NCBI GenBank assembly: GCA_002842695.1
Contig: PHDT01000017.1
Coordinates: forward strand, 1 to 59,136
Direction of reading: 5' to 3'
Length of the DNA stretch: 59,136 nucleotides
DNA from: Bacteroidetes bacterium HGW-Bacteroidetes-10
GTDB lineage: Bacteria; Bacteroidota; Bacteroidia; Bacteroidales; UBA932
This document shows, piece after piece, positions 1 to 59,136 of the stretch. The notes beneath the pieces were generated by a model that ran no database searches, was not told the origin of the DNA, and saw nothing but the letters and a program-made list of their open reading frames with translations. How positions within the stretch are numbered: the stretch's first letter is position 1; each line of letters opens with the position of its first letter. Position numbers and translations under genes: made by a program.

Positions 1-2
1 TT

Positions 3-1061
3 GTGAGGAGTGATGAGTTTCGCAAAAAGTCATCGGCTTTGAGAGGGTCTGTTATGCTTACGGGACCGCTGCTTGCCAGATTTGGCTTTGCTTTCATGCC
101 CAAGCCGGGCGGAGATAAGATTGGTCGCCGCAGACTGGATACTCACCTGATTGGTTTTGAAAATCTTGGTGCTGAACTTGCCTGGCAGGAGGGGAGTTCC
201 TATTTTGAAATAAAGGCAGCTGATGGTCTTCGCGGTTGTTACATGCTTCTTGACGAGGCTTCTGTAACGGGAACTGCAAACATCGTGATGGCTGCTGTTC
301 TGGCCAAAGGGCTGACAACAATTTACAATGCTGCTTGTGAGCCTTATCTGCAGCAACTTTGTAAAATGCTCAACAGAATGGGTGCGAAAATTTCGGGAAT
401 CGGCTCAAACCTGCTTACTATTGAGGGGGTTGAGGCGCTGGGCGGAACAGAGCACACCATCCTGCCCGATATGATTGAAGTGGGAAGCTTCATTGGCCTC
501 GCAGCCATGACCGGCAGCGAGATAACAATAAAGAACGTGGCTTATGACGAGCTTGGGATTATCCCTGCTCAGTTCCGCCGCCTGGGAATCACAGTCGAAC
601 GCCGTGGCGACGATATTTTTATTCCTGTTCACGAACATTATGAAATAGAGAGCTTTATGGATGGTTCAATTATGACCATTGCAGATGCTCCGTGGCCGGG
701 ACTTACTCCTGACCTTCTCTCTGTGCTGCTTGTAGTTGCTACTCAGGCAAAGGGCTCTGTGCTCATACACCAGAAGATGTTTGAGAGCAGGCTCTTCTTT
801 GTGGACAAACTTATTGACATGGGGGCTCAGATTATTCTCTGTGACCCGCACAGGGCAACAATCATAGGACATAACCGTGAGTTCTGCCTGCGCGGAACCA
901 GAATGGTTTCGCCGGATATCCGCGCGGGTATCGCGATGCTCATTGCGGCTATGAGCGCAAAAGGTGTGTCGGTGATTGAGAACATTGAGCAGATTGACAG
1001 GGGATACCAGGATATTGATAAACGACTTAACGCGATAGGCGCTAAGATCGAGAGAATTTAG
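3..1061 (+). CDS. murA: UDP-N-acetylglucosamine 1-carboxyvinyltransferase, 3' part (cut by window edge)
   Basis: First committed step of peptidoglycan synthesis in the cytoplasm: enolpyruvyl transfer from PEP to UDP-GlcNAc. The frame is open to the left edge, so about 80 N-terminal residues of the usual ~430 are missing; the GTG at 3 is not the real start. The visible part covers the rest of both EPT (inside-out barrel) domains, with GPLLARFG followed by PGGDKIGRRRLDTH. The family's catalytic cysteine in this loop (PGGC.IG) is Asp here (GAT at 114-116). From family knowledge, Asp at this site keeps activity and gives fosfomycin insensitivity, as in mycobacteria. ftsK follows in the same direction. 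Identity is secure. Confidence 0.96.
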   Translation: MRSDEFRKKSSALRGSVMLTGPLLARFGFAFMPKPGGDKIGRRRLDTHLIGFENLGAELAWQEGSSYFEIKAADGLRGCYMLLDEASVTGTANIVMAAVLAKGLTTIYNAACEPYLQQLCKMLNRMGAKISGIGSNLLTIEGVEALGGTEHTILPDMIEVGSFIGLAAMTGSEITIKNVAYDELGIIPAQFRRLGITVERRGDDIFIPVHEHYEIESFMDGSIMTIADAPWPGLTPDLLSVLLVVATQAKGSVLIHQKMFESRLFFVDKLIDMGAQIILCDPHRATIIGHNREFCLRGTRMVSPDIRAGIAMLIAAMSAKGVSVIENIEQIDRGYQDIDKRLNAIGAKIERI

Positions 1062-1092
1062 ACTTTACAGACTCTTATTTTTGAAAAATAAT

Positions 1093-3561
1093 ATGGCAAA
1101 AAAGACAGTTACCAAAGCCAAACCAGACGAAACAGCCCAGGCCCCGCACGGGATGGAGGCTGCCCGTCTCATTGCCGGACTCTTCTTTGGAGGTATGGCC
1201 GTTTATACATTCATAGCACTGCTTTCCTACCTCTTCACATGGGCAGAGGACCAGTCGCTCCTATCCAACCCGGATGTCTGGAACAACATTGTTCCCGTTG
1301 AGAACGGCGGCGGCAAGATTGGATTTTTCTGGTCTAACCTTCTGGTATCAAAACTCTTTGGTCTGGGATCTTTCATGATTCCCTTCTTTTTTGGAGCGAT
1401 TGCCGTATATTCACTCAAAATCAAAAAGGTAAAACTCCTGAGAATCTTTTTTCTCACAGCTTTTGGAGCAATTATCACCTCAATATTTTTCTCATATGTT
1501 TTTGGCTTTACCCGTTTTGTCGACTGGTTCGGAAACGGAGTAGGCGGTTCATACGGATACTATGTAAACGAGTGGCTCATTGCAATGCTGGGGGCTCCGG
1601 GTGCCGGAATTCTTATCTGTGTTGCGCTTCTTCTATGGTTTGTGCTGCTCAGCTTCAAAGTTGTTCTCTGGATCAACAGAATAATTGATTCCATATTCCA
1701 CCGCAAGCCTAAAGAGCCCAAAGCTGCTCCGCTTGATGCTGATGAAAGCTCGGCTGCACTTAATGCCGATGCTGCTTCTGATGAGGGCGACATGCTGATT
1801 GTCGAGGATGAGGATGCTGAAAATGGCGATACTGAAAATGAGGATGAGAAAAAGGAAGATGAGAGGGGCGGAACTATTTTCGAAGTTGCTGCGGCAACTG
1901 CGGCGGCCGGGACTCCGGCTGCTGAAGCAGCCGGAGTCCCGGCCGCCGGTCCCGAAGTCCCATTCGAAATCCTCGATGAATCTGCCGAATCCTTAGACGA
2001 AGACAACGACAGCGAAGATTTCGAGAAGGATCTTCCTCCCGGAACCCTCGACACACTATTCGACCCAAGGCTCGACCTTCCAAATTACAAATCTCCCGAA
2101 CTTGAACTCCTCGACGAATACCGTGACAAACGCTACGATGTTCCACGCGAAGAGCTAGAAATGAATAACCGCAGGATTGTTAAAACTCTTGGCGACTATA
2201 AAATTGGAATCGAAAGAATCTTTGCACGTCCCGGACCCACAGTAACACTATATGAGATAGTACCGCAGGCAGGAGTCCGCATCTCCCAGATTAAGCGCCT
2301 CGAAGATGACATTGCAATGTCACTGGCCGCTAAGGGAGTCCGCATAATTGCACCTATCCCGGGAACCAACACCGTAGGTATTGAGGTTGCGAATGCAAAG
2401 CCCAGCATAGTTCCTATGCGTTCGATGCTCAACGAGGACAAGTTCCGCAATTCGGGCTTTGACCTTCCAATCGTTCTGGGTCGCACAATTTCAAACGATG
2501 CAATGACATTCGACCTTGCCAAAATGCCCCACCTCCTTGTAGCCGGTGCCACCGGTCAGGGTAAATCTGTTGGGCTGAATGCCATAATCACCTCCCTGCT
2601 TTATACCAAGCATCCGTCTGAACTCAAGTTTGTCCTGGTTGACCCAAAAAAGGTAGAGCTCTCGCTTTACGCCAAACTGGAGCACCACTTCCTGGCCAAA
2701 CTGCCTGATTCAGAGGAGGCTATTATCACAGACACTCAGAAGGTTGTCTATACTCTTCGCTCACTCACCATTGAGATGGACAGCCGTTACGACCTGCTAA
2801 AGATGGCCCACGTGCGCAACATCAAGGAGTACAATGAGAAGTTCCTTTCAAGAAGGCTGAACCCTCTCAAGGGTCACCGCTTTATGCCGTTTATTGTTGT
2901 TGTGATTGACGAGTTTGCAGACCTGCTCATGACCGCAGGCCGCGAGGTTGAGGAGCCAATTTCCCGTCTTGCCCAGCTTGCCCGCGCAATTGGTATCCAC
3001 CTTGTAATTGCGACTCAGCGTCCAACCACCAACATCATAACCGGTCTCATCAAGGCCAACTTCCCGGCCCGTATTGCCTTTAAGGTAATTTCCAATATTG
3101 ACTCCCGTACCATCCTCGACCAGTCAGGTGCAAACCAGCTAATTGGCCGCGGAGATATGCTCATCTCGCAGGGTGCCGAACTCACCCGTGTTCAGTGTGC
3201 ATTTGTTGATACCAAAGAGATAGACAGAGTTGTTGACTTCATCAGTGATCAGCGCGGATACCCAACCGCCCACTACCTTCCTGAATATGTAGGGGAGGAG
3301 GGTGAACCAATGGCCGGCGAGGTCGACCTTGGCAAACGCGACAAACTCTTTGATGAGGCTGCAAAACTTGTGGTGCAGTACCAGCAGGGCTCAACCTCCC
3401 TTATACAAAGGCGGATGAACCTTGGCTACAACCGCGCCGGCCGCATTATGGACCAGCTCGAAGCCGCCGGCATCGTCGGCCCGTCCGAAGGCAGCAAGGC
3501 CCGCCAGGTCCTCATCACCGATTTCATGTCCCTCGACCGCATCCTCGCGTCCCTGGACTAA
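1093..3561 (+). CDS. ftsK: DNA translocase FtsK/SpoIIIE
   Basis: Septum-located ATPase that pumps chromosome ends and dimers at division. With the ATG at 1093 (MAKKTVTK) it has 822 residues; an in-frame TTG at 1081 is a poorer start. Order: N-terminal block with about four membrane helices (roughly residues 20-200), acidic and Ala-rich linker (about 200-310), alpha/beta motor with Walker A GATGQGKS near 485 and Walker B VVVIDEFADLL around D606, then a C-terminal winged-helix gamma domain (TSLIQRRMNLGYNRAGRIMDQ) that in this family reads KOPS-like sites. A pair of family A inverted repeats lies between it and lolA. Confidence 0.96.
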   Translation: MAKKTVTKAKPDETAQAPHGMEAARLIAGLFFGGMAVYTFIALLSYLFTWAEDQSLLSNPDVWNNIVPVENGGGKIGFFWSNLLVSKLFGLGSFMIPFFFGAIAVYSLKIKKVKLLRIFFLTAFGAIITSIFFSYVFGFTRFVDWFGNGVGGSYGYYVNEWLIAMLGAPGAGILICVALLLWFVLLSFKVVLWINRIIDSIFHRKPKEPKAAPLDADESSAALNADAASDEGDMLIVEDEDAENGDTENEDEKKEDERGGTIFEVAAATAAAGTPAAEAAGVPAAGPEVPFEILDESAESLDEDNDSEDFEKDLPPGTLDTLFDPRLDLPNYKSPELELLDEYRDKRYDVPREELEMNNRRIVKTLGDYKIGIERIFARPGPTVTLYEIVPQAGVRISQIKRLEDDIAMSLAAKGVRIIAPIPGTNTVGIEVANAKPSIVPMRSMLNEDKFRNSGFDLPIVLGRTISNDAMTFDLAKMPHLLVAGATGQGKSVGLNAIITSLLYTKHPSELKFVLVDPKKVELSLYAKLEHHFLAKLPDSEEAIITDTQKVVYTLRSLTIEMDSRYDLLKMAHVRNIKEYNEKFLSRRLNPLKGHRFMPFIVVVIDEFADLLMTAGREVEEPISRLAQLARAIGIHLVIATQRPTTNIITGLIKANFPARIAFKVISNIDSRTILDQSGANQLIGRGDMLISQGAELTRVQCAFVDTKEIDRVVDFISDQRGYPTAHYLPEYVGEEGEPMAGEVDLGKRDKLFDEAAKLVVQYQQGSTSLIQRRMNLGYNRAGRIMDQLEAAGIVGPSEGSKARQVLITDFMSLDRILASLD

Positions 3562-3945
3562 AATCGCAGACCTGCCAGCCAGTAGATTGATATGTCAGTT
3601 CGCGATAAATAGATATGTTAGTTCTTGAAGATTAGACATGTCAGCCTAAATTACAATTAGTTGTATATAAGTAAGTTGCAATTTCTAATTCTGGATTTTT
3701 TGTAATATTCGCTTAGCTAACCAGTTGTAATACAGGCGAATGTAAATTAGGCTGACATGTGCAAAAGTACTTTGTTCTTTGTTACCAGCGTTACATGCAT
3801 ATAGTAAGCATTAAAGACCTGCACCATTTACAACCTGCCAGCCTGATTTGTTACCATGCAATCTGGAATTTTGACCTGCCAGCCTAATTTACAAACGATT
3901 GAAAAACAACAATATATAAATTGCTTTTTCTTTAAATTGATTAAA
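3562..3945. other. Gene-free stretch with family A repeats and solo arms
   Basis: No convincing gene. It holds complete element A1, the left part of A2 and several isolated arm-like copies: ACCTGCCAGCC at 3570-3580, ACCTGCACCATTTACA at 3817-3832 and ACCTGCCAGCCTGATTT at 3833-3849. The stretch therefore looks like a site of repeated insertion or decay of the same element. No clear T-tailed terminator was seen after ftsK. Confidence 0.75.
3636..3760. repeat. Family A inverted-repeat element, copy A1 (125 bp)
   Basis: Left arm 3636-3655 reads ACATGTCAGCCTAAATTACA and right arm 3741-3760 is its reverse complement at 19 of 20 positions. The 85-nt interior shows no long self-complementarity. Same total length as copies A2 (3874-3998) and A3 (32512-32636), whose interiors differ. 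Confidence 0.9.
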
Positions 3946-3998
3946 ATGAGTTTTGTAAACATCAGATATTCAAATAAATGTAAATTAGGCTGGCAGGT
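3874..3998. repeat. Family A inverted-repeat element, copy A2 (125 bp)
   Basis: Arms ACCTGCCAGCCTAATTTACA (3874-3893) and its perfect reverse complement (3979-3998), 20 of 20. The right arm runs into the 5' end of the lolA-like reading frame, where it encodes the residues KLGWQ just before the hydrophobic core of the signal peptide. The interior shares CAGATATTCA with copy A3 but little else. Confidence 0.92.
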
Positions 3999-4692
3999 GG
4001 TTTTTGTGGCTGTGCTACTTTTCCTCACAACCCAACCCATCAGCCTTTCAGCCCAGAACCCAAAGAGCGCAGAAATTATCCGCTATTTCATTAACACCAT
4101 TAAATCGATGCCCGGCATTGACATGGAGTTTGAGCTCCGCACTGAGAATATAAACGGATCTTTGTCTAAAGCCGGGTCAGGGTCAAATTCAGGGACAGCG
4201 TCTGGCTCTTCTGCAGTTTACAAAGGCACTGTGAATGCTCAGGGCGATGCATATAAACTTATAAATCCAGATTTGGAAATTTATTGCGATGGTCATTCAA
4301 AGTGGCTCGTGAACCAGAACGACAAAGAGGTAATCATTTTGCCGCATGACCCGTCTGTTACTGATATTGTTGAGAATCCGCTGGGGTTCATGACCTCTGT
4401 TGACAAAGGTTATGAATATCCTTTCAGGGTATTTTCAGGTTCTAGATCCGGCAAGCAAATCTGGGTAGTGGAGCTAACCCCGCTTAACAAACGCGCTGCC
4501 TACAAAAGCATCTCAATTGGAATGGAGAAAAACACCTACATTCCGGTGATGATTAAATACATCGCTAAGGACAATACCGGCTACACTGTTGATATCAAGA
4601 AATTTACAAAGGTTAATAACCTTCGCCCCAAAGAGTTTTTCCAGTTCACTCCGGCCCGCCTCAAGGGTTATGAGGTCAACGATATGAGGTAG
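3946..4692 (+). CDS. lolA: LolA-like outer-membrane lipoprotein carrier protein
   Basis: Periplasmic chaperone that ferries lipoproteins from the inner-membrane Lol exporter to the outer membrane. About 248 residues from ATG 3946. A hydrophobic stretch VVFVAVLLFLTT followed by SLSAQ is a signal peptide; the mature part has LolA-family features (repeat strands, VNAQGDAYKLINPDLEIYCDG, WLVNQNDKEVIIL). An upstream ATG at 3856 and a GTG at 3997 are also in frame: the 3946 start supplies the positive n-region but lies inside repeat A2; the GTG start would begin at the repeat's edge and lack a charged n-region. The gene follows ftsK, a frequent arrangement in Bacteroidales. The Ser/Gly run near residue 80 is an insertion. 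Confidence 0.82.
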   Translation: MSFVNIRYSNKCKLGWQVVFVAVLLFLTTQPISLSAQNPKSAEIIRYFINTIKSMPGIDMEFELRTENINGSLSKAGSGSNSGTASGSSAVYKGTVNAQGDAYKLINPDLEIYCDGHSKWLVNQNDKEVIILPHDPSVTDIVENPLGFMTSVDKGYEYPFRVFSGSRSGKQIWVVELTPLNKRAAYKSISIGMEKNTYIPVMIKYIAKDNTGYTVDIKKFTKVNNLRPKEFFQFTPARLKGYEVNDMR

Positions 4693-4701
4693 CGCGGTTG
4701 G

Positions 4702-4826
4702 CTGCGCCGCAATTTCTGTTAACGTGTTATATGTAAGATAAATACAAAACACAAACTCTTCAAAGTGAAAAGTTTGTGTTTTTTAATATGCAGAATATTA
4801 ATGTGTTAACAGAAATTGCGGCGCAG
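4702..4826. repeat. Family E double-hairpin element, copy E1 (125 bp)
   Basis: Outer arms 4702-4723 (CTGCGCCGCAATTTCTGTTA plus AC) and 4805-4826 are perfect reverse complements. A second stem, AAAACACAAACT (4746-4757) with AGTTTGTGTTTT (4771-4782), is exactly concentric: both pairs centre on 4764. The A/T-flanked inner stem resembles a bidirectional intrinsic terminator, fitting its place between the convergent lolA and Nudix genes. Confidence 0.92.
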
Positions 4827-4885
4827 AAACGTTTCGCCTTTCGCCTTGTGTCTGCTCCTAAGCGGCGCAGACGCGTTGGCCTGTT

Positions 4886-5512
4886 TCACCGCGCCAGGCT
4901 CACCGCCGCCCTCTTCATCAGGTGTTTTATTGACGGGTAGGTGTTCTCCATGTATTTTGGTAAATCGGCGCGGGAGACCCAGATGGCCTGCTCGATGTTC
5001 TCTTCGGCCTGGGGGCGGGTGTGGTAGCCGTTGCCAAGGTAGTTCATCTTGTACCAGCGGGTGGTCTTTAGGACAAACTGGCCGTCGCGGTGGTAGGTGT
5101 GGTATGTGTCGCAGATGTGTTCGCGAATCTCGAGATCGCTCACTCCGCACTCCTCTTCAACTTCACGCAGGGCAGAATCACGGATATCTTCGTTTGGCTC
5201 CTGCATCCCCTTTGGGAAATCCCAGACACCGTGGTGGTAAATCATCAGGAACTCTCCGCGGGAGTTGGTTACAACTCCGCCGCCGGCCATTACTCGCGAA
5301 AAGTTTGTGCAGAGCTGCTTGAAGGTTACATCGGCCTTCTCGCTGGGAATATATAGTTTGGTTATTTGGGGAGATTCATCGAAGAGTTTCGGGAGATCTG
5401 CCAGCTCCGGAAACTTGCCGGGGCTGTACAGTACTGCGTCTGGTTCGCCTAGTGCCTTGTCGTCTGATGGAAAGACTGCCAGGCAACGCTGGTTGAAGTA
5501 GATTCTGTACAT
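4886..5512 (-). CDS. Nudix hydrolase family protein
   Basis: Hydrolase of a nucleoside diphosphate linked to another moiety; substrate unknown. 208 residues. The Nudix box lies at residues 102-124: G, five residues, E, seven residues, then REVEEECGV, matching the family signature with all metal-binding glutamates. The N-terminal ~70 residues do not match a domain I can name. Transcribed away from pyrE, with both -7 boxes fused into one palindrome in the 50-bp gap. The 3' end faces lolA across element E1. Confidence 0.9.
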   Translation of the reverse strand: MYRIYFNQRCLAVFPSDDKALGEPDAVLYSPGKFPELADLPKLFDESPQITKLYIPSEKADVTFKQLCTNFSRVMAGGGVVTNSRGEFLMIYHHGVWDFPKGMQEPNEDIRDSALREVEEECGVSDLEIREHICDTYHTYHRDGQFVLKTTRWYKMNYLGNGYHTRPQAEENIEQAIWVSRADLPKYMENTYPSIKHLMKRAAVSLAR

Positions 5513-5534
5513 TAAAAAATAGGAATGATTTTAC

Positions 5535-5552
5535 TATCTTTGCACAAAGATA
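5535..5552. promoter_or_regulatory. Palindromic divergent promoter core (Nudix / pyrE)
   Basis: TATCTTTGCACAAAGATA is a perfect 18-bp palindrome. It contains the Bacteroidetes -7 box TATCTTTG on the plus strand (5535-5542, toward pyrE at 5563) and on the minus strand (5552-5545, toward the Nudix gene at 5512). No good TTTG -33 box was found for either. The two polymerases could not both occupy it. Confidence 0.7.
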
Positions 5553-5562
5553 CTTTTTTTTT

Positions 5563-6201
5563 ATGGAGTCTATTGAAAAAATAATTGCCAGACAGTTACT
5601 GGAGATAAAAGCAGTGAGATTGAGCCCTGAGAAACCTTTTACATGGGCATCGGGGTGGAAAGCTCCTATCTATTGCGATAACAGGAAGATATTATCATAT
5701 CCCAAAGCAAGGGAGATTGTTTATAAGAGTCTTGCCAGATTAGTTGAACAGAACTACAGCGAAGCAGATGTGATTGCCGGCGTGGCCACAGGTGCTATTG
5801 CCTGGGGTATGCTTGTGGCTGAGTTTCTTGGAAAGCCTTTTGTTTATGTTCGTCCAAAGCCAAAGGATCACGGAACCGGCGCGCAGGTTGAGGGAGAGCT
5901 CGCTGCAGGTGCAAAGGTTGTGGTTGTTGAGGACCTGATCTCTACTGGACAAAGCTCGCTCTCTGCAGTTGAGGCTATTGTAAAGGAGGGTGCAACGGTT
6001 CTGGGAATGGTAGCCATCTTCTCGTATAATTTTGACAAGTCGCGCCGCTCTTTCGAGTACGCGAACATTGAACTCAGAACTCTTACAAACTACGATACTC
6101 TTATTGAGGAGGCCGTAAGTTGCAAGTACATTAAGGAGAATGAACTTATAACCTTGCGCGACTGGCGATTCCGCCCTGATGCTTGGGGACAAAACATCTG
6201 A
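5563..6201 (+). CDS. pyrE: Orotate phosphoribosyltransferase
   Basis: Converts orotate and PRPP to orotidine 5'-phosphate in pyrimidine synthesis, in the cytosol. 212 residues, typical length. The PRPP-binding loop VVVVEDLISTGQSS is present near residue 125 and the upstream KPFVYVRPKPKDHGTG forms the flexible catalytic loop. The ATG at 5563 lies about 20 nt after the -7 box. An SRPBCC-family gene starts 2 nt after its stop, so the two are almost certainly co-transcribed. Confidence 0.97.
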   Translation: MESIEKIIARQLLEIKAVRLSPEKPFTWASGWKAPIYCDNRKILSYPKAREIVYKSLARLVEQNYSEADVIAGVATGAIAWGMLVAEFLGKPFVYVRPKPKDHGTGAQVEGELAAGAKVVVVEDLISTGQSSLSAVEAIVKEGATVLGMVAIFSYNFDKSRRSFEYANIELRTLTNYDTLIEEAVSCKYIKENELITLRDWRFRPDAWGQNI

Positions 6202-6203
6202 TT

Positions 6204-6629
6204 ATGGGATCAACTAACGCAGTTGGAAGAAAGATAAAGGTGGCGCGCCCTGCGAGCCTCCTTTTTTCTGTTTTCTCGGATATGACTAATTTCACCCGCA
6301 GCATGCCTGCCGATGCTCTTGAAAAGGCAAAAGTTGTCTCCACTCCGGAGACAATCAAGGGAAAGGTTCAGGGTATGGATATAGGTATTAAGATTGCCGA
6401 AAAGATTCCATTCACTCTTATCAGATATGACCAGCTTGGAACAAGCCCCATTCCTTTCCGCATTTATGTGAGAATGGAGAGCGTAAATGAAAGCGAGAGC
6501 ACATTTCAGATTGAGATTGAGGCTGAGCTTAGCGGAATGTTCAAGATGATGCTTGGTGGAAAATTACAGGAGGGTGTGGACAAACTTACCGATGAGCTTG
6601 AAAAGGCGATGGGAGGGGCGTCGGCCTGA
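6204..6629 (+). CDS. SRPBCC (START/polyketide cyclase-like) family protein
   Basis: About 141 residues from ATG 6204; an in-frame TTG at 6183 would overlap pyrE and is less likely. The pattern (MGSTNAVGRKIKVARPASLLFSVFSD at the start, FRIYVRMES and FQIEIEAELSGMFKMML later, a long C-terminal helix) fits the helix-grip SRPBCC fold, which binds hydrophobic ligands. Ligand and role are unknown. Placement directly behind pyrE is usual in Bacteroidales but does not reveal a function. Confidence 0.75.
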   Translation: MGSTNAVGRKIKVARPASLLFSVFSDMTNFTRSMPADALEKAKVVSTPETIKGKVQGMDIGIKIAEKIPFTLIRYDQLGTSPIPFRIYVRMESVNESESTFQIEIEAELSGMFKMMLGGKLQEGVDKLTDELEKAMGGASA

Positions 6630-6651
6630 TATCAAATAACCCCAGCTTATA

Positions 6652-8397
6652 ATGAAAAAACTCGTATTAATTGCCGGAGGAGCTGTTGCGCTTTTATCGG
6701 TATTGCTTTTATCTGCCTTTAAACCGGCAGAGACTTCAGAAAATCCGTCAGGTATTGTAAATAAATCTGCAGACAAAATGGAAATCAGCATAATTCCTCA
6801 GCCTTCAAATATTATCTCTGCAGGCGGAGGCAGCATGACAATTACAAACTCTACCCAGATAATTGTTAGTGATGGTGCGGCTCTTCCATCGGCCCTGTTT
6901 TTGAAAAACTACCTCGAAAAATACTTCGGAATCAGCCCAAAGGTTATCGGCCCCTCTTCAAAGGGTGCAAAGGCAGCCGGGAAGGGAGCAAAAGCTGACA
7001 AAGGCGGAGCGATTTTTTTGAATATTCTGAATGCCGATTCATCCTCGTTTGACCCGGCCAATCCTGCGGGAACAACTGAGCAATCCGGCTACAGGCTTAA
7101 GGTTGATGGATCAGTTGTTCAACTGACAGGAAATTATCGTCAGGGACTTTTTTATGCTGTGCAGACGCTTATTCAGATGCTGCCTGCGGACAAAATGGTT
7201 GCTGCAAAAGAGGTGGCTGTTCCCTTTGCTGAGATTGAGGACGAGCCGCGCTTTGAGTACAGAGGAATGCATCTGGATGTTGTAAGGCATATCTGGTCAA
7301 TGGATTATCTTAAGCAGTTCGTTGATTATCTTGCGCTTCACAAAATGAACTACTTCCACCTCCATCTTACAGACGATCAGGCCTGGAGAATTGAGAGCAA
7401 AATGTATCCTAAACTCAACTCGATTGGCTCATGGAGAGCGGGAACAATCATTGGGATCTTCCCCGGAACAGGAGTAGATTCTACAAGATACGGCGGATTC
7501 TATACTGCTGAGCAGCTTAAGGAGATTGTAAAATATGCAGAGGAGAGATACATTACAGTGGTACCGGAAATTGATGTTCCGGGGCACTCAATGGCAATCA
7601 TAGCAAGCTATCCGAAGTTTAGTACTACTCCGGAGATTCCTAAGCAGCCTGCAATTACATGGGGAATTTTCAACCGTCAGAACAATGTGCTAGCACCTTC
7701 CGACGAACTTTTCGTATTTCTGGAGGATGTATTCAATGAACTGATGGACATTTTCCCGGGCAGATATATCCATATTGGTGCAGACGAATGTGCAAAAAAA
7801 TGGTGGCAGGAATCGGCCTCTACTCAGGAGTACATGAAAAAACAAGGCATTAAGGACGAAAACGAGCTTCAGAAACTTTTCGTTGAGAAACTGTCTGTTG
7901 TGATGAAGGCTCGCGGAAGGCAGATTGTAGGCTGGGACGAGATGATTGATGACGGCCTGGTTGAGGGTTCGGTTGTGATGAGCTGGCGGAATGCCGAAAA
8001 TGGCTACAAGGCAGCTGAGATGGGTCACAAGACTATTCTCACCCCTATGCTGCACAGCTACTTCAATATTGCACAGAAGGAGAAAGAGGATTCGCTCTGT
8101 CACAGACAGTGGCTGGTTACTCTCGAAAACGTATACAATTTCAATCCTCTTCCTGCATCGCTCTCTGCTGAGGCTGCCAGAAATGTTATTGGCGGACAGG
8201 GTTGCATGTGGACCGAGTACTTTCCGCACAAAGAGCGTCTGGAATATGGTATTTACCCGCGTCTCTCTGCAATTGCAGAGGTTTACTGGTCTTTGCCTGC
8301 AGTGAAAAATTATGCTGAATTCCACCGCCGCCTCCAGACTCAGTACCGCCGCTACGACCTCTGGGGCGCCAACTACTATGCCGGGGAGCGTAAATAA
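6652..8397 (+). CDS. Beta-N-acetylhexosaminidase, glycoside hydrolase family 20
   Basis: Cleaves terminal GlcNAc/GalNAc from glycans by substrate-assisted catalysis. 581 residues: an N-terminal hydrophobic signal segment (residues 4-22, without a clear lipobox cysteine), a GH20b domain (about 45-195), and a GH20 TIM barrel starting at FEYRGMHLDV. Active-site motifs are HLHLTDDQAWRIE near 236 and the catalytic Asp-Glu pair in IHIGADEC (D378-E379). A Lys/Gly/Ala-rich insert (about 103-118) interrupts the b domain. Probably periplasmic or envelope-bound; used for host or cell-wall amino-sugar recovery. Confidence 0.95.
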   Translation: MKKLVLIAGGAVALLSVLLLSAFKPAETSENPSGIVNKSADKMEISIIPQPSNIISAGGGSMTITNSTQIIVSDGAALPSALFLKNYLEKYFGISPKVIGPSSKGAKAAGKGAKADKGGAIFLNILNADSSSFDPANPAGTTEQSGYRLKVDGSVVQLTGNYRQGLFYAVQTLIQMLPADKMVAAKEVAVPFAEIEDEPRFEYRGMHLDVVRHIWSMDYLKQFVDYLALHKMNYFHLHLTDDQAWRIESKMYPKLNSIGSWRAGTIIGIFPGTGVDSTRYGGFYTAEQLKEIVKYAEERYITVVPEIDVPGHSMAIIASYPKFSTTPEIPKQPAITWGIFNRQNNVLAPSDELFVFLEDVFNELMDIFPGRYIHIGADECAKKWWQESASTQEYMKKQGIKDENELQKLFVEKLSVVMKARGRQIVGWDEMIDDGLVEGSVVMSWRNAENGYKAAEMGHKTILTPMLHSYFNIAQKEKEDSLCHRQWLVTLENVYNFNPLPASLSAEAARNVIGGQGCMWTEYFPHKERLEYGIYPRLSAIAEVYWSLPAVKNYAEFHRRLQTQYRRYDLWGANYYAGERK

Positions 8398-8407
8398 GAT
8401 TTAAAAA

Positions 8408-9811
8408 ATGGAACTGCCGGTTAAATTTCTGGAAATGCTAGCCGAAGCTGTCGGCCCTCAGCGGGCAGAGAGAATCGCCACGGCTATCTGCGAAACTCCG
8501 CCGGTGTTGTCAATCCGCATAAATCCATTCAAGTGGAGAGAGGATGGAGTCGTTGATTCTGTTGTGAGCGGCTGTTACGGAGATTGTGATTCGGCGGCGG
8601 CGGCCGATGGGGCGGGATTCCCCGCCCGCATCCCCTGGTGCCACGACGGCATCTACCTTGCCACCCGCCCCGTATTCACCCTGGATCCCGCACTACATGC
8701 CGGCGCCTACTATGTTCAGGAGCCAAGCTCAATGATCATAGAGCTCCTCAAACCATTTTTAGAAGAAATGAGTTTGAATTTACGGCTTCTGGACCTTTGC
8801 GCAGCTCCAGGCGGAAAATCCACACACCTGGCCTCAATCATGCCTCAGGGCTCAAAACTTGTTGCAAACGAAGTTATCCGCCCAAGGGCAGCAATCCTTC
8901 GCGAAAACATTGCCCGCTGGGGCCTCCCAAATGTCGTGGTCACTTCAATGGACCCTTCACAGTTCGTCCCCCGCGGCTACGGATTCAATTTCATTCTGGT
9001 TGATGCCCCATGTTCCGGTGAAGGAATGTTCCGCAAGGACCCCGACTCCGTAAAAGAGTGGTCGCCCGAATCGGTACAGCTATGCGCCTCCCGCCAGCAG
9101 AGAATTGTCGCCGATATCTGGCCAGCTCTCGAACCAGGCGGACTTCTGGCATATTCCACCTGCACTATGAACCGCCTCGAAAACGAGGAGAATGTTGCCT
9201 GGATTGTCGAAAGCATGGGAGCAGAGAGGGTCAGATTTGATTCCTCAATACTTTCCCAACTCCAAAGCCACGGCGTAATTGTAACCCCGCAGGGCGAACT
9301 CCGCCTTCACCCCGGCCTTGTAAAAGGGGAGGGGCTCTTTTTCGCCCTCCTGAGAAAACCTGCCGATTCTCTCCCGCAGGAGGAGCTCCCGCAGAAAAGT
9401 GCAGAACGTCGTTTCTCAAATTCCGGAGTCAATGACTTTAAATCAGGAAACCAAAAAATATCCGGTTCAGGGCCTAATTCTTATAAAAATGAACGCTCTG
9501 TCCAGAAATTTGCCCAAAATGGCAAATCACAAAAAAACAATTTTCACCAGCAAAATTCACCAGCTCAAAATTTGCAGCCCGAACATGAAATGGCACTCTC
9601 AACCACCTTCTCAGGCGAGTGGCCCTCAGTTGATGTAACCAAAGAACAGGCACTCACTTACCTTTCCAAAGGAACGCTCAACCTCCCCGATGCTCCCCTT
9701 GGCTACCTCCGCATAACCTATGGCGGACTCGGTCTGGGTTTCGTAAAGAACATCGGCTCCCGTGCAAACAATCTGCTGCCACCCAGCCTCCGCATAAGGA
9801 TGCAGTTTTAA
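8408..9811 (+). CDS. RsmF/NOL1-Sun family RNA 5-methylcytosine methyltransferase
   Basis: SAM-dependent m5C methyltransferase, most likely acting on 16S rRNA. 467 residues. Motifs in order: SAM-binding LCAAPGGKSTHLASIM (about 136-151), motif IV VDAPCSGEGMF with the release cysteine (about 200), and motif VI YSTCTMNRLENEENV with the catalytic cysteine. Residues about 330-395 form a low-complexity Asn/Gln/Ser/Lys-rich linker before a C-terminal RsmF-like RNA-binding segment (LTYLSKGTLNLPDAPLGYLRI). It begins 10 nt after the hexosaminidase and ends facing nqrF across elements D1 and E2. Confidence 0.88.
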   Translation: MELPVKFLEMLAEAVGPQRAERIATAICETPPVLSIRINPFKWREDGVVDSVVSGCYGDCDSAAAADGAGFPARIPWCHDGIYLATRPVFTLDPALHAGAYYVQEPSSMIIELLKPFLEEMSLNLRLLDLCAAPGGKSTHLASIMPQGSKLVANEVIRPRAAILRENIARWGLPNVVVTSMDPSQFVPRGYGFNFILVDAPCSGEGMFRKDPDSVKEWSPESVQLCASRQQRIVADIWPALEPGGLLAYSTCTMNRLENEENVAWIVESMGAERVRFDSSILSQLQSHGVIVTPQGELRLHPGLVKGEGLFFALLRKPADSLPQEELPQKSAERRFSNSGVNDFKSGNQKISGSGPNSYKNERSVQKFAQNGKSQKNNFHQQNSPAQNLQPEHEMALSTTFSGEWPSVDVTKEQALTYLSKGTLNLPDAPLGYLRITYGGLGLGFVKNIGSRANNLLPPSLRIRMQF

Positions 9812-9853
9812 AGGTGCCGGTCACGCCCGGCGAGTTTAAAGCCTTCGGCTACT

Positions 9854-9987
9854 AAAACTCTGCCAGAGTTTTTAGCAAGTTCTTGAATATCAAACTATAG
9901 ATGTTTTTTTAATTAATGATTTTTCGACCTTGAAAAACATTAAAGCTTTGTTAAACAGAAAGTTCGTAAAAACTCTGGCAGAGTTTT
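9854..9987. repeat. Family D inverted-repeat element, copy D1 (134 bp)
   Basis: Ends are AAAACTCTGCCAGAGTTTT (9854-9872) and AAAACTCTGGCAGAGTTTT (9969-9987); each end is itself an odd palindrome around one S base, so arms can pair with themselves or each other. Inside the left arm follows TAGCAAGTTCTTGA and inside the right arm AAGTTCGTA. The core shares GATTTTTCG with copy D2 (54273-54406), which has exactly the same length. Confidence 0.88.
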
Positions 9988-9994
9988 CTCATAA

Positions 9995-10076
9995 AAAAAC
10001 ACAAACTTCTCATTTCGAAAAGTTTGTGTTTTATAATTAGCAATCTGCCAGTTAGTTAACAGAAATTGCGGCGCAG
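9995..10076. repeat. Family E element, copy E2, left arm lost
   Basis: The right outer arm (10055-10076) and the inner AACACAAACTT/AAGTTTGTGTTT hairpin are present, but the left outer arm expected around 9952-9973 is missing: that position is occupied by the right end of D1. D1 therefore seems to have replaced or overwritten it. The inner hairpin still sits between the convergent rsmF-like and nqrF genes and may terminate both. Confidence 0.8.
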
Positions 10077-10099
10077 ATTACTCGCCCCGCCCGGCAAGC

Positions 10100-11350
10100 T
10101 TACCCGCCAAAATCGTCAAACGCTACATTCTCGGCCGGTACGCCAAGGTTGTCGAGCATGTTGGTTACGGCGCTGTTCATCATTGGAGGTCCGCAGAGGT
10201 AGTACTCGATATCCTCCGGAGAGTCATGTTTGCTCAGGTAGTTATCTTGCAGTGCCTGGTGGATGAATCCGGTGAGTCCTGTCCAGTTGTCTTCTGGTTT
10301 TGCTTCGCTCAGGGCGATGTTGAACTTGAAATTAGGAAACTCTTTCTCGATTGCACGGAACTCCTCTTCGTAGAATACTTCGCGGAGTGAGCGTGCACCA
10401 TACCAGAAGGAGACCTTGCGGGTTGTCTTCTCAGTGTGGAAGAGGTGGAAGATATGTGAACGCATTGGAGCCATACCGGCGCCACCGCCCACAAATACAA
10501 TCTCGTTCTGAGTCTCTTTGATGAAGAATTCACCATAAGGGCCGGATACTGTTACCTTATCACCCGGTTTGCGGGAGAAGATGTAAGATGAGCAAACACC
10601 CGGATTTACCGGCATGAATGTTCCCTTAGCTCTGTCCCATGGTGGAGTGGCAATACGGATGTTAAGCATCACAATGTTGCCCTCTGCAGGGTGGTTGGCC
10701 ATTGAGTAAGCTCTGTAGGTATCCTCCTTGTTGACCATTTTCAGATCCCAGATCTTCATCTTGTCCCAGTCTTCATGGTACTCCTTCTGAACATCTATGT
10801 CCTTTGCAAAGTCCACTTCGCACGGAGGGATGTCAATCTGGATATATCCGCCAGACTTGAATTTGAGGTGCTCTCCTTCAGGAAGCTTAACCACAAACTC
10901 TTTGATGAATGTAGCCACGTTGTTGTTGCTCACAACTTCGCACTCCCATTTCTTGATACCAAGAACCTCTTCAGGAATCTCAATCTTCAGATCTTCCTTA
11001 ACCTTTACCTGGCAACCCAGACGCCACTGAGTCTGCTGCTGCTTGCGGGTGAAAAATCCGGTTTCAGTAGGGAGAATCTCTCCTCCGCCTTCTGTTACCC
11101 GGCATTTGCACATTCCGCAGGTTCCGCCACCGCCGCACGCAGATGGAAGGAATATTTTCTCGTTGCTGAGTGTGCTCAGGAGAGTGGCTCCGGGAGTCAC
11201 TTCAATCTCCTTTTCGCCATCATTTATGGAAACTTTTACCTTTCCTGACGGTGTTAGCTTGGCCTTTGCGTAGAGAAGCACTGCAACAAGGGCGAGTGTC
11301 ACTACGAGGAACGCTACAATTGATATTATTACGATTAGTGTCAAATTCAT
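10100..11350 (-). CDS. nqrF: Na+-translocating NADH:quinone oxidoreductase subunit F
   Basis: Electron entry subunit of the Na+-pumping NQR: oxidises NADH through FAD and passes electrons to a [2Fe-2S] centre. 416 residues, full length. One N-terminal membrane helix (about 5-27), then a plant-type ferredoxin domain with ligands C72, C78, C81 and C113, an FAD-binding barrel containing RAYSMANHP, and a ferredoxin-reductase-type NADH domain ([21 protein letters not shown]). Last gene of the nqrABCDEF operon, 15 nt after nqrE. Confidence 0.97.
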
Positions 11351-11365
11351 TTTCTTCTCCTCCTC

Positions 11366-11983
11366 TTAGAGTTTAATGCCCATGAAGCTCATGAATGCAA
11401 TACCCATGAGACCTACAACTATGAATGTTATTCCGAGACCGCGCAAAGGTGCAGGTACATTTGAGTACGAAAGTTTCTCGCGGATTGCTGCAAGTGCAAC
11501 AATTGCAAGGAACCATCCGAATCCTGAACCCAAAGCAAAGGTTGTTGCCTCTGCAAGCGTTTCGTAGCCTCTCTCCTGCATAAATAGCGAACCTCCCAGA
11601 ATAGCGCAGTTTACTGCGATGAGCGGAAGGAAGATACCAAGAGATGCATATAGAGATGGAGAGTATTTCTCAACAACCATCTCCACAAGTTGTACCATGG
11701 AAGCAATTACTGCAATAAATATGATAAAGCTCAGGAAGCTCAGGTCAATTCCGGCGAAGTCAGGACCAAGCCAGGTGAGAGCTGCAGGAGTCAGCACATA
11801 AGTATTGAGAAGGTAGTTAACGGGAAGAGTAACTCCAAGCACGAAGATAACCGCGGCTCCAAGGCCAATGGCTGTCTTTACATTTTTGGATACTGCGAGG
11901 TATGAACACATTCCAAGGAAATATGCAAATACCATATTGTCTACAAAGATAGACTTTACGAATAAACTGATTAATTCTTGCAT
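11366..11983 (-). CDS. nqrE: Na+-translocating NADH:quinone oxidoreductase subunit E
   Basis: Integral membrane subunit of NQR, homologous to RnfA, with six predicted helices and a role with NqrD in ion and electron passage across the membrane. 205 residues. The helix-1 [20 protein letters not shown] contains the conserved cysteine that with NqrD holds the intramembrane iron-sulfur centre. Located 14 nt after nqrD. Confidence 0.96.
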
Positions 11984-11997
11984 AGTGGTATGTGTTA

Positions 11998-12618
11998 TTA
12001 TTTCTCAATAAGTTCTTTGGTGTAACTCCTCTGAATCCAGATGATCACTCCGGTAATGATAAGCGCCATTGGAGGGAGGATAAAGAGTCCGTTGTTCTCA
12101 TAGAATCCGCCGTTCTTGATATACCATTCGGCCGGGATAACAGGAATTCCGTATATGGTTCCCGAGCCAAACAACTCTCTTACAAATGCGATTGCTATGA
12201 GAATGATTCCGTATCCGAGTCCGTTTGAAAGTCCGTCAACCAGAGATGGAAGAGGTTTGTTTCCAAGTGCGAAAGCCTCAATACGTCCCATAATGATACA
12301 GTTGGTAATAATCAGCCCTACAAATACAGAGAGCTGCTTGCTTACATCGTATGCAAAGGCTTTAAGAACCTGGTCAACAAGGATTACAAGCATCGCCACA
12401 ACTACAAGCTGAACGATAATCCTGATTCTGTTTGGAATGGTATTTCTGATGAGCGATACGATGAAGCTGGAAAATCCGGTTACGATTGTAACGGAAAGTG
12501 CCATTACAATTGCAGGCTCAAGTTTAACTGTTACTGCCAGGGCAGAGCAAACACCCAGCACCAGCACGGTGATTGGGTTGTTTCTGAACAATGGTTCAAT
12601 AAATATCTTTTTATCCAT
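11998..12618 (-). CDS. nqrD: Na+-translocating NADH:quinone oxidoreductase subunit D
   Basis: Integral membrane subunit of NQR, homologous to RnfE, six predicted helices. 206 residues. The segment [20 protein letters not shown] is the family's half-helix carrying the cysteine, and the inverted pseudo-repeat relationship to NqrE is visible ([15 protein letters not shown] here, [11 protein letters not shown] there). Seven nt separate it from nqrC. Confidence 0.96.
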
Positions 12619-12625
12619 TTCGCAA

Positions 12626-13366
12626 CTAGTTTAATTGTGTTTGAACGGCAGTCCCTGTAGAGTCTGCGGTTGCTGAAACTGCACTGTCTGCAGGAGCAGG
12701 AGTGGCCTTTGCTGCCTCTTCAAGTTTTGCCTTGAAAAAAGCAAGGTATTCGCTAATGCTGCTTTGAAGCATTGCTTCAACTGCTTTTGAAGTGATTGTA
12801 CCACCTGATATAGCATCTACTTCGTTTGTGCTTTCAGGATTTGCACCGCCTTTAACAACCATAACTGAAACAAACTTTCCATCTTTAAAGATTTGTTTGC
12901 CTTCGAACTGCAGATTGAATGCAGGTGTGTTAATCTCTGCGCCCAGACCGGGAGTTTCGCTCTTGTGGTCGTAGGTTGTCCCGTAGATAGTGCTGAAGTC
13001 TCCCTTGAGTGCCACATATCCCCAGATTGGGCCCCAGAGGCCGGTTCCGTGAACAGGTACTATATACATCTTTTCACCTGAATCCATTGTGCAGATAAAA
13101 AGATTAAGATTACCGGCCTCTGCAGTAACAGTGGTATCGGTGATGTACTTTGCATATTGCTCCTCAATATAGGTGGCTTTGTCCGGTGCCGTTTCTGCAT
13201 CCATGCCAAGCTTAACAGATTTCAGAATCATCTGTTTTGTCTCTATCGCAACATTTCTCTGCTGACGGTCCTTAAGAAGGTATGATGCCAGTGCGAGGAC
13301 AACTGCTACAAATACTACCAGTACTGTAGCGTATATGACTGTATATGAATTTTTATTTGTGTCCAT
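12626..13366 (-). CDS. nqrC: Na+-translocating NADH:quinone oxidoreductase subunit C
   Basis: Carries a covalently bound FMN on the periplasmic side of NQR. 246 residues: one N-terminal membrane helix (about 8-30), then an FMN-binding domain with the flavinylation motif SGGTIT at residues 187-192 (acceptor T190 predicted). A low-complexity Ala/Thr/Ser-rich C-terminal tail (about 215-246) is not part of the usual domain. Between nqrB (11 nt) and nqrD (7 nt). Confidence 0.96.
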
Positions 13367-13377
13367 TTTCGTTCTCC

Positions 13378-14544
13378 TTAGTTTTTAACGGCTGCCCTGC
13401 GGAGCCTGCGTTTAATGTTGGACTGTACTACAAAGTGGTCGATGAATGGCGCGAATGTGTTCAGAAGAAGGATGGCGAGCATCATTCCCTCCGGATATCC
13501 CGGGTTGAAGACGCGGATAATAATTGCCATCATTCCAATGAGAAATCCGTAGATCCATTTTCCCTTTTCAGTCTGCGATCCGGTTACAGGGTCTGTTGCC
13601 ATAAACACTGCTCCGAATGCAAAACCTCCCATAACTATATGGTTAATTGCAGGCATTGCAAGGTATGAGTCCGGGCCCGGTGCTACTGCATTAAGCAGAA
13701 GTCCTGTAAGGAGTCCGCCGGCAAAAGTAGATATCATAATTTTCCAGCTTGCTATTCCGGTGAAAAGGAGAATTGCTGCTCCAATTAAAATTGCAAGTGT
13801 GGATGTCTCTCCAATAGAGCCGGGGATGAATCCGAGGAACATATCCATAAACGATGGCATGCTGTCGAATTGTCCTGCTGCTGCGTTTGCAAGCGGGGTT
13901 GCTCCCGAGAAGCCGTCAACCACGCCTTCGCCTTTGGTTAGGTCTGCAATCCATATTTTGTCTCCCGATATTTGAGAAGGGTAGGCAAAAAATACAAATG
14001 CTCTTGAGATGAGTGCAGGATTCCAGATATTCATACCTGTTCCTCCAAACACCTCTTTGCCTATTACTACTGCAAAGATTACAGAGAGGGCAAGTATCCA
14101 GAGCGGCACATCTACCGGCATGATAAGAGGAATCAGCATACCTGAAACCAGGAATCCTTCATTTACCTCGTGTCCCCTTATCTGTGCTGCTGCAAACTCA
14201 ACTCCCAGACCAACTGCGTAAGATACAACTATGAGCGGGAGAACTTTAAATAAACCGTACCAGAACATTTCCCAGAAGGCCATGTCGCCTCCTGTTGAGA
14301 GGTTAAACTGGTAACCTGTATTGTACATGCCAAACAGCATTGCCGGCAGCAGTGCAATAATAACGATTGTCATTGTCCTCTTGAGGTCAATGGAGTCTCT
14401 GACGTGAACGCCTTTTTTGGTCACGTGATCCGGCACAAACAGGAAGGTCTCGAACGCATCGAAGGTCGAGTGAAGAAAAGCGAGCTTTCCTCCTTTGCTG
14501 AATGTGGGTTTTATATTGTCAACTAATTTTCTTAATGCTTTCAT
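13378..14544 (-). CDS. nqrB: Na+-translocating NADH:quinone oxidoreductase subunit B
   Basis: Main membrane subunit of NQR with about ten helices, covalent FMN and the predicted Na+ path; related to RnfD. 388 residues. The flavinylation motif SGATPLA spans residues 213-219, with T216 as predicted FMN acceptor. Typical family segments GKEVFGGTGMNIWNPAL and FMATDPVTGSQT are present. Twelve nt after nqrA. Confidence 0.97.
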   Translation of the reverse strand: MKALRKLVDNIKPTFSKGGKLAFLHSTFDAFETFLFVPDHVTKKGVHVRDSIDLKRTMTIVIIALLPAMLFGMYNTGYQFNLSTGGDMAFWEMFWYGLFKVLPLIVVSYAVGLGVEFAAAQIRGHEVNEGFLVSGMLIPLIMPVDVPLWILALSVIFAVVIGKEVFGGTGMNIWNPALISRAFVFFAYPSQISGDKIWIADLTKGEGVVDGFSGATPLANAAAGQFDSMPSFMDMFLGFIPGSIGETSTLAILIGAAILLFTGIASWKIMISTFAGGLLTGLLLNAVAPGPDSYLAMPAINHIVMGGFAFGAVFMATDPVTGSQTEKGKWIYGFLIGMMAIIIRVFNPGYPEGMMLAILLLNTFAPFIDHFVVQSNIKRRLRRAAVKN

Positions 14545-14556
14545 CGCTTGTTTCTG

Positions 14557-15939
14557 TTAAGACATTTCTTTAATCATAAGGTTGATGCCTTGTGAAATAA
14601 TATCCTGGATTTCGGTTTTTGAAGGGCATACGAATTCGCAGAGAGCAAAATCCTCTTCGACAACCTCGTAGATTCCCAGCTGTTCCATCTTGTCAATGTC
14701 CTCTGCAAGGATAGCCTTGAGAAGATACATAGGCAGGATGTCCATAGGGAGTACCTTTTCGTAAACACCTGTAACAACAAATGCTCTCTCGCCTCCGTTG
14801 AGGTTTGAGTCCAGTGAATATTTTTTCGATGGCATCAGCCATGAGAAATATGAGCGTGAAAGGCTGAATTTCTGTGCCCTGAGAGGAAGTGCCCATCCAA
14901 ACATCTCTTTGTAACTTCCTTCGGAAATTAGAGTTATCTGGTTGTGGAACATTCCAAGGTATCCGTTTTCGCCAATATTGTCGCCGGTTAGTACATTACC
15001 GCTGATGTATCTTACAGGAAGCAGCTCGCCGCTCTTTTTCTCTGGTGTCTGCTCCGCGAAATCGATAATATCTTTTACAGGCATACCGGGAATTGTCTCG
15101 ACATAGCAAGGTTTCTTTGCACGCGGGCCTGTAATGGCAATTACCTTTTTGAGATCAAAAATGCCTTTTGTAAACATTCTTCCAATTGCAGCCAGTGAAT
15201 TCAGGTCTATAGTCCACACAATTTCCCCTTTATTAATGGGGCTGATGTGGTGAATCTGAATTCCTACATTTCCTGCAGGGTGGGGACCGTCAAAAATGTG
15301 AGTTTTTACTCTTTCCAGACGATGCATAGGGCTTCCTGCAAAATTATCTGCATGGAGACTCATGTGTACACCTCCGGTAGTGAGTTTTGAAAGGACATCA
15401 ATACCTACCTGCATATTTTCGAAATCGTTTCTCATTGTGAAATCGAGATCTGCTGCAAGTGGTGCTGAATCGAATGCAGATATGAAGATAGCTTTTGGCT
15501 CCTTTTCAGGATCTGCCAGGATTCCGTAAGGCCTTTGTTTGATAAAAGCCCAGAGTCCGCTTGAAAGGAGTGTTTGCTTTATCTCCCCTGCATTTGCATC
15601 CTTTTTGTAACTTGGCACAGCAAATTGCTGATGTTCATTTTTCTTATCAGATTCTATAAGAACCTCCATGAGTTTTCGCTTCTCTCCGCGGACAACCTCT
15701 TTCACAGTACCGCTCACCGGAGAGCAAATGAGAATCTCAGGCCTCTTCTTATCTGCCATAACCGGAGACCCGGCCTTTACGGCATCACCCTCTTTCACCA
15801 GGAGCTTAGGATTAAGTCCTCTGAAATCTGATGGCTTTACGGCAATAATATCGGGAGAGATGCTCCTTGCGATGTGACTCGTTGCACTCCCTTTTAGTGG
15901 AATGTTCAAGCCTTTGCGTAAAAATATTTTATTAGACAT
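14557..15939 (-). CDS. nqrA: Na+-translocating NADH:quinone oxidoreductase subunit A
   Basis: Cytoplasmic quinone-site subunit of NQR, related to RnfC. 460 residues. Begins with the family-typical KGLNIPLKG and contains GDNIGENGYLGMFHNQITLI. First gene of the six-gene operon, which runs left in the usual A-B-C-D-E-F order. The divergent helicase gene starts 59 bp away and the two promoters overlap. Confidence 0.97.
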   Translation of the reverse strand: MSNKIFLRKGLNIPLKGSATSHIARSISPDIIAVKPSDFRGLNPKLLVKEGDAVKAGSPVMADKKRPEILICSPVSGTVKEVVRGEKRKLMEVLIESDKKNEHQQFAVPSYKKDANAGEIKQTLLSSGLWAFIKQRPYGILADPEKEPKAIFISAFDSAPLAADLDFTMRNDFENMQVGIDVLSKLTTGGVHMSLHADNFAGSPMHRLERVKTHIFDGPHPAGNVGIQIHHISPINKGEIVWTIDLNSLAAIGRMFTKGIFDLKKVIAITGPRAKKPCYVETIPGMPVKDIIDFAEQTPEKKSGELLPVRYISGNVLTGDNIGENGYLGMFHNQITLISEGSYKEMFGWALPLRAQKFSLSRSYFSWLMPSKKYSLDSNLNGGERAFVVTGVYEKVLPMDILPMYLLKAILAEDIDKMEQLGIYEVVEEDFALCEFVCPSKTEIQDIISQGINLMIKEMS

Positions 15940-15958
15940 CTATTAAAGGTTAAAAAAA

Positions 15959-15992
15959 TTTGCGGCAAAGATACACATTATTTGTAATTTTG
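15959..15992. promoter_or_regulatory. Overlapping divergent promoters (nqrA / uvrD-like)
   Basis: Toward the helicase: TTTG at 15959-15962 and TAATTTTG at 15985-15992, 22 nt apart, with the box ending 6 nt before the ATG at 15999. Toward nqrA: TATCTTTG on the minus strand (15973-15966), 27 nt before the nqrA start. A matching -33 for nqrA was not found. Confidence 0.6.
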
Positions 15993-15998
15993 CCATTA

Positions 15999-18731
15999 AT
16001 GAAAAGAGATTTCTACACTATATTTGAGGGGCTGAATAGTGCTCAAAAACAAGCAGTTGAGCAATTTGAGGGGCCATCGTTGATTATCGCAGGTGCCGGT
16101 TCCGGCAAAACCAGGGTTTTAACCTGCAGAATTGCTAATATATTGAACCATGGCAACAAACCTGGCTCAATTCTGGCGCTGACTTTTACCAATAAAGCTT
16201 CCAAGGAGATGAAGGAGAGGATTGCAGGTCTTGTGGGACCCGATCTTGCCCGCAATATCTGGATGGGAACTTTTCACTCGGTTTTCATAAGATTCCTGCG
16301 TGATGACGCAGAGTTGATAGGTTTTCCAAAAAGTTTTACAATTTATGACACGTCAGATTCCAGAAGTGCTATCCGCAACTGTGTGAGAGAGCTTCAGCTG
16401 GACGACAAGACATACAAGCCAAACGAGGTGCTCTCGCGTATCTCAATGGCAAAAAACAACCTTATAACTTCTGCTGCATACCTATCCAATGCCGAGCTTA
16501 TGCAGCGCGATTCAATTTCGCGGAAGCCAAAAATCGGAGAGATTTATCAGCTTTACGAAAAGAAGTGCAGGCAGGCAGGAGCGATGGATTTTGATGATAT
16601 TCTGCTCTATATGAACATAATGCTCAGAGATTTTCCTCAGGTTCTGGAGAAGTTGCAGGCAAGGTTCAACTTTTTACTGGTAGATGAGTATCAGGATACA
16701 AACTTTTCTCAGTATTTAATTGTAAAGAAGCTCTCTGCCCGTCACAGAAATGTATGTGTCGTTGGCGATGACTCTCAGAGTATTTATGCCTTTCGCGGAG
16801 CGCGGATTGAGAATATTCTGAACTTCCTGAAGGACTATCCTGAGGCAAAAGAGTTTAAACTGGAGCAAAACTACAGAAGTACCCGTACAATTGTAGATGC
16901 TGCGAACTCTTTGATTGCGAGGAATTCGAACAGGCTCAACAAAGAGTGTTTTTCTGAATCCGAGCAAGGCGAAAAGATAGAAGTTGTAAGAGGTTATACA
17001 GATCAGGAGGAGGCATTTTCAATAGTTTCGTCAATAATGTCCAGGCTCTATTCAGCTAAGGCACAATATTCTGAATTTGCTATTCTCTACCGGACCAATG
17101 CCCAGTCCCGCGTTGTTGAGGAGGCTCTGCGCAAGAGATCTGTCCCGTACAGAATTTTTGGCGGACACTCTTTTTACGAGAGAGCGGAGGTTAAAGATGT
17201 TATGTCCTATATGAGATTGCTTGTCAATCCCAAAGACGACGAGGCTTTCCGCAGAGTTGTAAATGTTCCTCCAAGGGGCATTGGCGACACCACAATGCTT
17301 AACCTGGCGGCGGCGGCGGGGGCGGCTTCAGTTTCAATGTGGGAGGCGCTCCATACAGGCGATCTTGCTGCCTTTGGCATCAAGCCCGCCGCCGCTGCCC
17401 GCCTGACAGACTTTGCAACCCTCATCTCAGAAATTGGCTCCCGTGCCCGCACCACAAACGCCTACGACATCTCAATGGAGGTTGTACTCCGTTCTGGCTA
17501 TATGACACATCTTAAGGCTGATACCACTATCGAAGGACAGGCCCGTGTCGAAAACGTTGAGGAGCTCTTCAATTCAATTAAGGAGCTTGAGGGAGAGTAT
17601 CTTGGAGGTGAAATATTTGATGGAGAAGTATCAGATCCTTATGCTGATACATCTTCTGCCATTGGCTCAAATCTTTCCGATGACGAGATTGTAAAAAGAA
17701 TAGAAAGCACCCCGCCGGGATTTGTTAAATCTCAGCTTTCTTTAAATCTGCAATCTGCAGAATCTGAAAATTCAGATAATCCGGATAAGGCGGATGGCCA
17801 AAAAAGTGACGATGTAAAGATGTTACTTTTGGAAACATTCCTAGAAAATATCACTCTCATGAGTGCAATTGATGAAAAAACAGACAAGGAGGATAACAAC
17901 AAAGTGAGCCTTATGACTGTTCATTCGGCAAAGGGACTTGAGTTTCCGTATGTCTATGTAATTGGTATGGAGGATAATCTTTTCCCAAGTATCACCGCTA
18001 CCAGTTCAGAGAGTGAGATAGAGGAGGAGAGGCGTCTCTTTTATGTGGCACTTACCCGTGCAATGAAACATGTAACTCTTTCATATGCTCAGTCTCGTTT
18101 CCGTTGGGGTAACAATGTGAATTACCCTCCAAGCCGCTTCCTTAAAGAGATTGATAAAAAATTCCTTAACTGGCCGGCCCTCGAATCGGAATTTGCTTCA
18201 CCATTTTCAGATGGAACATTATCCGGACGCAGTTCCGGCACCGATAGCCCGTACTCAGGCCGCTCCTCGTATGGGAGTTCAGGGTCCGGAAACTCATATT
18301 CCGGAAGATCTTCTTACGGAAATTCAGCTTCGGGCAGATCTTCATCAAACGGCTCCGGATCAGAATCTGTAAATCAGGGCAGCAGATTCGGGAACCGTTC
18401 TTCTTCAGGTGTGACTAACTCCGGCGGAGGTATGAATAATCGCTCATCTGCTTCGCAGGCAGGAGGCCCGGCAAGAGGAAACGGCAGCTCGGCACCCTCT
18501 GAAAGGCCTCAGTTTTCTCAGCAAATCGCTGTATCCCGCACTAAGCCTTTCATCCCGGATTCAGTAGATAAGTTGCGGGTAGGAATGAATGTTGAGCATG
18601 AACGATTTGGTAGAGGAAAAATATTTTCATTAGAGGGTGACCCTCTGAATATGAGAGCAATAGTAGACTTTGCCCAGGGTGGCAGAAAAACTTTATTATT
18701 AAAATTTGCAAAATTGCGCATCACAGATTAA
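15999..18731 (+). CDS. UvrD/PcrA-type ATP-dependent 3'-5' DNA helicase
   Basis: Superfamily 1A helicase for repair and replication-fork or transcription conflicts. About 910 residues from ATG 15999 (an in-frame TTG at 15960 lies in the promoter). Walker A GAGSGKT at residues 32-38, motif II VDEYQDTN, motif III VGDDSQSIYAFRGA, motif IV NYRST, motif V TVHSAKGLEF and motif VI YVALTRA are all seen. An acidic insert (about 550-610) and a long Ser/Gly/Asn-rich linker (about 735-840) precede a C-terminal KLRVGMNVEHERFGRGKI domain like the RNA-polymerase-binding tail of PcrA. PcrA/UvrD rather than Rep. Confidence 0.93.
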   Translation: MKRDFYTIFEGLNSAQKQAVEQFEGPSLIIAGAGSGKTRVLTCRIANILNHGNKPGSILALTFTNKASKEMKERIAGLVGPDLARNIWMGTFHSVFIRFLRDDAELIGFPKSFTIYDTSDSRSAIRNCVRELQLDDKTYKPNEVLSRISMAKNNLITSAAYLSNAELMQRDSISRKPKIGEIYQLYEKKCRQAGAMDFDDILLYMNIMLRDFPQVLEKLQARFNFLLVDEYQDTNFSQYLIVKKLSARHRNVCVVGDDSQSIYAFRGARIENILNFLKDYPEAKEFKLEQNYRSTRTIVDAANSLIARNSNRLNKECFSESEQGEKIEVVRGYTDQEEAFSIVSSIMSRLYSAKAQYSEFAILYRTNAQSRVVEEALRKRSVPYRIFGGHSFYERAEVKDVMSYMRLLVNPKDDEAFRRVVNVPPRGIGDTTMLNLAAAAGAASVSMWEALHTGDLAAFGIKPAAAARLTDFATLISEIGSRARTTNAYDISMEVVLRSGYMTHLKADTTIEGQARVENVEELFNSIKELEGEYLGGEIFDGEVSDPYADTSSAIGSNLSDDEIVKRIESTPPGFVKSQLSLNLQSAESENSDNPDKADGQKSDDVKMLLLETFLENITLMSAIDEKTDKEDNNKVSLMTVHSAKGLEFPYVYVIGMEDNLFPSITATSSESEIEEERRLFYVALTRAMKHVTLSYAQSRFRWGNNVNYPPSRFLKEIDKKFLNWPALESEFASPFSDGTLSGRSSGTDSPYSGRSSYGSSGSGNSYSGRSSYGNSASGRSSSNGSGSESVNQGSRFGNRSSSGVTNSGGGMNNRSSASQAGGPARGNGSSAPSERPQFSQQIAVSRTKPFIPDSVDKLRVGMNVEHERFGRGKIFSLEGDPLNMRAIVDFAQGGRKTLLLKFAKLRITD

Positions 18732-18838
18732 AGTTTGGCACGCAATTTGGAAATAGTTAAGATGAAGTTTTTCATAGTTTAAGTTTAGGTTAAGTAATGA
18801 GGTTTTATCTCCAACGAGGTAAAGCCTCATGAAGTTTA

Positions 18839-18872
18839 AAGGCGGCCCCAGCGGGACCGTCTTTTTTTTGCG
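18839..18872 (+). terminator. Intrinsic terminator after the helicase gene
   Basis: A GC-rich stem (GGCGGCCCC with GGGACCGTC, including G-U type pairs) followed by eight T residues, about 110 nt after the stop codon. Confidence 0.75.
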
Positions 18873-18952
18873 CCACGGCGACTTGCACTCTTCGCTGCGA
18901 GCTTTGCGCTTGTTACACTTATTACCTCGAGCACTTCTTTCCGGGCCAGTTA

Positions 18953-19056
18953 CCTCAGAGGAAAAGTGTCAAATGTAATATTATTAACTAGTTAAGATAA
19001 ATTTCAATTTTGTATTAGTGTCTATTTATCTGCGATTTGACACTTTTCCTCTGAGG
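18953..19056. repeat. Family C inverted-repeat element, copy C1 (104 bp)
   Basis: Left arm 18953-18974 starts CCTCAGAGGAAAAGTGTCAA; right arm 19035-19056 ends TTGACACTTTTCCTCTGAGG; 22 of 22 positions pair. The 60-nt A/T-rich interior has CAATTTTGT near its middle, as in copies C2 and C3, which have the same total length. Confidence 0.92.
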
Positions 19057-19185
19057 CGCGATAAGGTGCCCGGCTCTGCCCGGCGGGAGTTAGCCTTCGG
19101 CAAAGGTTTTTCATGCTTTCACGCCGCATGTCGTTTTTCTTTGTTTGGTGGGGGTTTCAAGTATGTTTCACCAGGCAATTTTTAT

Positions 19186-19302
19186 CGACCCGCACGTCTG
19201 TAACTAATTGCATATCTGAAAGTAGCACTTTGTCCCCGCGGATGATCCGCGGGATTAAATTCCTAAGTATTGATTGTGTTAGAGTTACAGCCGTGCGGGT
19301 CG
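19186..19302. repeat. Family B concentric palindrome element, copy B1 (117 bp)
   Basis: Outer arms CGACCCGCACGTCTGTAACT (19186-19205) and AGTTACAGCCGTGCGGGTCG (19283-19302), 19 of 20 paired. The central palindrome CCCGCGGATGATCCGCGGG is centred on G19244, the exact midpoint of the element. The left half continues like B2 (CACTTTGTCCCCGCGG) but the right half has lost the matching complement, so the central stem is only 9 bp. Confidence 0.9.
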
Positions 19303-19469
19303 CTTACGAAATTTTCATGAAACCCGCCCTGTGTTTAGATTAGAAGGTGCCGGCCTAATGTCCGGCAAGTTTTGGCCATTCGGCAAAGGTTTTTCATGCT
19401 TGCACGCAGGCTGCGCAAGAGTCTTGTTGGGCTTTGGTTTCCCCGTGTTTTAGTTGACTATTTTTAGGG

Positions 19470-19586
19470 ATAACCGTACGGCTGTAATTGGCTGTCAATC
19501 AGAGAGAGCCACTTTGTCCCCGCGGATGATCCGCGGGGACAAAGTGGCTCTTGTTGGCTTACAGTGCGTTACAGCCGTACGGGTCG
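19470..19586. repeat. Family B concentric palindrome element, copy B2 (117 bp)
   Basis: Outer arms around ACCGTACGGCTGTAA (19473-19487) and TTACAGCCGTACGGGT (19569-19584). The central palindrome is a perfect 22-bp stem: 19506-19527 (GAGCCACTTTGTCCCC and on) with 19529-19550, around the single base 19528, the exact midpoint. Shares the 20-nt GGCAAAGGTTTTTCATGCTT 88 bp upstream with B1 (87 bp upstream there). Confidence 0.92.
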
Positions 19587-19668
19587 CGATGAAAATCTCC
19601 GGGAAGGCTTATCTGGACAATAAAAGCGCGCGCAGCGCTGCACCTTAGCCGGCTGCTAAGCAGACGGA

Positions 19669-19792
19669 CTGCGCCGCAATTTCTGTTAACTATTTGTCTA
19701 TAAACAAAATACAAAACACAAACTTTTAAAATGAAAAGTTTGTGTTTTGTAAATAGCTGTAAATATGTTGGTTAACAGAAATTGCGGCGCAG
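19669..19792. repeat. Family E double-hairpin element, copy E3 (124 bp)
   Basis: Outer arms 19669-19690 and 19771-19792 are perfect 22-nt reverse complements identical to those of E1. The inner stem AAAACACAAACTTTT (19713-19727) with AAAAGTTTGTGTTTT (19734-19748) is concentric with them (both centre at 19730.5). Lies before the 3' end of the flavoprotein gene and is a likely bidirectional terminator. Confidence 0.92.
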
Positions 19793-19800
19793 ACACGCCT

Positions 19801-19920
19801 GGTGGCTTGTGGCCTGGTGGCTTGTGGCCTGGTGGCTTGTGGCCCGGTGGCTTGTGGCCCGGTGGCTTGTGGCCTGGCGGCTTGTGGCCTGGTGGCCTGT
19901 GGCCCTTTGGCTTGTGGCCC
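19801..19920. repeat. 15-bp tandem repeat, eight units
   Basis: Eight units of GGTGGCTTGTGGCCY, phase starting at 19801, with point variants in units 6-8 and a degenerate ninth (GGCGGCAAAGCCGCC). The array is flanked by near-copies GCAGACACGCCTGG (about 19789) and GCAGACACGCCCGG (about 19959). Being a multiple of three it is open in several frames (PPGHK or GGLWP repeats), but no start, context or composition supports a protein. Confidence 0.92.
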
Positions 19921-19975
19921 GGCGGCAAAGCCGCCCGCCGGCCCTTGGCCTGGTGGGGCAGACACGCCCGGCGGC

Positions 19976-22900
19976 CTACTTGAATGCCTGCTCGCTAAGT
20001 CCTTTGCCTTTGAGCTTGAGTTCGTGGAAGTAGTCCGGAACCGGTTTGCCCTGCAGGTAGTCGACGTAGAGTTTGGCGATGTACTGAGAGAGCATGAAGC
20101 CGTGGCCGCGCATACCGGTGAAGAGTCCCAGTTCAGGGTCTACGATGTAGCGGGGCTCGATGTAGTATCCGCTCCATACAGCCTGGAAGCCTACGCCGGT
20201 GAGCTCAGGGATCCATCCGCCAAAGATTTCGGAAACGACCTCTATGAATTCACGGTTGTTTATTTTCAGGTTCTTGTCTGTCTCTTTAGCATCTATTGCA
20301 GGAGAGGCGCAGCCAATGATCTGACCGGTCTCTGCAAGCTGCTGTCCGTATACTGCCGAGAATCCGTTTTGTTTACGGCGGTCTATAAGCATGTCAAGAT
20401 TGGCTCCGTTCTTGCCTAGCATAGGGAGGCGCTTGGTTATAAAGGCCTGGTGCTTTACCGGGTAAAGTCCGGTCTCGATGCCAAGTTTGTTTGCAAACTT
20501 CTCTGCATCTGCACCAAGAGCATTGATAAAGATTTCAGTCTTATACTCTGTGTACCTTTTGTCTGATGTAAGAACAACTACACGGTAATCTTTGCCGTCA
20601 CGGGTTACATCTACAATCCGGTTATTTTCCAGAGTGACTCCTCCGTTTTCGCGTCCCAGAGCTCTGATTGTATCAAGGGTAAGACCCGGATTTGCCTGCC
20701 AGCAGTCATTTGTAATAAGTGCATGACTATACAGGTTAAGCGATGGATTGAAGTGTTCAGAGATCTCCTTGCGGAAATCCTTTTTGTCTACCATATATGC
20801 GTCTGACCAGCCTCTTGACATATCGAGTGCCTTGTAGGTATCTTCGTCATGGGCAAAACTTACATATCTTATAAGCTTGAAGTCAATAGGATGTTTTTCA
20901 TTGAGCTTTGCGAAGATTTCAAGGTTGTGCTTTGCAATGTCTGCAAGTGCAGGCAATGAGAATGCAGGACGACCTCCGGCAATGTTTCTCCATGAACTTC
21001 CAAGACCATCATTGATGAGGTAAGGTTTGTATCCTGCCTCAGCCATGTAACGGAACAACGATGAGCCGGCAATACCGCCACCTGCAATGATTGCGGGAAC
21101 CCTTACGGCCTCTTTGCTGCCGTTTGGAAGAATAATCTTCTGAACCTTTCCGTCCGGTGCCATGTCGCCCAGTGTAACCAGGTTGGACATAGGTCCGCGA
21201 GGTGTTGGTTCACCAATAACCTCAATTCCGTATGGTTTAAGAAGCATTCTTGCTCTTGGAACACACCGGTTACCGCGGCATGCTCCCATGCCAATTCTTG
21301 TGATATGTTTTAACTCATCAGAAGAGATAACCTTACGGTCTCCAATTGATGCTATCATCTTTTCGATGGTGATATCCTCGCAGTGGCAGATATATGTTTT
21401 GGAATCGTGCTTTTCATTCAGCGGCATCAGCTTTAACTTCTCAGGATACTTCTCCTTGATGATGAATCCGCGTACAGCCAGAAGCGCCTCTCCCTCGAGC
21501 CCTTTTGCCTTTACCCTTGCAACATTGGTCTTGTTCTCCTTTTTGAGGATCTTTTCAACCACTCCTTCGCCTACAATCTCACCGCTGTTGTTAACCAGGT
21601 ATACATCTGCCCCTTCGTCTGCCTTGTATTCGATAGGGAGGAAGAGCCAGTTTTTGTCAAACTGGTAACCGAAGATTGCGAGTCCGGGGCACTGATAAAC
21701 GCATCTCATACATCCAACGCACTTGTCAAAGTCAATTCTTGGAACAGAAGATGTCGATGATTTTGTGATTGCACCATATTTGCAGGCAAATGAACATGGG
21801 TTGCAGGCAAATCCGTACAGGCAGTCAATCTGAACAAATCCTGCAGCCTTCATTCTTTCGGGAGTGGGAAGAGATGGCTCTTCAATAACTCTTACGGGAT
21901 GCTGCTGGGAATCGATATACTCTTTTGAAACGGTAAGATAGTCGTTGTAATTGTACTTCATTCCCAGGTCCTGCATGATTTCGAATGCACACTGCTTGCC
22001 TCTCAGAACGGCAGAGGTACCTTCGCCAATTCTTACCGAGTCACCAACTCCGTGGCAGTTTCTTCCGTAAATCTCAACTCCTTTTCTGAAGAGCTGATTG
22101 TCAGGAATAAGTCCTGTGCAAATATTTATACAGTCAATGTCGTCAATGATTTTCTCTGTTCCCGGTATTGGCTTGAAGTTTTCGCACTCGGCAATAACTG
22201 CTCCAATAACTCCGGTTCTGTCTTCGTTTGGAATAGCCTCCAGGAGAATATGCGAAGTGAGAATTGGAATTCCCAGACGACGGACTCTGTTTGCCTGAAC
22301 AGGGAATCCGCCTTCGCGCGGCATTGCCTCAAGAATTGCCTTAACGGTTGCTCCCGCCTGCATTGCCTGATATGATGTAAGGTAGCCGATATTTCCGGCA
22401 CCCACTGTTAGTATCTTTCTTCCCAGAAGTGTAAGCTCCTGGTTCATCATTCTCTGAACTACCGCTGCTGTGTAAACACCTGGAAGGTCGTCATTCTTGA
22501 AGGCAGGCATGAAGGGAACCGCACCTGTTGCAATAACAAGATGTTCGGCATCTACATAGAAAATCTCCTGCTTTGCAATGTCTTTAATGACAAGTCTCTT
22601 TCCCTCGAGCACATCCCATACAACTGAGTCGAGGAGTATTCCGCTCAGGTCTTCACCTGCGAGGGTGTTTGCAATATCAAACCCGCGCATTCCGCCAAAC
22701 CTCTTCTCCTTCTCGAAGAAGAAAAACTGGTGTGTCTGCATCAGAAACTGACCGCCAATCTTGCTGTTGTTATCAATCACGAGGTTGTTCACTCCGGATT
22801 TGTTGAGCTCTTCACGGACTGCCAGACCTGCGGGGCCGGCGCCAATAATTGCTACCGTTGTCTTGAAGATTTTTGTTTCACGGCCGGCCCCCGCCTCAGC

Positions 22901-23209
22901 AACCTGCTCCGCCGGAAGGTACGACTCGTCAATCCTCTGTACACTTTTAACCTCGTCAACTTTGGTAATGCAGATACGCCTTACCTTTCCGTCTACAAGC
23001 ATTTCGCAGGCGCCGCATTTTCCAATGCCGCATTCCATAGTACGCTCCCTGTACTCGAGACTGTGTTTATGAACTACTCTCCCTGCCTGATGCAAAGCTG
23101 CTGCGATAGTGAAACCCCTCTGGCCAGCAACCTTTTCCCCCTCAAAAAGAAATTCTACTCTATCCTCCGCAGGGATGGGAAGGATAGGATGCTCGGTAAT
23201 TTTGTACAT
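19976..23209 (-). CDS. Fused HcnABC-like iron-sulfur flavoprotein dehydrogenase
   Basis: 1077 residues joining modules that are usually separate subunits. In order: [2Fe-2S] HcnA/Fer2-like domain (C60, C65, C68, C80); FAD/NAD(P) disulfide-reductase fold with IIGAGPAG near 121-128 and a second nucleotide motif VGAGNIG (269-275); two ferredoxin clusters (C463, C469, C472, C476; C497, C500, C503, C507); a BFD-like [2Fe-2S] domain (C608, C610, C644, C649); and a DAO-type FAD oxidase fold from about 704 (AGGGIAGSS). The order parallels HcnA-HcnB-HcnC and the hydroxyproline or opine dehydrogenase complexes, so an amino- or imino-acid dehydrogenase is inferred; the substrate cannot be read. No signal peptide: cytoplasmic or membrane-peripheral. 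Confidence 0.85.
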   Translation of the reverse strand: MYKITEHPILPIPAEDRVEFLFEGEKVAGQRGFTIAAALHQAGRVVHKHSLEYRERTMECGIGKCGACEMLVDGKVRRICITKVDEVKSVQRIDESYLPAEQVAEAGAGRETKIFKTTVAIIGAGPAGLAVREELNKSGVNNLVIDNNSKIGGQFLMQTHQFFFFEKEKRFGGMRGFDIANTLAGEDLSGILLDSVVWDVLEGKRLVIKDIAKQEIFYVDAEHLVIATGAVPFMPAFKNDDLPGVYTAAVVQRMMNQELTLLGRKILTVGAGNIGYLTSYQAMQAGATVKAILEAMPREGGFPVQANRVRRLGIPILTSHILLEAIPNEDRTGVIGAVIAECENFKPIPGTEKIIDDIDCINICTGLIPDNQLFRKGVEIYGRNCHGVGDSVRIGEGTSAVLRGKQCAFEIMQDLGMKYNYNDYLTVSKEYIDSQQHPVRVIEEPSLPTPERMKAAGFVQIDCLYGFACNPCSFACKYGAITKSSTSSVPRIDFDKCVGCMRCVYQCPGLAIFGYQFDKNWLFLPIEYKADEGADVYLVNNSGEIVGEGVVEKILKKENKTNVARVKAKGLEGEALLAVRGFIIKEKYPEKLKLMPLNEKHDSKTYICHCEDITIEKMIASIGDRKVISSDELKHITRIGMGACRGNRCVPRARMLLKPYGIEVIGEPTPRGPMSNLVTLGDMAPDGKVQKIILPNGSKEAVRVPAIIAGGGIAGSSLFRYMAEAGYKPYLINDGLGSSWRNIAGGRPAFSLPALADIAKHNLEIFAKLNEKHPIDFKLIRYVSFAHDEDTYKALDMSRGWSDAYMVDKKDFRKEISEHFNPSLNLYSHALITNDCWQANPGLTLDTIRALGRENGGVTLENNRIVDVTRDGKDYRVVVLTSDKRYTEYKTEIFINALGADAEKFANKLGIETGLYPVKHQAFITKRLPMLGKNGANLDMLIDRRKQNGFSAVYGQQLAETGQIIGCASPAIDAKETDKNLKINNREFIEVVSEIFGGWIPELTGVGFQAVWSGYYIEPRYIVDPELGLFTGMRGHGFMLSQYIAKLYVDYLQGKPVPDYFHELKLKGKGLSEQAFK

Positions 23210-23228
23210 AGTTAAGTTTAAATTTTAA

Positions 23229-23236
23229 CAAATTTA
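23229..23236 (-). promoter_or_regulatory. -7 box of the flavoprotein gene
   Basis: Minus-strand TAAATTTG, 19 nt before the ATG at 23209. No TTTG at the expected -33 distance, so this is a weak call. Confidence 0.4.
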
Positions 23237-23319
23237 TACAAAATTCTAAATCGTAATTTTAAAATTAGATATTTTTTGAAGATTATATCATTTGACCCTT
23301 TTTTGATAACAAAATGAAA

Positions 23320-23327
23320 TATATTTG
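23320..23327 (+). promoter_or_regulatory. -7 box of the DUF4493 lipoprotein gene
   Basis: TATATTTG, 32 nt before the ATG at 23360; two upstream TTTG sequences (23291, 23302) are 25 and 14 nt away, neither at the best distance. Confidence 0.45.
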
Positions 23328-23359
23328 AACTGTTTAAACCAATTAAAAAAGAGAAAGAT

Positions 23360-24412
23360 ATGAGGCGGATGATTTATTTGGTTGCCATCCTGGCGGCGGG
23401 CTGTCAGGGGCTGACTATCACAGGGGAGAGCACAGCAAGGCTGAGGCTCAGAATTGCGGGGGAGGATCCTCTGAGCAAGGGGGTTGTGAAGCCAATCCCG
23501 GACACAAACAAGATGTTTCTTTTTATAAAGGGTGAAGCCGGAGACACGGTTTACAACGGCCTTTACGGAGAGAGGCCTGCAGAATTAAAAGTTGAGGCGG
23601 GAAATTACACCGTGAACATCTATTCACATCTTCAAAACCTTCCAGAATTTGATGCACCATGCTGGTCAGATTCCAAAACCATTACCCTTGCGGCAGGCAG
23701 TGTCACCTCCCTTGCAATGGTGTGCCGCCAGTCAAACGGAGCGATGAGGCTCGGCTTCTCCCCCGAATTCAGGGCGAAATATTCTGCCTACACCCCGGAA
23801 ATTACCGACGCCCTTGGCACGGTTCAGTATCAGTTTTCCGAGGAGCGCTTCCTCTACCTTAAACCGGGAAATATTTATGTAAGGCTGACTCCTCTTGCCA
23901 CCGGTCAGCAGGTACCTCTTTTTTCCAAACTTCTTGCCGCTAAGGAGATGATTACCATTAACCTGAGACTGCTTCAGGGAGATTCAGCCTCATTTGGCGG
24001 CGGAATCCTGATTGACTCAACATCAAACTGGCAGACAGACTCTGTTTTCATTGGCGGAAATGACGGAAGCACAAAGGAGAAGGCGCTTACACTTGAAAGA
24101 ATCAGGGAGTATGTAGGGCTGAAGGTCTGGCTCACCGGGTACATAATTGGAGGCGATGTATCTGACGACACCCTCAGGTTTACTGCGCCTTTTACCAAAG
24201 AGACCTATCTCGCTGTTGCAGCAACATCCACCGAGAGGAGCCGTGATAAATGCTATGCAGTTAGTTTGCCGCTTGGTGCAATAAGGGATTCCTGTTCACT
24301 GGTAAGATTTCCTGCAAATATTGGCCGGAAAATATGGATAAAGGGTACAGTCAAGGAGTCCTACTATGGCTCGCCGGGAGTTGACCCGGTTACCGAAATA
24401 ATTATGGAATAG
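23360..24412 (+). CDS. DUF4493/DUF6359-type lipoprotein
   Basis: 350 residues, Bacteroidetes surface or periplasmic lipoprotein of unknown role. Signal peptide ends in the lipobox LAAGC (cysteine at residue 15). The first ~200 residues (LRLRIAGEDP, KVEAGNYTVNIYS) resemble DUF4493, a strand-rich domain of anchored envelope proteins; the C-terminal part (LKVWLTGYIIGGDV, GRKIWIKGTVKESYYGSPGV) matches the OB-fold-like DUF6359. Domain names are from pattern memory. Stands alone, with no fimbrial or SusCD partners nearby. Confidence 0.7.
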   Translation: MRRMIYLVAILAAGCQGLTITGESTARLRLRIAGEDPLSKGVVKPIPDTNKMFLFIKGEAGDTVYNGLYGERPAELKVEAGNYTVNIYSHLQNLPEFDAPCWSDSKTITLAAGSVTSLAMVCRQSNGAMRLGFSPEFRAKYSAYTPEITDALGTVQYQFSEERFLYLKPGNIYVRLTPLATGQQVPLFSKLLAAKEMITINLRLLQGDSASFGGGILIDSTSNWQTDSVFIGGNDGSTKEKALTLERIREYVGLKVWLTGYIIGGDVSDDTLRFTAPFTKETYLAVAATSTERSRDKCYAVSLPLGAIRDSCSLVRFPANIGRKIWIKGTVKESYYGSPGVDPVTEIIME

Positions 24413-24464
24413 AATCTTCATGCATTAATCTTTTATGACAGGGGTTTTTGTTTGCGAAAATGAT

Positions 24465-24472
24465 TATTTTTG
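24465..24472 (+). promoter_or_regulatory. -7 box directly before the acetyltransferase start
   Basis: TATTTTTG ends 5 nt before the ATG at 24478. If the box is used, transcription begins about at the start codon, giving a nearly leaderless message. No -33 at the best distance. Confidence 0.4.
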
Positions 24473-24477
24473 TCTGT

Positions 24478-25071
24478 ATGGAAACATCAGAAAAGAACTA
24501 TTTTGCTCACGAGACCTCTGTCATTGACGAAGGCTGCTCGATAGGGGCCGGAACAAAAATCTGGCACTTCTCTCATATTATGGAGGGGAGCTCTATTGGT
24601 GAGAGATGTAATATCGGACAGAACGTTGTTATCTCTCCGGGTGTTGAACTTGGAAACAATGTCAAGATTCAGAACAATGTTTCTGTCTATACAGGAGTTA
24701 CTTGCGGAGATGATGTTTTCCTTGGTCCGTCGTGCGTCTTCACCAACATTATTAATCCAAGAAGTGCTGTAAATAGACGGCACGATTATGCAAAAACACA
24801 TGTTGGAACAGGTGCGACCATAGGTGCAAATGCCACAGTTGTATGCGGACACAATATTGGCGAATATGCCTTTATTGGAGCTGGTGCGGTTATCACAAAG
24901 AGTGTCAAGCCCTATGCTCTCATAGTTGGAAATCCCGGAATTCAGATTGGCTGGATGAGCAGAATGGGACACAGGCTTCATTTTGACACCAAAGGATTTG
25001 CCAAATGCCCGGAGTCGGGTGATATTTATCAGCTTGACAACGGCACCGTAAAATTAAAAAGCAACCCATAG
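24478..25071 (+). CDS. WbpD/WlbB-type hexapeptide N-acetyltransferase
   Basis: Likely acetyl-CoA-dependent N-acetyltransferase for a UDP-amino sugar or sugar acid used in surface polysaccharide. About 197 residues from ATG 24478; codons at 24448 and 24460 are upstream in-frame starts but lie in or before the -7 box. Left-handed beta-helix repeats are clear (SIGAGTKIWHF, IGERCNIGQNVVISPGVELGNNVKIQNNV in pieces, IGANATVVCG, IGAGAVITKSV), with the usual IINPRSAVNR insertion and NPGIQIGWMSR C-terminus. No other polysaccharide genes are close. Confidence 0.85.
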   Translation: METSEKNYFAHETSVIDEGCSIGAGTKIWHFSHIMEGSSIGERCNIGQNVVISPGVELGNNVKIQNNVSVYTGVTCGDDVFLGPSCVFTNIINPRSAVNRRHDYAKTHVGTGATIGANATVVCGHNIGEYAFIGAGAVITKSVKPYALIVGNPGIQIGWMSRMGHRLHFDTKGFAKCPESGDIYQLDNGTVKLKSNP

Positions 25072-25081
25072 GGCTGCTTTT
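25057..25081. terminator. Terminator hairpin between acetyltransferase and thioredoxin genes
   Basis: AAAAGCAACCC (25057-25067) pairs with GGGCTGCTTTT (25071-25081) with one mismatch and a 3-nt loop, A-rich on one side and T-rich on the other, so it can work in both directions. It overlaps the stop codon of the plus-strand gene. Confidence 0.65.
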
Positions 25082-25115
25082 CAATCTTTTTAAAACCTTT
25101 AATTTGTCCTGCCGG

Positions 25116-25478
25116 TTACTTTCCCAGAAGCACCTTCTCAATTGCATCCTTAAATGATGCCTTTGGAAGTGCTCCCTGAGCCATTTGCGGAGTCTCGTTC
25201 ATTGGGCAGAAGAGAATGGTAGGGATGCTTCTGATGCCGAATGCACCTGCAAGTTCCTGCTCAGCCTCTGTATCCACTTTGTAAATGTAAATCTGCTCTG
25301 AATACTCCTTTGCAAGTTCGTCAAGGATTGGAGCAACCATTTTGCACGGTCCGCACCAGTCTGCGTAAAAGTCAATAATACAAGGCTTATCGCCCAGATA
25401 TTTCCACTCTGTGGGATTTGTTTCGTAGTTCGCAACTTTTGATAGGAACTCCTCTTTTGTTAGATGTATTGGTTTCAT
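25116..25478 (-). CDS. Thioredoxin
   Basis: 120 residues, a standard thioredoxin with active site WCGPCK (FYADWCGPCKMVAPILDEL) and the cis-proline region IRSIPTILF. Cytosolic disulfide reductant. A short N-terminal extension (MKPIHLTKEEFLSKVANYE) precedes the fold. Last gene of a minus-strand run with a methyltransferase, an HMA-like protein and a DUF6132 membrane protein, suggesting a redox or metal-linked role. Confidence 0.93.
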   Translation of the reverse strand: MKPIHLTKEEFLSKVANYETNPTEWKYLGDKPCIIDFYADWCGPCKMVAPILDELAKEYSEQIYIYKVDTEAEQELAGAFGIRSIPTILFCPMNETPQMAQGALPKASFKDAIEKVLLGK

Positions 25479-25519
25479 AATTTTATTCCTGTTTTAATTA
25501 TGTTGTTTATTATTAATTA

Positions 25520-26161
25520 TTAATTTTTTTCTGCTTTTCGGGCAATAAGTATGAACTGTTCGTACTCTTTATCGCCTCTTTTCATTGTATTGTAGGTATA
25601 TGTGGTTTCTACCTCAAGGTCACTCTGCTCAAGCTGTCTGGCCAGTTCCGGAATATTGAATCCGCTGTGGGCCACCTTCTCTTCGCCATGGAATGAACCA
25701 TCCTCATCAGTCAGATCCCCAATTACTAAAACACCCGAAGGTTTGAGAATGTTTCTTGAGATGTGTTCAAATACAGATTCAAGATCTTCAATGTGATGGA
25801 GAGCCATGAGCGAAAAGACCATATCTACATCCTTTGTTACATATTTGAAGATATCACCGTGAATAACCTTTGAATTATCGGGTGAAAGCGAATCAATATC
25901 ACTCAGCGATCCCAGCTTCTCCGAAAGGACATCCAGCATAGCTCTTGAGCTGTCCAGAAACACTACGGATTTTACCAGTGGGGCCACCTCAATTCCGGCC
26001 AGACCGGTTCCGCAGCCATAGTCAAGAACTTTAAAATCTTTTTCCGGCTTAAAATTCTCAAGCATCTCCCTGACAAACTTTCCGGCCATCTCAATTTTCA
26101 CGGGTGAATCCCAGCCTTGTGCCTTATGTTCAAACTTGTCAGTTGTCATAGTTTTTATCAT
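25520..26161 (-). CDS. Class I SAM-dependent methyltransferase
   Basis: 213 residues (or 209 from the second ATG, at 26149, MTTDKFEHK). SAM-binding motif I VLDYGCGTGLAGIEV near 45-58, acidic residue VVFLDSSRAML at motif II, and FSLMALHHI at motif IV. Type 11/12 methyltransferase; substrate unknown. It sits between the thioredoxin and the HMA-like gene, 9 nt after the latter. Confidence 0.85.
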   Translation of the reverse strand: MIKTMTTDKFEHKAQGWDSPVKIEMAGKFVREMLENFKPEKDFKVLDYGCGTGLAGIEVAPLVKSVVFLDSSRAMLDVLSEKLGSLSDIDSLSPDNSKVIHGDIFKYVTKDVDMVFSLMALHHIEDLESVFEHISRNILKPSGVLVIGDLTDEDGSFHGEEKVAHSGFNIPELARQLEQSDLEVETTYTYNTMKRGDKEYEQFILIARKAEKN

Positions 26162-26170
26162 TCTGTTTTT

Positions 26171-26437
26171 TTAGTTATGCTGATTCTCTTCCGGCCACTC
26201 GAGAGTACTGTAGTCTGTCTTCTCCCTGCTCCTGTCGCCAAGCGGAGTATAGCCGCTCTCCTCAAGTTTTGCATATATCTCTTCGAAGCTTACCTCGTCT
26301 GTGTGGTCTATGGTAACTTCGTTTTTGTAGTTGTCAATGTTTACTGCGTATACACCATTAAGTGCTGCAATTTCCCTGTTCAGTGAGTTGTTAAACGCAC
26401 AGCAGTTTGCTCTCTCCACCTGTATAACTGTTCTCAT
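26171..26437 (-). CDS. Heavy-metal-associated (HMA) domain-like small protein
   Basis: About 88 residues from ATG 26437; the longer frame to 26521 overlaps the upstream gene and is basic junk-like sequence. The fold pattern (MRTVIQVERANCC, LNGVYAVNIDNYKNEVTIDH, VSFEEIYAKLEESGY) is that of HMA metal-binding domains, but the usual CxxC is replaced by adjacent C12-C13. Metal binding is therefore uncertain. Ends 9 nt before the methyltransferase gene. Confidence 0.7.
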   Translation of the reverse strand: MRTVIQVERANCCAFNNSLNREIAALNGVYAVNIDNYKNEVTIDHTDEVSFEEIYAKLEESGYTPLGDRSREKTDYSTLEWPEENQHN

Positions 26438-26456
26438 AATTCGTCTCTTTTCAGCC

Positions 26457-26684
26457 CTAACGGTTCTCCTCTTTGCTCTTTTTTGAATCTTTTTTAAACA
26501 TGCTCCCCAGGAGTCCTCCAAGTAAAATTCCGTAAAGAGTACTGTTGAGGGGCGATGATGTTATAGGGCATGTCCCGCTGTTGCACCCGATAAAATACCA
26601 GTAAAGGTATCCTCCCAGTGCTCCGGCTGCTCCGCCCGCAATCACAAGCCACTGCTTCTTTATATATGATATTGCCTTCTCCAT
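26457..26684 (-). CDS. DUF6132-type small membrane protein
   Basis: 75 residues with two predicted membrane helices (WLVIAGGAAGALGGYLYWYFIG and LNSTLYGILLGGLLGSMF) and a periplasmic or cytosolic loop C-N-S-G-T-C-P-I-T-S-S-P between them, a two-cysteine loop typical of DUF6132. Function unknown. First gene of the four-gene minus-strand run; TATCTTTG on the minus strand at 26712-26705 lies 20 nt before its ATG. Confidence 0.75.
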   Translation of the reverse strand: MEKAISYIKKQWLVIAGGAAGALGGYLYWYFIGCNSGTCPITSSPLNSTLYGILLGGLLGSMFKKDSKKSKEENR

Positions 26685-26764
26685 TTCTCGGTTAAATATT
26701 TATGCAAAGATAAATATATTTTCTAACAAAACAATTTTCCAATGGAAAATAAATTGGAAAAACT

Positions 26765-26795
26765 TTTGATGTAGCTGAAATTAAGTTTAAATTTG
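26765..26795 (+). promoter_or_regulatory. fabI promoter
   Basis: TTTG (26765-26768), 19 nt, TAAATTTG (26788-26795): a full match to the Bacteroidetes housekeeping promoter. The predicted leader to the ATG is about 65-75 nt. Confidence 0.75.
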
Positions 26796-26874
26796 CCCTG
26801 AATAATAAATCGAACACCCTGTAATAAACAATTCCAAAATAATTGTGTTGTTATTGGGTGTAAAAATGAAACCT

Positions 26875-27741
26875 ATGTCTTATAATTTATTAAAAGGAAA
26901 AAGGGGTCTCATATTTGGGGCCTTAAACGAAAGCTCGATTGCATGGAAGACAGCAGAGAGAGTGTATGAGGAGGGAGGACGCTTTGTGCTTACCAATACT
27001 CCCGCATCTATGAAGATGGGGAATATCGAGGAACTTGCAGCTAAATGTGAATCAATAGTTATTCCGGCAGACGCAACAAATGTAGAGGATCTTGAACTCC
27101 TAATCACTAAGGGAATGGAATTCCTTGGCGGTAAGTTTGACTTTGTTCTTCACTCTATAGGTATGTCTCCAAACGTAAGAAAGGGACGCACCTATGACGA
27201 TCTCAACTACCACTATCTGCATCAGACTCTTGACATCTCTGCAATCTCTTTTCACAAGGTGCTTCAGAGCTGCCGTAAACTCGATGCAATAAACGACTGG
27301 GGTTCTGTTGTTGCACTATCTTATGTAGCTGCTCAGAGAACACTCTACGGCTACAACGACATGGCAGATGCAAAAGCTCTTCTGGAGTCAATTGCAAGAA
27401 GCTTTGGTTACATTTATGGTCGTGAGAAGAATATCAGAATTAACACTGTATCTCAGTCTCCAACAATGACAACAGCCGGTGGCGGAATCATGGGATTCGA
27501 CAAACTCTATGACTTTGCAGAGAGGATGTCACCACTGGGCAATGCTACAGCAGAGGAGTGTGCAGATTATGTTGTTACACTTTTCTCTGATCTTACACGT
27601 AAAGTTACTATGCAAAATCTCTTCCATGACGGTGGATACTCAAGTATGGGTATGAGCCTTGGGGCAATGAGTGTGTATCGTGAAGGTCTTGAATACCAAG
27701 ACGTAAAGGACGACAAGCGCACATCAAAAGCTAAAAAATAG
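26875..27741 (+). CDS. fabI: Enoyl-[acyl-carrier-protein] reductase (NADH)
   Basis: Last reductive step of fatty-acid elongation. About 288 residues from ATG 26875 (MSYNLLKGKRG, the usual Bacteroidetes start); ATG 26866 is an alternative. Nucleotide-binding GLIFGALNESSIAWK and the catalytic Tyr-x6-Lys pattern in YGYNDMADAKALL are present, as is VNTVSQSPTMTTAGGGI. Monocistronic, with a promoter before it and a strong terminator after. Confidence 0.95.
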   Translation: MSYNLLKGKRGLIFGALNESSIAWKTAERVYEEGGRFVLTNTPASMKMGNIEELAAKCESIVIPADATNVEDLELLITKGMEFLGGKFDFVLHSIGMSPNVRKGRTYDDLNYHYLHQTLDISAISFHKVLQSCRKLDAINDWGSVVALSYVAAQRTLYGYNDMADAKALLESIARSFGYIYGREKNIRINTVSQSPTMTTAGGGIMGFDKLYDFAERMSPLGNATAEECADYVVTLFSDLTRKVTMQNLFHDGGYSSMGMSLGAMSVYREGLEYQDVKDDKRTSKAKK

Positions 27742-27783
27742 TCCCGCAATACGGGCTGGCCTAAGGCCGGCTGAAAAACAGAA

Positions 27784-27820
27784 GACCCGCTAAAATCAGT
27801 TTTAGCGGGTCTCTTATTTT
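27784..27820. terminator. Terminator between fabI and the arsenic operon
   Basis: GACCCGCTAAAA (27784-27795) and TTTTAGCGGGTC (27800-27811) form a perfect 12-bp stem with a 4-nt loop, followed by TCTTATTTT. Symmetric enough to serve the convergent arsenic operon too. Confidence 0.9.
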
Positions 27821-27852
27821 CGGGTTAACGAAACTTCAAATCTTGCATAGGG

Positions 27853-28083
27853 TTATACGAAGAGAGCTTTAACCTCTTTTTCTGAGGGAACTTTACCCTT
27901 AATCTTTACAACTCCGTCTACAACAACTGCAGGCAGCATCATCACATTGAACTTCATTATCTCCATGATATCCTCAATTTTGGTGAGGTTAGCATCGATT
28001 TTGTTCTCATCTATCACCTTTTTTACAACCTCGTAAGTTGTTTTGCATTTGGCACATCCGGTGCCCAGAATAATAATTTCCAT
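27853..28083 (-). CDS. Small thioredoxin-like protein (ArsE-like)
   Basis: 76 residues from ATG 28083 (MEIIILGTGCAKC). A single glutaredoxin/thioredoxin-like domain with C10-x-x-C13 and cis-proline region MMLPAVVVDG. It is the last gene of the arsenic operon, 57 nt after arsG. In the described arsEFG group a protein of this size and fold is ArsE, which with ArsF reduces nitroaromatic arsenicals; that assignment is inferred from fold and order. Confidence 0.78.
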   Translation of the reverse strand: MEIIILGTGCAKCKTTYEVVKKVIDENKIDANLTKIEDIMEIMKFNVMMLPAVVVDGVVKIKGKVPSEKEVKALFV

Positions 28084-28140
28084 TTTTATTTCAATTTTAC
28101 TTTGTCTGTTGTCAGTTATACCGGTTTTAATCAATCTGCC

Positions 28141-28839
28141 TTATGCCAGCAGGTTCATTAAGATATAGTAACCGCCTGTAATAATAAAAACAGCTGCAAT
28201 TACCCTTTTGAACCAGATCTCAAAACTTTTGATGTTACTGTAAAACTTACCAACATTGGATACGCTGTAAGCAAGGAGCCAGGCTGTGATAATCACCGGC
28301 AGCCCGGTGGCAACCGCAAATGCCGGAGGTAGCAGTAATCCTTCGGGTGAGGCGATTGTCAAAGGAATCAGCACAACAAAATAGAGAACTCCGCTGTAGG
28401 GACAAAAGGCCATTGCAAACAGAACCCCCAGCAAAAATGAGTTGAGGTATCCGCGCTTGAAGTTTTTCTCCTGGAGCCTGCTTCCAAATCCTCCCACAGC
28501 CGGGAGCTTGATAACATCCAACATCAGAATTCCAAAAACCACAAGAGCCACTCCAAGCCAGACTCCTCCTATGCTCTGAAGTGCGCGGGCAATCTCAAAC
28601 TTGCTCGCTCCAAAATAGAAAAGCGTACCCAGGGCTGTATAGGTAAACATCCTTCCAAATGTGTAAAGCACTCCGTTCATGAGCACCCGCCTCTTATCTG
28701 TAATATCCCTGCTGAGCCAGGCCGTTGCAGTGATGTTTGTAGCAAGAGGGCAGGGGCTTAATGCTGTCATGAGCCCAAGAATAAAGGCCGTCAGAATAGG
28801 TATCTGAGAACTGTCCGCCAGATTTTGCAGAAACTCCAT
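28141..28839 (-). CDS. arsG: ArsG-like aromatic arsenical efflux permease (DsbD/CcdA superfamily)
   Basis: 232 residues, about six membrane helices. Cysteine-proline motifs LSPCPLATNI in helix 1 and FCPYSGVLYF in helix 4 are those of CcdA/DsbD-type membrane proteins; the arsG branch exports trivalent aromatic arsenicals. Nine nt after arsF. A general CcdA-like electron carrier working with the thioredoxin-like neighbours is the alternative. Confidence 0.8.
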   Translation of the reverse strand: MEFLQNLADSSQIPILTAFILGLMTALSPCPLATNITATAWLSRDITDKRRVLMNGVLYTFGRMFTYTALGTLFYFGASKFEIARALQSIGGVWLGVALVVFGILMLDVIKLPAVGGFGSRLQEKNFKRGYLNSFLLGVLFAMAFCPYSGVLYFVVLIPLTIASPEGLLLPPAFAVATGLPVIITAWLLAYSVSNVGKFYSNIKSFEIWFKRVIAAVFIITGGYYILMNLLA

Positions 28840-28848
28840 AATCTCTTG

Positions 28849-29283
28849 TTATTGAGCTGAAAGGTTGGTGTTGATTACTTTTGCAATCTCTGCCCTGAGA
28901 GCATCAGGATCTTTGATAGCATTTGCAAAGGCAAAGTCAGTCATATCTGTGATTGTCTCACCCTTTGATATTACCAGTGAACTCCACGAGATCTTATATT
29001 TCTCTGCAATTGCTTTGAATTTTGGATCGTCTGTATTTACCTCAGTAAAAACGATATTTTTATTTTCAGAAAATTGTGCAGTAAACACCTCCTGTACTAT
29101 CTCTCCCACAGCAATGCAGGTCTTGCATCTTTGAGTTCCGTGAAAATAGAGGACATTAACAATCTGCGGGCTGTAGTCCAGTTGTACCTCATCTGCAGTA
29201 ACTGCTGCCTCAGGTGTTGTTTGCCTGCCTCCGCATGAGAGGAGTAAAAGTGCTGCAAATGCGAGCGTTAGAATTTTTTTCAT
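28849..29283 (-). CDS. arsF: ArsF-like thioredoxin-fold lipoprotein
   Basis: 144 residues. Signal peptide with lipobox LLLLSC (cysteine at residue 17), then a thioredoxin-like fold with RCKTC near 55 (HGTQRCKTCIAVGE). Matches ArsF, described as part of a nitroreductase for aromatic arsenicals, in length and motif. Sits 3 nt after acr3 and before arsG, the order known for arsF-arsG pairs. Envelope-anchored. Confidence 0.82.
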   Translation of the reverse strand: MKKILTLAFAALLLLSCGGRQTTPEAAVTADEVQLDYSPQIVNVLYFHGTQRCKTCIAVGEIVQEVFTAQFSENKNIVFTEVNTDDPKFKAIAEKYKISWSSLVISKGETITDMTDFAFANAIKDPDALRAEIAKVINTNLSAQ

Positions 29284-29286
29284 TTA

Positions 29287-30336
29287 TTAATTTTGTTTGT
29301 GTGTATCATAGTACTTTTTCTTCAGGCGGAATGCTATGTTTACCAGCAGGATTAGAGCGGGTACCTCTACCAGGGGGCCCACAACTCCGGCAAAGGCCTC
29401 TCCGCTGTGAAGGCCGAATACTCCAATTGCCACTGCAATTGCCAGTTCAAAGTTGTTTCCGGTCGCGGTAAAGGAGACAGAGGCGTTTTTGTCATAGTCG
29501 GCATTAAGCATTTTCCCGGCAAAAAAGCTGAGAAAAAACATAACTACAAAGTAGATGAGCAGAGGTATTGCTATTCTCACAACATCCAGAGGTATATCAA
29601 CTATCAGTTCCCCTTTAAGGCTGAACATCAGTATTATTGTCAGCAGCAGGGCTATAAGTGTGACCGGAGAAATGCGGGGAATAAACTTCTCCTTGTACCA
29701 CTGCTCTCCCTTAAGTTTTACAAGTCCAAAGCGGCTTACTACTCCCATCATGAACGGAATTCCCAGATAAATTCCAACAGTCTCAGCGATTGTTCCAATT
29801 GAGATGTCAACTATTGCTCCTTCAAAACCAAAGTAGGGAGGGAGCACCGTTACAAATATCCAGGCATAGAAGCTGTAAAAGAAGACCTGAAAAATACTGT
29901 TGAGGGCTACCAGACCGGCACCATATTCTGAGTTGCCGTCTGCAAGATCATTCCATACCAGCACCATTGCGATGCATCTGGCAAGTCCTATCAGAATAAC
30001 TCCCACCATATAGTGAGGATAGTCCCTGAGAAAAATTACTGCAAGAATGAACATCAGAACCGGACCAATTATCCAGTTCAGAAACAGCGACAGCGTAAGG
30101 ATCTTTACATTTTTGAAAACCTTTGGCAGCAGCCTGTAGTCAACTTTAGCCAAAGGCGGATACATCATAAGAATGAGCCCTATCGCCAAAGGAATATTTG
30201 TTGTCCCGCTGGACATCGAATCAATTTTACCTGCAACTCCGGGGAAAAAGTATCCGGTTGCAACACCAATTGCCATTGCGGCAAAAATCCACAATGTCAG
30301 GTTCTTGTCAAGAAAACTCAGTTTTTTGGCAGTCAT
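29287..30336 (-). CDS. acr3: ACR3-family arsenite efflux permease
   Basis: Exports As(III) using the proton gradient. 349 residues with about ten membrane helices. The essential cysteine lies in [12 protein letters not shown], the conserved helix-4 motif of Acr3. The C-terminal [20 protein letters not shown] is likewise typical. Twelve nt after arsC and 3 nt before arsF. Confidence 0.96.
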
Positions 30337-30348
30337 GGCGATATAGTA

Positions 30349-30774
30349 TTATTCAGTTTTAATCCTCGTCTTATAAAGATTAAGAAAAGCATTCCGGATC
30401 TCGTCGCGAACCCTTATATATTCACTTTGGATAAACTCAGGCGTTCCCTGTGCATCCGACGGATCATCAAATCCTATGTGCAGACGTTGTTTTACATTAC
30501 CCATAAAAGCAGGGCAGCTCTCATTTGCGCCGCCGCAAACGGTAATGACATAGTCCCACTCCTCGCCCAGGTATTTCTCTACACTGTCAGAAGTGTGGTG
30601 TGATATATCAACTCCGGCCTCCATCATAACCTCAACCGCCTTCTGGTTGAGCCTTCCGCTGGCATTAGTGCCGGCCGATGCCACATGGAGAGTTTTATCA
30701 AACGACTGCAGGAACCCATGCGCCATCTGGCTGCGGCAGCTGTTTCCCGTGCAAAGTATCAGTATTTTTATCAT
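30349..30774 (-). CDS. arsC: Arsenate reductase, low-molecular-weight phosphatase type
   Basis: Reduces As(V) to As(III) with thioredoxin as electron donor. 141 residues. N-terminal LCTGNSCRSQMAHGF is the CX5R anion loop; the later cysteine in CGGANESCPAF and the DP motif FDDPSDAQGT complete the triad pattern of the Staphylococcus/Bacillus-type ArsC. Feeds As(III) to ArsM and Acr3 made from the same operon. Confidence 0.95.
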   Translation of the reverse strand: MIKILILCTGNSCRSQMAHGFLQSFDKTLHVASAGTNASGRLNQKAVEVMMEAGVDISHHTSDSVEKYLGEEWDYVITVCGGANESCPAFMGNVKQRLHIGFDDPSDAQGTPEFIQSEYIRVRDEIRNAFLNLYKTRIKTE

Positions 30775-30857
30775 CGTATTCTTGTTTTAGATTAATCTTT
30801 TGTGATTTAAGATTCTGTAATTATTTATCGACTATTGTTTTAGTGCCTTTTAATAAA

Positions 30858-31622
30858 TTACACATCTTTAAAGCCTGTTACCGTTATTGAATTGATCCGG
30901 ATTCCAAGTTTCTCATCTGCCTGAAGCGGTTTCTCGCTCTGCACCTTAACTTGCGCGAAGCCTGCTTTCCCAATGCAGGAGAGGTATTCAGCCCTTGTTA
31001 ATGCTCCGCCCACGCATCCGGCAATAAAATCTGGCGATGTTCTTATCTCCTCGGGAAGCACCTCCTCTGAGACCACATCAGAGATGCAAAACCTGCCCCC
31101 TGGTTTGAGCACCCTGAAAATTTCACGGAATGCCTGCTCCTTATCGGGCACCAGGTTTAGCACGCAATTGCTCAGTACTATATCTGCATAGTTATCTGAG
31201 ACTGGCATCCGCTCTATGTCTCCCTCAATAAATTCCACATTTGTGTAGCCCAGTTTAAGGGCGTTCACCCTGGCTTTTGCAACCATTGCAGGAGTAAAGT
31301 CAACTCCTGTTACCCTGCCGCTCTCTCCGACAAATGACCTTGCAACAAAAGAGTCATTGCCTGCACCCGAACCCAGATCCAGAACAATCTCTCCCGGCTT
31401 TAAGCCGGCCGCCATAACAGGAATGCCGCAACCCAGGCCAAAGTCTGCATCCTCAAAGTGTCCGGGTGCCTCAGAGTAATCTGAACTCATCCCCGGTACA
31501 CCTGCACTGCAGCACCCCTCAATTCCGCAACAATCACCGGCCGGGTCGCTCTGACTCCCGGCAACTGCCGCTGAATATCTCAGCTTAACGGCATCTTTCA
31601 GCACTTTTGTATCCAGTTTCAT
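30858..31622 (-). CDS. arsM: Arsenite methyltransferase
   Basis: SAM-dependent methylation of As(III) to methylated forms. 254 residues. N-terminal cysteine cluster C31-C32 and C37-C38 (DCCGIEGCC), SAM motif VLDLGSGAGNDSFVA, and the family cysteines in LSNCVLNLVP and IAGCVGGALTRAEY. Second gene of the arsenic operon (57 nt after arsR, 83 nt before arsC). Confidence 0.94.
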   Translation of the reverse strand: MKLDTKVLKDAVKLRYSAAVAGSQSDPAGDCCGIEGCCSAGVPGMSSDYSEAPGHFEDADFGLGCGIPVMAAGLKPGEIVLDLGSGAGNDSFVARSFVGESGRVTGVDFTPAMVAKARVNALKLGYTNVEFIEGDIERMPVSDNYADIVLSNCVLNLVPDKEQAFREIFRVLKPGGRFCISDVVSEEVLPEEIRTSPDFIAGCVGGALTRAEYLSCIGKAGFAQVKVQSEKPLQADEKLGIRINSITVTGFKDV

Positions 31623-31679
31623 TTTAAAAGATATTTGTCAGCATACATAATTCAGGCAGCATTAATCTGCATTAAACGA

Positions 31680-32009
31680 TTACCTGCAAACATAACTGTT
31701 GCCTTCAATATCCCGGAAAAGCTCAGTAAACATACTCCTGGCCTTGTTCCAGTTTTCGCGGTTGATACAGTATTTGATTGACGGGAGTGTAAGAGTACCC
31801 TGAATTAGCCCCGCATCCTTAAGTTCACTTAAGTGTTGTGATAAAGTGCTCTTTGCCACGGGTATCACCTCAGACATATCTCCGTGGTAGCAGCACGCCT
31901 GGCTTGCAAGCAGATCCAGAATCGCAATTCTCACCGGATGCCCCAGAGCCTTGGCAAATCTTGCCATCTGTTCCTGCTCTGCAGTAAACGCCTTCTCTTT
32001 ATTATTCAT
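31680..32009 (-). CDS. arsR: ArsR-family arsenic-responsive repressor
   Basis: Winged-helix repressor released by As(III). About 109 residues from ATG 32009; a TTG-started longer form to 32042 would run into the promoter. Helix-turn-helix region VAKSTLSQHLSELKDAGL and the cysteine pair C39-C40 (SQACCYHGDMS) before it; a further cysteine near the C-terminus (YVCR) could complete a three-thiol site. First gene of the operon and its presumed regulator. Confidence 0.92.
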   Translation of the reverse strand: MNNKEKAFTAEQEQMARFAKALGHPVRIAILDLLASQACCYHGDMSEVIPVAKSTLSQHLSELKDAGLIQGTLTLPSIKYCINRENWNKARSMFTELFRDIEGNSYVCR

Positions 32010-32035
32010 AATTATTTGCTCTGATGAACATGTTG

Positions 32036-32051
32036 TTCGCAAAATTACGAA
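32036..32051 (-). promoter_or_regulatory. arsR promoter with overlapping operator
   Basis: Minus-strand -7 box TAATTTTG (32047-32040) lies within the inverted repeat TTCG-N8-CGAA (32036-32051), 27 nt before the arsR ATG. A repressor bound here would cover the -7 box, fitting autoregulation. Confidence 0.6.
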
Positions 32052-32174
32052 TAATAATTATTTGTGCAACTAGTTACTTGCTAAAGTTTCACACGTGCCA
32101 AACTCTGCCTTGTCAAAGGTCGTGTTTCTTTGCCTGGTGATAGTTTTGAGTGTGTTATGAACTGAACTTTTGAT

Positions 32175-32291
32175 CGACCCGTACGGCTGTAACTAATTGA
32201 TTGATTGCACATAGCCCGTTAATCTGACATCTCAGATGTCAGATTAACGGGCTATGTGCTAATAATCTGCAACTTGCAGCCCTGCGGGTAG
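32175..32291. repeat. Family B concentric palindrome element, copy B3 (117 bp)
   Basis: Left arm CGACCCGTACGGCTGTAACT (32175-32194); the right arm (to 32291) is degenerate. The central palindrome is a perfect 26-bp stem: 32207-32232 (GCACATAGCCCGTTAATCTG and on) with 32234-32259, around the single base 32233, the exact midpoint. Its sequence is unrelated to the central stem of B2. Confidence 0.9.
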
Positions 32292-32313
32292 CAACGAAAT
32301 TCTCAGGTATCTA

Positions 32314-32417
32314 CCCCTGGGGAAAAGTGTCAAACATCACATATTCAATTAGTTGTGAAATATTTCGTTTTTGTATAAAAAGCTGTTTATCAACGATCTG
32401 ACACTTTTCCCCAGGGG
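32314..32417. repeat. Family C inverted-repeat element, copy C2 (104 bp)
   Basis: Arms 32314-32335 (CCCCTGGGGAAAAGTGTCAA plus AC) and 32396-32417 (ending CTGACACTTTTCCCCAGGGG). Relative to C1 the arm tips changed from CCTCAGAGG to CCCCTGGGG on both sides, so pairing is kept. The interior has CGTTTTTGT at the place of CAATTTTGT. Confidence 0.9.
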
Positions 32418-32442
32418 AAAAATAGGACAAACGCCCAGACAC

Positions 32443-32490
32443 TGAAGTGACCCCCAAAAGTTAGACAAAAACTTTTTTGGGGTCACTTCT
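32443..32490. repeat. IS3-family-end-like hairpin remnant
   Basis: AAGTGACCCC (32445-32454) pairs with GGGGTCACTT (32479-32488); inside are AAAAGTTAGACA and AACTTTTTT. TGAAGTGACCCCCAAAAGTT resembles the terminal repeat of IS3/IS150-group insertion sequences, so this may be two abutting IS ends left after internal deletion. No transposase is present. Confidence 0.45.
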
Positions 32491-32511
32491 GTGGGATGCT
32501 TGGGGGATACT

Positions 32512-32636
32512 ACATGTCAGCCTAATTTACAATTATCAGTAATTCAGATTGTTAAATGAATGGAGATTTCAAAAAATCTAGATTTAGAAAACGTAATACG
32601 CAGATATTCAGTGATGTGTAAATTAGGCTGACATGT
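32512..32636. repeat. Family A inverted-repeat element, copy A3 (125 bp)
   Basis: Arms ACATGTCAGCCTAATTTACA (32512-32531) and TGTAAATTAGGCTGACATGT (32617-32636), a perfect 20-bp match. Exactly as long as A1 and A2, 28 kb away. Confidence 0.92.
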
Positions 32637-32696
32637 GGCAGGGGGAAATGGCATGTTCGATGTGAACCGAATTCAGCATTACATCAGTAATTTGTA

Positions 32697-33464
32697 TCAC
32701 AGCGACAGCCGCTCTTTAAGCAATTTGTACCCTGCGCTGCTGGCCCGGAGTGAGATTCCGTTTTTTAGATAGATGTTGTAGCTCTCTTTGCCATAGAGTT
32801 CGGCCCTGAGAATTTTTGATGTGTTCACAATGCATGAACGGTGAATGCGAATGAAGTTGCCCGGCAGATTGTATTCAAAATATTTCATTGTCTGCTCTTT
32901 AACATATTTTCCATCCTCAGTGTGAAGCATTACATAGTCTCCGTATGCCTGGATGAACTGAAGATCTTCGGTCCGGACAATATGTAGTCTCGAGCCATCC
33001 TTGACAGAGATATGGTCAATTGCGGCACTTTTGCCTGCAGAAGGGAGTTCGGGTTCGGTCGTATCTGCCATCTCTTTGCAGCTGATATTGCTGTACCAGA
33101 GCGAAAGTGACAGCCAGCAAAGCAAACCGATAATGACTATCATTGGTATTGAAACATAAAACAGCTCCAGAACCTCTTCTCCTCTGACAGATAGAACGGC
33201 AAGCACTCCGGCCAGTGCAGCACCCTGAATAATTAAAGCCACAGCAGCCTTTGCACCGGTTGCTTTAAGGAACTCTTTTATATACCAGTAGAAGTAGGCG
33301 GACAATGAAAAGATTAGTGAGTATGTAATTCCTGCCTCTGCCGATTCAATTACCGGCAAATGGATACAGGAGTAAAGAAAATATGCAAGGAGAGCGGCTA
33401 AGCCTGCGCTTGCCGCTATCCCCCATAATTTTTGCGATATATGTTCCGTAAACGGATGAGTCAT
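32697..33464 (-). CDS. Membrane-anchored LytTR-domain transcription regulator
   Basis: 255 residues. The N-terminal ~140 residues hold about four membrane helices with no recognised sensor domain; the C-terminal ~100 residues (ISVKDGSRLHIVRTEDLQFIQAYGDYVMLHT ... in pieces, NFIRIHRSCIVN) form a LytTR DNA-binding domain. No receiver domain. Begins 2 nt after the LiaF-like gene, so the pair is co-transcribed and may sense envelope stress. Confidence 0.85.
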   Translation of the reverse strand: MTHPFTEHISQKLWGIAASAGLAALLAYFLYSCIHLPVIESAEAGITYSLIFSLSAYFYWYIKEFLKATGAKAAVALIIQGAALAGVLAVLSVRGEEVLELFYVSIPMIVIIGLLCWLSLSLWYSNISCKEMADTTEPELPSAGKSAAIDHISVKDGSRLHIVRTEDLQFIQAYGDYVMLHTEDGKYVKEQTMKYFEYNLPGNFIRIHRSCIVNTSKILRAELYGKESYNIYLKNGISLRASSAGYKLLKERLSL

Positions 33465-33466
33465 AA

Positions 33467-34213
33467 TCAGCCTTTAATTTCTACACCTCCAAACGAGACA
33501 TTACCTCTGATAATGAGTTTATGCTCCAGGTCTGTTGTTGTGCCTGCAGCGTAGCGCTTGTCATCGCTTCCGCTGAAGAAGTTGCGGAGTTCTGTTTTTA
33601 CAGTCCAGTTGTAAGGTACAAAAATTTCCACACCTCCAAATGAGCAGTCGATATCAATATATGTTTCCGGAGCAGAAAGTGATGTTCTTCTAAGGTCAAG
33701 AATGGTTCCGCCAAAGTTGTTGGAAATCTTTGCTCCCTTAAATACCGGGTCCAGGACTATCTGGTTAACCGATCCAAAGGCAATATGCGAATTGACAAAG
33801 CCATCTTCAGTTGTGTAAGATGTGTCGCTTGAGAATCTTTTGCCTCCTCTGAAGCGGGAGTGAGTCTCAGGTCTGAATACCTTAAGAATTAGAATAACAC
33901 CAACTAAAATGATGAGCAGCGGCCAGTATGTGCCTATCCACGCAAATCCAACACCTGTAAGTCTCGGAACAAGGAAAAAGAGACCAACTCCTACAAGAAC
34001 GGCTCCGCCTGTATGCTTCCCGCTTATAAGAGAAGAGAGACCCAGCACAATCAGAAGCATCTGCCATGAAATAAAGATCCTGAAAATTCCGTAGGGAACA
34101 ATTCCAAGATTTTTGCCAAGAAACATAAATCCTACTGCAATAATTGCTGCAGCGATTAAAATGGTATGAAGTCCATTTCTGCGGGCGCTGCCCCGTTCGT
34201 CGATAACATGCAT
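33467..34213 (-). CDS. LiaF-like / DUF5668 membrane protein
   Basis: 248 residues. N-terminal half with about four helices in the LiaI/LiaF-type arrangement (FLGKNLGIVPYGIFRIFISWQ; VGVGLFFLVPRLTG; LLIILVGVILILKVF), C-terminal half a beta-rich LiaF-C-like domain (GSVNQIVLDPVFKGAKISNNFGG; YIDIDCSFGGVEIFVP). In Firmicutes LiaF restrains an envelope-stress kinase; here the partner is the LytTR protein. Functional link is inference. Confidence 0.8.
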   Translation of the reverse strand: MHVIDERGSARRNGLHTILIAAAIIAVGFMFLGKNLGIVPYGIFRIFISWQMLLIVLGLSSLISGKHTGGAVLVGVGLFFLVPRLTGVGFAWIGTYWPLLIILVGVILILKVFRPETHSRFRGGKRFSSDTSYTTEDGFVNSHIAFGSVNQIVLDPVFKGAKISNNFGGTILDLRRTSLSAPETYIDIDCSFGGVEIFVPYNWTVKTELRNFFSGSDDKRYAAGTTTDLEHKLIIRGNVSFGGVEIKG

Positions 34214-34365
34214 TGTCTTTGTTGTTTTAAAGTTTTTGCAAAACTATGAACTGAAATGCTTCCTAAATAGTATTTCCCGACGAATCGCCGCCAAAAATCT
34301 GTGAATCCGGAAAAATTCCGGTGGAAACAGAGCATTCAGGGGCTTACTTTTACGGGCTGATTCTC

Positions 34366-35175
34366 TTATTTTACCGGAGTAAAGATAAATCCGCCTTTCC
34401 CGTCACTCTTCAATTTTCCTATTCCCGGATAAGGAATATGCATTCCTGCTGCAGTAAGATTGTTTTTAACAATATATGCAAGCATCATGAATCTGGACTG
34501 CACGGCAGCTGCCGGATCTGTGTCGTATGATATTGCCACCTGAGGATAAGGCATCTGAATGGCCATTGCATGTGTAAGATCTCCCCATATAACAAGGTCA
34601 TCAATTATATATACCGTATGCCCGGGAGTATGCCCGTAACTTTTCATAGAAGATAACGCGTCAAATACCCTTTTTGGTTTTGATTCGCCCGGTTCAAACA
34701 GGATAAGATCTTCTCCGTACTCTTTAATAGCCTTTACCGCACTTTCGTTTGCGCTGGCAAACTCCTTTTTTGACATATATAGCTTTGCATTCGGAAATGC
34801 CCTCTTTCCCTCTCTCAGAAGCCCACCAAAATGGTCTCCGTGCAGGTGAGTCATAAGAACAGCATCAATCTCATCAGGAGTAACACCTGAGGATTTAAGG
34901 TTATTGAATAACTCACGACCGTATCCGGCGTCAAGCAGAATATTCTTCTTTTTGGTTTTAATTAGAAATGCATTAACTGCTATCGGATAATTGTTCTCTG
35001 GTGCAGTTTCTGCAATGATCTCAGGTGTTACACCAATAAGATTATTCAGATTGCTTTCGCGCTGAATCTCAGAGAGCAGAATGATCTCTGCATTTTCGGT
35101 CCTGTAGCTGAATGTGTTTTGGGCAAATGACAATCCTGAGATGAGCAGTGCCGCAAGGAGGTGTATGGTTTTCAT
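34366..35175 (-). CDS. Exported metallo-beta-lactamase-fold hydrolase
   Basis: 269 residues with signal peptide MKTIHLLAALLISGLSFAQ. Zinc ligands: H110, H112, D114, H115 in THLHGDHFGG, then SYGHTPGHT, WGDLTH and a final histidine in AGMHIPYPG. The set is that of the glyoxalase II/lactonase-like MBL branch rather than of true beta-lactamases. Periplasmic; substrate unknown. Stands alone. Confidence 0.87.
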   Translation of the reverse strand: MKTIHLLAALLISGLSFAQNTFSYRTENAEIILLSEIQRESNLNNLIGVTPEIIAETAPENNYPIAVNAFLIKTKKKNILLDAGYGRELFNNLKSSGVTPDEIDAVLMTHLHGDHFGGLLREGKRAFPNAKLYMSKKEFASANESAVKAIKEYGEDLILFEPGESKPKRVFDALSSMKSYGHTPGHTVYIIDDLVIWGDLTHAMAIQMPYPQVAISYDTDPAAAVQSRFMMLAYIVKNNLTAAGMHIPYPGIGKLKSDGKGGFIFTPVK

Positions 35176-35322
35176 ATTTATGCTGATAATTTTTTCAATA
35201 TTAACACTTTTCTGATTAACAGACCAAAATTTTTAATGTTCAAACCTACGCGGCATAAAATTATTTGTGTTATTAATTTTATTGAGTAAATTTACGAGTG
35301 TTATTGAGTAAAATATTAATAA

Positions 35323-36507
35323 ATGTTTGAACGTCCATATTTAAAGTCGGTTAGAGCGAGAGTTGAAGAGCCAAGAAAGTTCATTCAAGTCATTCTTGGC
35401 CCGCGCCAGGTGGGCAAAACCACAATGGTTACCCAGCTTCTGAATCAACTCTTTGTACCAAATCAGTATGAATCTGCAGATGCAGTTTCAGCTACAAACT
35501 CAGCATGGCTCATGCAGGTATGGGAATCTGCCAGATTACGAATGAAGGCAGCCGGCAATAAAGAATACTTGCTTGTAATTGATGAAATTCAAAAGATTGA
35601 CAACTGGAGTGAAGTTGTAAAGCAGCAATGGGATAGGGATACCCGTGAGAATATAAATATTAAGGTGATTCTCCTTGGTTCTTCACGTCTGTTAATTCAA
35701 AAAGGACTCACAGAATCATTGGCCGGCAGATTTGAAACTCTGTATCTGGGACACTGGTCTTATCCGGAAATGAAGGAAGCCTTCGGGTGGAGTATCGTGC
35801 AATATGTTTATTTTGGCGGCTATCCGGGATCTGTAACTCTTATAAACGACGAAGAACGCTGGAAGAACTATATAAAAGATTCTCTAATCGAAACGAGTAT
35901 CTCAAAAGATATTTTAATGCTAACCCGCGTAGACAAGCCCGCTCTGCTCAAACTATTATTTGAGCTTGGATGTTTGTATTCCGGTCAGATTTTGTCATAT
36001 ACAAAGATAATTGGACAACTTCAGGATGCCGGTAATACAACTACTTTGGCTAACTACTTGATGCTTCTGTCAGATTGCGGTTTACTTGGCGGTTTAGATA
36101 AGTTTGCGGGGGATGTAATCCGTAAACGTGGTTCCAGTCCAAAATTTCAGGTATATAACAATGCATTAATTACAGCCCAGAGTGATGAATCTTACGAAAA
36201 AGCGATTATCAGCCCTAAATTATGGGGACGACTGGTGGAATCATCTGTAGGCACGCACTTACTCAATCACTCAACTTCTGAAAGGTATAATCTCTATTAT
36301 TGGAGAGAGGGTAACCTCGAAGTTGATTTTGTACTGGAGAAAGGGGATAATATAATTGGGCTGGAAGTGAAAAGCGGAACAAAAGAAGGAACTGCCGGGA
36401 TGAGTATTTTTGCAAAGAAATTCAATCCGGATAAGGTACTACTTGTTGGAACAGGAGGAATTCCATACGATGAGTTTTTGAAAATTAATCCCAAAGAGTT
36501 GTTTTAA
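35323..36507 (+). CDS. AAA-family ATPase with DUF4143 domain
   Basis: 394 residues. Walker A GPRQVGKTT at 26-34, Walker B LLVIDEIQKID, then arginine-finger-like LLGSSRLLIQKG; the C-terminal part is DUF4143 with a restriction-endonuclease-like tail (YYWREGNLEVDFVLEKGDNIIGLEVKSG, in pieces). The family is widespread in Bacteroidetes, often as lone genes. Role unknown. The start at 35323 follows an A/T-rich leader. A terminator follows. Confidence 0.85.
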   Translation: MFERPYLKSVRARVEEPRKFIQVILGPRQVGKTTMVTQLLNQLFVPNQYESADAVSATNSAWLMQVWESARLRMKAAGNKEYLLVIDEIQKIDNWSEVVKQQWDRDTRENINIKVILLGSSRLLIQKGLTESLAGRFETLYLGHWSYPEMKEAFGWSIVQYVYFGGYPGSVTLINDEERWKNYIKDSLIETSISKDILMLTRVDKPALLKLLFELGCLYSGQILSYTKIIGQLQDAGNTTTLANYLMLLSDCGLLGGLDKFAGDVIRKRGSSPKFQVYNNALITAQSDESYEKAIISPKLWGRLVESSVGTHLLNHSTSERYNLYYWREGNLEVDFVLEKGDNIIGLEVKSGTKEGTAGMSIFAKKFNPDKVLLVGTGGIPYDEFLKINPKELF

Positions 36508-36543
36508 TAAAACGGCCTCAAATTTGGATCATATATTAAAAAC

Positions 36544-36589
36544 AAAAAACTCTGAGAAGTAATATTAACTATCTCAGAGTTTTTTTTTC
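36544..36589. terminator. Bidirectional terminator between AAA ATPase gene and tRNA-Asp
   Basis: AACTCTGAGA (36548-36557) pairs with TCTCAGAGTT (36572-36581), with A-run on the left and nine T on the right, so it ends transcripts from both sides. Confidence 0.85.
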
Positions 36590-36666
36590 TGGCGGTATGG
36601 ACGGGACTCGAACCCGCGACCCCCTGCGTGACAGGCAGGTATTCTAACCAGCTGAACTACCACACC
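36590..36666 (-). tRNA. tRNA-Asp (anticodon GTC)
   Basis: 77 nt on the minus strand including an encoded CCA. Acceptor stem GGTGTGG (36666-36660) pairs with CCATACC; anticodon stem CCTGC/GCAGG encloses CTGTCAC with GTC in the middle; the T arm has GGTTCGAGTCC. It directly precedes the terminator at 36544-36589. Confidence 0.97.
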
Positions 36667-36688
36667 GTTTGAGTTCCTTTTGGGACTG

Positions 36689-36719
36689 CAAATATAGGGA
36701 TGATTTTATTATTTGCAAA
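36689..36719 (-). promoter_or_regulatory. tRNA-Asp promoter
   Basis: On the minus strand TTTG (36719-36716), 19 nt, TATATTTG (36696-36689): full Bacteroidetes consensus. The box ends 22 nt before the mature tRNA, leaving a short 5' leader. Confidence 0.82.
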
Positions 36720-36724
36720 ATATT

Positions 36725-37267
36725 TTAGATGTTTTTCTTCTCAAAAAATGAGAAATGTACATTGCCATATTTTTTCTCCCTGATAAAGTTGACATTAGCC
36801 TTGAAATTTAATGCTGCAGGATGTTCAAAAATAAGCAGGCCGTTGCTTTTTAGAATGGGGGCAGAGAGAATTTTATCGGGTATTCCATCCAGTCCCGTTA
36901 TATCATAAGGCGGATCGGCAAAGATAATGTCGTACTCCATGTGGCATATGTCAAGAAAATCAAAAACATTCTGCCTTACAACATGCATCCCTTTAATGCC
37001 GAATTTGGAAATGGTGCTTTTAATAAAATTGTAGTGAAGTGAGTTCATCTCGACAGAGGTAACCGACTGGCATCCTCTGGAAGCAAACTCAAAAGAGATG
37101 CTCCCTGTCCCGGAAAAAAGATCCAGCACAGATATCTCTTCGAAATCATATTGATTTGCAAGGGTATTGAAAAGACCCTCTTTTGCGAAGTCTGTTGTGG
37201 GTCTTGCCTTGTAATTTGCAGGAGGTGTAATCTGCTTCCCTCTTAACTCACCGGAAATTATTCTCAT
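36725..37267 (-). CDS. rsmD: 16S rRNA (guanine(966)-N2)-methyltransferase RsmD
   Basis: 180 residues. Starts MRIISGELRGKQI, contains the family motifs RPTTDFAKEGLFNTL, VLDLFSGTGSISFE and catalytic FADPPYD. Methylates G966 in the 30S P-site region. Overlaps the DUF3822 gene by 4 nt, a conserved pair in Bacteroidetes. Confidence 0.94.
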   Translation of the reverse strand: MRIISGELRGKQITPPANYKARPTTDFAKEGLFNTLANQYDFEEISVLDLFSGTGSISFEFASRGCQSVTSVEMNSLHYNFIKSTISKFGIKGMHVVRQNVFDFLDICHMEYDIIFADPPYDITGLDGIPDKILSAPILKSNGLLIFEHPAALNFKANVNFIREKKYGNVHFSFFEKKNI

Positions 37268-38073
37268 AGCGGAAATACAAGTGGTGCATATTTCATCTCA
37301 ATCTCCTGCGGGCCCAGAGGAATAGACGGGTGACGGAAGAACCTTACTTTTGGAAAGTATTTTGTAAGATTGTAAATCTCCTCGTCCCTGAAATTTCCTG
37401 AGGTAAACAGGGTTGTCTGCTCCTGATTGAGCTGAGTTTGTTTGAGTGCCAGGAAAATGAAGTATAGTGCGGTATTGAAGTGAATGGCAGGGTAGGAGTT
37501 GCAAAACAGCAATCTGTTACCCTCCGTAATTATTACATGAATGTTGCCTTTATGATATTGCACGAATATCTTGTTGTGTTCAGGGAATAGTCCTGCATTC
37601 CTGATTATTGGAAATATTGAAGGGAAGACCCGGAACTGGGGCTGAATTTTCTTTATAATATTCAGAAATGTGCTGTTAGCTGCAAATACAAAGGCTATCT
37701 GCTGACTCTCAAGAAGAGCATGGTCTATCTCTTCGTATTCATCAGGTAAATGAAGCTGTTTGAGCTGCTGCCATGCATCCTCCTCCCTGAACAGCTTAAG
37801 CGGGACAAGAGCATATTTGTGTGTATTGACAATAACATCAACCTTCGCAAATTTTCTTGAAAGCAAAGGAAATCCCTCAGTAAGCTTAAGAAGAGACTTA
37901 TTGAACAGTTCAATGTCTTCACCTGCACCAAATTCAGACTGGTACAGAAAGTGACATTTCCTGAGTTCATCGTTGACAATCGAAAAAGAAAATCCATTCA
38001 AGTCGGCTTGAATGGATAGTCTGTATTGATTTGTCTTTTCCAGCTCGAGCTGCTTATTGACAATAATAGGCAT
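37264..38073 (-). CDS. DUF3822 family protein
   Basis: 269 residues. Matches the DUF3822 family of Bacteroidetes, whose fold resembles the actin-like ATPases (PilM-type), from the pattern SIQADLNGFSFSIVN at the start and FVQYHKGNIHVIITEGNRLLFCN in two later strands. No known role. Translation-coupled to rsmD by a 4-nt overlap, and 2 nt after the preceding gene. Confidence 0.75.
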   Translation of the reverse strand: MPIIVNKQLELEKTNQYRLSIQADLNGFSFSIVNDELRKCHFLYQSEFGAGEDIELFNKSLLKLTEGFPLLSRKFAKVDVIVNTHKYALVPLKLFREEDAWQQLKQLHLPDEYEEIDHALLESQQIAFVFAANSTFLNIIKKIQPQFRVFPSIFPIIRNAGLFPEHNKIFVQYHKGNIHVIITEGNRLLFCNSYPAIHFNTALYFIFLALKQTQLNQEQTTLFTSGNFRDEEIYNLTKYFPKVRFFRHPSIPLGPQEIEMKYAPLVFPL

Positions 38074-38075
38074 TA

Positions 38076-38681
38076 TTATTCCCAGTTACCTGCGTTGTTG
38101 TTAGGTGCTTCAATACTACCAACCTTCAAACCCGGATAGCGATCAGTATCTTCTCTGTCTGCCTTAAGGTTAACTATAAGTTGTCTGTTAAGTCCGTTAA
38201 GGAGAATTTCAAATGGAATAGTCGCTTCAAACAGTGGAACATCCACTCCGGAAACTTTTCCAATGATTGCTTTCATCTCGACTTTCTGTTTTCCGCTGAA
38301 AGGAATAAACTGAATAGAGTCTACAATGAATCCTTCTCTCTTAAGTAGTGTGTCACGAACAGCAATCTTAATACTGTCACGGAATACTTTCTTCTGTGCA
38401 ACTGCAACTGAGTCGTCCATTGAGCCGATTTGCTTTACAACGGTAATAACTCCATTGTTGTAGAAATCGATAAGAGTGTCAAGACTTCCTGCGAATCTAT
38501 TGTGCTTGGTCTTGTAAGCAACTTGAAGAGTACGGATATCCTTAAGTCTCTCAATAGCAATAGACTCTCTGAATTTCCTTTGCTTTTCAAAAACAACTGG
38601 CTCCTGGATGCTTGTAAAAATAATATAACCTATTACAATCGCTATAACAGGCAGCACAACAAAAGTTAAGACTTTTTTCAT
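38076..38681 (-). CDS. Conserved Bacteroidetes membrane-anchored protein of unknown function
   Basis: 201 residues. N-terminal helix (MKKVLTFVVLPVIAIVIGYI) works as uncleaved anchor or signal; the rest is soluble and charged, with RLKDIRTLQVAYKTKHNRFAGSLDTL resembling a pilin-like or coiled segment and a strand-rich C-terminal half. I do not recognise a function. First gene of the run 38681-36725 with DUF3822 and rsmD; a TATTTTTG box lies on the minus strand at 38730-38723. Confidence 0.7.
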   Translation of the reverse strand: MKKVLTFVVLPVIAIVIGYIIFTSIQEPVVFEKQRKFRESIAIERLKDIRTLQVAYKTKHNRFAGSLDTLIDFYNNGVITVVKQIGSMDDSVAVAQKKVFRDSIKIAVRDTLLKREGFIVDSIQFIPFSGKQKVEMKAIIGKVSGVDVPLFEATIPFEILLNGLNRQLIVNLKADREDTDRYPGLKVGSIEAPNNNAGNWE

Positions 38682-38786
38682 CGGTGGTTATTGTATTTGT
38701 ATTAATTTGTCAATAAGTTCCACAAAAATAAAATAATTATTTAGACCCCGCAATATATTTTCTATTTTTGTGCTAATTATTTTACT

Positions 38787-39830
38787 ATGACTGGCTATTT
38801 AAAAAGAAAATCAGCAAAGGAGTTCAGGGAGGCGGTAGATAAGGCAAAACTAATTGTTATTCTGACTCATACAAATCCGGATGGAGATGCTTTGGGCTCA
38901 GTTACAGCAATGTCTTCATATTTGAAATTCAGTGGAAAGGCTTGCAGGATTGTGGTGCCAAATCCATTTCCCAGAAACCTGGCTTTTATGGATAGGGATC
39001 GTAAGATTCTGATCAACACCAGACATACAGATGCCGTAAAAGATGTTTTCTCCAGGGCAGATCTAATTATTGCGCTTGATTTCAATCAGCTTAAAAGAGT
39101 AGACGATGTTGAGCCTCTCATAAGAAATTCAAAGGCTGTAAAGGTTTTGATTGATCACCATCCAGAACCGGAAAACAGCGCATTTGATATTGTAATATCC
39201 AATACTGAGGTCTCTTCCACTGCCGAGTTGCTCTTCTGGCTCATAAGAACGATGGAGGGCGGTTCTGTTAAAAAGGTTCCGGCAGATTGTGCGCAGGCCC
39301 TCTATGTTGGAATGATGACAGATACAAACAACTTTGCAAATTCAGTTGCAGCGGGCACATTTAAAATGTCATACGAACTTCTTGATCTGGGAGTTGATAA
39401 GGAGACACTGCAGCTCAAGGTTTTTGGAGGTTTTTCAGAAGGAAGAATGCGTCTTCTCGGGCACTCTCTTCTTAATAAAATGAAGATTCTTCACGAGTTT
39501 GGGGCAGGCTACATAATTCTTACCAGGGAGGAGCTTGAAAAATTTTCTTTCTCTGAAGGGGACACAGAGGGCTTTGTTAACATGCCTCTTAACATCAATG
39601 GTATTACTGTTTCGGCTCTTTTTACCGAAAAAGATGGTCATATAAGGGTTTCCCTTCGATCTGCGAATGGATTTTCAGTTAACCGCTTCTCAAGAAAATA
39701 TTTCAACGGTGCAGGACATGAGCGTGCTGCAGGCGGAAAGCTCTTTATTCCTGTTGGGGAGGTAGGTGAATACTTTGAAAAATGTCTTGCTCTTGAGCAA
39801 GATTCATTGAGTAAGGCACAGGATTTGTGA
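38787..39830 (+). CDS. DHH/DHHA1 phosphoesterase, NrnA-like
   Basis: 347 residues. DHH domain with LTHTNPDGDALGS (about 26-38), ALDFNQLKR and LIDHHPEP, then DHHA1 domain with the GAGHERAAGG-like NGAGHERAAGGK near the end. This is the family of nano-RNase and pAp phosphatase NrnA; it probably degrades 2-5-nt RNAs and recycles pAp. A -7 box TATTTTTG lies at 38763-38770, 16 nt before the ATG. Confidence 0.9.
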   Translation: MTGYLKRKSAKEFREAVDKAKLIVILTHTNPDGDALGSVTAMSSYLKFSGKACRIVVPNPFPRNLAFMDRDRKILINTRHTDAVKDVFSRADLIIALDFNQLKRVDDVEPLIRNSKAVKVLIDHHPEPENSAFDIVISNTEVSSTAELLFWLIRTMEGGSVKKVPADCAQALYVGMMTDTNNFANSVAAGTFKMSYELLDLGVDKETLQLKVFGGFSEGRMRLLGHSLLNKMKILHEFGAGYIILTREELEKFSFSEGDTEGFVNMPLNINGITVSALFTEKDGHIRVSLRSANGFSVNRFSRKYFNGAGHERAAGGKLFIPVGEVGEYFEKCLALEQDSLSKAQDL

Positions 39831-39856
39831 TTGGGAAATTAAATTTTTTAACTTTG
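39824..39856 (+). promoter_or_regulatory. Promoter of the FKBP isomerase gene
   Basis: TTTG (39824-39827), 21 nt, TAACTTTG (39849-39856). The -33 box overlaps the last codons of the upstream gene; the ATG is at 39893. Confidence 0.7.
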
Positions 39857-39892
39857 TCTGCTAATAATTTCTAGAAATACATTAATCGTCTG

Positions 39893-40855
39893 ATGAATAA
39901 ATACTTAAAGATTGGGTCTCTTTTTTGTCTCTCACTATTGGCCTATTCTTGTGCAGTGGAGAGAGAGGAATCTGCAGAAGATATTGAAAGAAGAATACTT
40001 GCCGCCTACATTAAAGTAGTGCACAAGGACACAATTACTCCAAAAGCTTCCGGTTTATATATAATCACCAAAGAGGAAGGTGCCGGGCTCCCTGTTGAAA
40101 ATCTTAACGGAGTCTTTGTTACATATTCAACAATGGACCTCAAAGGTAATTACCTCTCAACAACAGATGAGGAGATTGCAAAAAAAACAGGCGGTTATTC
40201 AACAGCAAATTATTATGGTCCATATCTTCTGGAAACAGGATATAATTCAGCAATAAAAGGACTTGAGGAGGCTATGCTTACACTAAGTGAGGGTAGTTCT
40301 GTAAGGCTGATAATTCCTTCCTGGCTTTCTGACTATAACTATGCAGGAAGTAATAAAATTCATGCAACCACAACCATCTATGATCTTAAGATTCATACAG
40401 TAGTTAAGGATATGAAAGTTTTCCAGACAGATACTCTTGAGTCTTACAGCAACAAGTATTATGGGGGGATTGACTCTACAGACCTCAACTACTATTTCAA
40501 GATCACAAAAGCAACTTCAGGTGACTCTGTAAAAATTAATGAGTCAATAAAATATAACTACGTAGGAAAGCTTCTTGATGGTTTTGTATTTGACACAAAT
40601 ATTGAAGATACTGCAAGAAAGTATAAGATTTATGATGCATCAAGGACCTATGGTCCAATGGATCTGACTACACACGAAGAGACAGAAACCGGAGACGGCA
40701 AGGTTATCAGAGGTGTTGCAAAAACAATTCTCAATATGAAGTATGGCGAAAAAGCCATCACATTCTTCTCGTCAGACTACGGATACGGCTCAACAGAAAA
40801 GAGCTTTGGCAGATATCAGCCAATGTTCTTCGAAATTGAGGTTCTTAAGAAATAG
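39893..40855 (+). CDS. FKBP-type peptidyl-prolyl isomerase lipoprotein
   Basis: 320 residues. Signal peptide with lipobox LLAYSC (cysteine at residue 20). Two FKBP-like halves can be seen: about 55-170 (GLYIITKEEGAG, YNSAIKGLEEAMLTL) and about 185-320 (YYFKITKATSGDSVKI, KYNYVGKLLDGFVFDTN, VIRGVAKTILNMKYGEKAI, FFEIEVL). The second half retains more of the family motifs. Predicted envelope-anchored folding helper, like the gliding-associated GldI relatives but without a gld context. Confidence 0.87.
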   Translation: MNKYLKIGSLFCLSLLAYSCAVEREESAEDIERRILAAYIKVVHKDTITPKASGLYIITKEEGAGLPVENLNGVFVTYSTMDLKGNYLSTTDEEIAKKTGGYSTANYYGPYLLETGYNSAIKGLEEAMLTLSEGSSVRLIIPSWLSDYNYAGSNKIHATTTIYDLKIHTVVKDMKVFQTDTLESYSNKYYGGIDSTDLNYYFKITKATSGDSVKINESIKYNYVGKLLDGFVFDTNIEDTARKYKIYDASRTYGPMDLTTHEETETGDGKVIRGVAKTILNMKYGEKAITFFSSDYGYGSTEKSFGRYQPMFFEIEVLKK

Positions 40856-40875
40856 TCATTTTTGACTTAATAAAT

Positions 40876-40912
40876 AAAAAAGGCTAACCATCCGGTTAGC
40901 CTTTTCTGTTTT
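40876..40912. terminator. Terminator after the FKBP isomerase gene
   Basis: AAAAGGCTAACC pairs with GGTTAGCCTTTT across a 4-nt loop, flanked by A and T runs; can act in both directions between convergent genes. Confidence 0.88.
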
Positions 40913-40923
40913 ATTAATCTCAT

Positions 40924-40962
40924 GCGTCAAATTTCTTAATATCAGTGATTTGACGCTTTTTA
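40924..40962. terminator. Second hairpin between FKBP and CoA-transferase genes
   Basis: GCGTCAAAT (40924-40932) pairs with ATTTGACGC (40948-40956), followed by TTTTT. The stem recalls a miniature family C arm (GTGTCAAAT). Confidence 0.6.
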
Positions 40963-40975
40963 TATGAGGTGAGTA

Positions 40976-42280
40976 TTAGCCTTTGTAGTGGAAGTGCGGG
41001 CCAAAGCGCTCAAAAGCAGCTTTGTCAAGAGCTTCGCGGTGATCCGGGTGAGCAACAGAAATAATCAGCCTTGCTCTCTCCTGAAGTGACTTTCCGTAAA
41101 GGTTAACTGCGCCGTATTCAGTTACAAACCAGTGGATGTGATTTCTTGTTGTTACCACTCCGCCTCCAAGGTTAAGAACCGGGGCAATTTTGCTGATACC
41201 TTTATTGGTTACAGAAGGCATTGCAATGATTGCCTTACCGCCCTGAGACATTGATGCTCCGTAAATGAAGTCAACCTGTCCGCCTACACCTGAATAGAAT
41301 GTGGTTCCAAGCGAATCTGCACCAACCTGGCCGGTAATATCTACCTGTAGTGCAGAGTTTATTGCAGTTACTTTTGGATTTTTTGCAATTATAAAAGGGT
41401 CGTTTGTATAAGCAACATCCTGCATTAGCACCATTGGATTGTCATCTATAAAGTCATAGCACTTCTGCGATCCCATAAGGAAAGTAGAGACCATTTTGCC
41501 TTTGTCAATTGCCTTGTTTGCACCGTTGATAATGCCCTTCTCTACAAGCGGAAGTACTCCGTCTGCGAACATTTCGGTGTGAATTCCAAGGTTCTTGTGG
41601 TTTCCAAGCTGGGTGAGAACTGCGTTTGGAATAGCTCCGATTCCCATCTGGAGACACGCTCCGTCTTCGATGAGAGCAGCGCAGTGTTTTCCGATTGCAG
41701 ACTCAATAGCATCAGGAGTTGTAAAGTGTGCCTCTTCGAGCGGAGTGTTGTCCTCAACGAAGAAGTCAATCATACTTACAGGGATCATTGCATCTCCCCA
41801 CGCTCTCGGAACATTTGAGTTTACTACTGCTATCACATGATCTGCGCACTCAATTGCAGCCAGAGTTGCGTCAACCGAAGTACCAAGAGATACAAACCCG
41901 TGCTTGTCTGGTGAGGATACCTGAATCATCGCCACATTAACTGGAAGAGTTCTGCTTCTGTAAAGTTTCTGAGTTTCGCTCAGGAAAACCGGAATATAGT
42001 CTGAATAACCAGCCTGAACGCTTTTTCTTACGTTTCCTCCAACGAAAAAAGCCTGGTGAAAAAAGATTCCTTCATACTTTTGTTCAGTGTACGGAGCCTC
42101 TCCCTCTGTGTGAAGGTGATGGATCCTTACATCTCTGAGTTCGCCTGCATCTCCTCTGCGTACAAGCGCATCAATGAGAACTTTGGGTGCGCTGGCAACG
42201 CTGCTCAGGTGAATGTGGTCTCCCGATTTTACTACCTTTACCGCTTGGTCGGCACTAATGAATTTTAGATTTGTGTGCAT
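40976..42280 (-). CDS. Acetyl-CoA hydrolase/CoA-transferase family protein
   Basis: 434 residues, class I CoA-transferase of the Cat1/4-hydroxybutyrate CoA-transferase group; exchanges CoA between acyl-CoA and a free acid such as acetate. N-terminal HLSSVASAPKVLIDAL, glycine-rich MGIGAIPNAVLTQLG, and the C-terminal VTEYGAVNLYGKSLQERA with conserved YGAV. In Bacteroidetes such enzymes serve acetate, propionate or butyrate formation; the substrate cannot be told here. Confidence 0.88.
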   Translation of the reverse strand: MHTNLKFISADQAVKVVKSGDHIHLSSVASAPKVLIDALVRRGDAGELRDVRIHHLHTEGEAPYTEQKYEGIFFHQAFFVGGNVRKSVQAGYSDYIPVFLSETQKLYRSRTLPVNVAMIQVSSPDKHGFVSLGTSVDATLAAIECADHVIAVVNSNVPRAWGDAMIPVSMIDFFVEDNTPLEEAHFTTPDAIESAIGKHCAALIEDGACLQMGIGAIPNAVLTQLGNHKNLGIHTEMFADGVLPLVEKGIINGANKAIDKGKMVSTFLMGSQKCYDFIDDNPMVLMQDVAYTNDPFIIAKNPKVTAINSALQVDITGQVGADSLGTTFYSGVGGQVDFIYGASMSQGGKAIIAMPSVTNKGISKIAPVLNLGGGVVTTRNHIHWFVTEYGAVNLYGKSLQERARLIISVAHPDHREALDKAAFERFGPHFHYKG

Positions 42281-42355
42281 GATAAGTGATTAGTAATTAG
42301 TTATATTGTAAAAGGCCGCCCCTTTTAAAAACGGCGCTAATGTATGAAAATTTTC

Positions 42356-42363
42356 TATCTTTG
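42356..42363 (+). promoter_or_regulatory. -7 box before the SAM hydrolase gene
   Basis: TATCTTTG, 22 nt before the ATG at 42386; no clear -33. Confidence 0.55.
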
Positions 42364-42385
42364 CGTAACACTTTATAAGCTGTAA

Positions 42386-43159
42386 ATGACAATTGTTACA
42401 TTAACAAGCGATTGGAACAAAGGAGACTTTTATCTGGGTGCCCTCACCGGCAGACTGGCATCCGTTTCGCCTGAAATTAATCTCGTCCATATAGCAAATT
42501 CCATTCCAACTTTTGATGTTTTGCACGAAACTTTTGTTTTAAAGAACAGTTACAGACATTTTCCTGCAAATACAATTCATCTGCTTGGGGTAATGTGCGA
42601 ACCCACTCCTGAACACCCTATGGTAATTGTGTTTGCAAACAACCACTATTTCATTGGAGTTAACGACGGACGCTTTGCACAACTTTTTGAAAACCCTCCC
42701 TATATGGCATTCAAAATTAACAGCGACGAGCCATTTTCTACCTTCATGGCACCTGCTCTGTTTGCAAAGGGAGTCAGGACAATTCTAGAAAATACATTTG
42801 AACAGACTACCACAGCCTGCGACTTAAAACGGGAGTCCATTGCCAGGGTAGTTTACGATGAAAATACAATTGTGGGCAAGGTTGTTTATATAGACTCATT
42901 TGGCAATGCCATTACCAATATTGAAAAAGTAATCTTTGACAAAGTACATAAGGCAAGAACCTTTACAATATTTGTTCAGGGACCTCACCTTAAAATTAAA
43001 AAGATATCCAGATCATATGACCAGAATAATCCCGGAGAGCTTCTTGCTCTTTTTAATTCACTGGGTAATCTGGAGATAGCATTAAACCTAAGCTCCCTGG
43101 CTCAGCTGGAGGGCATAACACTGGCCTCTGAAGTGAGGATAAAGTTCAATAATGAATAG
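42386..43159 (+). CDS. SAM hydroxide adenosyltransferase (DUF62 family)
   Basis: 257 residues. Hydrolyses S-adenosylmethionine to adenosine and methionine in the better-known members of the family; the halogenases are relatives. N-terminal VTLTSDWNKGDFYLGALTGRL, then LLGVMCEPTPEHPMVI and GKVVYIDSFGNAITNIEK carry the family pattern, with W in place of the usual F in TTDFG. Overlaps mazG by 8 nt (ATGAATAG), so the two are translated together. Confidence 0.85.
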   Translation: MTIVTLTSDWNKGDFYLGALTGRLASVSPEINLVHIANSIPTFDVLHETFVLKNSYRHFPANTIHLLGVMCEPTPEHPMVIVFANNHYFIGVNDGRFAQLFENPPYMAFKINSDEPFSTFMAPALFAKGVRTILENTFEQTTTACDLKRESIARVVYDENTIVGKVVYIDSFGNAITNIEKVIFDKVHKARTFTIFVQGPHLKIKKISRSYDQNNPGELLALFNSLGNLEIALNLSSLAQLEGITLASEVRIKFNNE

Positions 43160-43952
43160 AGAAAAAGAGATAAGGGCATTCGTCCGCCTTTTAGATGTTA
43201 TGGACGAACTCAGGGAGAAGTGCCCCTGGGACCGTAAACAGACAATGGAGACACTTCGTCCGCTTACAATTGAAGAGACATACGAGCTCAGCGACTCAAT
43301 CCTTGAAGGCGATAATCTGAACATAAGCAAGGAGCTTGGAGATATTATGCTCCACCTTGTTTTCTATGCCAAAATTGGGAAAGAGCAGGGGAGTTTTGAC
43401 ATTGCAGATGTGATGGACCGCCTTTGCGACAAGCTTGTTTACAGACATCCCCATGTATTTGGAGATGTTGAGGTGAGCGGTGCGGGAGAGGTTGTGGAGA
43501 ACTGGGAACAGCTTAAGAGAACAGAAAAGGATGGAAACAAAACAATACTCTCCGGGGTTCCCAAATCTTTACCATCGCTGGTAAAGGCCTACCGGGTTCA
43601 GGATAAGGTGAGGGCTGTGGGATTTGACTGGGAGCAGAGAGAGGATGTATGGAAGAAGGTCAGAGAGGAGATTGAAGAATTTGAAAGTGAAGTTGCAGGA
43701 GCCTCGGGAGTGGGCGCAGAGAGAGAGATGCACATGGAGCAGGAGTTTGGCGACCTGATGTTTTCTCTGGTAAATGCTGCCAGGCTTTATGATATTAATC
43801 CCGACACAGCACTTGAACTTACAAATCTTAAATTTATCCGCCGCTTTAACTATCTGGAAGCTTGGGCAAAGCGGGAGGGAAAGTCTCTAAAGGAGCTCTC
43901 CCTGGAGGAGATGGATAAGATATGGGAGGAGGCAAAAGGAATTGTAGGCTGA
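43152..43952 (+). CDS. mazG: Nucleoside triphosphate pyrophosphohydrolase MazG
   Basis: 266 residues, typical length for the two-domain enzyme. N-terminal MazG domain with CPWDRKQTMETLRPLTIEE and the metal-binding E-E-x2-E pattern (IEETYELSDSI; KELGDIMLHLVFYAKI), and a second MazG-like half with EQEFGDLMFSLVNAARL. House-cleaning hydrolysis of NTPs. The next gene's frame opens within 10 nt of its stop. Confidence 0.93.
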   Translation: MNREKEIRAFVRLLDVMDELREKCPWDRKQTMETLRPLTIEETYELSDSILEGDNLNISKELGDIMLHLVFYAKIGKEQGSFDIADVMDRLCDKLVYRHPHVFGDVEVSGAGEVVENWEQLKRTEKDGNKTILSGVPKSLPSLVKAYRVQDKVRAVGFDWEQREDVWKKVREEIEEFESEVAGASGVGAEREMHMEQEFGDLMFSLVNAARLYDINPDTALELTNLKFIRRFNYLEAWAKREGKSLKELSLEEMDKIWEEAKGIVG

Positions 43953-43959
43953 TTCTTAA

Positions 43960-44637
43960 CCGGATGAAGCAACTGTTGCAGTTATAGGGCTTGGAGGAGT
44001 TGGTGCCTATGCAGCCGAGATGCTTGCAAGGGCAGGGGTTGGCAGAATGATAATAGCGGATGCAGATGTTGTGACACCATCCAATAAAAACCGTCAGCTG
44101 CTTGCACTGGACAGCACAATGGGGCTGCCAAAGGTACAGATGATGTACAACAGGTTAAAGGACATAAACCCGGATATTGAACTGATTACAATAGGAGAGT
44201 ATATCACTCTTGATAATGTGGCAAATCTGCTTACAATTGAGAATGTAAAGATTGACTGTATTGTAGATGCCATTGACACTCTATCTCCAAAGATTTCATT
44301 AATACAGTTTGCACTCACTTCCTCAATAAGGATAATCAGCTCAATGGGAGCAGGAGCCAAAACTGACGCTACAAAAATCAGAATCAAGGATATTTCAAAA
44401 TCATTTAATTGCCCTCTTGCATACATGCTTCGCAAAAGGTTAAGAAAAGTGGGCATAAGCAAGGGGTTTAAGGTTGTATTCTCCGAGGAGCTTCCAATTG
44501 AGGAGGCAATCGTTCCGGTAGAAGAGCTCAACAAGAAGTCGATGGTGGGGACAATTTCCTATCTGCCGCCTGTTTTTGGCTGCATTTGCGCCCAGGCAGT
44601 ACTGGAGGATTTGCTCTCGCTTAATCAAAAATTATGA
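43960..44637 (+). pseudogene. tcdA-like ThiF-family protein without a usable start
   Basis: Encodes most of a tRNA threonylcarbamoyladenosine dehydratase (CsdL/TcdA), an E1-like ATP-dependent enzyme that cyclises t6A: VIGLGGVGAYAAEMLARAGVGR is the ATP-binding loop, followed by IADADVVTPSNKNRQ and FGCICAQAVLEDLL. The frame is closed by TAA at 43957-43959 and has no ATG, GTG or TTG before the glycine loop; the first ATG (44020) lies after it. The usual ~25 N-terminal residues (an RTELL-type stretch) are absent. Either a deletion or single-base shift near 43960-43975 inactivated it, or the sequence has an error there. Confidence 0.72.
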
Positions 44638-44673
44638 CTATATTTGTTGGAGAAACCTAAATTTAAGTGCCTG

Positions 44674-45789
44674 ATGAATATAGAAGTCAAAGAGGTTCTT
44701 TCCCCTTCGGATATTAAGCGCTTCATTCAATTTCCCCACAAGCTGTACAAAAAGAGCAAGCAATATGTTCCTGTACTTGACATGGACGAAAAGTCGGTTT
44801 TAACCAAAAGTCCATCTCTTGAATATTGCAAATTAAGAATGTGGATGTCGTACAATTCCAAAGGTGAAATCACTGGAAGAATCGCTGCAATATACAACCC
44901 ACGCTCCAATGAATATCACAATGAGAAGAGACTGCGTTTCGGGTGGTTCGACTTTATTGAGGATTTTGATGTTGCAAAAACTCTTGCAGAGACGGCCGAA
45001 GCCTGGGGCCGGGAACTTGGCATGGAGCAGATACACGGGCCTCTGAGTTTTAATACATGGGGACGCCAGGGAATGCTCATTGAGGGTTTTGAAAATATTC
45101 CGCCTGTTAATTGTTTGTACAATTTTCCCTATTACCCTCAGTTTATTGAGAAATTAGGTTTTGGAAAACAGGTAGACTGGATTCAGATAAAATTACGCGC
45201 AGATGGTGGTGTTGACCCTCGTTTGCACAGAATTAATGATCTCCTGATTGAAAAGCACGGGCTTCAGGTTCTCGATATAAAAAAAATCAAGGATATTGAC
45301 GGGCTGGTAACAAAGTTCTTTAAAAGCTACAATCAGAGCTTCAGAAATATTGACAATTTTGTCCCTCTTACAGATGCAGAGGTCAGGCAAATCGGTAAAG
45401 AGTACTTTCCCAAGCTTAAGCCTGAATTAACAAGTATCGTTCTTGATCCTGATGGAAACATTGCTGCTTTTGGGATCTGCTTTCCAAGTCTCAGTAAAGC
45501 ATTTCAAAAGGCTAAAGGGAAACTCTTTCCGTTTGGCATATTTCACATAATGAAGGCTCTGAAAAAATATGATTCGATTGACTTTATGCTCATAGGTGCT
45601 GCTCCGGAGTGGCAACATAAAGGAATTACATCAATATTTCACACACATTTGGGAGCCAACCTCAAGGAGAGGGGAATCACCTTCGGAATAACCAATCCGC
45701 AGGCAGAAACCAATTCGGCCTTTAAGGTGTGGGAGAGGTATGAATTTGAGCCTTACATGAAAAGGCGATGTTATATTAAAAATATATAA
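44674..45789 (+). CDS. GNAT-like N-acetyltransferase family protein
   Basis: About 371 residues from ATG 44674 (MNIEVKEVLSPSD); the in-frame TTG at 44644 is less likely. Conserved in Bacteroidetes and Clostridia. N-terminal part YVPVLDMDEKSVL, GRIAAIYNPRSNEYHNEKRLRFGWFDF and GPLSFNTWGRQGMLIEGF, then a C-terminal GNAT-like segment LIGAAPEWQHKGITSIFHTHL. Substrate unknown. Twelve nt before the first DRTGG gene, so it could be read with the hydrogenase locus. Confidence 0.72.
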   Translation: MNIEVKEVLSPSDIKRFIQFPHKLYKKSKQYVPVLDMDEKSVLTKSPSLEYCKLRMWMSYNSKGEITGRIAAIYNPRSNEYHNEKRLRFGWFDFIEDFDVAKTLAETAEAWGRELGMEQIHGPLSFNTWGRQGMLIEGFENIPPVNCLYNFPYYPQFIEKLGFGKQVDWIQIKLRADGGVDPRLHRINDLLIEKHGLQVLDIKKIKDIDGLVTKFFKSYNQSFRNIDNFVPLTDAEVRQIGKEYFPKLKPELTSIVLDPDGNIAAFGICFPSLSKAFQKAKGKLFPFGIFHIMKALKKYDSIDFMLIGAAPEWQHKGITSIFHTHLGANLKERGITFGITNPQAETNSAFKVWERYEFEPYMKRRCYIKNI

Positions 45790-45801
45790 AACTGCAAAAC
45801 A

Positions 45802-46146
45802 ATGAATCTTGGCGACTTATGTAACCTGGTAGGCGGAACTGCGGTATGCGGGACTGCCCGTCTGGGCGATAGTGTGGAGTATGCATTTGCTTCCGACCTT
45901 ATGAGCGACGTGCTCACTATAAAGAGCACAGACTTTATTCTCATAACCGGACTGGCAAATATACAGTCAATAAGGACGCTTGAGATGTCAGATGCCTCCT
46001 ATATGCTTTTATGCAGGGGCAAGGAGGTTACACCGGAAATGCTGGAGCTTGCAGAGGAGAACGGGATTGTGATAATTACAAGCCCTTACTCTCTCTTTCG
46101 CTGTGCCGGGATATTATATTCGGCCGGATTAAAACCTCTATACTAG
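45802..46146 (+). CDS. DRTGG-domain protein 1
   Basis: 114 residues, a single DRTGG domain (YAFASDLMSDVLTIKSTDFILITG, LLCRGKEVTPEMLELAEENGI). DRTGG domains occur between CBS domains and P-loop parts of phosphotransacetylases and are thought to bind a regulatory ligand. First of five signalling genes that surround a sensory-type hydrogenase here; 5 nt before the HATPase gene. Confidence 0.82.
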   Translation: MNLGDLCNLVGGTAVCGTARLGDSVEYAFASDLMSDVLTIKSTDFILITGLANIQSIRTLEMSDASYMLLCRGKEVTPEMLELAEENGIVIITSPYSLFRCAGILYSAGLKPLY

Positions 46147-46151
46147 ATTAT

Positions 46152-46565
46152 ATGAAGCTGGAATACAAAGTGGAGGGAGGGGATTTTACAGCAGCAGGTT
46201 TTGCATCCTCGCAGATCAAGAAGATTCTGAAGCAGCTGAATATTGATCCCTCAGTTATCAAAAGAGTTGTTATTGCTCTTTACGAGGCCGAGGTGAATAT
46301 TGTGGCGCATGCATACAGGGGCGTTATAAAGGCGCATATTGAAAGCGGCGGAATTACGCTTACCCTGGAGGATGAGGGGCCGGGGATACCGGATGTTGAA
46401 ATGGCAATGACTCCCGGCTTTTCAACAGCAACAAAGGCTGTGAGGGAGATGGGATTTGGAGCCGGTATGGGTTTGCCAAACATAAGTGAAAACGCAGATA
46501 GTTTTAATATTGAGACAATTGTAGGGAAGGGCACGACTTTAACCATTGGAATAAAGTTTAAATGA
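46152..46565 (+). CDS. Anti-sigma-factor-type HATPase (GHKL) protein 1
   Basis: 137 residues from ATG 46152. GHKL ATPase fold: N-box VVIALYEAEVNIVAHAYRG, G1 EDEGPGI, G2 GFGAGMGLPN, GKGTTLTI. Resembles RsbW/SpoIIAB-like serine kinases of partner-switching modules. No PAS or dimerisation domain. Overlaps the hydrogenase-like gene by 4 nt (ATGA), implying translational coupling. Confidence 0.85.
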   Translation: MKLEYKVEGGDFTAAGFASSQIKKILKQLNIDPSVIKRVVIALYEAEVNIVAHAYRGVIKAHIESGGITLTLEDEGPGIPDVEMAMTPGFSTATKAVREMGFGAGMGLPNISENADSFNIETIVGKGTTLTIGIKFK

Positions 46566-47893
46566 GCAGAACTACTTACAGCAGAGCGCTTGAGATCCTC
46601 GATGATGTTTGCATCGGGTGTTCTCATTGCATGAAAGTCTGTCCCACAGAAGCCCTCAGGGTATCGGACGGAAAGGCAATTATTCATGCCGACTGGTGTA
46701 TAGATTGCGGAGAGTGCTACAGAATTTGTCCAAACAGGGCAATTCGTGTAATGGACGACGATTTCAAGCAGATTTACAATTATAAGCACAGGGTGTTACT
46801 TGTCCCCTCTGTATTTTTTGCTCAGTTTGACGACAGCGTGCCAAGGGAAAAGATTTATCACATTATTGGAGAGCTTGGGTTTACTGAGGTGTGTGCTGTT
46901 GAGCAGAGTGTCGATTCTCTTACTGATGAGGTGAACGAATATGTGAGAAATGCGCAGAAGCCGGTTATTTCATCATTTTGCCCTGCTATCATAAGACTTA
47001 TTCAGGTGAGATTCCCGTCGCTTGTAGACCATATTATGCAGCTTCTGCCGCCTATTGAGATTACTGCTCAGTATTACAAAAATAAGTTTGCAAAGGCAGG
47101 TATTCCTGAGAGCGATCTGGGAATATTCTATCTGACTCCGTGCATTGCAAAGATTGCTGCTGTAAAATCTCCTGTTGGAGGCTATACATCTCCAATTAAC
47201 GGGGTGATAAACATGGATTTTTTCTTCAATAAAGTCTATCTGGTATATAAACAGAGACTGCCTGTCAGCGGAAATATCAGCATAAACGGAGAGCTCTCAT
47301 CAAAGGGAATTCTTTATCCCACAACAGGAGGTGAGTCTGCAAATGTAGAGGGGCGGACCCTTGCAATTGACGGAATGTCCAATGTTATTGATTTTCTGGA
47401 GATACTTGAAAACGAAGAGATTGATGGGGTGGATTTTCTAGAGCTAAGGGCTTGTGACCAATCTTGTGCCGGTGGAATTCTCTCTCACAGGAACCGTTTT
47501 CTTACAGCAGAAAGCATGAAGAAATATGCTGCAACGGCTCCCGATTATCATAAACTTACTCTCGATTATCAGAGGTACACCTCTGCAGTTGTCCATATGG
47601 ACAGAATTGAGCCCAGGTCAATGGTTAAGTATGACAGAGACATTGATGCAGCACTTCGTAAGATGGAGAGGGCAAGGGAGCTTCGGGAACTCTTCCCGGG
47701 CATTGATTGCGGGGCTTGCGGAGCACCGAGCTGTGAGGCGCTTGCAGAGGATATCGTAAAAGGTCAGTCTGAGATTAATGCCTGTATATTCCTAAGGACT
47801 CTGTATGAAAAACGGGGAGAGCTGCAACTTGAGGAGGCAATCAAGATTATGGAGAGAATATGGGGTCGTTCCAGGTTTGATAAGAAATTATAA
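46562..47893 (+). CDS. Sensory-type [FeFe] hydrogenase-like iron-sulfur protein (HydS-like)
   Basis: 443 residues. Two N-terminal [4Fe-4S] clusters (C17, C20, C23, C27; C46, C49, C52, C56), an H-cluster domain with L1 SSFCPAI (ligand C140), L2 TPCIAKIAA (C194), L3 ACDQSCAGG (C298, C302), and a C-terminal [4Fe-4S] domain (C383, C386, C391, C408). F139 stands where catalytic enzymes carry the proton-relay cysteine of TSCCPAW, consistent with a slow, sensing hydrogenase of group C/D type. There is no PAS domain; signal output is likely through the neighbouring HATPase and DRTGG proteins. Confidence 0.88.
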   Translation: MSRTTYSRALEILDDVCIGCSHCMKVCPTEALRVSDGKAIIHADWCIDCGECYRICPNRAIRVMDDDFKQIYNYKHRVLLVPSVFFAQFDDSVPREKIYHIIGELGFTEVCAVEQSVDSLTDEVNEYVRNAQKPVISSFCPAIIRLIQVRFPSLVDHIMQLLPPIEITAQYYKNKFAKAGIPESDLGIFYLTPCIAKIAAVKSPVGGYTSPINGVINMDFFFNKVYLVYKQRLPVSGNISINGELSSKGILYPTTGGESANVEGRTLAIDGMSNVIDFLEILENEEIDGVDFLELRACDQSCAGGILSHRNRFLTAESMKKYAATAPDYHKLTLDYQRYTSAVVHMDRIEPRSMVKYDRDIDAALRKMERARELRELFPGIDCGACGAPSCEALAEDIVKGQSEINACIFLRTLYEKRGELQLEEAIKIMERIWGRSRFDKKL

Positions 47894-47916
47894 AACACAT
47901 ATATACCAATTTTGTA

Positions 47917-48249
47917 ATGAAAGTTAAAGATGTTGCTGAAAAGCTCGGACTTAAGGTTTTTTCTGCTCCTCAGGGGCTCGAAAGAGAGGTTTCAGGCGGA
48001 TACACCTCAGATTTACTCTCTGATGTAATGGGTCACTCTCAGGAGGGGCAAATCTGGATTACACTTCAGACGCACAAGAATATTATGGCTGTTGCTTCTC
48101 TGAGGGATCTTGCTGCAATTATTCTTGTAAAGGGATTTGAACCTGATGCAGATACAATGGAGCTCTCAGAGCAGGAGGGGATTCCTGTACTGGGTACCAG
48201 AATGCAGGCATTCGAACTCTCCGGTAGTCTTTACGAAATCCTTAAATGA
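47917..48249 (+). CDS. DRTGG-domain protein 2
   Basis: 110 residues. One DRTGG domain (GGYTSDLLSDVMGHSQEGQIWIT; IILVKGFEPDADTMELSEQEGIPVLGT), distantly like the first one at 45802 and probably a paralogue. Overlaps the PHP gene by 4 nt. Confidence 0.83.
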   Translation: MKVKDVAEKLGLKVFSAPQGLEREVSGGYTSDLLSDVMGHSQEGQIWITLQTHKNIMAVASLRDLAAIILVKGFEPDADTMELSEQEGIPVLGTRMQAFELSGSLYEILK

Positions 48250-48971
48250 TAAGGGCAGATCTCCATATACATACTGTTCTGTCACCTTGCGGCGATCTCG
48301 AGATGACACCGCTCAACATTGTCAGTAAAGCCAAAGAGAGAGGTCTTGATCTGATAGGAATTACCGATCATAATTCTACTCTTAATTGTCTTGAAATTCT
48401 AAGAGCTGGAAAAGAGAGGGGAGTACATGTCCTTTGCGGGGCAGAGATTACAACCCGCGAAGAGGTTCATGTACTTGCATTTGTAGTTTCTGAAAAACTG
48501 GAGCTGCTACAGTCTTTCCTTGAAAAACATATTATCAGAATTCCCAATAATCCGGATATTTTTGGTTATCAGCTGGCTGTAAACGAGGCCGAGGAGGTTA
48601 CAGATCAAATCGATTACCTTCTTATTAACTCAATTGACAAATCCATTGAGGAGGTTTGGGAATTTGTGGACTCTCTGGGTGGAATCTTTATTCCTGCTCA
48701 CATTGATAAACAAGCAAATTCAATTTACAGTCAGCTGGGCTTTTTCCCTTTCGGACTAACGCCTGATGCTGTTGAGCTGTCAGCTTCCGGCTCTGCTGAG
48801 GGGATGAAATCCAGGGATAAATCTCTCCTGAAATTTAATTTTATCAGAAGTTCAGATGCTCACTACCCTCAGGATATTGGAAAGGTTTCGACCTTGCTGG
48901 ATGTTGATGAGATGACATTTGAGAATATTAAAAAATCAATTCTTTCAAAAGCCTCACCGCCTGTAATTTAA
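48246..48971 (+). CDS. PHP-domain metal-dependent phosphoesterase
   Basis: 241 residues. PHP motifs: RADLHIHTVLSPCGD (HxH), GITDHNSTLNC, CGAEITTREEVHVL, and FIPAHIDKQ, then SSDAHYPQDIG. Trinuclear-metal phosphoesterase of unknown substrate, perhaps a protein-phosphate or nucleotide phosphatase in this signalling block. Ends 5 nt before the second HATPase gene. Confidence 0.87.
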   Translation: MIRADLHIHTVLSPCGDLEMTPLNIVSKAKERGLDLIGITDHNSTLNCLEILRAGKERGVHVLCGAEITTREEVHVLAFVVSEKLELLQSFLEKHIIRIPNNPDIFGYQLAVNEAEEVTDQIDYLLINSIDKSIEEVWEFVDSLGGIFIPAHIDKQANSIYSQLGFFPFGLTPDAVELSASGSAEGMKSRDKSLLKFNFIRSSDAHYPQDIGKVSTLLDVDEMTFENIKKSILSKASPPVI

Positions 48972-48976
48972 TTTTT

Positions 48977-49522
48977 ATGAATGACCTTTCTCTGCACATC
49001 ATTGATATAATCCAGAACTCGCTTAGCGCAGGAGCGAAGAGAATCGGCCTTGCTGTAAAAGAGGATGTTCATGCCGATAAACTGACAATCACAATTGAAG
49101 ATGACGGAAAGGGGATGTCTCCTGAAATAGTGGCAAGGCTGGAAGATCCGTTTTATACAACAAGAACAACCAGAAAGGTGGGGATGGGAATTCCCCTCTA
49201 TAAACACTCTGCAATGCAGAGTGGGGGCGATGTGCGCATTGAGTCTGAACTGGGAAAGGGAACTAAGGTTATTGCGTGGTTTCAGTTGAACAATATTGAC
49301 CGCCCGCCGCTGGGTGATGTGGCAAATTCTTTTGTGCTGATGGTCTCTGCAAATCCGCATATCCATTTTACACTTTGCTATTCTGTAAACGAAAATGAGT
49401 ACACTTTCGACAGCATGGAAGTTGCCGGCGTTCTGGGTGATATAGAGCTGAGTGATGTGCGTGTAATCAGGTTGCTGGAGGAGATGATCAGGGAGAATAT
49501 TAACGAGTTAAAAATGATGTAA
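48977..49522 (+). CDS. HATPase (GHKL) ATP-binding protein 2
   Basis: 181 residues. Histidine-kinase-type ATPase domain alone: N-box SLHIIDIIQNSLSAGAKRIG, G1 EDDGKGM, F-box/G2 FYTTRTTRKVGMGIPLYKHSA, SELGKGTKVIA. The last ~65 residues form a small extra domain. A partner-switch kinase or histidine kinase remnant. Last of the five signalling genes before hydABC. Confidence 0.84.
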   Translation: MNDLSLHIIDIIQNSLSAGAKRIGLAVKEDVHADKLTITIEDDGKGMSPEIVARLEDPFYTTRTTRKVGMGIPLYKHSAMQSGGDVRIESELGKGTKVIAWFQLNNIDRPPLGDVANSFVLMVSANPHIHFTLCYSVNENEYTFDSMEVAGVLGDIELSDVRVIRLLEEMIRENINELKMM

Positions 49523-49716
49523 AACCCTCATACAGAATGTTTGATCATATTAGAAAAGGGGCATCTGAAGGGGTGCCGGAGTTATGCTCTCTTCTGATTT
49601 CAAACATTTAGCTTATAATTTTACACAATATCGATATTTATATTTTGGGATTGTTAGGAAAATGCCTATTTTTATCCCATAATTTCATACAGGGAATTTC
49701 AATAACATCATAAATT
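49523..49716 (+). promoter_or_regulatory. Structured leader before the hydrogenase structural genes
   Basis: 194 bp. The inverted repeat AATGTTTGA (49536-49544) and TCAAACATT (49600-49608) encloses a smaller hairpin GGCATC/GGTGCC-like (about 49559-49576). No T-run follows, so this is not a standard terminator. No TAnnTTTG box was found; TATATTTTGG near 49640 is one base too long. Candidate regulatory site or RNA structure. Confidence 0.45.
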
Positions 49717-50118
49717 ATGAACAAAATCAAGTCCCTAGAAGATTTGCGCAAGATGAAGCAAAGTCTCGAACACGGAATGAACATCCGTGAGAAGAGCAAT
49801 GAGCCGGATTCTCTTGTTCAGATACGGGTGGCAATGGCAACATGCGGTATCGCATCCGGAGCCAGAACCGTAATGAACGCACTTGTGGAAAAGATCGAGC
49901 AGGAGAAGATTCCGGCTGTGGTTACACAAGGAGGATGCATGGGCTACTGCTATGCAGAACCAACAATTGAGGTAAAGGTACCCGGCAAAGATCCGGTTGT
50001 CTTTGGCAATGTGGATGCTGTAAGAGCAATTGAAATTATTGAGAAGTACATCGTAAACGGAGAACTTCTTGATGGTATCATTCCAACCAATTATCAATCT
50101 ATTAACGAAAAACAATAG
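49717..50118 (+). CDS. Small [2Fe-2S] thioredoxin-like ferredoxin of the hydrogenase operon
   Basis: 133 residues, NuoE-C-terminal-like. Cysteines C43 (MATCGIASGAR), C74 and C78 (QGGCMGYCYAEP); the usual second cysteine of the first pair is absent, a trait of this subfamily in clostridial and Bacteroidetes hydrogenase operons. Likely electron-transfer partner or assembly factor of HydABC. Six nt before hydB. Confidence 0.85.
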   Translation: MNKIKSLEDLRKMKQSLEHGMNIREKSNEPDSLVQIRVAMATCGIASGARTVMNALVEKIEQEKIPAVVTQGGCMGYCYAEPTIEVKVPGKDPVVFGNVDAVRAIEIIEKYIVNGELLDGIIPTNYQSINEKQ

Positions 50119-50124
50119 GGAGAT

Positions 50125-51918
50125 ATGGCACAGTACAAAATGCACCTTTTAGTATGTGGCGGAACAGGCTGCAGAGCTTCGCAAAGCGAACAGATCGTTG
50201 AGAACCTTAAATCAGAAATCAAAAACCTTGGGCTGGAAAATGATGCACAGGTAGTAACCACCGGTTGCTTTGGATTCTGTGAAAAGGGTCCTATTGTTAA
50301 GATTATACCTGATAACACTTTCTACACTCAGGTTAAACCGGAGGATTGTGCGGAGATTGTTACCGAGCACGTACTCAAAGGAAGAAAAGTAAACAGACTT
50401 CTTTATGAAGATCCTGAAACTTTAAAACACATCGAGGATTCGAAGCATATGGGTTTCTACCAGAAACAGCTTCGTATTGCCTTGAGAAACTGCGGATTCA
50501 TTGATCCGGAAAATATTGACGAGTACATCGCACGTGATGGCTATGCCGCTATTGGCAAGATTATCACAGAGATGACTCCGGAAGCGGCGATTGACATCAT
50601 GAAAAAGTCAGGTCTTCGCGGCAGGGGCGGCGGAGGATTTCCTACCGGCCTTAAGTGGGAGATTGCTTCAAAGAACAAGGCAGACCAGAAATATGTTGTT
50701 TGTAATGCAGACGAGGGAGACCCGGGAGCATTCATGGACCGCTCAATTCTTGAGGGAGACCCGCACTCGGTAATTGAGGCAATGGCTATATGCGGATACT
50801 GTATTGGTGCAACCAAAGGTATCGTTTATATCCGCGCTGAATATCCGCTTGCAATTAAAAGACTTAAAGTTGCTGCAAGACAGGCCAGAGCATACGGCCT
50901 TCTTGGAGAGAAGATACTGGGAACTGATTTCGACTTCGATATCGAATTGAGATATGGTGCCGGTGCATTTGTATGCGGAGAGGAGACTGCGCTCATCCAC
51001 TCTATGGAGGGACACCGCGGAGAACCTACTGTTAAACCACCATTTCCTGCAGAGAAGGGTTACCTTGGCAAGCCAACCAACGTTAACAACGTTGAGACCT
51101 TTGCAAACGTACCTGCAATTTTCCTTAAGGGAGCCGAGTGGTTTGCAAGCATTGGAACAGAGAAATCTAAGGGAACAAAGGTGTTCGCACTGGCTGGAAA
51201 GATTAATAACGTTGGTCTGATTGAGGTTCCTATGGGAATTACTCTCAGAGAGGTTATTTTTGAAATTGGCGGTGGAATCAAGGATGGTAAAAAATTCAAG
51301 GCTGTTCAGACCGGAGGTCCGTCAGGCGGATGTCTCACAGAGAAGCACCTTGATACTCCTATTGACTTTGACAACCTCATTGCTGCAGGCTCTATGATGG
51401 GCTCAGGCGGTATGATTGTTATGGACGAAGATGACTGTATGGTTTCTGTAGCGAAATTCTACCTGGAGTTTACAGTTGAAGAGTCTTGCGGAAAATGTGC
51501 ACCATGCCGTATCGGTAACAAGAGACTTCATGAGATTCTTGAGAAGATTTGCGGAGGAAAAGGTGTTGAAGAGGACATTGAGTACCTGAAGAACCTGAGC
51601 AGGGTTATTAAGGATACTTCTCTCTGCGGACTCGGCCAGACATCTCCTAACCCTGTACTCTCTACTATCGAGCACTTCTACGATGAGTATCTTGCTCACG
51701 TAAAAGAGAGAATATGTCCTGCCGGAAGTTGCAAGGCCCTCAAGCTCTATACTATCATCTCAGATAAGTGTACAGGTTGTACAGCCTGCGTTCGCGCATG
51801 TCCTGTAGATGCCATTACAGGTGAAAAACGCCAGCCGCATGTCATTGATGCCGATAAGTGTATCCGCTGTGGTGCATGTTATGACAAGTGTAAGTTTACA
51901 GCTATTCACGTTCAATAA
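50125..51918 (+). CDS. hydB: NAD-linked [FeFe] hydrogenase, subunit beta (NuoF-like)
   Basis: 597 residues. N-terminal [2Fe-2S] thioredoxin-like domain (CGGTGCRAS; CFGFCEKGP), NuoF core with FMN/NADH loop GLRGRGGGGFPTGLKWE and GAFVCGEETALIHSMEG, an iron-sulfur site SCGKCAPCRIGNKRL, and a C-terminal two-cluster ferredoxin (CTGCTACVRACP; CIRCGACYDKCK). Site of NAD(H) chemistry and, in characterised HydABC complexes, of flavin-based electron bifurcation between NADH and ferredoxin. Confidence 0.95.
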   Translation: MAQYKMHLLVCGGTGCRASQSEQIVENLKSEIKNLGLENDAQVVTTGCFGFCEKGPIVKIIPDNTFYTQVKPEDCAEIVTEHVLKGRKVNRLLYEDPETLKHIEDSKHMGFYQKQLRIALRNCGFIDPENIDEYIARDGYAAIGKIITEMTPEAAIDIMKKSGLRGRGGGGFPTGLKWEIASKNKADQKYVVCNADEGDPGAFMDRSILEGDPHSVIEAMAICGYCIGATKGIVYIRAEYPLAIKRLKVAARQARAYGLLGEKILGTDFDFDIELRYGAGAFVCGEETALIHSMEGHRGEPTVKPPFPAEKGYLGKPTNVNNVETFANVPAIFLKGAEWFASIGTEKSKGTKVFALAGKINNVGLIEVPMGITLREVIFEIGGGIKDGKKFKAVQTGGPSGGCLTEKHLDTPIDFDNLIAAGSMMGSGGMIVMDEDDCMVSVAKFYLEFTVEESCGKCAPCRIGNKRLHEILEKICGGKGVEEDIEYLKNLSRVIKDTSLCGLGQTSPNPVLSTIEHFYDEYLAHVKERICPAGSCKALKLYTIISDKCTGCTACVRACPVDAITGEKRQPHVIDADKCIRCGACYDKCKFTAIHVQ

Positions 51919-51930
51919 TCTCCGCTCTCA

Positions 51931-53694
51931 ATGGAAAAATTTACAATAAAAATTGATAATACCGAGGTAGAGGTTAGTAAAGGTACCACCATCTACCAGG
52001 CAGCAAAGCAAATTGGAATTGACATTCCTGTGCTTTGCTATTTGAACCTCGAGCACCTCAACATAGAAAGCCGTCCGGGTGGATGCCGTATTTGTGTTGT
52101 GGAGGTTGAGGGAAGAAGAAACCTAGCTCCCTCTTGTTCTACAGAATGTACTCCGGGAATGGTAGTAAACACTCACAATATGAGGGTTATGAATGCCAGG
52201 AAGACAGTTCTAGAACTTATTCTGTCTGACCACCCTAAAGAGTGTCTTACATGTTCATCATCAGGCCAGTGTGATCTCCAGCACCTCTCTCAGGTAATGG
52301 GAATCAGAGAGATTCACGCTGTTGAGAACGCAGAGATGTCTACTTACAGAAAAGACGTCTCCCCTGCACTTAAAAGGGATATGGATAAATGTATCATGTG
52401 CCGCCGCTGCGAGACCATCTGTAACGATGTTCAGACAGTAGGTGCACTCAGCGCAGTAAACAGAGGATTTATGTCAGTTGTTGCACCGGCTTTTGAGCAG
52501 GACCTCATTGACTCTCCTTGTACTTTCTGCGGACAGTGTGTGGCAGTTTGTCCTACAGGAGCTCTTACTCCTTATGACGACACCGCCAAAGTGCTTCGTG
52601 CCCTTGCAGACCCTTCAAAAACAGTTATTGTACAGACAGCTCCAGCTGTTCGTGCTGCACTGGGTGAAGAGTTCGGACTTGAGCCGGGAACACTTGTAAC
52701 CGGAAAAATGGTTGCGGCTCTTCGTTCACTTGGATTTGACAAGATTTTTGACACAGACTTTGCAGCTGACCTTACCATTATGGAAGAGGGAGCTGAACTT
52801 CTGGGCAGAATCTCAAAATTCCTTGCAGGAGACAAAGATGTTAAACTTCCAATTCTTACATCATGCTGCCCTGCATGGGTTAACTTCTTTGAGGAGTACT
52901 ATCCTTGCATGCTTGACATTCCGTCAACAGCTCGTTCACCTCAGCAGATGTTCGGATCAATTGCCAAGAACTACTATGCAGAGTTAATGGGTGTTAAAAG
53001 AGAAGACCTGGTTGTTGTCTCAGTAATGCCTTGCCTTGCAAAGAAATATGAATGTGCACGTGAAGAGTTCTCAACAAACGGTAATCCGGATGTAGACTTC
53101 TCTATTTCAACTCGTGAACTTGCTTCGCTTATCAAGAGCTGCAATATCAACTTCGATCTTCTTCCTGATGAAGATTTTGACAACCCGCTTGGTGAGTCAA
53201 CAGGTGCCGGTGTTATCTTCGGAGTAACCGGTGGTGTGATTGAGGCTGCTGTTCGTACTGCTTACGAGCTGTTCACAGGCAAAAAACTTGACAAGATTGA
53301 CTTTAAAGAGCTGCGCGGTCTCGAAGGAATCCGCATGGCTTCTATAGATTTCAACGGTACTATGATTCACATTGGTATTGCTCACCAGCTTGGCAACGCC
53401 CGTAAACTCCTTGATGGAATTCGTTCAGGAATGTACAACTTCCACGCAATCGAGATTATGGCATGTCCGGGTGGTTGCATTGGCGGAGCAGGTCAGCCTC
53501 TTCACCATGGCAATTCAAAGGTTATCAAGGCCCGCTCAGAGGCTATTTACAGGGAAGATTCACAGAAGACAATCCGTAAATCGCATGAAAACCCATACAT
53601 CGTAAAACTTTACGAAGAGTACCTGGGACATCCGATGAGCGAAAAGGCTCACCATCTTCTCCACACACACTACTTTGAAAAAAATAAAAAATAG
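51931..53694 (+). CDS. hydA: [FeFe] hydrogenase catalytic subunit (group A)
   Basis: 587 residues. NuoG-like N-terminus: [2Fe-2S] ligands around C36, C52, C55, C69; His/Cys cluster in SDHPKECLTCSSSGQC; two [4Fe-4S] clusters (C154, C157, C160, C164; C197, C200, C203, C207). H-cluster motifs are complete: TSCCPAW (C312 proton relay, C313 ligand), MPCLAKKYE (C368) and MACPGGCIGG. C-terminal small-subunit-like tail. Together with HydB and HydC it forms the soluble H2-evolving trimer. Confidence 0.96.
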   Translation: MEKFTIKIDNTEVEVSKGTTIYQAAKQIGIDIPVLCYLNLEHLNIESRPGGCRICVVEVEGRRNLAPSCSTECTPGMVVNTHNMRVMNARKTVLELILSDHPKECLTCSSSGQCDLQHLSQVMGIREIHAVENAEMSTYRKDVSPALKRDMDKCIMCRRCETICNDVQTVGALSAVNRGFMSVVAPAFEQDLIDSPCTFCGQCVAVCPTGALTPYDDTAKVLRALADPSKTVIVQTAPAVRAALGEEFGLEPGTLVTGKMVAALRSLGFDKIFDTDFAADLTIMEEGAELLGRISKFLAGDKDVKLPILTSCCPAWVNFFEEYYPCMLDIPSTARSPQQMFGSIAKNYYAELMGVKREDLVVVSVMPCLAKKYECAREEFSTNGNPDVDFSISTRELASLIKSCNINFDLLPDEDFDNPLGESTGAGVIFGVTGGVIEAAVRTAYELFTGKKLDKIDFKELRGLEGIRMASIDFNGTMIHIGIAHQLGNARKLLDGIRSGMYNFHAIEIMACPGGCIGGAGQPLHHGNSKVIKARSEAIYREDSQKTIRKSHENPYIVKLYEEYLGHPMSEKAHHLLHTHYFEKNKK

Positions 53695-53700
53695 ACTGTC

Positions 53701-54180
53701 ATGAGCAATTTGAAACTACAGGAATGCCACTTAAAGACAATTGACGAGGTATGTGACTCGTACAAAAACGACCCGGGCGATCTGATCAAGATTTTGCACA
53801 AAGCACAGACTGCCTTCGGATACCTTCCGGAGAGTGTTCAGCGCGAAATTGCAAAAAGGCTCAAAATATCAGTCGCTAAAGTATACGGTGTTGTTACTTT
53901 CTACTCTTTCTTTACAATGACTCCAAAGGGCAAGCATGCCATCTCAGTTTGTATGGGAACTGCATGCTATGTAAGGGGCGCTGAGAAAGTGGTGGATGAA
54001 TTCAAAGAACATCTTAAGATAAAGGTTGGCGGAGTTACCGAGGACGGAAAGTTCTCACTTGACTGCCTTCGCTGTGTAGGTGCCTGCGGACTTGCTCCGG
54101 TTGTGCTTATTGGCGAAAAAGTATACGGCCGTGTTGAGCCTTCACAGGTGAAGGAGATCCTCGACAGCTATACTGACTAA
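53701..54180 (+). CDS. hydC: NAD-linked [FeFe] hydrogenase, subunit gamma (NuoE-like)
   Basis: 159 residues. Thioredoxin-like [2Fe-2S] protein with the full four-cysteine set: VCMGTACYVRGAEKV and CLRCVGACGLAP. N-terminal helical bundle ALQTAFGYLP-like (HKAQTAFGYLPESVQREIAKRL in parts). Last gene of the operon, 6 nt after hydA, followed by a terminator. Confidence 0.95.
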   Translation: MSNLKLQECHLKTIDEVCDSYKNDPGDLIKILHKAQTAFGYLPESVQREIAKRLKISVAKVYGVVTFYSFFTMTPKGKHAISVCMGTACYVRGAEKVVDEFKEHLKIKVGGVTEDGKFSLDCLRCVGACGLAPVVLIGEKVYGRVEPSQVKEILDSYTD

Positions 54181-54199
54181 TCTTTAAGCTCTTATATTG

Positions 54200-54236
54200 A
54201 AAGAGGGTGCCCTTTTGGACACCCTCTTTTTTTGTG
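54200..54236 (+). terminator. Terminator of the hydrogenase operon
   Basis: AAAGAGGGTG (54200-54209) pairs with CACCCTCTTT (54220-54229), followed by a T run, 20 nt after the hydC stop. Confidence 0.92.
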
Positions 54237-54272
54237 AATCTGGTATTCTAAATGCTAAAGTTTCTCATTTGT

Positions 54273-54406
54273 AAAACTCTGGCAGAGTTTTTAGCAAGTT
54301 CTTGATTATTAGGTTAGAACAATATTTTAAGAAGGTGATTTTTCGGAATTGCAAAGTTGCTATATCTTGATATTCTGCAAGTTCGTAAAAACTCTGCCAG
54401 AGTTTC
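54273..54406. repeat. Family D inverted-repeat element, copy D2 (134 bp)
   Basis: Ends AAAACTCTGGCAGAGTTTT (54273-54291) and AAAACTCTGCCAGAGTTTC (54388-54406). As in D1, TAGCAAGTTCTTGA follows the left end, CAAGTTCGTA precedes the right end, and GATTTTTCG sits mid-element; other interior bases differ. Lies between convergent hydC and the peroxiredoxin gene. Confidence 0.9.
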
Positions 54407-54415
54407 TGGTTCAGA

Positions 54416-55120
54416 TTATTTGCCCAGGGCAGAAAGTACTTTGTCCTTGTCAAGTTTCTTTGTGCAGAAGAACCAGTCGTGGCAGGTAACTCCCTCTTCC
54501 TTGCCATCCATTCTCTCTTTGGCAACACCGCATGAGCCGGCAGTTGGGACAATCACATCATCACCAGGGCGCCAGTCGGCTGGCATTGCTACTTTAAAGT
54601 TATCTGCAGTCTGGAGTGCGATGATTACTCTCTTGATCTCATCGAAGTTTCTTCCGAGTGCAAGAGGGTAGTAGATAATTGCTCTGATAACGCTTTGCGG
54701 GTCAATGAAAAATACGGCGCGCACAGCTTTTGTGCTGCTTTCACCTGGCTGAAGCATTCCGTATTTTTTTGCTACCTCCATGGTTATGTCCTCAATGAGT
54801 GGGAACTTAACCTCAATATCTTTCATCCCTTTGTATTCGATTTTCTCTTTAATGGTACGCAGCCATGCAATGTGGCTGTAGAGTCCATCCACAGAGAGTC
54901 CGACGAGCTGAGTATTCAGCTTCTCAAACTCATCCTGCATTGATGCAAATGTCATGAATTCAGATGTACATACAGGAGTGAAGTCTGCAGGGTGGCTGAA
55001 GAGAATTGTCCATTTTCCCTTGTAATCAGACGGGAAATTAATATCACCCTGAGTTGTTACTGCTTTAAATTCCGGAGCGATATCACCTATTCTGGGCATC
55101 GCATAAACTTGATTTTCCAT
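54416..55120 (-). CDS. 1-Cys peroxiredoxin (Prx6/AhpC family)
   Basis: 234 residues from ATG 55120 (MENQVYAMPRIGD); a longer in-frame form starts upstream of the -7 box. Peroxidatic cysteine C51 in HPADFTPVCTSEF, plus the C-terminal extension ADWRPGDDVIVP typical of Prx6. A further cysteine-containing tail (GSCGVAKE, VTCHDWFFC) suggests a resolving residue is possible. Reduces H2O2 and organic peroxides in the cytosol. TATTTTTG on the minus strand at 55161-55154 is a candidate -7 box. Confidence 0.93.
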   Translation of the reverse strand: MENQVYAMPRIGDIAPEFKAVTTQGDINFPSDYKGKWTILFSHPADFTPVCTSEFMTFASMQDEFEKLNTQLVGLSVDGLYSHIAWLRTIKEKIEYKGMKDIEVKFPLIEDITMEVAKKYGMLQPGESSTKAVRAVFFIDPQSVIRAIIYYPLALGRNFDEIKRVIIALQTADNFKVAMPADWRPGDDVIVPTAGSCGVAKERMDGKEEGVTCHDWFFCTKKLDKDKVLSALGK

Positions 55121-55269
55121 ATTGATTTTTGTTTTTATTTGTTTTTGATGGTACAAAAATAGTGATACCAATATGATAAATCAAATAGATTAAAAACAAC
55201 AGAGCATAGAAAATATCTATATGTAGTCGTCGGAGTTTGTCTGACGTCTGTCTCCGGGGGCTGTTTTCG

Positions 55270-55373
55270 CCTCAGAGGTAAAGTGTCAAATCATTGAATA
55301 TAAGTGTATTAAGCAATACATCAATTTTGTCTAATTCGTTGATATATTGATATTTGACACTTTACCTCTGAGG
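55270..55373. repeat. Family C inverted-repeat element, copy C3 (104 bp)
   Basis: Arms 55270-55291 (CCTCAGAGGTAAAGTGTCAA plus AT) and 55352-55373 pair perfectly; relative to C1 one A-T pair in the arm changed to T-A on both sides. CAATTTTGT is kept in the interior. Lies between two minus-strand genes. Confidence 0.92.
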
Positions 55374-55413
55374 CAGCGGCAGCAGCAGCAGTGTCTCGAG
55401 GCAGCGGCCTCGT

Positions 55414-56100
55414 TTACCCTAATAGGTTTTTTAGGGCCTGCTGATTTTTAATTTTGACAACTTTCCTCTCCATCTCGATTATCCCATCGTCCTCCAGCTC
55501 TGCAATACACCTGGCAAGGGCGGGGCGGGTGACGCCAAAGAATTTGGCAAGTTCGGTCTGGTTTTTATCCATAGTAAAGAGTAAAGATCTTGGATCTGAA
55601 GAGCGGGCACGGTCGAGCCCTTCCAGAATGTAGTGAGCCAGCTTGCCTTTGATTGTTTTAATGTTGAGTACCTGCAGTCTTCTTGAGAGAAACTGTGCCT
55701 TGTTTGAATTGAATTTGATATAATTCTCCAGAAACTTTCCGTCTTTCTGGAACATCTTTATAACCTCGTCTCGAGGTACCATAAGAACTTTACATGTTTC
55801 GGTAGCTGTTACATCAACAGGAAAAGTGTTTTGCTCTGCAAATAAGAAGGCAGATGCAAGAGGACGCACTGCTGTTATGTTTTCGATAGTAATTAGTCCG
55901 CCTGTTTCTGCAGTCATCTCGGTCTTTACAGATCCGGTGAGAAGAATATAGAGATGCTTGCAAGGTGAGCCCTGCATGGCAACCATCTCTCCCTTTCCGA
56001 AGGTCTCGATGCTAAATTTTGCTCCTGCAAACAGTTGTGCTACCCTTTCATTGCCCAGATCGCCCAGTATGGGACACCTGGAGAAGTCCATTTCTCTCAT
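55414..56100 (-). CDS. Crp/Fnr-family regulator, HcpR-like
   Basis: 228 residues. N-terminal cyclic-nucleotide-binding-like beta-barrel (GKGEMVAMQGSPCKHLYILLTGSVKTEM, in parts) and C-terminal winged helix DKNQTELAKFFGVTRPALARCIAELEDDGI in which TRPALAR is the recognition helix. No N-terminal FNR cysteine cluster. Divergently placed to hcp, as HcpR regulators of nitrosative stress in Bacteroidetes are; name is given by context. Confidence 0.82.
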   Translation of the reverse strand: MREMDFSRCPILGDLGNERVAQLFAGAKFSIETFGKGEMVAMQGSPCKHLYILLTGSVKTEMTAETGGLITIENITAVRPLASAFLFAEQNTFPVDVTATETCKVLMVPRDEVIKMFQKDGKFLENYIKFNSNKAQFLSRRLQVLNIKTIKGKLAHYILEGLDRARSSDPRSLLFTMDKNQTELAKFFGVTRPALARCIAELEDDGIIEMERKVVKIKNQQALKNLLG

Positions 56101-56141
56101 TTATGAATTATTTTACAGACGAAGATAAAATTTATTCAGTA

Positions 56142-56187
56142 GTGTAACAAATAATACACATTTAAGTTTCCGCCCAACATACCTTTG
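56142..56187 (+). promoter_or_regulatory. hcp promoter with putative HcpR site
   Basis: Inverted repeat GTGTA-N8-TACAC at 56142-56159 and -7 box TACCTTTG at 56180-56187, no TTTG -33. The palindrome centre lies about 43 nt before the predicted start, the usual place for a Crp/Fnr activator replacing a missing -33 contact. Confidence 0.6.
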
Positions 56188-56230
56188 CATTCAGAAAACA
56201 TAATTAACACAAATAAATATATTCAATTCT

Positions 56231-57889
56231 ATGAGCAAAATGTTTTGTTATCAGTGCCAGGAGGCAGCAAAAAACACAGGCTGCACAATTCAGGGAGTTT
56301 GCGGTAAAACAGCAGATGTTGCAAATCTTCAGGACCTCCTGATCTATCTTAGCAAAGGTATCTCACACTATACAGTTCGTCTCAGGGAGATGGGTGTTGA
56401 GAGCAATGACGTAAACAAGTTTATTGTCGATTCACTCTTCATGTCAATTACAAATGCAAACTTCGACAAGGAGAGGTTTGTAACCAGAGTTGGCCAGGCA
56501 ATTGACCTCAGAGATGCAGTAAGGGCTCTCTTTACTGCCAAAGGCGGCAACATTGCCGACATTACATTTGAAGGTGCTTTCTGGGCATCAAAGAGTGTTG
56601 AGGAGATGGAGCAGAAGGCAACTGAGGTTGGTGTTCTTGCTACAGAAAATGAAGACGTTCGTTCGCTCCGCGAACTGACAATATATGGTCTTAAGGGAAT
56701 GGCAGCTTATGCCGAACATGCTTTCAACCTGGGTCATGAGGATAAGACAATTCACGCCTTTATTCAGAAGGCCCTTGTGGACACAACAAATGACAACCTC
56801 ACTGCTGAGGAGCTGACCGCACTTGTACTTGCCACCGGCGAGTACGGAGTTAAAGTTATGGCTCTGCTTGACAAGGCAAACACATCTGCCTACGGCAATC
56901 CTGAAATCACCAAAGTAAATATTGGCGTAAGAAATAACCCTGCTATTCTTATCTCAGGACACGATCTCAAGGATATGGAGGAGCTTCTCAAGCAGACAGA
57001 CGGAACAGGAGTTGATGTTTACACACACTCAGAGATGCTTCCGGCAAACTACTATCCTGCATTCAAAAAATACAAGCACTTTGTTGGTAACTACGGAAGT
57101 TCATGGTGGGGTCAGACTCAGGATTTCGAGACATTCAACGGACCTGTTCTCTTTACAACAAACTGTATTGTTCCTCCAAAAAGCACCTCAACTTATGCAG
57201 ACAGAATCTACACAACAGGAGCATCAGGATTCCCCGGATTCATTCACATTGAGGACAGAAAAGATGGAAAGAGTAAAGACTTTTCAAAAATCATAGAGCA
57301 TGCAAAGAAATGTGCCTCTCCGATAGAAATTGAAAGCGGAGAGATTGTTGGCGGATTCGCACACGCACAGGTTTTTGCCCTTGCAGACAAAATTGTAGAG
57401 GCTGTTAAGAGTGGCGCTATCCGCAAATTCTTTGTGATGGCAGGATGTGACGGAAGGATGAAGGGAAGGAGCTATTACACTGAATTTGCTCAGGCGTTGC
57501 CATCTGATACAGTTATTCTTACCGCAGGTTGTGCAAAATACAGATACAACAAGCTTCCGCTTGGAGACATAGGAGGAATTCCAAGAGTGCTCGATGCAGG
57601 CCAGTGCAACGACTCATATTCACTTGCAGTAATTGCCCTTAAACTAAAAGAGGTATTCAATGCAAATGACATTAACGAGCTTCCTATTGCATACAACATT
57701 GCATGGTACGAGCAGAAAGCCGTAATTGTGCTTCTTGCCCTTCTATCACTGGGCGTTAAAAACATTCACCTCGGCCCTACACTTCCTGCTTTCCTCTCTC
57801 CAAATGTAGCAGATGTGCTGGTTAAAAACTTTGGAATCGCACCAATCGGTTCAGTTGATGAGGATATGAAACTATTTCTGGGTGAGTAA
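56231..57889 (+). CDS. hcp: Hydroxylamine reductase / hybrid cluster protein
   Basis: 552 residues, full length. N-terminal cysteine set [14 protein letters not shown] and GVCGK binds the first iron-sulfur cluster; later conserved cysteines ([39 protein letters not shown]) and glutamates hold the hybrid 4Fe-2S-2O cluster. Acts on NO (to N2O) or hydroxylamine in anaerobes. Single gene with its own terminator, divergent to the HcpR-like regulator. Confidence 0.96.
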
Positions 57890-57918
57890 TTTATTTGGTT
57901 AATTATAATATTGCAACC

Positions 57919-57962
57919 CCGCAGGAGCCGTCTGAGATTCAGGCGGCTCCTGATTTTTCTAT
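57919..57962 (+). terminator. Terminator of hcp
   Basis: AGGAGCCG and CGGCTCCT form a perfect stem with a T-rich tail (TGATTTTTC), 30 nt after the stop. The -7 box TATCTTTG at 57960-57967 begins immediately after it. Confidence 0.88.
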
Positions 57963-58022
57963 CTTTGTTATAGCCGGTCTGAAATCAAATGAGAGAAATA
58001 TCAACTAATTTGACTAATTTTG
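57960..58022 (+). promoter_or_regulatory. Candidate -7 boxes before prfA
   Basis: TATCTTTG at 57960-57967 and TAATTTTG at 58015-58022, the second 19 nt before the ATG at 58042. Neither has a TTTG at the best distance. Confidence 0.45.
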
Positions 58023-58041
58023 CAGCCAATTTAATTTTAAT

Positions 58042-59127
58042 ATGAGCGACAATAGTTTGTTTTCGAAGCTCTCAGGGCTTCGGGAGAAATTTGACAGTAT
58101 AGGCGAACAATTATCAGATCCGGGAGTGATGTCGGATATGAAGAGATATGTTTCGCTCAACAAGGAGTACAGGGAGCTTGAGCCAATAGTTGAGGCGGGA
58201 GAGAAGTACAGGCAGATGGTTATTGACCTGGAGGCGGCAAAAGATCTGCTGCAGGTTGAGAAGGATGAGGAGATGAGGGAGATGGCCAAGGAGGAGGTCT
58301 CATCAATTGAGGAGGCGCTGCCTGCTCTTGAGGAGGAGATTAAACTTCTGCTGATTCCTGCCGACCCGCAGGACTCTAAAAATGCCATTGTTGAGGTTCG
58401 TGCCGGTGCAGGTGGAGATGAGGCTTCAATATTCGCCGGAGACCTTTTCAGGATGTATGCAAAATATGCAGAGAGAAGGGGATGGAAGCTTGAGATCACA
58501 AGCCAGAGTGAAGGTACTTCAGGTGGTTTCAAAGAGGTTATTTGCAAAATTTCAGGTCAGGGAGTATATGGGGTTCTCAAATATGAGAGCGGTGTTCACC
58601 GCGTTCAGAGGGTACCTCAGACAGAGACACAGGGAAGGGTTCACACATCTGCTGCTTCAGTTGCAGTTTTACCGGAGGCAGAAGAGTTTGACATAGAGCT
58701 AAATGTAAGCGACGTAAGAAAGGATACATTCTGTTCGTCGGGTCCCGGCGGTCAGTCTGTAAATACAACTTACTCCGCTATCCGCCTTACACACATGCCT
58801 ACAGGAATTGTTGTTCAGTGTCAGGATGAGAAGTCTCAGATTAAGAACTATGAAAAGGCTTTTGCCGAGCTTAGGACGCGTCTCTATAATCTGGAGTACG
58901 AGAAGTACCTAAACGAGATCTCTGCAAAGAGAAAGACAATGGTTTCAACCGGTGACCGTTCTGCAAAAATCCGTACATACAACTATCCTCAGTCAAGGGT
59001 AACCGACCACAGGATAAACTATACAATGTACAACCTTCCTGTCTTTATGGACGGAGCAATTCAGGAGGTTATTGACCTTCTTCAGATTGCCGAGAATGCT
59101 GAGCGTCTCAAGGAGTCCGGAGAGTAA
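58042..59127 (+). CDS. prfA: Peptide chain release factor 1
   Basis: 361 residues, full length. Contains the PVT-type tripeptide region before VHRVQRVPQTETQGRVHTS in pieces, and SGPGGQSVNTTYSAIRLTH with the GGQ motif that triggers peptidyl-tRNA hydrolysis. Ends TGA/TAA before the window edge. Reads UAA and UAG. No frame shift in the gene, as expected for RF1. Confidence 0.96.
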   Translation: MSDNSLFSKLSGLREKFDSIGEQLSDPGVMSDMKRYVSLNKEYRELEPIVEAGEKYRQMVIDLEAAKDLLQVEKDEEMREMAKEEVSSIEEALPALEEEIKLLLIPADPQDSKNAIVEVRAGAGGDEASIFAGDLFRMYAKYAERRGWKLEITSQSEGTSGGFKEVICKISGQGVYGVLKYESGVHRVQRVPQTETQGRVHTSAASVAVLPEAEEFDIELNVSDVRKDTFCSSGPGGQSVNTTYSAIRLTHMPTGIVVQCQDEKSQIKNYEKAFAELRTRLYNLEYEKYLNEISAKRKTMVSTGDRSAKIRTYNYPQSRVTDHRINYTMYNLPVFMDGAIQEVIDLLQIAENAERLKESGE

Positions 59128-59136
59128 TTCAGAATT

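Follow-up and report, generated by a model that had tools for sequence, protein, structure and literature searches.

The presence, in a single stretch of Bacteroidales DNA, of several kinds of short inverted-repeat elements that each keep to one length has led us to wonder how these families relate to one another, what holds their length and which enzyme might spread them. The stretch, hereafter the window, comprises 59,136 nucleotides of Bacteroidetes bacterium HGW-Bacteroidetes-10 (contig PHDT01000017.1). A sequence-only reading had counted fourteen elements in five families; all 14 were located here, and the start of 18953 given by that reading omits the copies at 3636-10077, which its own text must count. 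Its family B (117 bp) is our E (115 bp, measured from the conserved arm) and its E (about 125 bp) is our B (125 or 124 bp), the letters A, C and D being unchanged.

Elements of the window and their lengths

None of the elements is assigned a strand, and the coordinates in brackets are those of the approximate box halves discussed below. Family A is represented by three copies of 125 bp, at 3636-3760 (3661-3684 and 3712-3735), at 3874-3998 (3899-3922 and 3950-3973), where the tip is a variant, ACCTGCCAG, and at 32512-32636 (32537-32560 and 32588-32611); the first two also measure 125 bp at their sites in the related genome G020. Family B has a 125-bp copy at 4702-4826 (4727-4750 and 4778-4801), a 124-bp copy at 19669-19792 (19694-19717 and 19744-19767) that is retained in G020, and a truncated copy at 9991-10077 consisting of one arm and the central hairpin. 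The 104-bp C1 elements lie at 18953-19056 (18977-19000 and 19009-19032) and 55270-55373 (55294-55317 and 55326-55349), and the C2 element, also of 104 bp and with tips CCCCTGGGG, at 32314-32417 (32338-32361 and 32370-32393). The two D elements, of 134 bp, occupy 9854-9987 (9883-9906 and 9935-9958), a site at which G020 carries an F-type element, and 54273-54406 (54302-54325 and 54354-54377). Family E, of 115 bp, is found at 19187-19301 (19208-19231 and 19257-19280), at 19471-19585 with a long central hairpin (19492-19515 and 19541-19564) and at 32176-32290, a copy that the pairing script missed because one of its arms has diverged. Going by an open-reading-frame list read by eye, the elements sit in convergent or tandem gaps as had been proposed, save that the A copy at 3874-3998 possibly reaches into the beginning of the gene that follows.

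The claim that each family has a fixed length is borne out by 112 paired copies, whose length is constant per family within 1 bp; the census covers 237.5 kb of loci fetched around genome-wide arm matches and is therefore not one of the whole genome. At these loci A measures 125 bp in 25/25 copies, E 115 bp in 16/16 and an additional family, F, 123 bp in 3/3, while B measures 125 bp in 17 of 20 copies and 124 bp in 3, C1 104 bp in 12 of 13 and 105 bp in one, C2 104 bp in 11 of 12 and 103 bp in one, and D 134 bp in 19 of 23 and 133 bp in 4. A search with the C1 pattern, permitting 90-120 bp, returned 37 copies in five genomes, all of 104 bp. Neither copies of variable length nor a predominance of single arms was found in this genome, the 74 unpaired arm matches being mostly either low-threshold matches to F or the D tip as it reads on the opposite strand, in a list judged by eye. 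The interiors have indeed diverged, with a median identity of just 0.50-0.62 in five of seven families, so that conserved inverted ends enclose a less conserved interior of set length, as in REPINs. Element lengths span 104-144 bp in this genome and reach 176 bp in relatives. An Rfam search returned a tRNA alone.

A common inverted box

The families had been described as unrelated in sequence, a view that fails because they have an internal box in common. All six families tested carry it, inverted, as a half of about 24 nt at a fixed offset in 193 of 198 halves under leave-one-family-out testing; both the logos and this test drew on 99 of 109 copies, those of modal length whose flanks were complete, with F excluded. 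Family G has the box in one half only. Sites scoring at least 8 bits are not element-specific, 40 of the 71 in the window lying outside elements, and the box fails in one or both halves of 32 of the 93 inverted pairs, chance pairs included, from loci around RAYT genes and in relatives. It is tempting to think of IHF as the protein that may bind the box, the genome encoding two PF00216 proteins, and yet this is only a suggestion, because the strict IHF consensus, WATCAANNNNTTR, has 5 matches in the 99 elements and the relaxed consensus 20 in total; these are sparse, share a single offset within each of A, B, C1 and C2, are scattered in D and are absent in E.

The distance from box to box is 75 bp in A, B and F, 56 in C1 and C2, 76 in D and 73 in E. 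Among 62 further elements, 4 of them from this genome, the distances cluster at 55-57, 65, 74-77, 85-86, 94-96 and 114-116, those outside the clusters being 39, 71 and 72. Distance classes predicted beforehand were put to the test, first in 20 stretches of 20 kb at even spacing, from which no element was accepted, and next in another 20 chosen close to RAYTs or to elements already known. The 40 together supplied 19 new elements, most of them repeats of known families, and the distance matched a predicted class in 16, the misses being 51, 51 and 73. A spacing of the boxes by helical turns is suggestive only, since the periodicity by family (30 hand-entered values, 73-77 left out) is not significant, the observed value being reached in 2946 of 20000 null runs, and the binomial of 0.0175 refers to a chosen window.

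RAYT genes and their repeats

A search for a RAYT or other Y1 enzyme, which the sequence-only reading had advised, revealed five RAYT genes in the genome, each with a different family on both of its flanks. Four matched PF01797 and have elements of A, B, C1 and D, respectively, on each side; the fifth, which that search missed, was detected by profile only and has family G on both flanks. No RAYT was found for C2, E or F in the assembly, which is 93.5% complete, and the RAYT of family D is split over two frames. PF01797 scored above its cut-off in all four RAYTs scanned, the fifth lying outside the scan. The NHxH motif and the catalytic tyrosine are invariant, the latter in the motif YI[LIFV]xNP, and the spacing from HuH to Y is 57 in 31 of 32 aligned RAYTs, the remaining one having no recognised Y motif. 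The predicted fold (pLDDT 89.4) has the RAYT-REP complex 4ER8 as its top Foldseek match, followed by the TnpA proteins of IS608 and ISDra2, so that HUH motif, tyrosine and Y1_Tnp fold are all in place; a sequence search of solved structures gave nothing useful, and the NCBIfam RAYT model scored 36-48 bits, under its cut-off of 80. In the model, residues 203-264 form C-terminal helices, and no Pfam HTH domain was matched in the RAYTs scanned.

The relationship among arms follows that among RAYTs. With hand-trimmed arms, the Mantel correlation is 0.72 for 23 RAYTs and 0.47 for the 16 that are less than 60% identical, neither value being reached in 5000 permutations. The 23 are those with an assignable arm among 32 aligned RAYTs, hand-picked from 53 distinct ORFs (5 of this genome and 48 of relatives, the split D gene excluded from the alignment). 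Among 24 genus relatives, 21 have 1-5 RAYT matches, some of which are two pieces of one gene. An inverted-repeat element was found at most 700 bp from the RAYT in 31 of the 53 ORFs and a box-bearing one in 25, the same arm standing on both flanks in 19; of the 22 without an element by the strict test, 9 have a repeat common to both flanks by BLAST. Flanks were fetched for part of the RAYTs, with duplicate proteins removed, and on this basis C1 elements occur in 4/4 genomes in which a C-type RAYT with C1 arms was seen and in 1 of 21 others. In 400 kb of evenly spaced sequence from relatives we found three inverted pairs, none with the box, and at 54 homologue loci whose labels name neither Bacteroidales nor Bacteroidetes (600 bp of flank, slightly stricter arm score) flanking pairs were limited to two Stenotrophomonas loci. 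A third match among these loci is a run of N.

How the elements may be kept and spread

Mobilisation in trans by a RAYT-type Y1 enzyme, one of two explanations offered earlier, is now the best reading, because the five RAYTs are flanked by their own families and because the relationships of arms and RAYTs agree. Judging from these comparisons, the elements are very probably REPIN-like, non-autonomous repeats of Bacteroidales that are kept and spread by dedicated RAYTs, that is, HUH/Y1 single-strand nucleases. The partnership of repeat and enzyme is of a known sort; its form here is unusually elaborate. At both ends of an element stands, in inverted orientation, an arm of about 20 nt that is specific to the family and would be the address for its own RAYT; inward of it follow the AT-rich common box and a core of largely free sequence and set length. 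The RAYT would cut and rejoin elements during replication, and copying would require both ends at the correct distance, which would explain the fixed length. The box may bind a common protein, either a bending protein of the HU/IHF type or the helix-turn-helix-like C-terminal domain common to these RAYTs.

Selection on a folded structure had also been proposed, and the elements might then be structural RNAs or terminators selected for a long hairpin, with RAYT genes nearby by chance. Whole elements do fold far better than shuffled sequences (z -6.2 to -13.0, 6/6), they lie in convergent and tandem gaps according to the list read by eye, and A keeps its length at orthologous sites where the length of the flanks has changed. 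Against this, no covariation was found in the interiors of six families, whose halves pair no better within elements than between them (6/6), and covariation of the whole hairpin is rejected accordingly; selection on structure is thus unsupported. The matched changes once noted in both arms hold for A (5/2000 permutations) and C1 (21/2000) and not for B, C2, D, E or F, concordance in just 2 of 7 families, and the same family on both flanks of a cognate RAYT also counts against this explanation, which we consider improbable. We consider it highly improbable that the elements are ordinary MITEs, with terminal inverted repeats mobilised by the DDE transposase of a full-length IS. Not one of 110 copies with full flanks has a target-site duplication of at least 4 bp at its ends, on which ground a DDE-type MITE is rejected, and the genes beside which A, B, C1, D and G stand are those of Y1 enzymes. 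The inverted termini, the constant size, the number of families and the intergenic sites would suit a MITE, as would a remnant at 32444-32489 that we take to be the end of an IS3-like element. Among the same 110 copies two flanking bases are identical in 16 (8.0 expected); with the ends shifted outward by 3 bases, three are identical in 6 (1.6 expected), and with shifts of 4-6 bases at most 2 share 4-6 bases.

A further possibility, which we hold to be rather doubtful, is domestication: the elements were formerly mobile by RAYTs, most copies are now inherited vertically and a host role, in the nucleoid or at transcription ends, keeps them and hence their length. G020 does have two copies of A and one of B at the same sites, with substitutions and no change of length, the A copies between flanks of altered length, and the 21 relatives noted above have RAYT matches. 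Two compared sites have nevertheless turned over, with an F-type element in place of D and with C1-E-E missing in a deletion-like manner, and a check for empty sites in G020 gave no clean ones; moreover, domestication is compatible with transposition and overlaps the reading of RAYT-spread repeats.

Within the latter reading, we tentatively propose, as a possibility rather than an expectation, that these RAYTs ignore the small REP hairpin and act on a two-ended nucleoprotein complex, in which the arm would be the address, the box the site of a common factor and the core a ruler. The factor would bind double strands and be one for all families, HU/IHF or the RAYT C-terminal domain, and the ruler might count helical turns so as to place both boxes on the same side. 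As regards the hairpin of a single arm, it is clear in D (-5.2 kcal/mol) and weak in the five other arms of six folded (-0.1 to -1.9); the hairpins predicted for A and E differ from the tip palindrome. GT[AG]G or its complement, sought in each arm and 6 nt outside, occurs in 17 of 224 arms (B 6/40, A 6/50, E 2/32, C2 1/24, D 1/46, F 1/6, C1 0/26), so that a canonical GTAG foot is not seen. If such a complex exists, one genome holds five or more separate address codes for single-strand nucleases on one chassis. The matter bears on the choice of a repeat by its RAYT and on the constancy of REPIN length: one family-level lineage offers about twenty natural RAYT-arm pairs (23) with a common box and largely free cores, and address, box and ruler can therefore be separated in binding and cutting assays. 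Seemingly unrelated repeat families of one genome can thus be a single design with exchangeable ends.

In E. coli BIME-1/RIB elements an IHF site lies between two REPs; the present elements likewise enclose an IHF-like motif between their ends and differ from that single site in having two inverted boxes, which are putative binding sites. The REPIN/RAYT system as described for Pseudomonas fluorescens SBW25 (Bertels and Rainey 2011, PMC3116915) resembles ours in its inverted conserved ends, its less conserved spacer of fixed length and its intergenic location, and also in that a genome holds several families, each next to a RAYT of its own. The SBW25 REPINs have 71 bp between 16-mers of GI in that account, shorter than the elements here, which differ further in the inverted box common to the families, the missing GTAG-type foot, the C-terminal extension of the RAYT clade and the Bacteroidales host. 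Subclass 2.6, as characterised by Quentin (2018, PMC6006769), shares the phylum, being found mostly in Bacteroidetes, as well as the "atypical secondary structures" in the flanks and further genomic copies. Its median HuH-Y spacing of 82, with a 21-residue insertion, compares with 57 here, and an assignment to it is rejected on the strength of that description. Also comparable are TIRtrons/TIRYTs (Di Nocera 2013, PMC3733652) and subclass 2.1 (PMC6006769), which are described with longer Y1 proteins bearing an HTH-type C-terminal extension and with long TIRs, some self-complementary and some forming repeat families. The GGGGWSAS motif reported for the majority of TIRs is found in 0/224 arms of this genome and in 0/186 arms of the inverted pairs searched around RAYT genes and in relatives, and subclass 2.1, compared by description, is said to have no REP-like sequences nearby, unlike the flanks here. 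The Y motif of both groups, Y[IV]ELNP or YIHLNP (PMC3733652, PMC6006769), stands beside the YI[LIFV]xNP of the RAYTs described here.

Element copies and their transposase genes

All 14 elements of the window were recovered by repeat searches and by direct inspection of the sequence, and searching the organism's own assembly (G000; 2.41 Mb in 42 contigs, 93.5% complete) with one member from each of five families returned many additional copies. After 237.5 kb of fetched loci had been merged by coordinate and the arms paired, we obtained 112 complete elements (A 25, B 20, C1 13, C2 12, D 23, E 16 and F 3), and the fixed length per family put forward in the sequence-only reading held throughout, with variation of at most 1 bp. 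The median pairwise identity of the interiors, calculated without gaps on copies of modal length and in the better of two orientations, was 0.50-0.62 for A, B, C1, D and F, 0.71 for C2 and 0.86 for E; length is therefore conserved where sequence varies.

That reading had also proposed looking for a RAYT (REP-associated tyrosine transposase), an IS200/605-type Y1 enzyme or another orphan transposase, and a Y1_Tnp search of G000 identified four genes, flanked on both sides by A, B, C1 and D respectively, one family per gene. A profile built from these four genes revealed a fifth on contig C1, with family G (ACCTTGCCTTACTTTTTCGCAA, 138-144 bp) on either side. The first four proteins all exceed the Pfam Y1_Tnp cut-off and match the NCBIfam RAYT model, but under its cut-off. 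For the A-family RAYT, the predicted structure (pLDDT 89.4) has as its closest fold 4ER8, the structure of a RAYT in complex with a REP hairpin, followed by IS608 and ISDra2 TnpA; the model includes an additional helical C-terminal part whose helix pattern we read as a putative helix-turn-helix. The C1 RAYT gene (L126) runs 66 bp into the element downstream of it, and the B RAYT ORF (L125) shares 22-24 bp with each of its two elements, so that terminal residues are encoded by the elements. The D-family RAYT (L127, G000:C29:9484-10238) is split between two reading frames and may have decayed, even though only one family has more paired copies than D.

Element ends and a box shared between families

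The families had been described as sequence-unrelated, and this does not stand. Folding every element in half and comparing families uncovered a motif common to them, roughly YWRWWWWWCWRnnAnWTAnnAAWW, which occurs at both ends in opposite orientation. When each family is scored with a matrix derived from the remaining ones, 193 of 198 halves carry this box at the single offset of their family; the observed score was reached by none of 200 column permutations in each of six families. It starts 25 nt from the element end in A and B, 24 in C1 and C2, 29 in D and 21 in E; in family G just one of the two halves carries it. Part of the box aligns loosely with the IHF consensus. The box alone is not specific, since many window sites lie outside elements: with a matrix trained on the same families whose elements it scores, 31 of 71 sites of at least 8 bits and 23 of 34 of at least 10 bits fall inside elements, which occupy 1636 of the 59136 bp.

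Selection on folded structure, also suggested earlier, finds no support, as interiors pair no better within elements than between elements; whole elements fold strongly, as would any inverted repeat, and single-arm hairpins are mostly weak. The arms are conserved as sequence, and matched arm changes show up in A and C1 only. GTAG feet are absent, and none of 110 copies shows a target-site duplication of at least 4 bp at its ends; two-base flank identity exceeds expectation (16 of 110 against 8.0). The box-to-box distance tends to steps near 10 bp between families, which is no more than suggestive of a spacing that follows helical turns, and we keep this only as a bold reading: tested by family, the periodicity does not reach significance (2946 of 20000 null runs attain it), and distances of 39, 51, 71, 72 and 73 lie off the steps.

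RAYT loci of relatives and placement among known systems

The RAYT profile matched in 36 of 60 genomes and in 22 of 25 within the genus, G000 counted. An inverted-repeat element lies at most 700 bp from 31 of 53 distinct RAYT ORFs (5 own); an element with the box is near 25 of the 53, and the same arm occurs on both sides in 19. Among the 108 halves of 54 inverted pairs, taken from relatives' RAYT loci and from the family-G locus of G000, 55 score above the 99% point of the random null, and in a wider set, chance pairs included, both halves reach 4 bits in 61 of 93 pairs. Around one RAYT of the relative G009 (L239, L334), most copies of a GTGGCACTGATTTTTC-arm family are without the box; copy length varies there, unlike in the other families. 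At 54 homologue loci whose labels name neither Bacteroidales nor Bacteroidetes (for one of them the label is simply 'bacterium'), searched over 600 bp with a slightly different arm score, no flanking inverted pairs were found except at two Stenotrophomonas loci, which carry a GGGGTCAG-type repeat; a third match was a run of N. In three Stenotrophomonas pairs the box score is not above the 99% point of the random null.

Arm distance tracks RAYT distance across relatives. Tips of the CC[CT]CAG[AG]GG type occur with all five RAYTs carrying the motif NHWH and with two more (L143 and L144, with NHIH and NHVH). Exact paired C1 elements are present in 5 of 25 genus genomes, in 37 copies that are all 104 bp long (90-120 bp permitted) and not independent, since G010 and G024 include some near-identical copies; a control with the pattern reversed found nothing in the 25 genomes. 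A C-type RAYT with matching arms was seen in four of these five genomes, and the fifth, the close relative G020 (82% complete), gave no RAYT match. A second family, with CCTTGCCACAG... arms, is represented in three genomes by 9 copies, each 135-136 bp long (112-142 bp permitted). Two CCTTGCCACAG-type elements, L326:3832-3936 and L328:18869-18979, have a box distance of 51, not 85-86, and form a second, shorter length class.

We conclude that the elements work like REPINs, the inverted REP doublets moved by RAYTs, while strict REP membership fails for want of the GTAG foot. Placement was compared against passages of PMC6006769, PMC3733652, PMC3116915 and PMC8266576. Judged by HuH-to-Y spacing, the RAYTs are not subclass 2.6 as portrayed in PMC6006769; their length and extended C-terminus are reminiscent of subclass 2.1/TIRYT, a candidate placement (PMC6006769 and PMC3733652). 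Our limited search, outside supplementary tables and most subscription literature, found no published description of such elements in Bacteroidales save the 'atypical structures' of PMC6006769.

Blocks, orthologous sites and turnover

Elements of different families adjoin one another, and a block of E and A with an 81-bp gap recurs at four places, which argues that some copying involves larger blocks. Larger recurring E blocks (G000:C17:59060-59760, C8:576-1114 and C29:47796-48240) carry GC-rich hairpins (GGTGCCGGGC...CCCGGCGGG) and a GCACGTGGGAAACTTT border. At orthologous sites in G020, the D site of the window is occupied by an F-type element and C1-E-E is missing while B is retained; element sites thus turn over. 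Both A copies at 3.6-4.0 kb are kept in G020, where they also measure 125 bp, the first with 80% identity over 126 bp, while the stretches next to them differ in length: from the end of the upstream gene's match to the first A there are 72 bases in the window against 14 in G020, and between the two copies 113 against 53. Within window 3874-4030, the second A element has an in-frame ATG in its right half, which may, judging from the sequence, give the next protein, presumably LolA-like, a signal-peptide-like start, the element then supplying the N-terminus. By eye, a similar ATG is present at the G020 counterpart.

Immediately after a B element, a tandem array with a 15-bp unit (GCCTGGTGGCTTGTG) spans window positions 19797-19931, where G020 has diverged sequence. 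At 32444-32489, two ends face each other (GAAGTGACCCCCAAAAGTTAGAC...GGGGTCACTTC), presumably IS3-like, and form an apparent IS remnant. A perfect 23-bp inverted repeat with a 2-nt loop lies at 1901-1948, within ORF 1081-3561, which we take to be FtsK-like.
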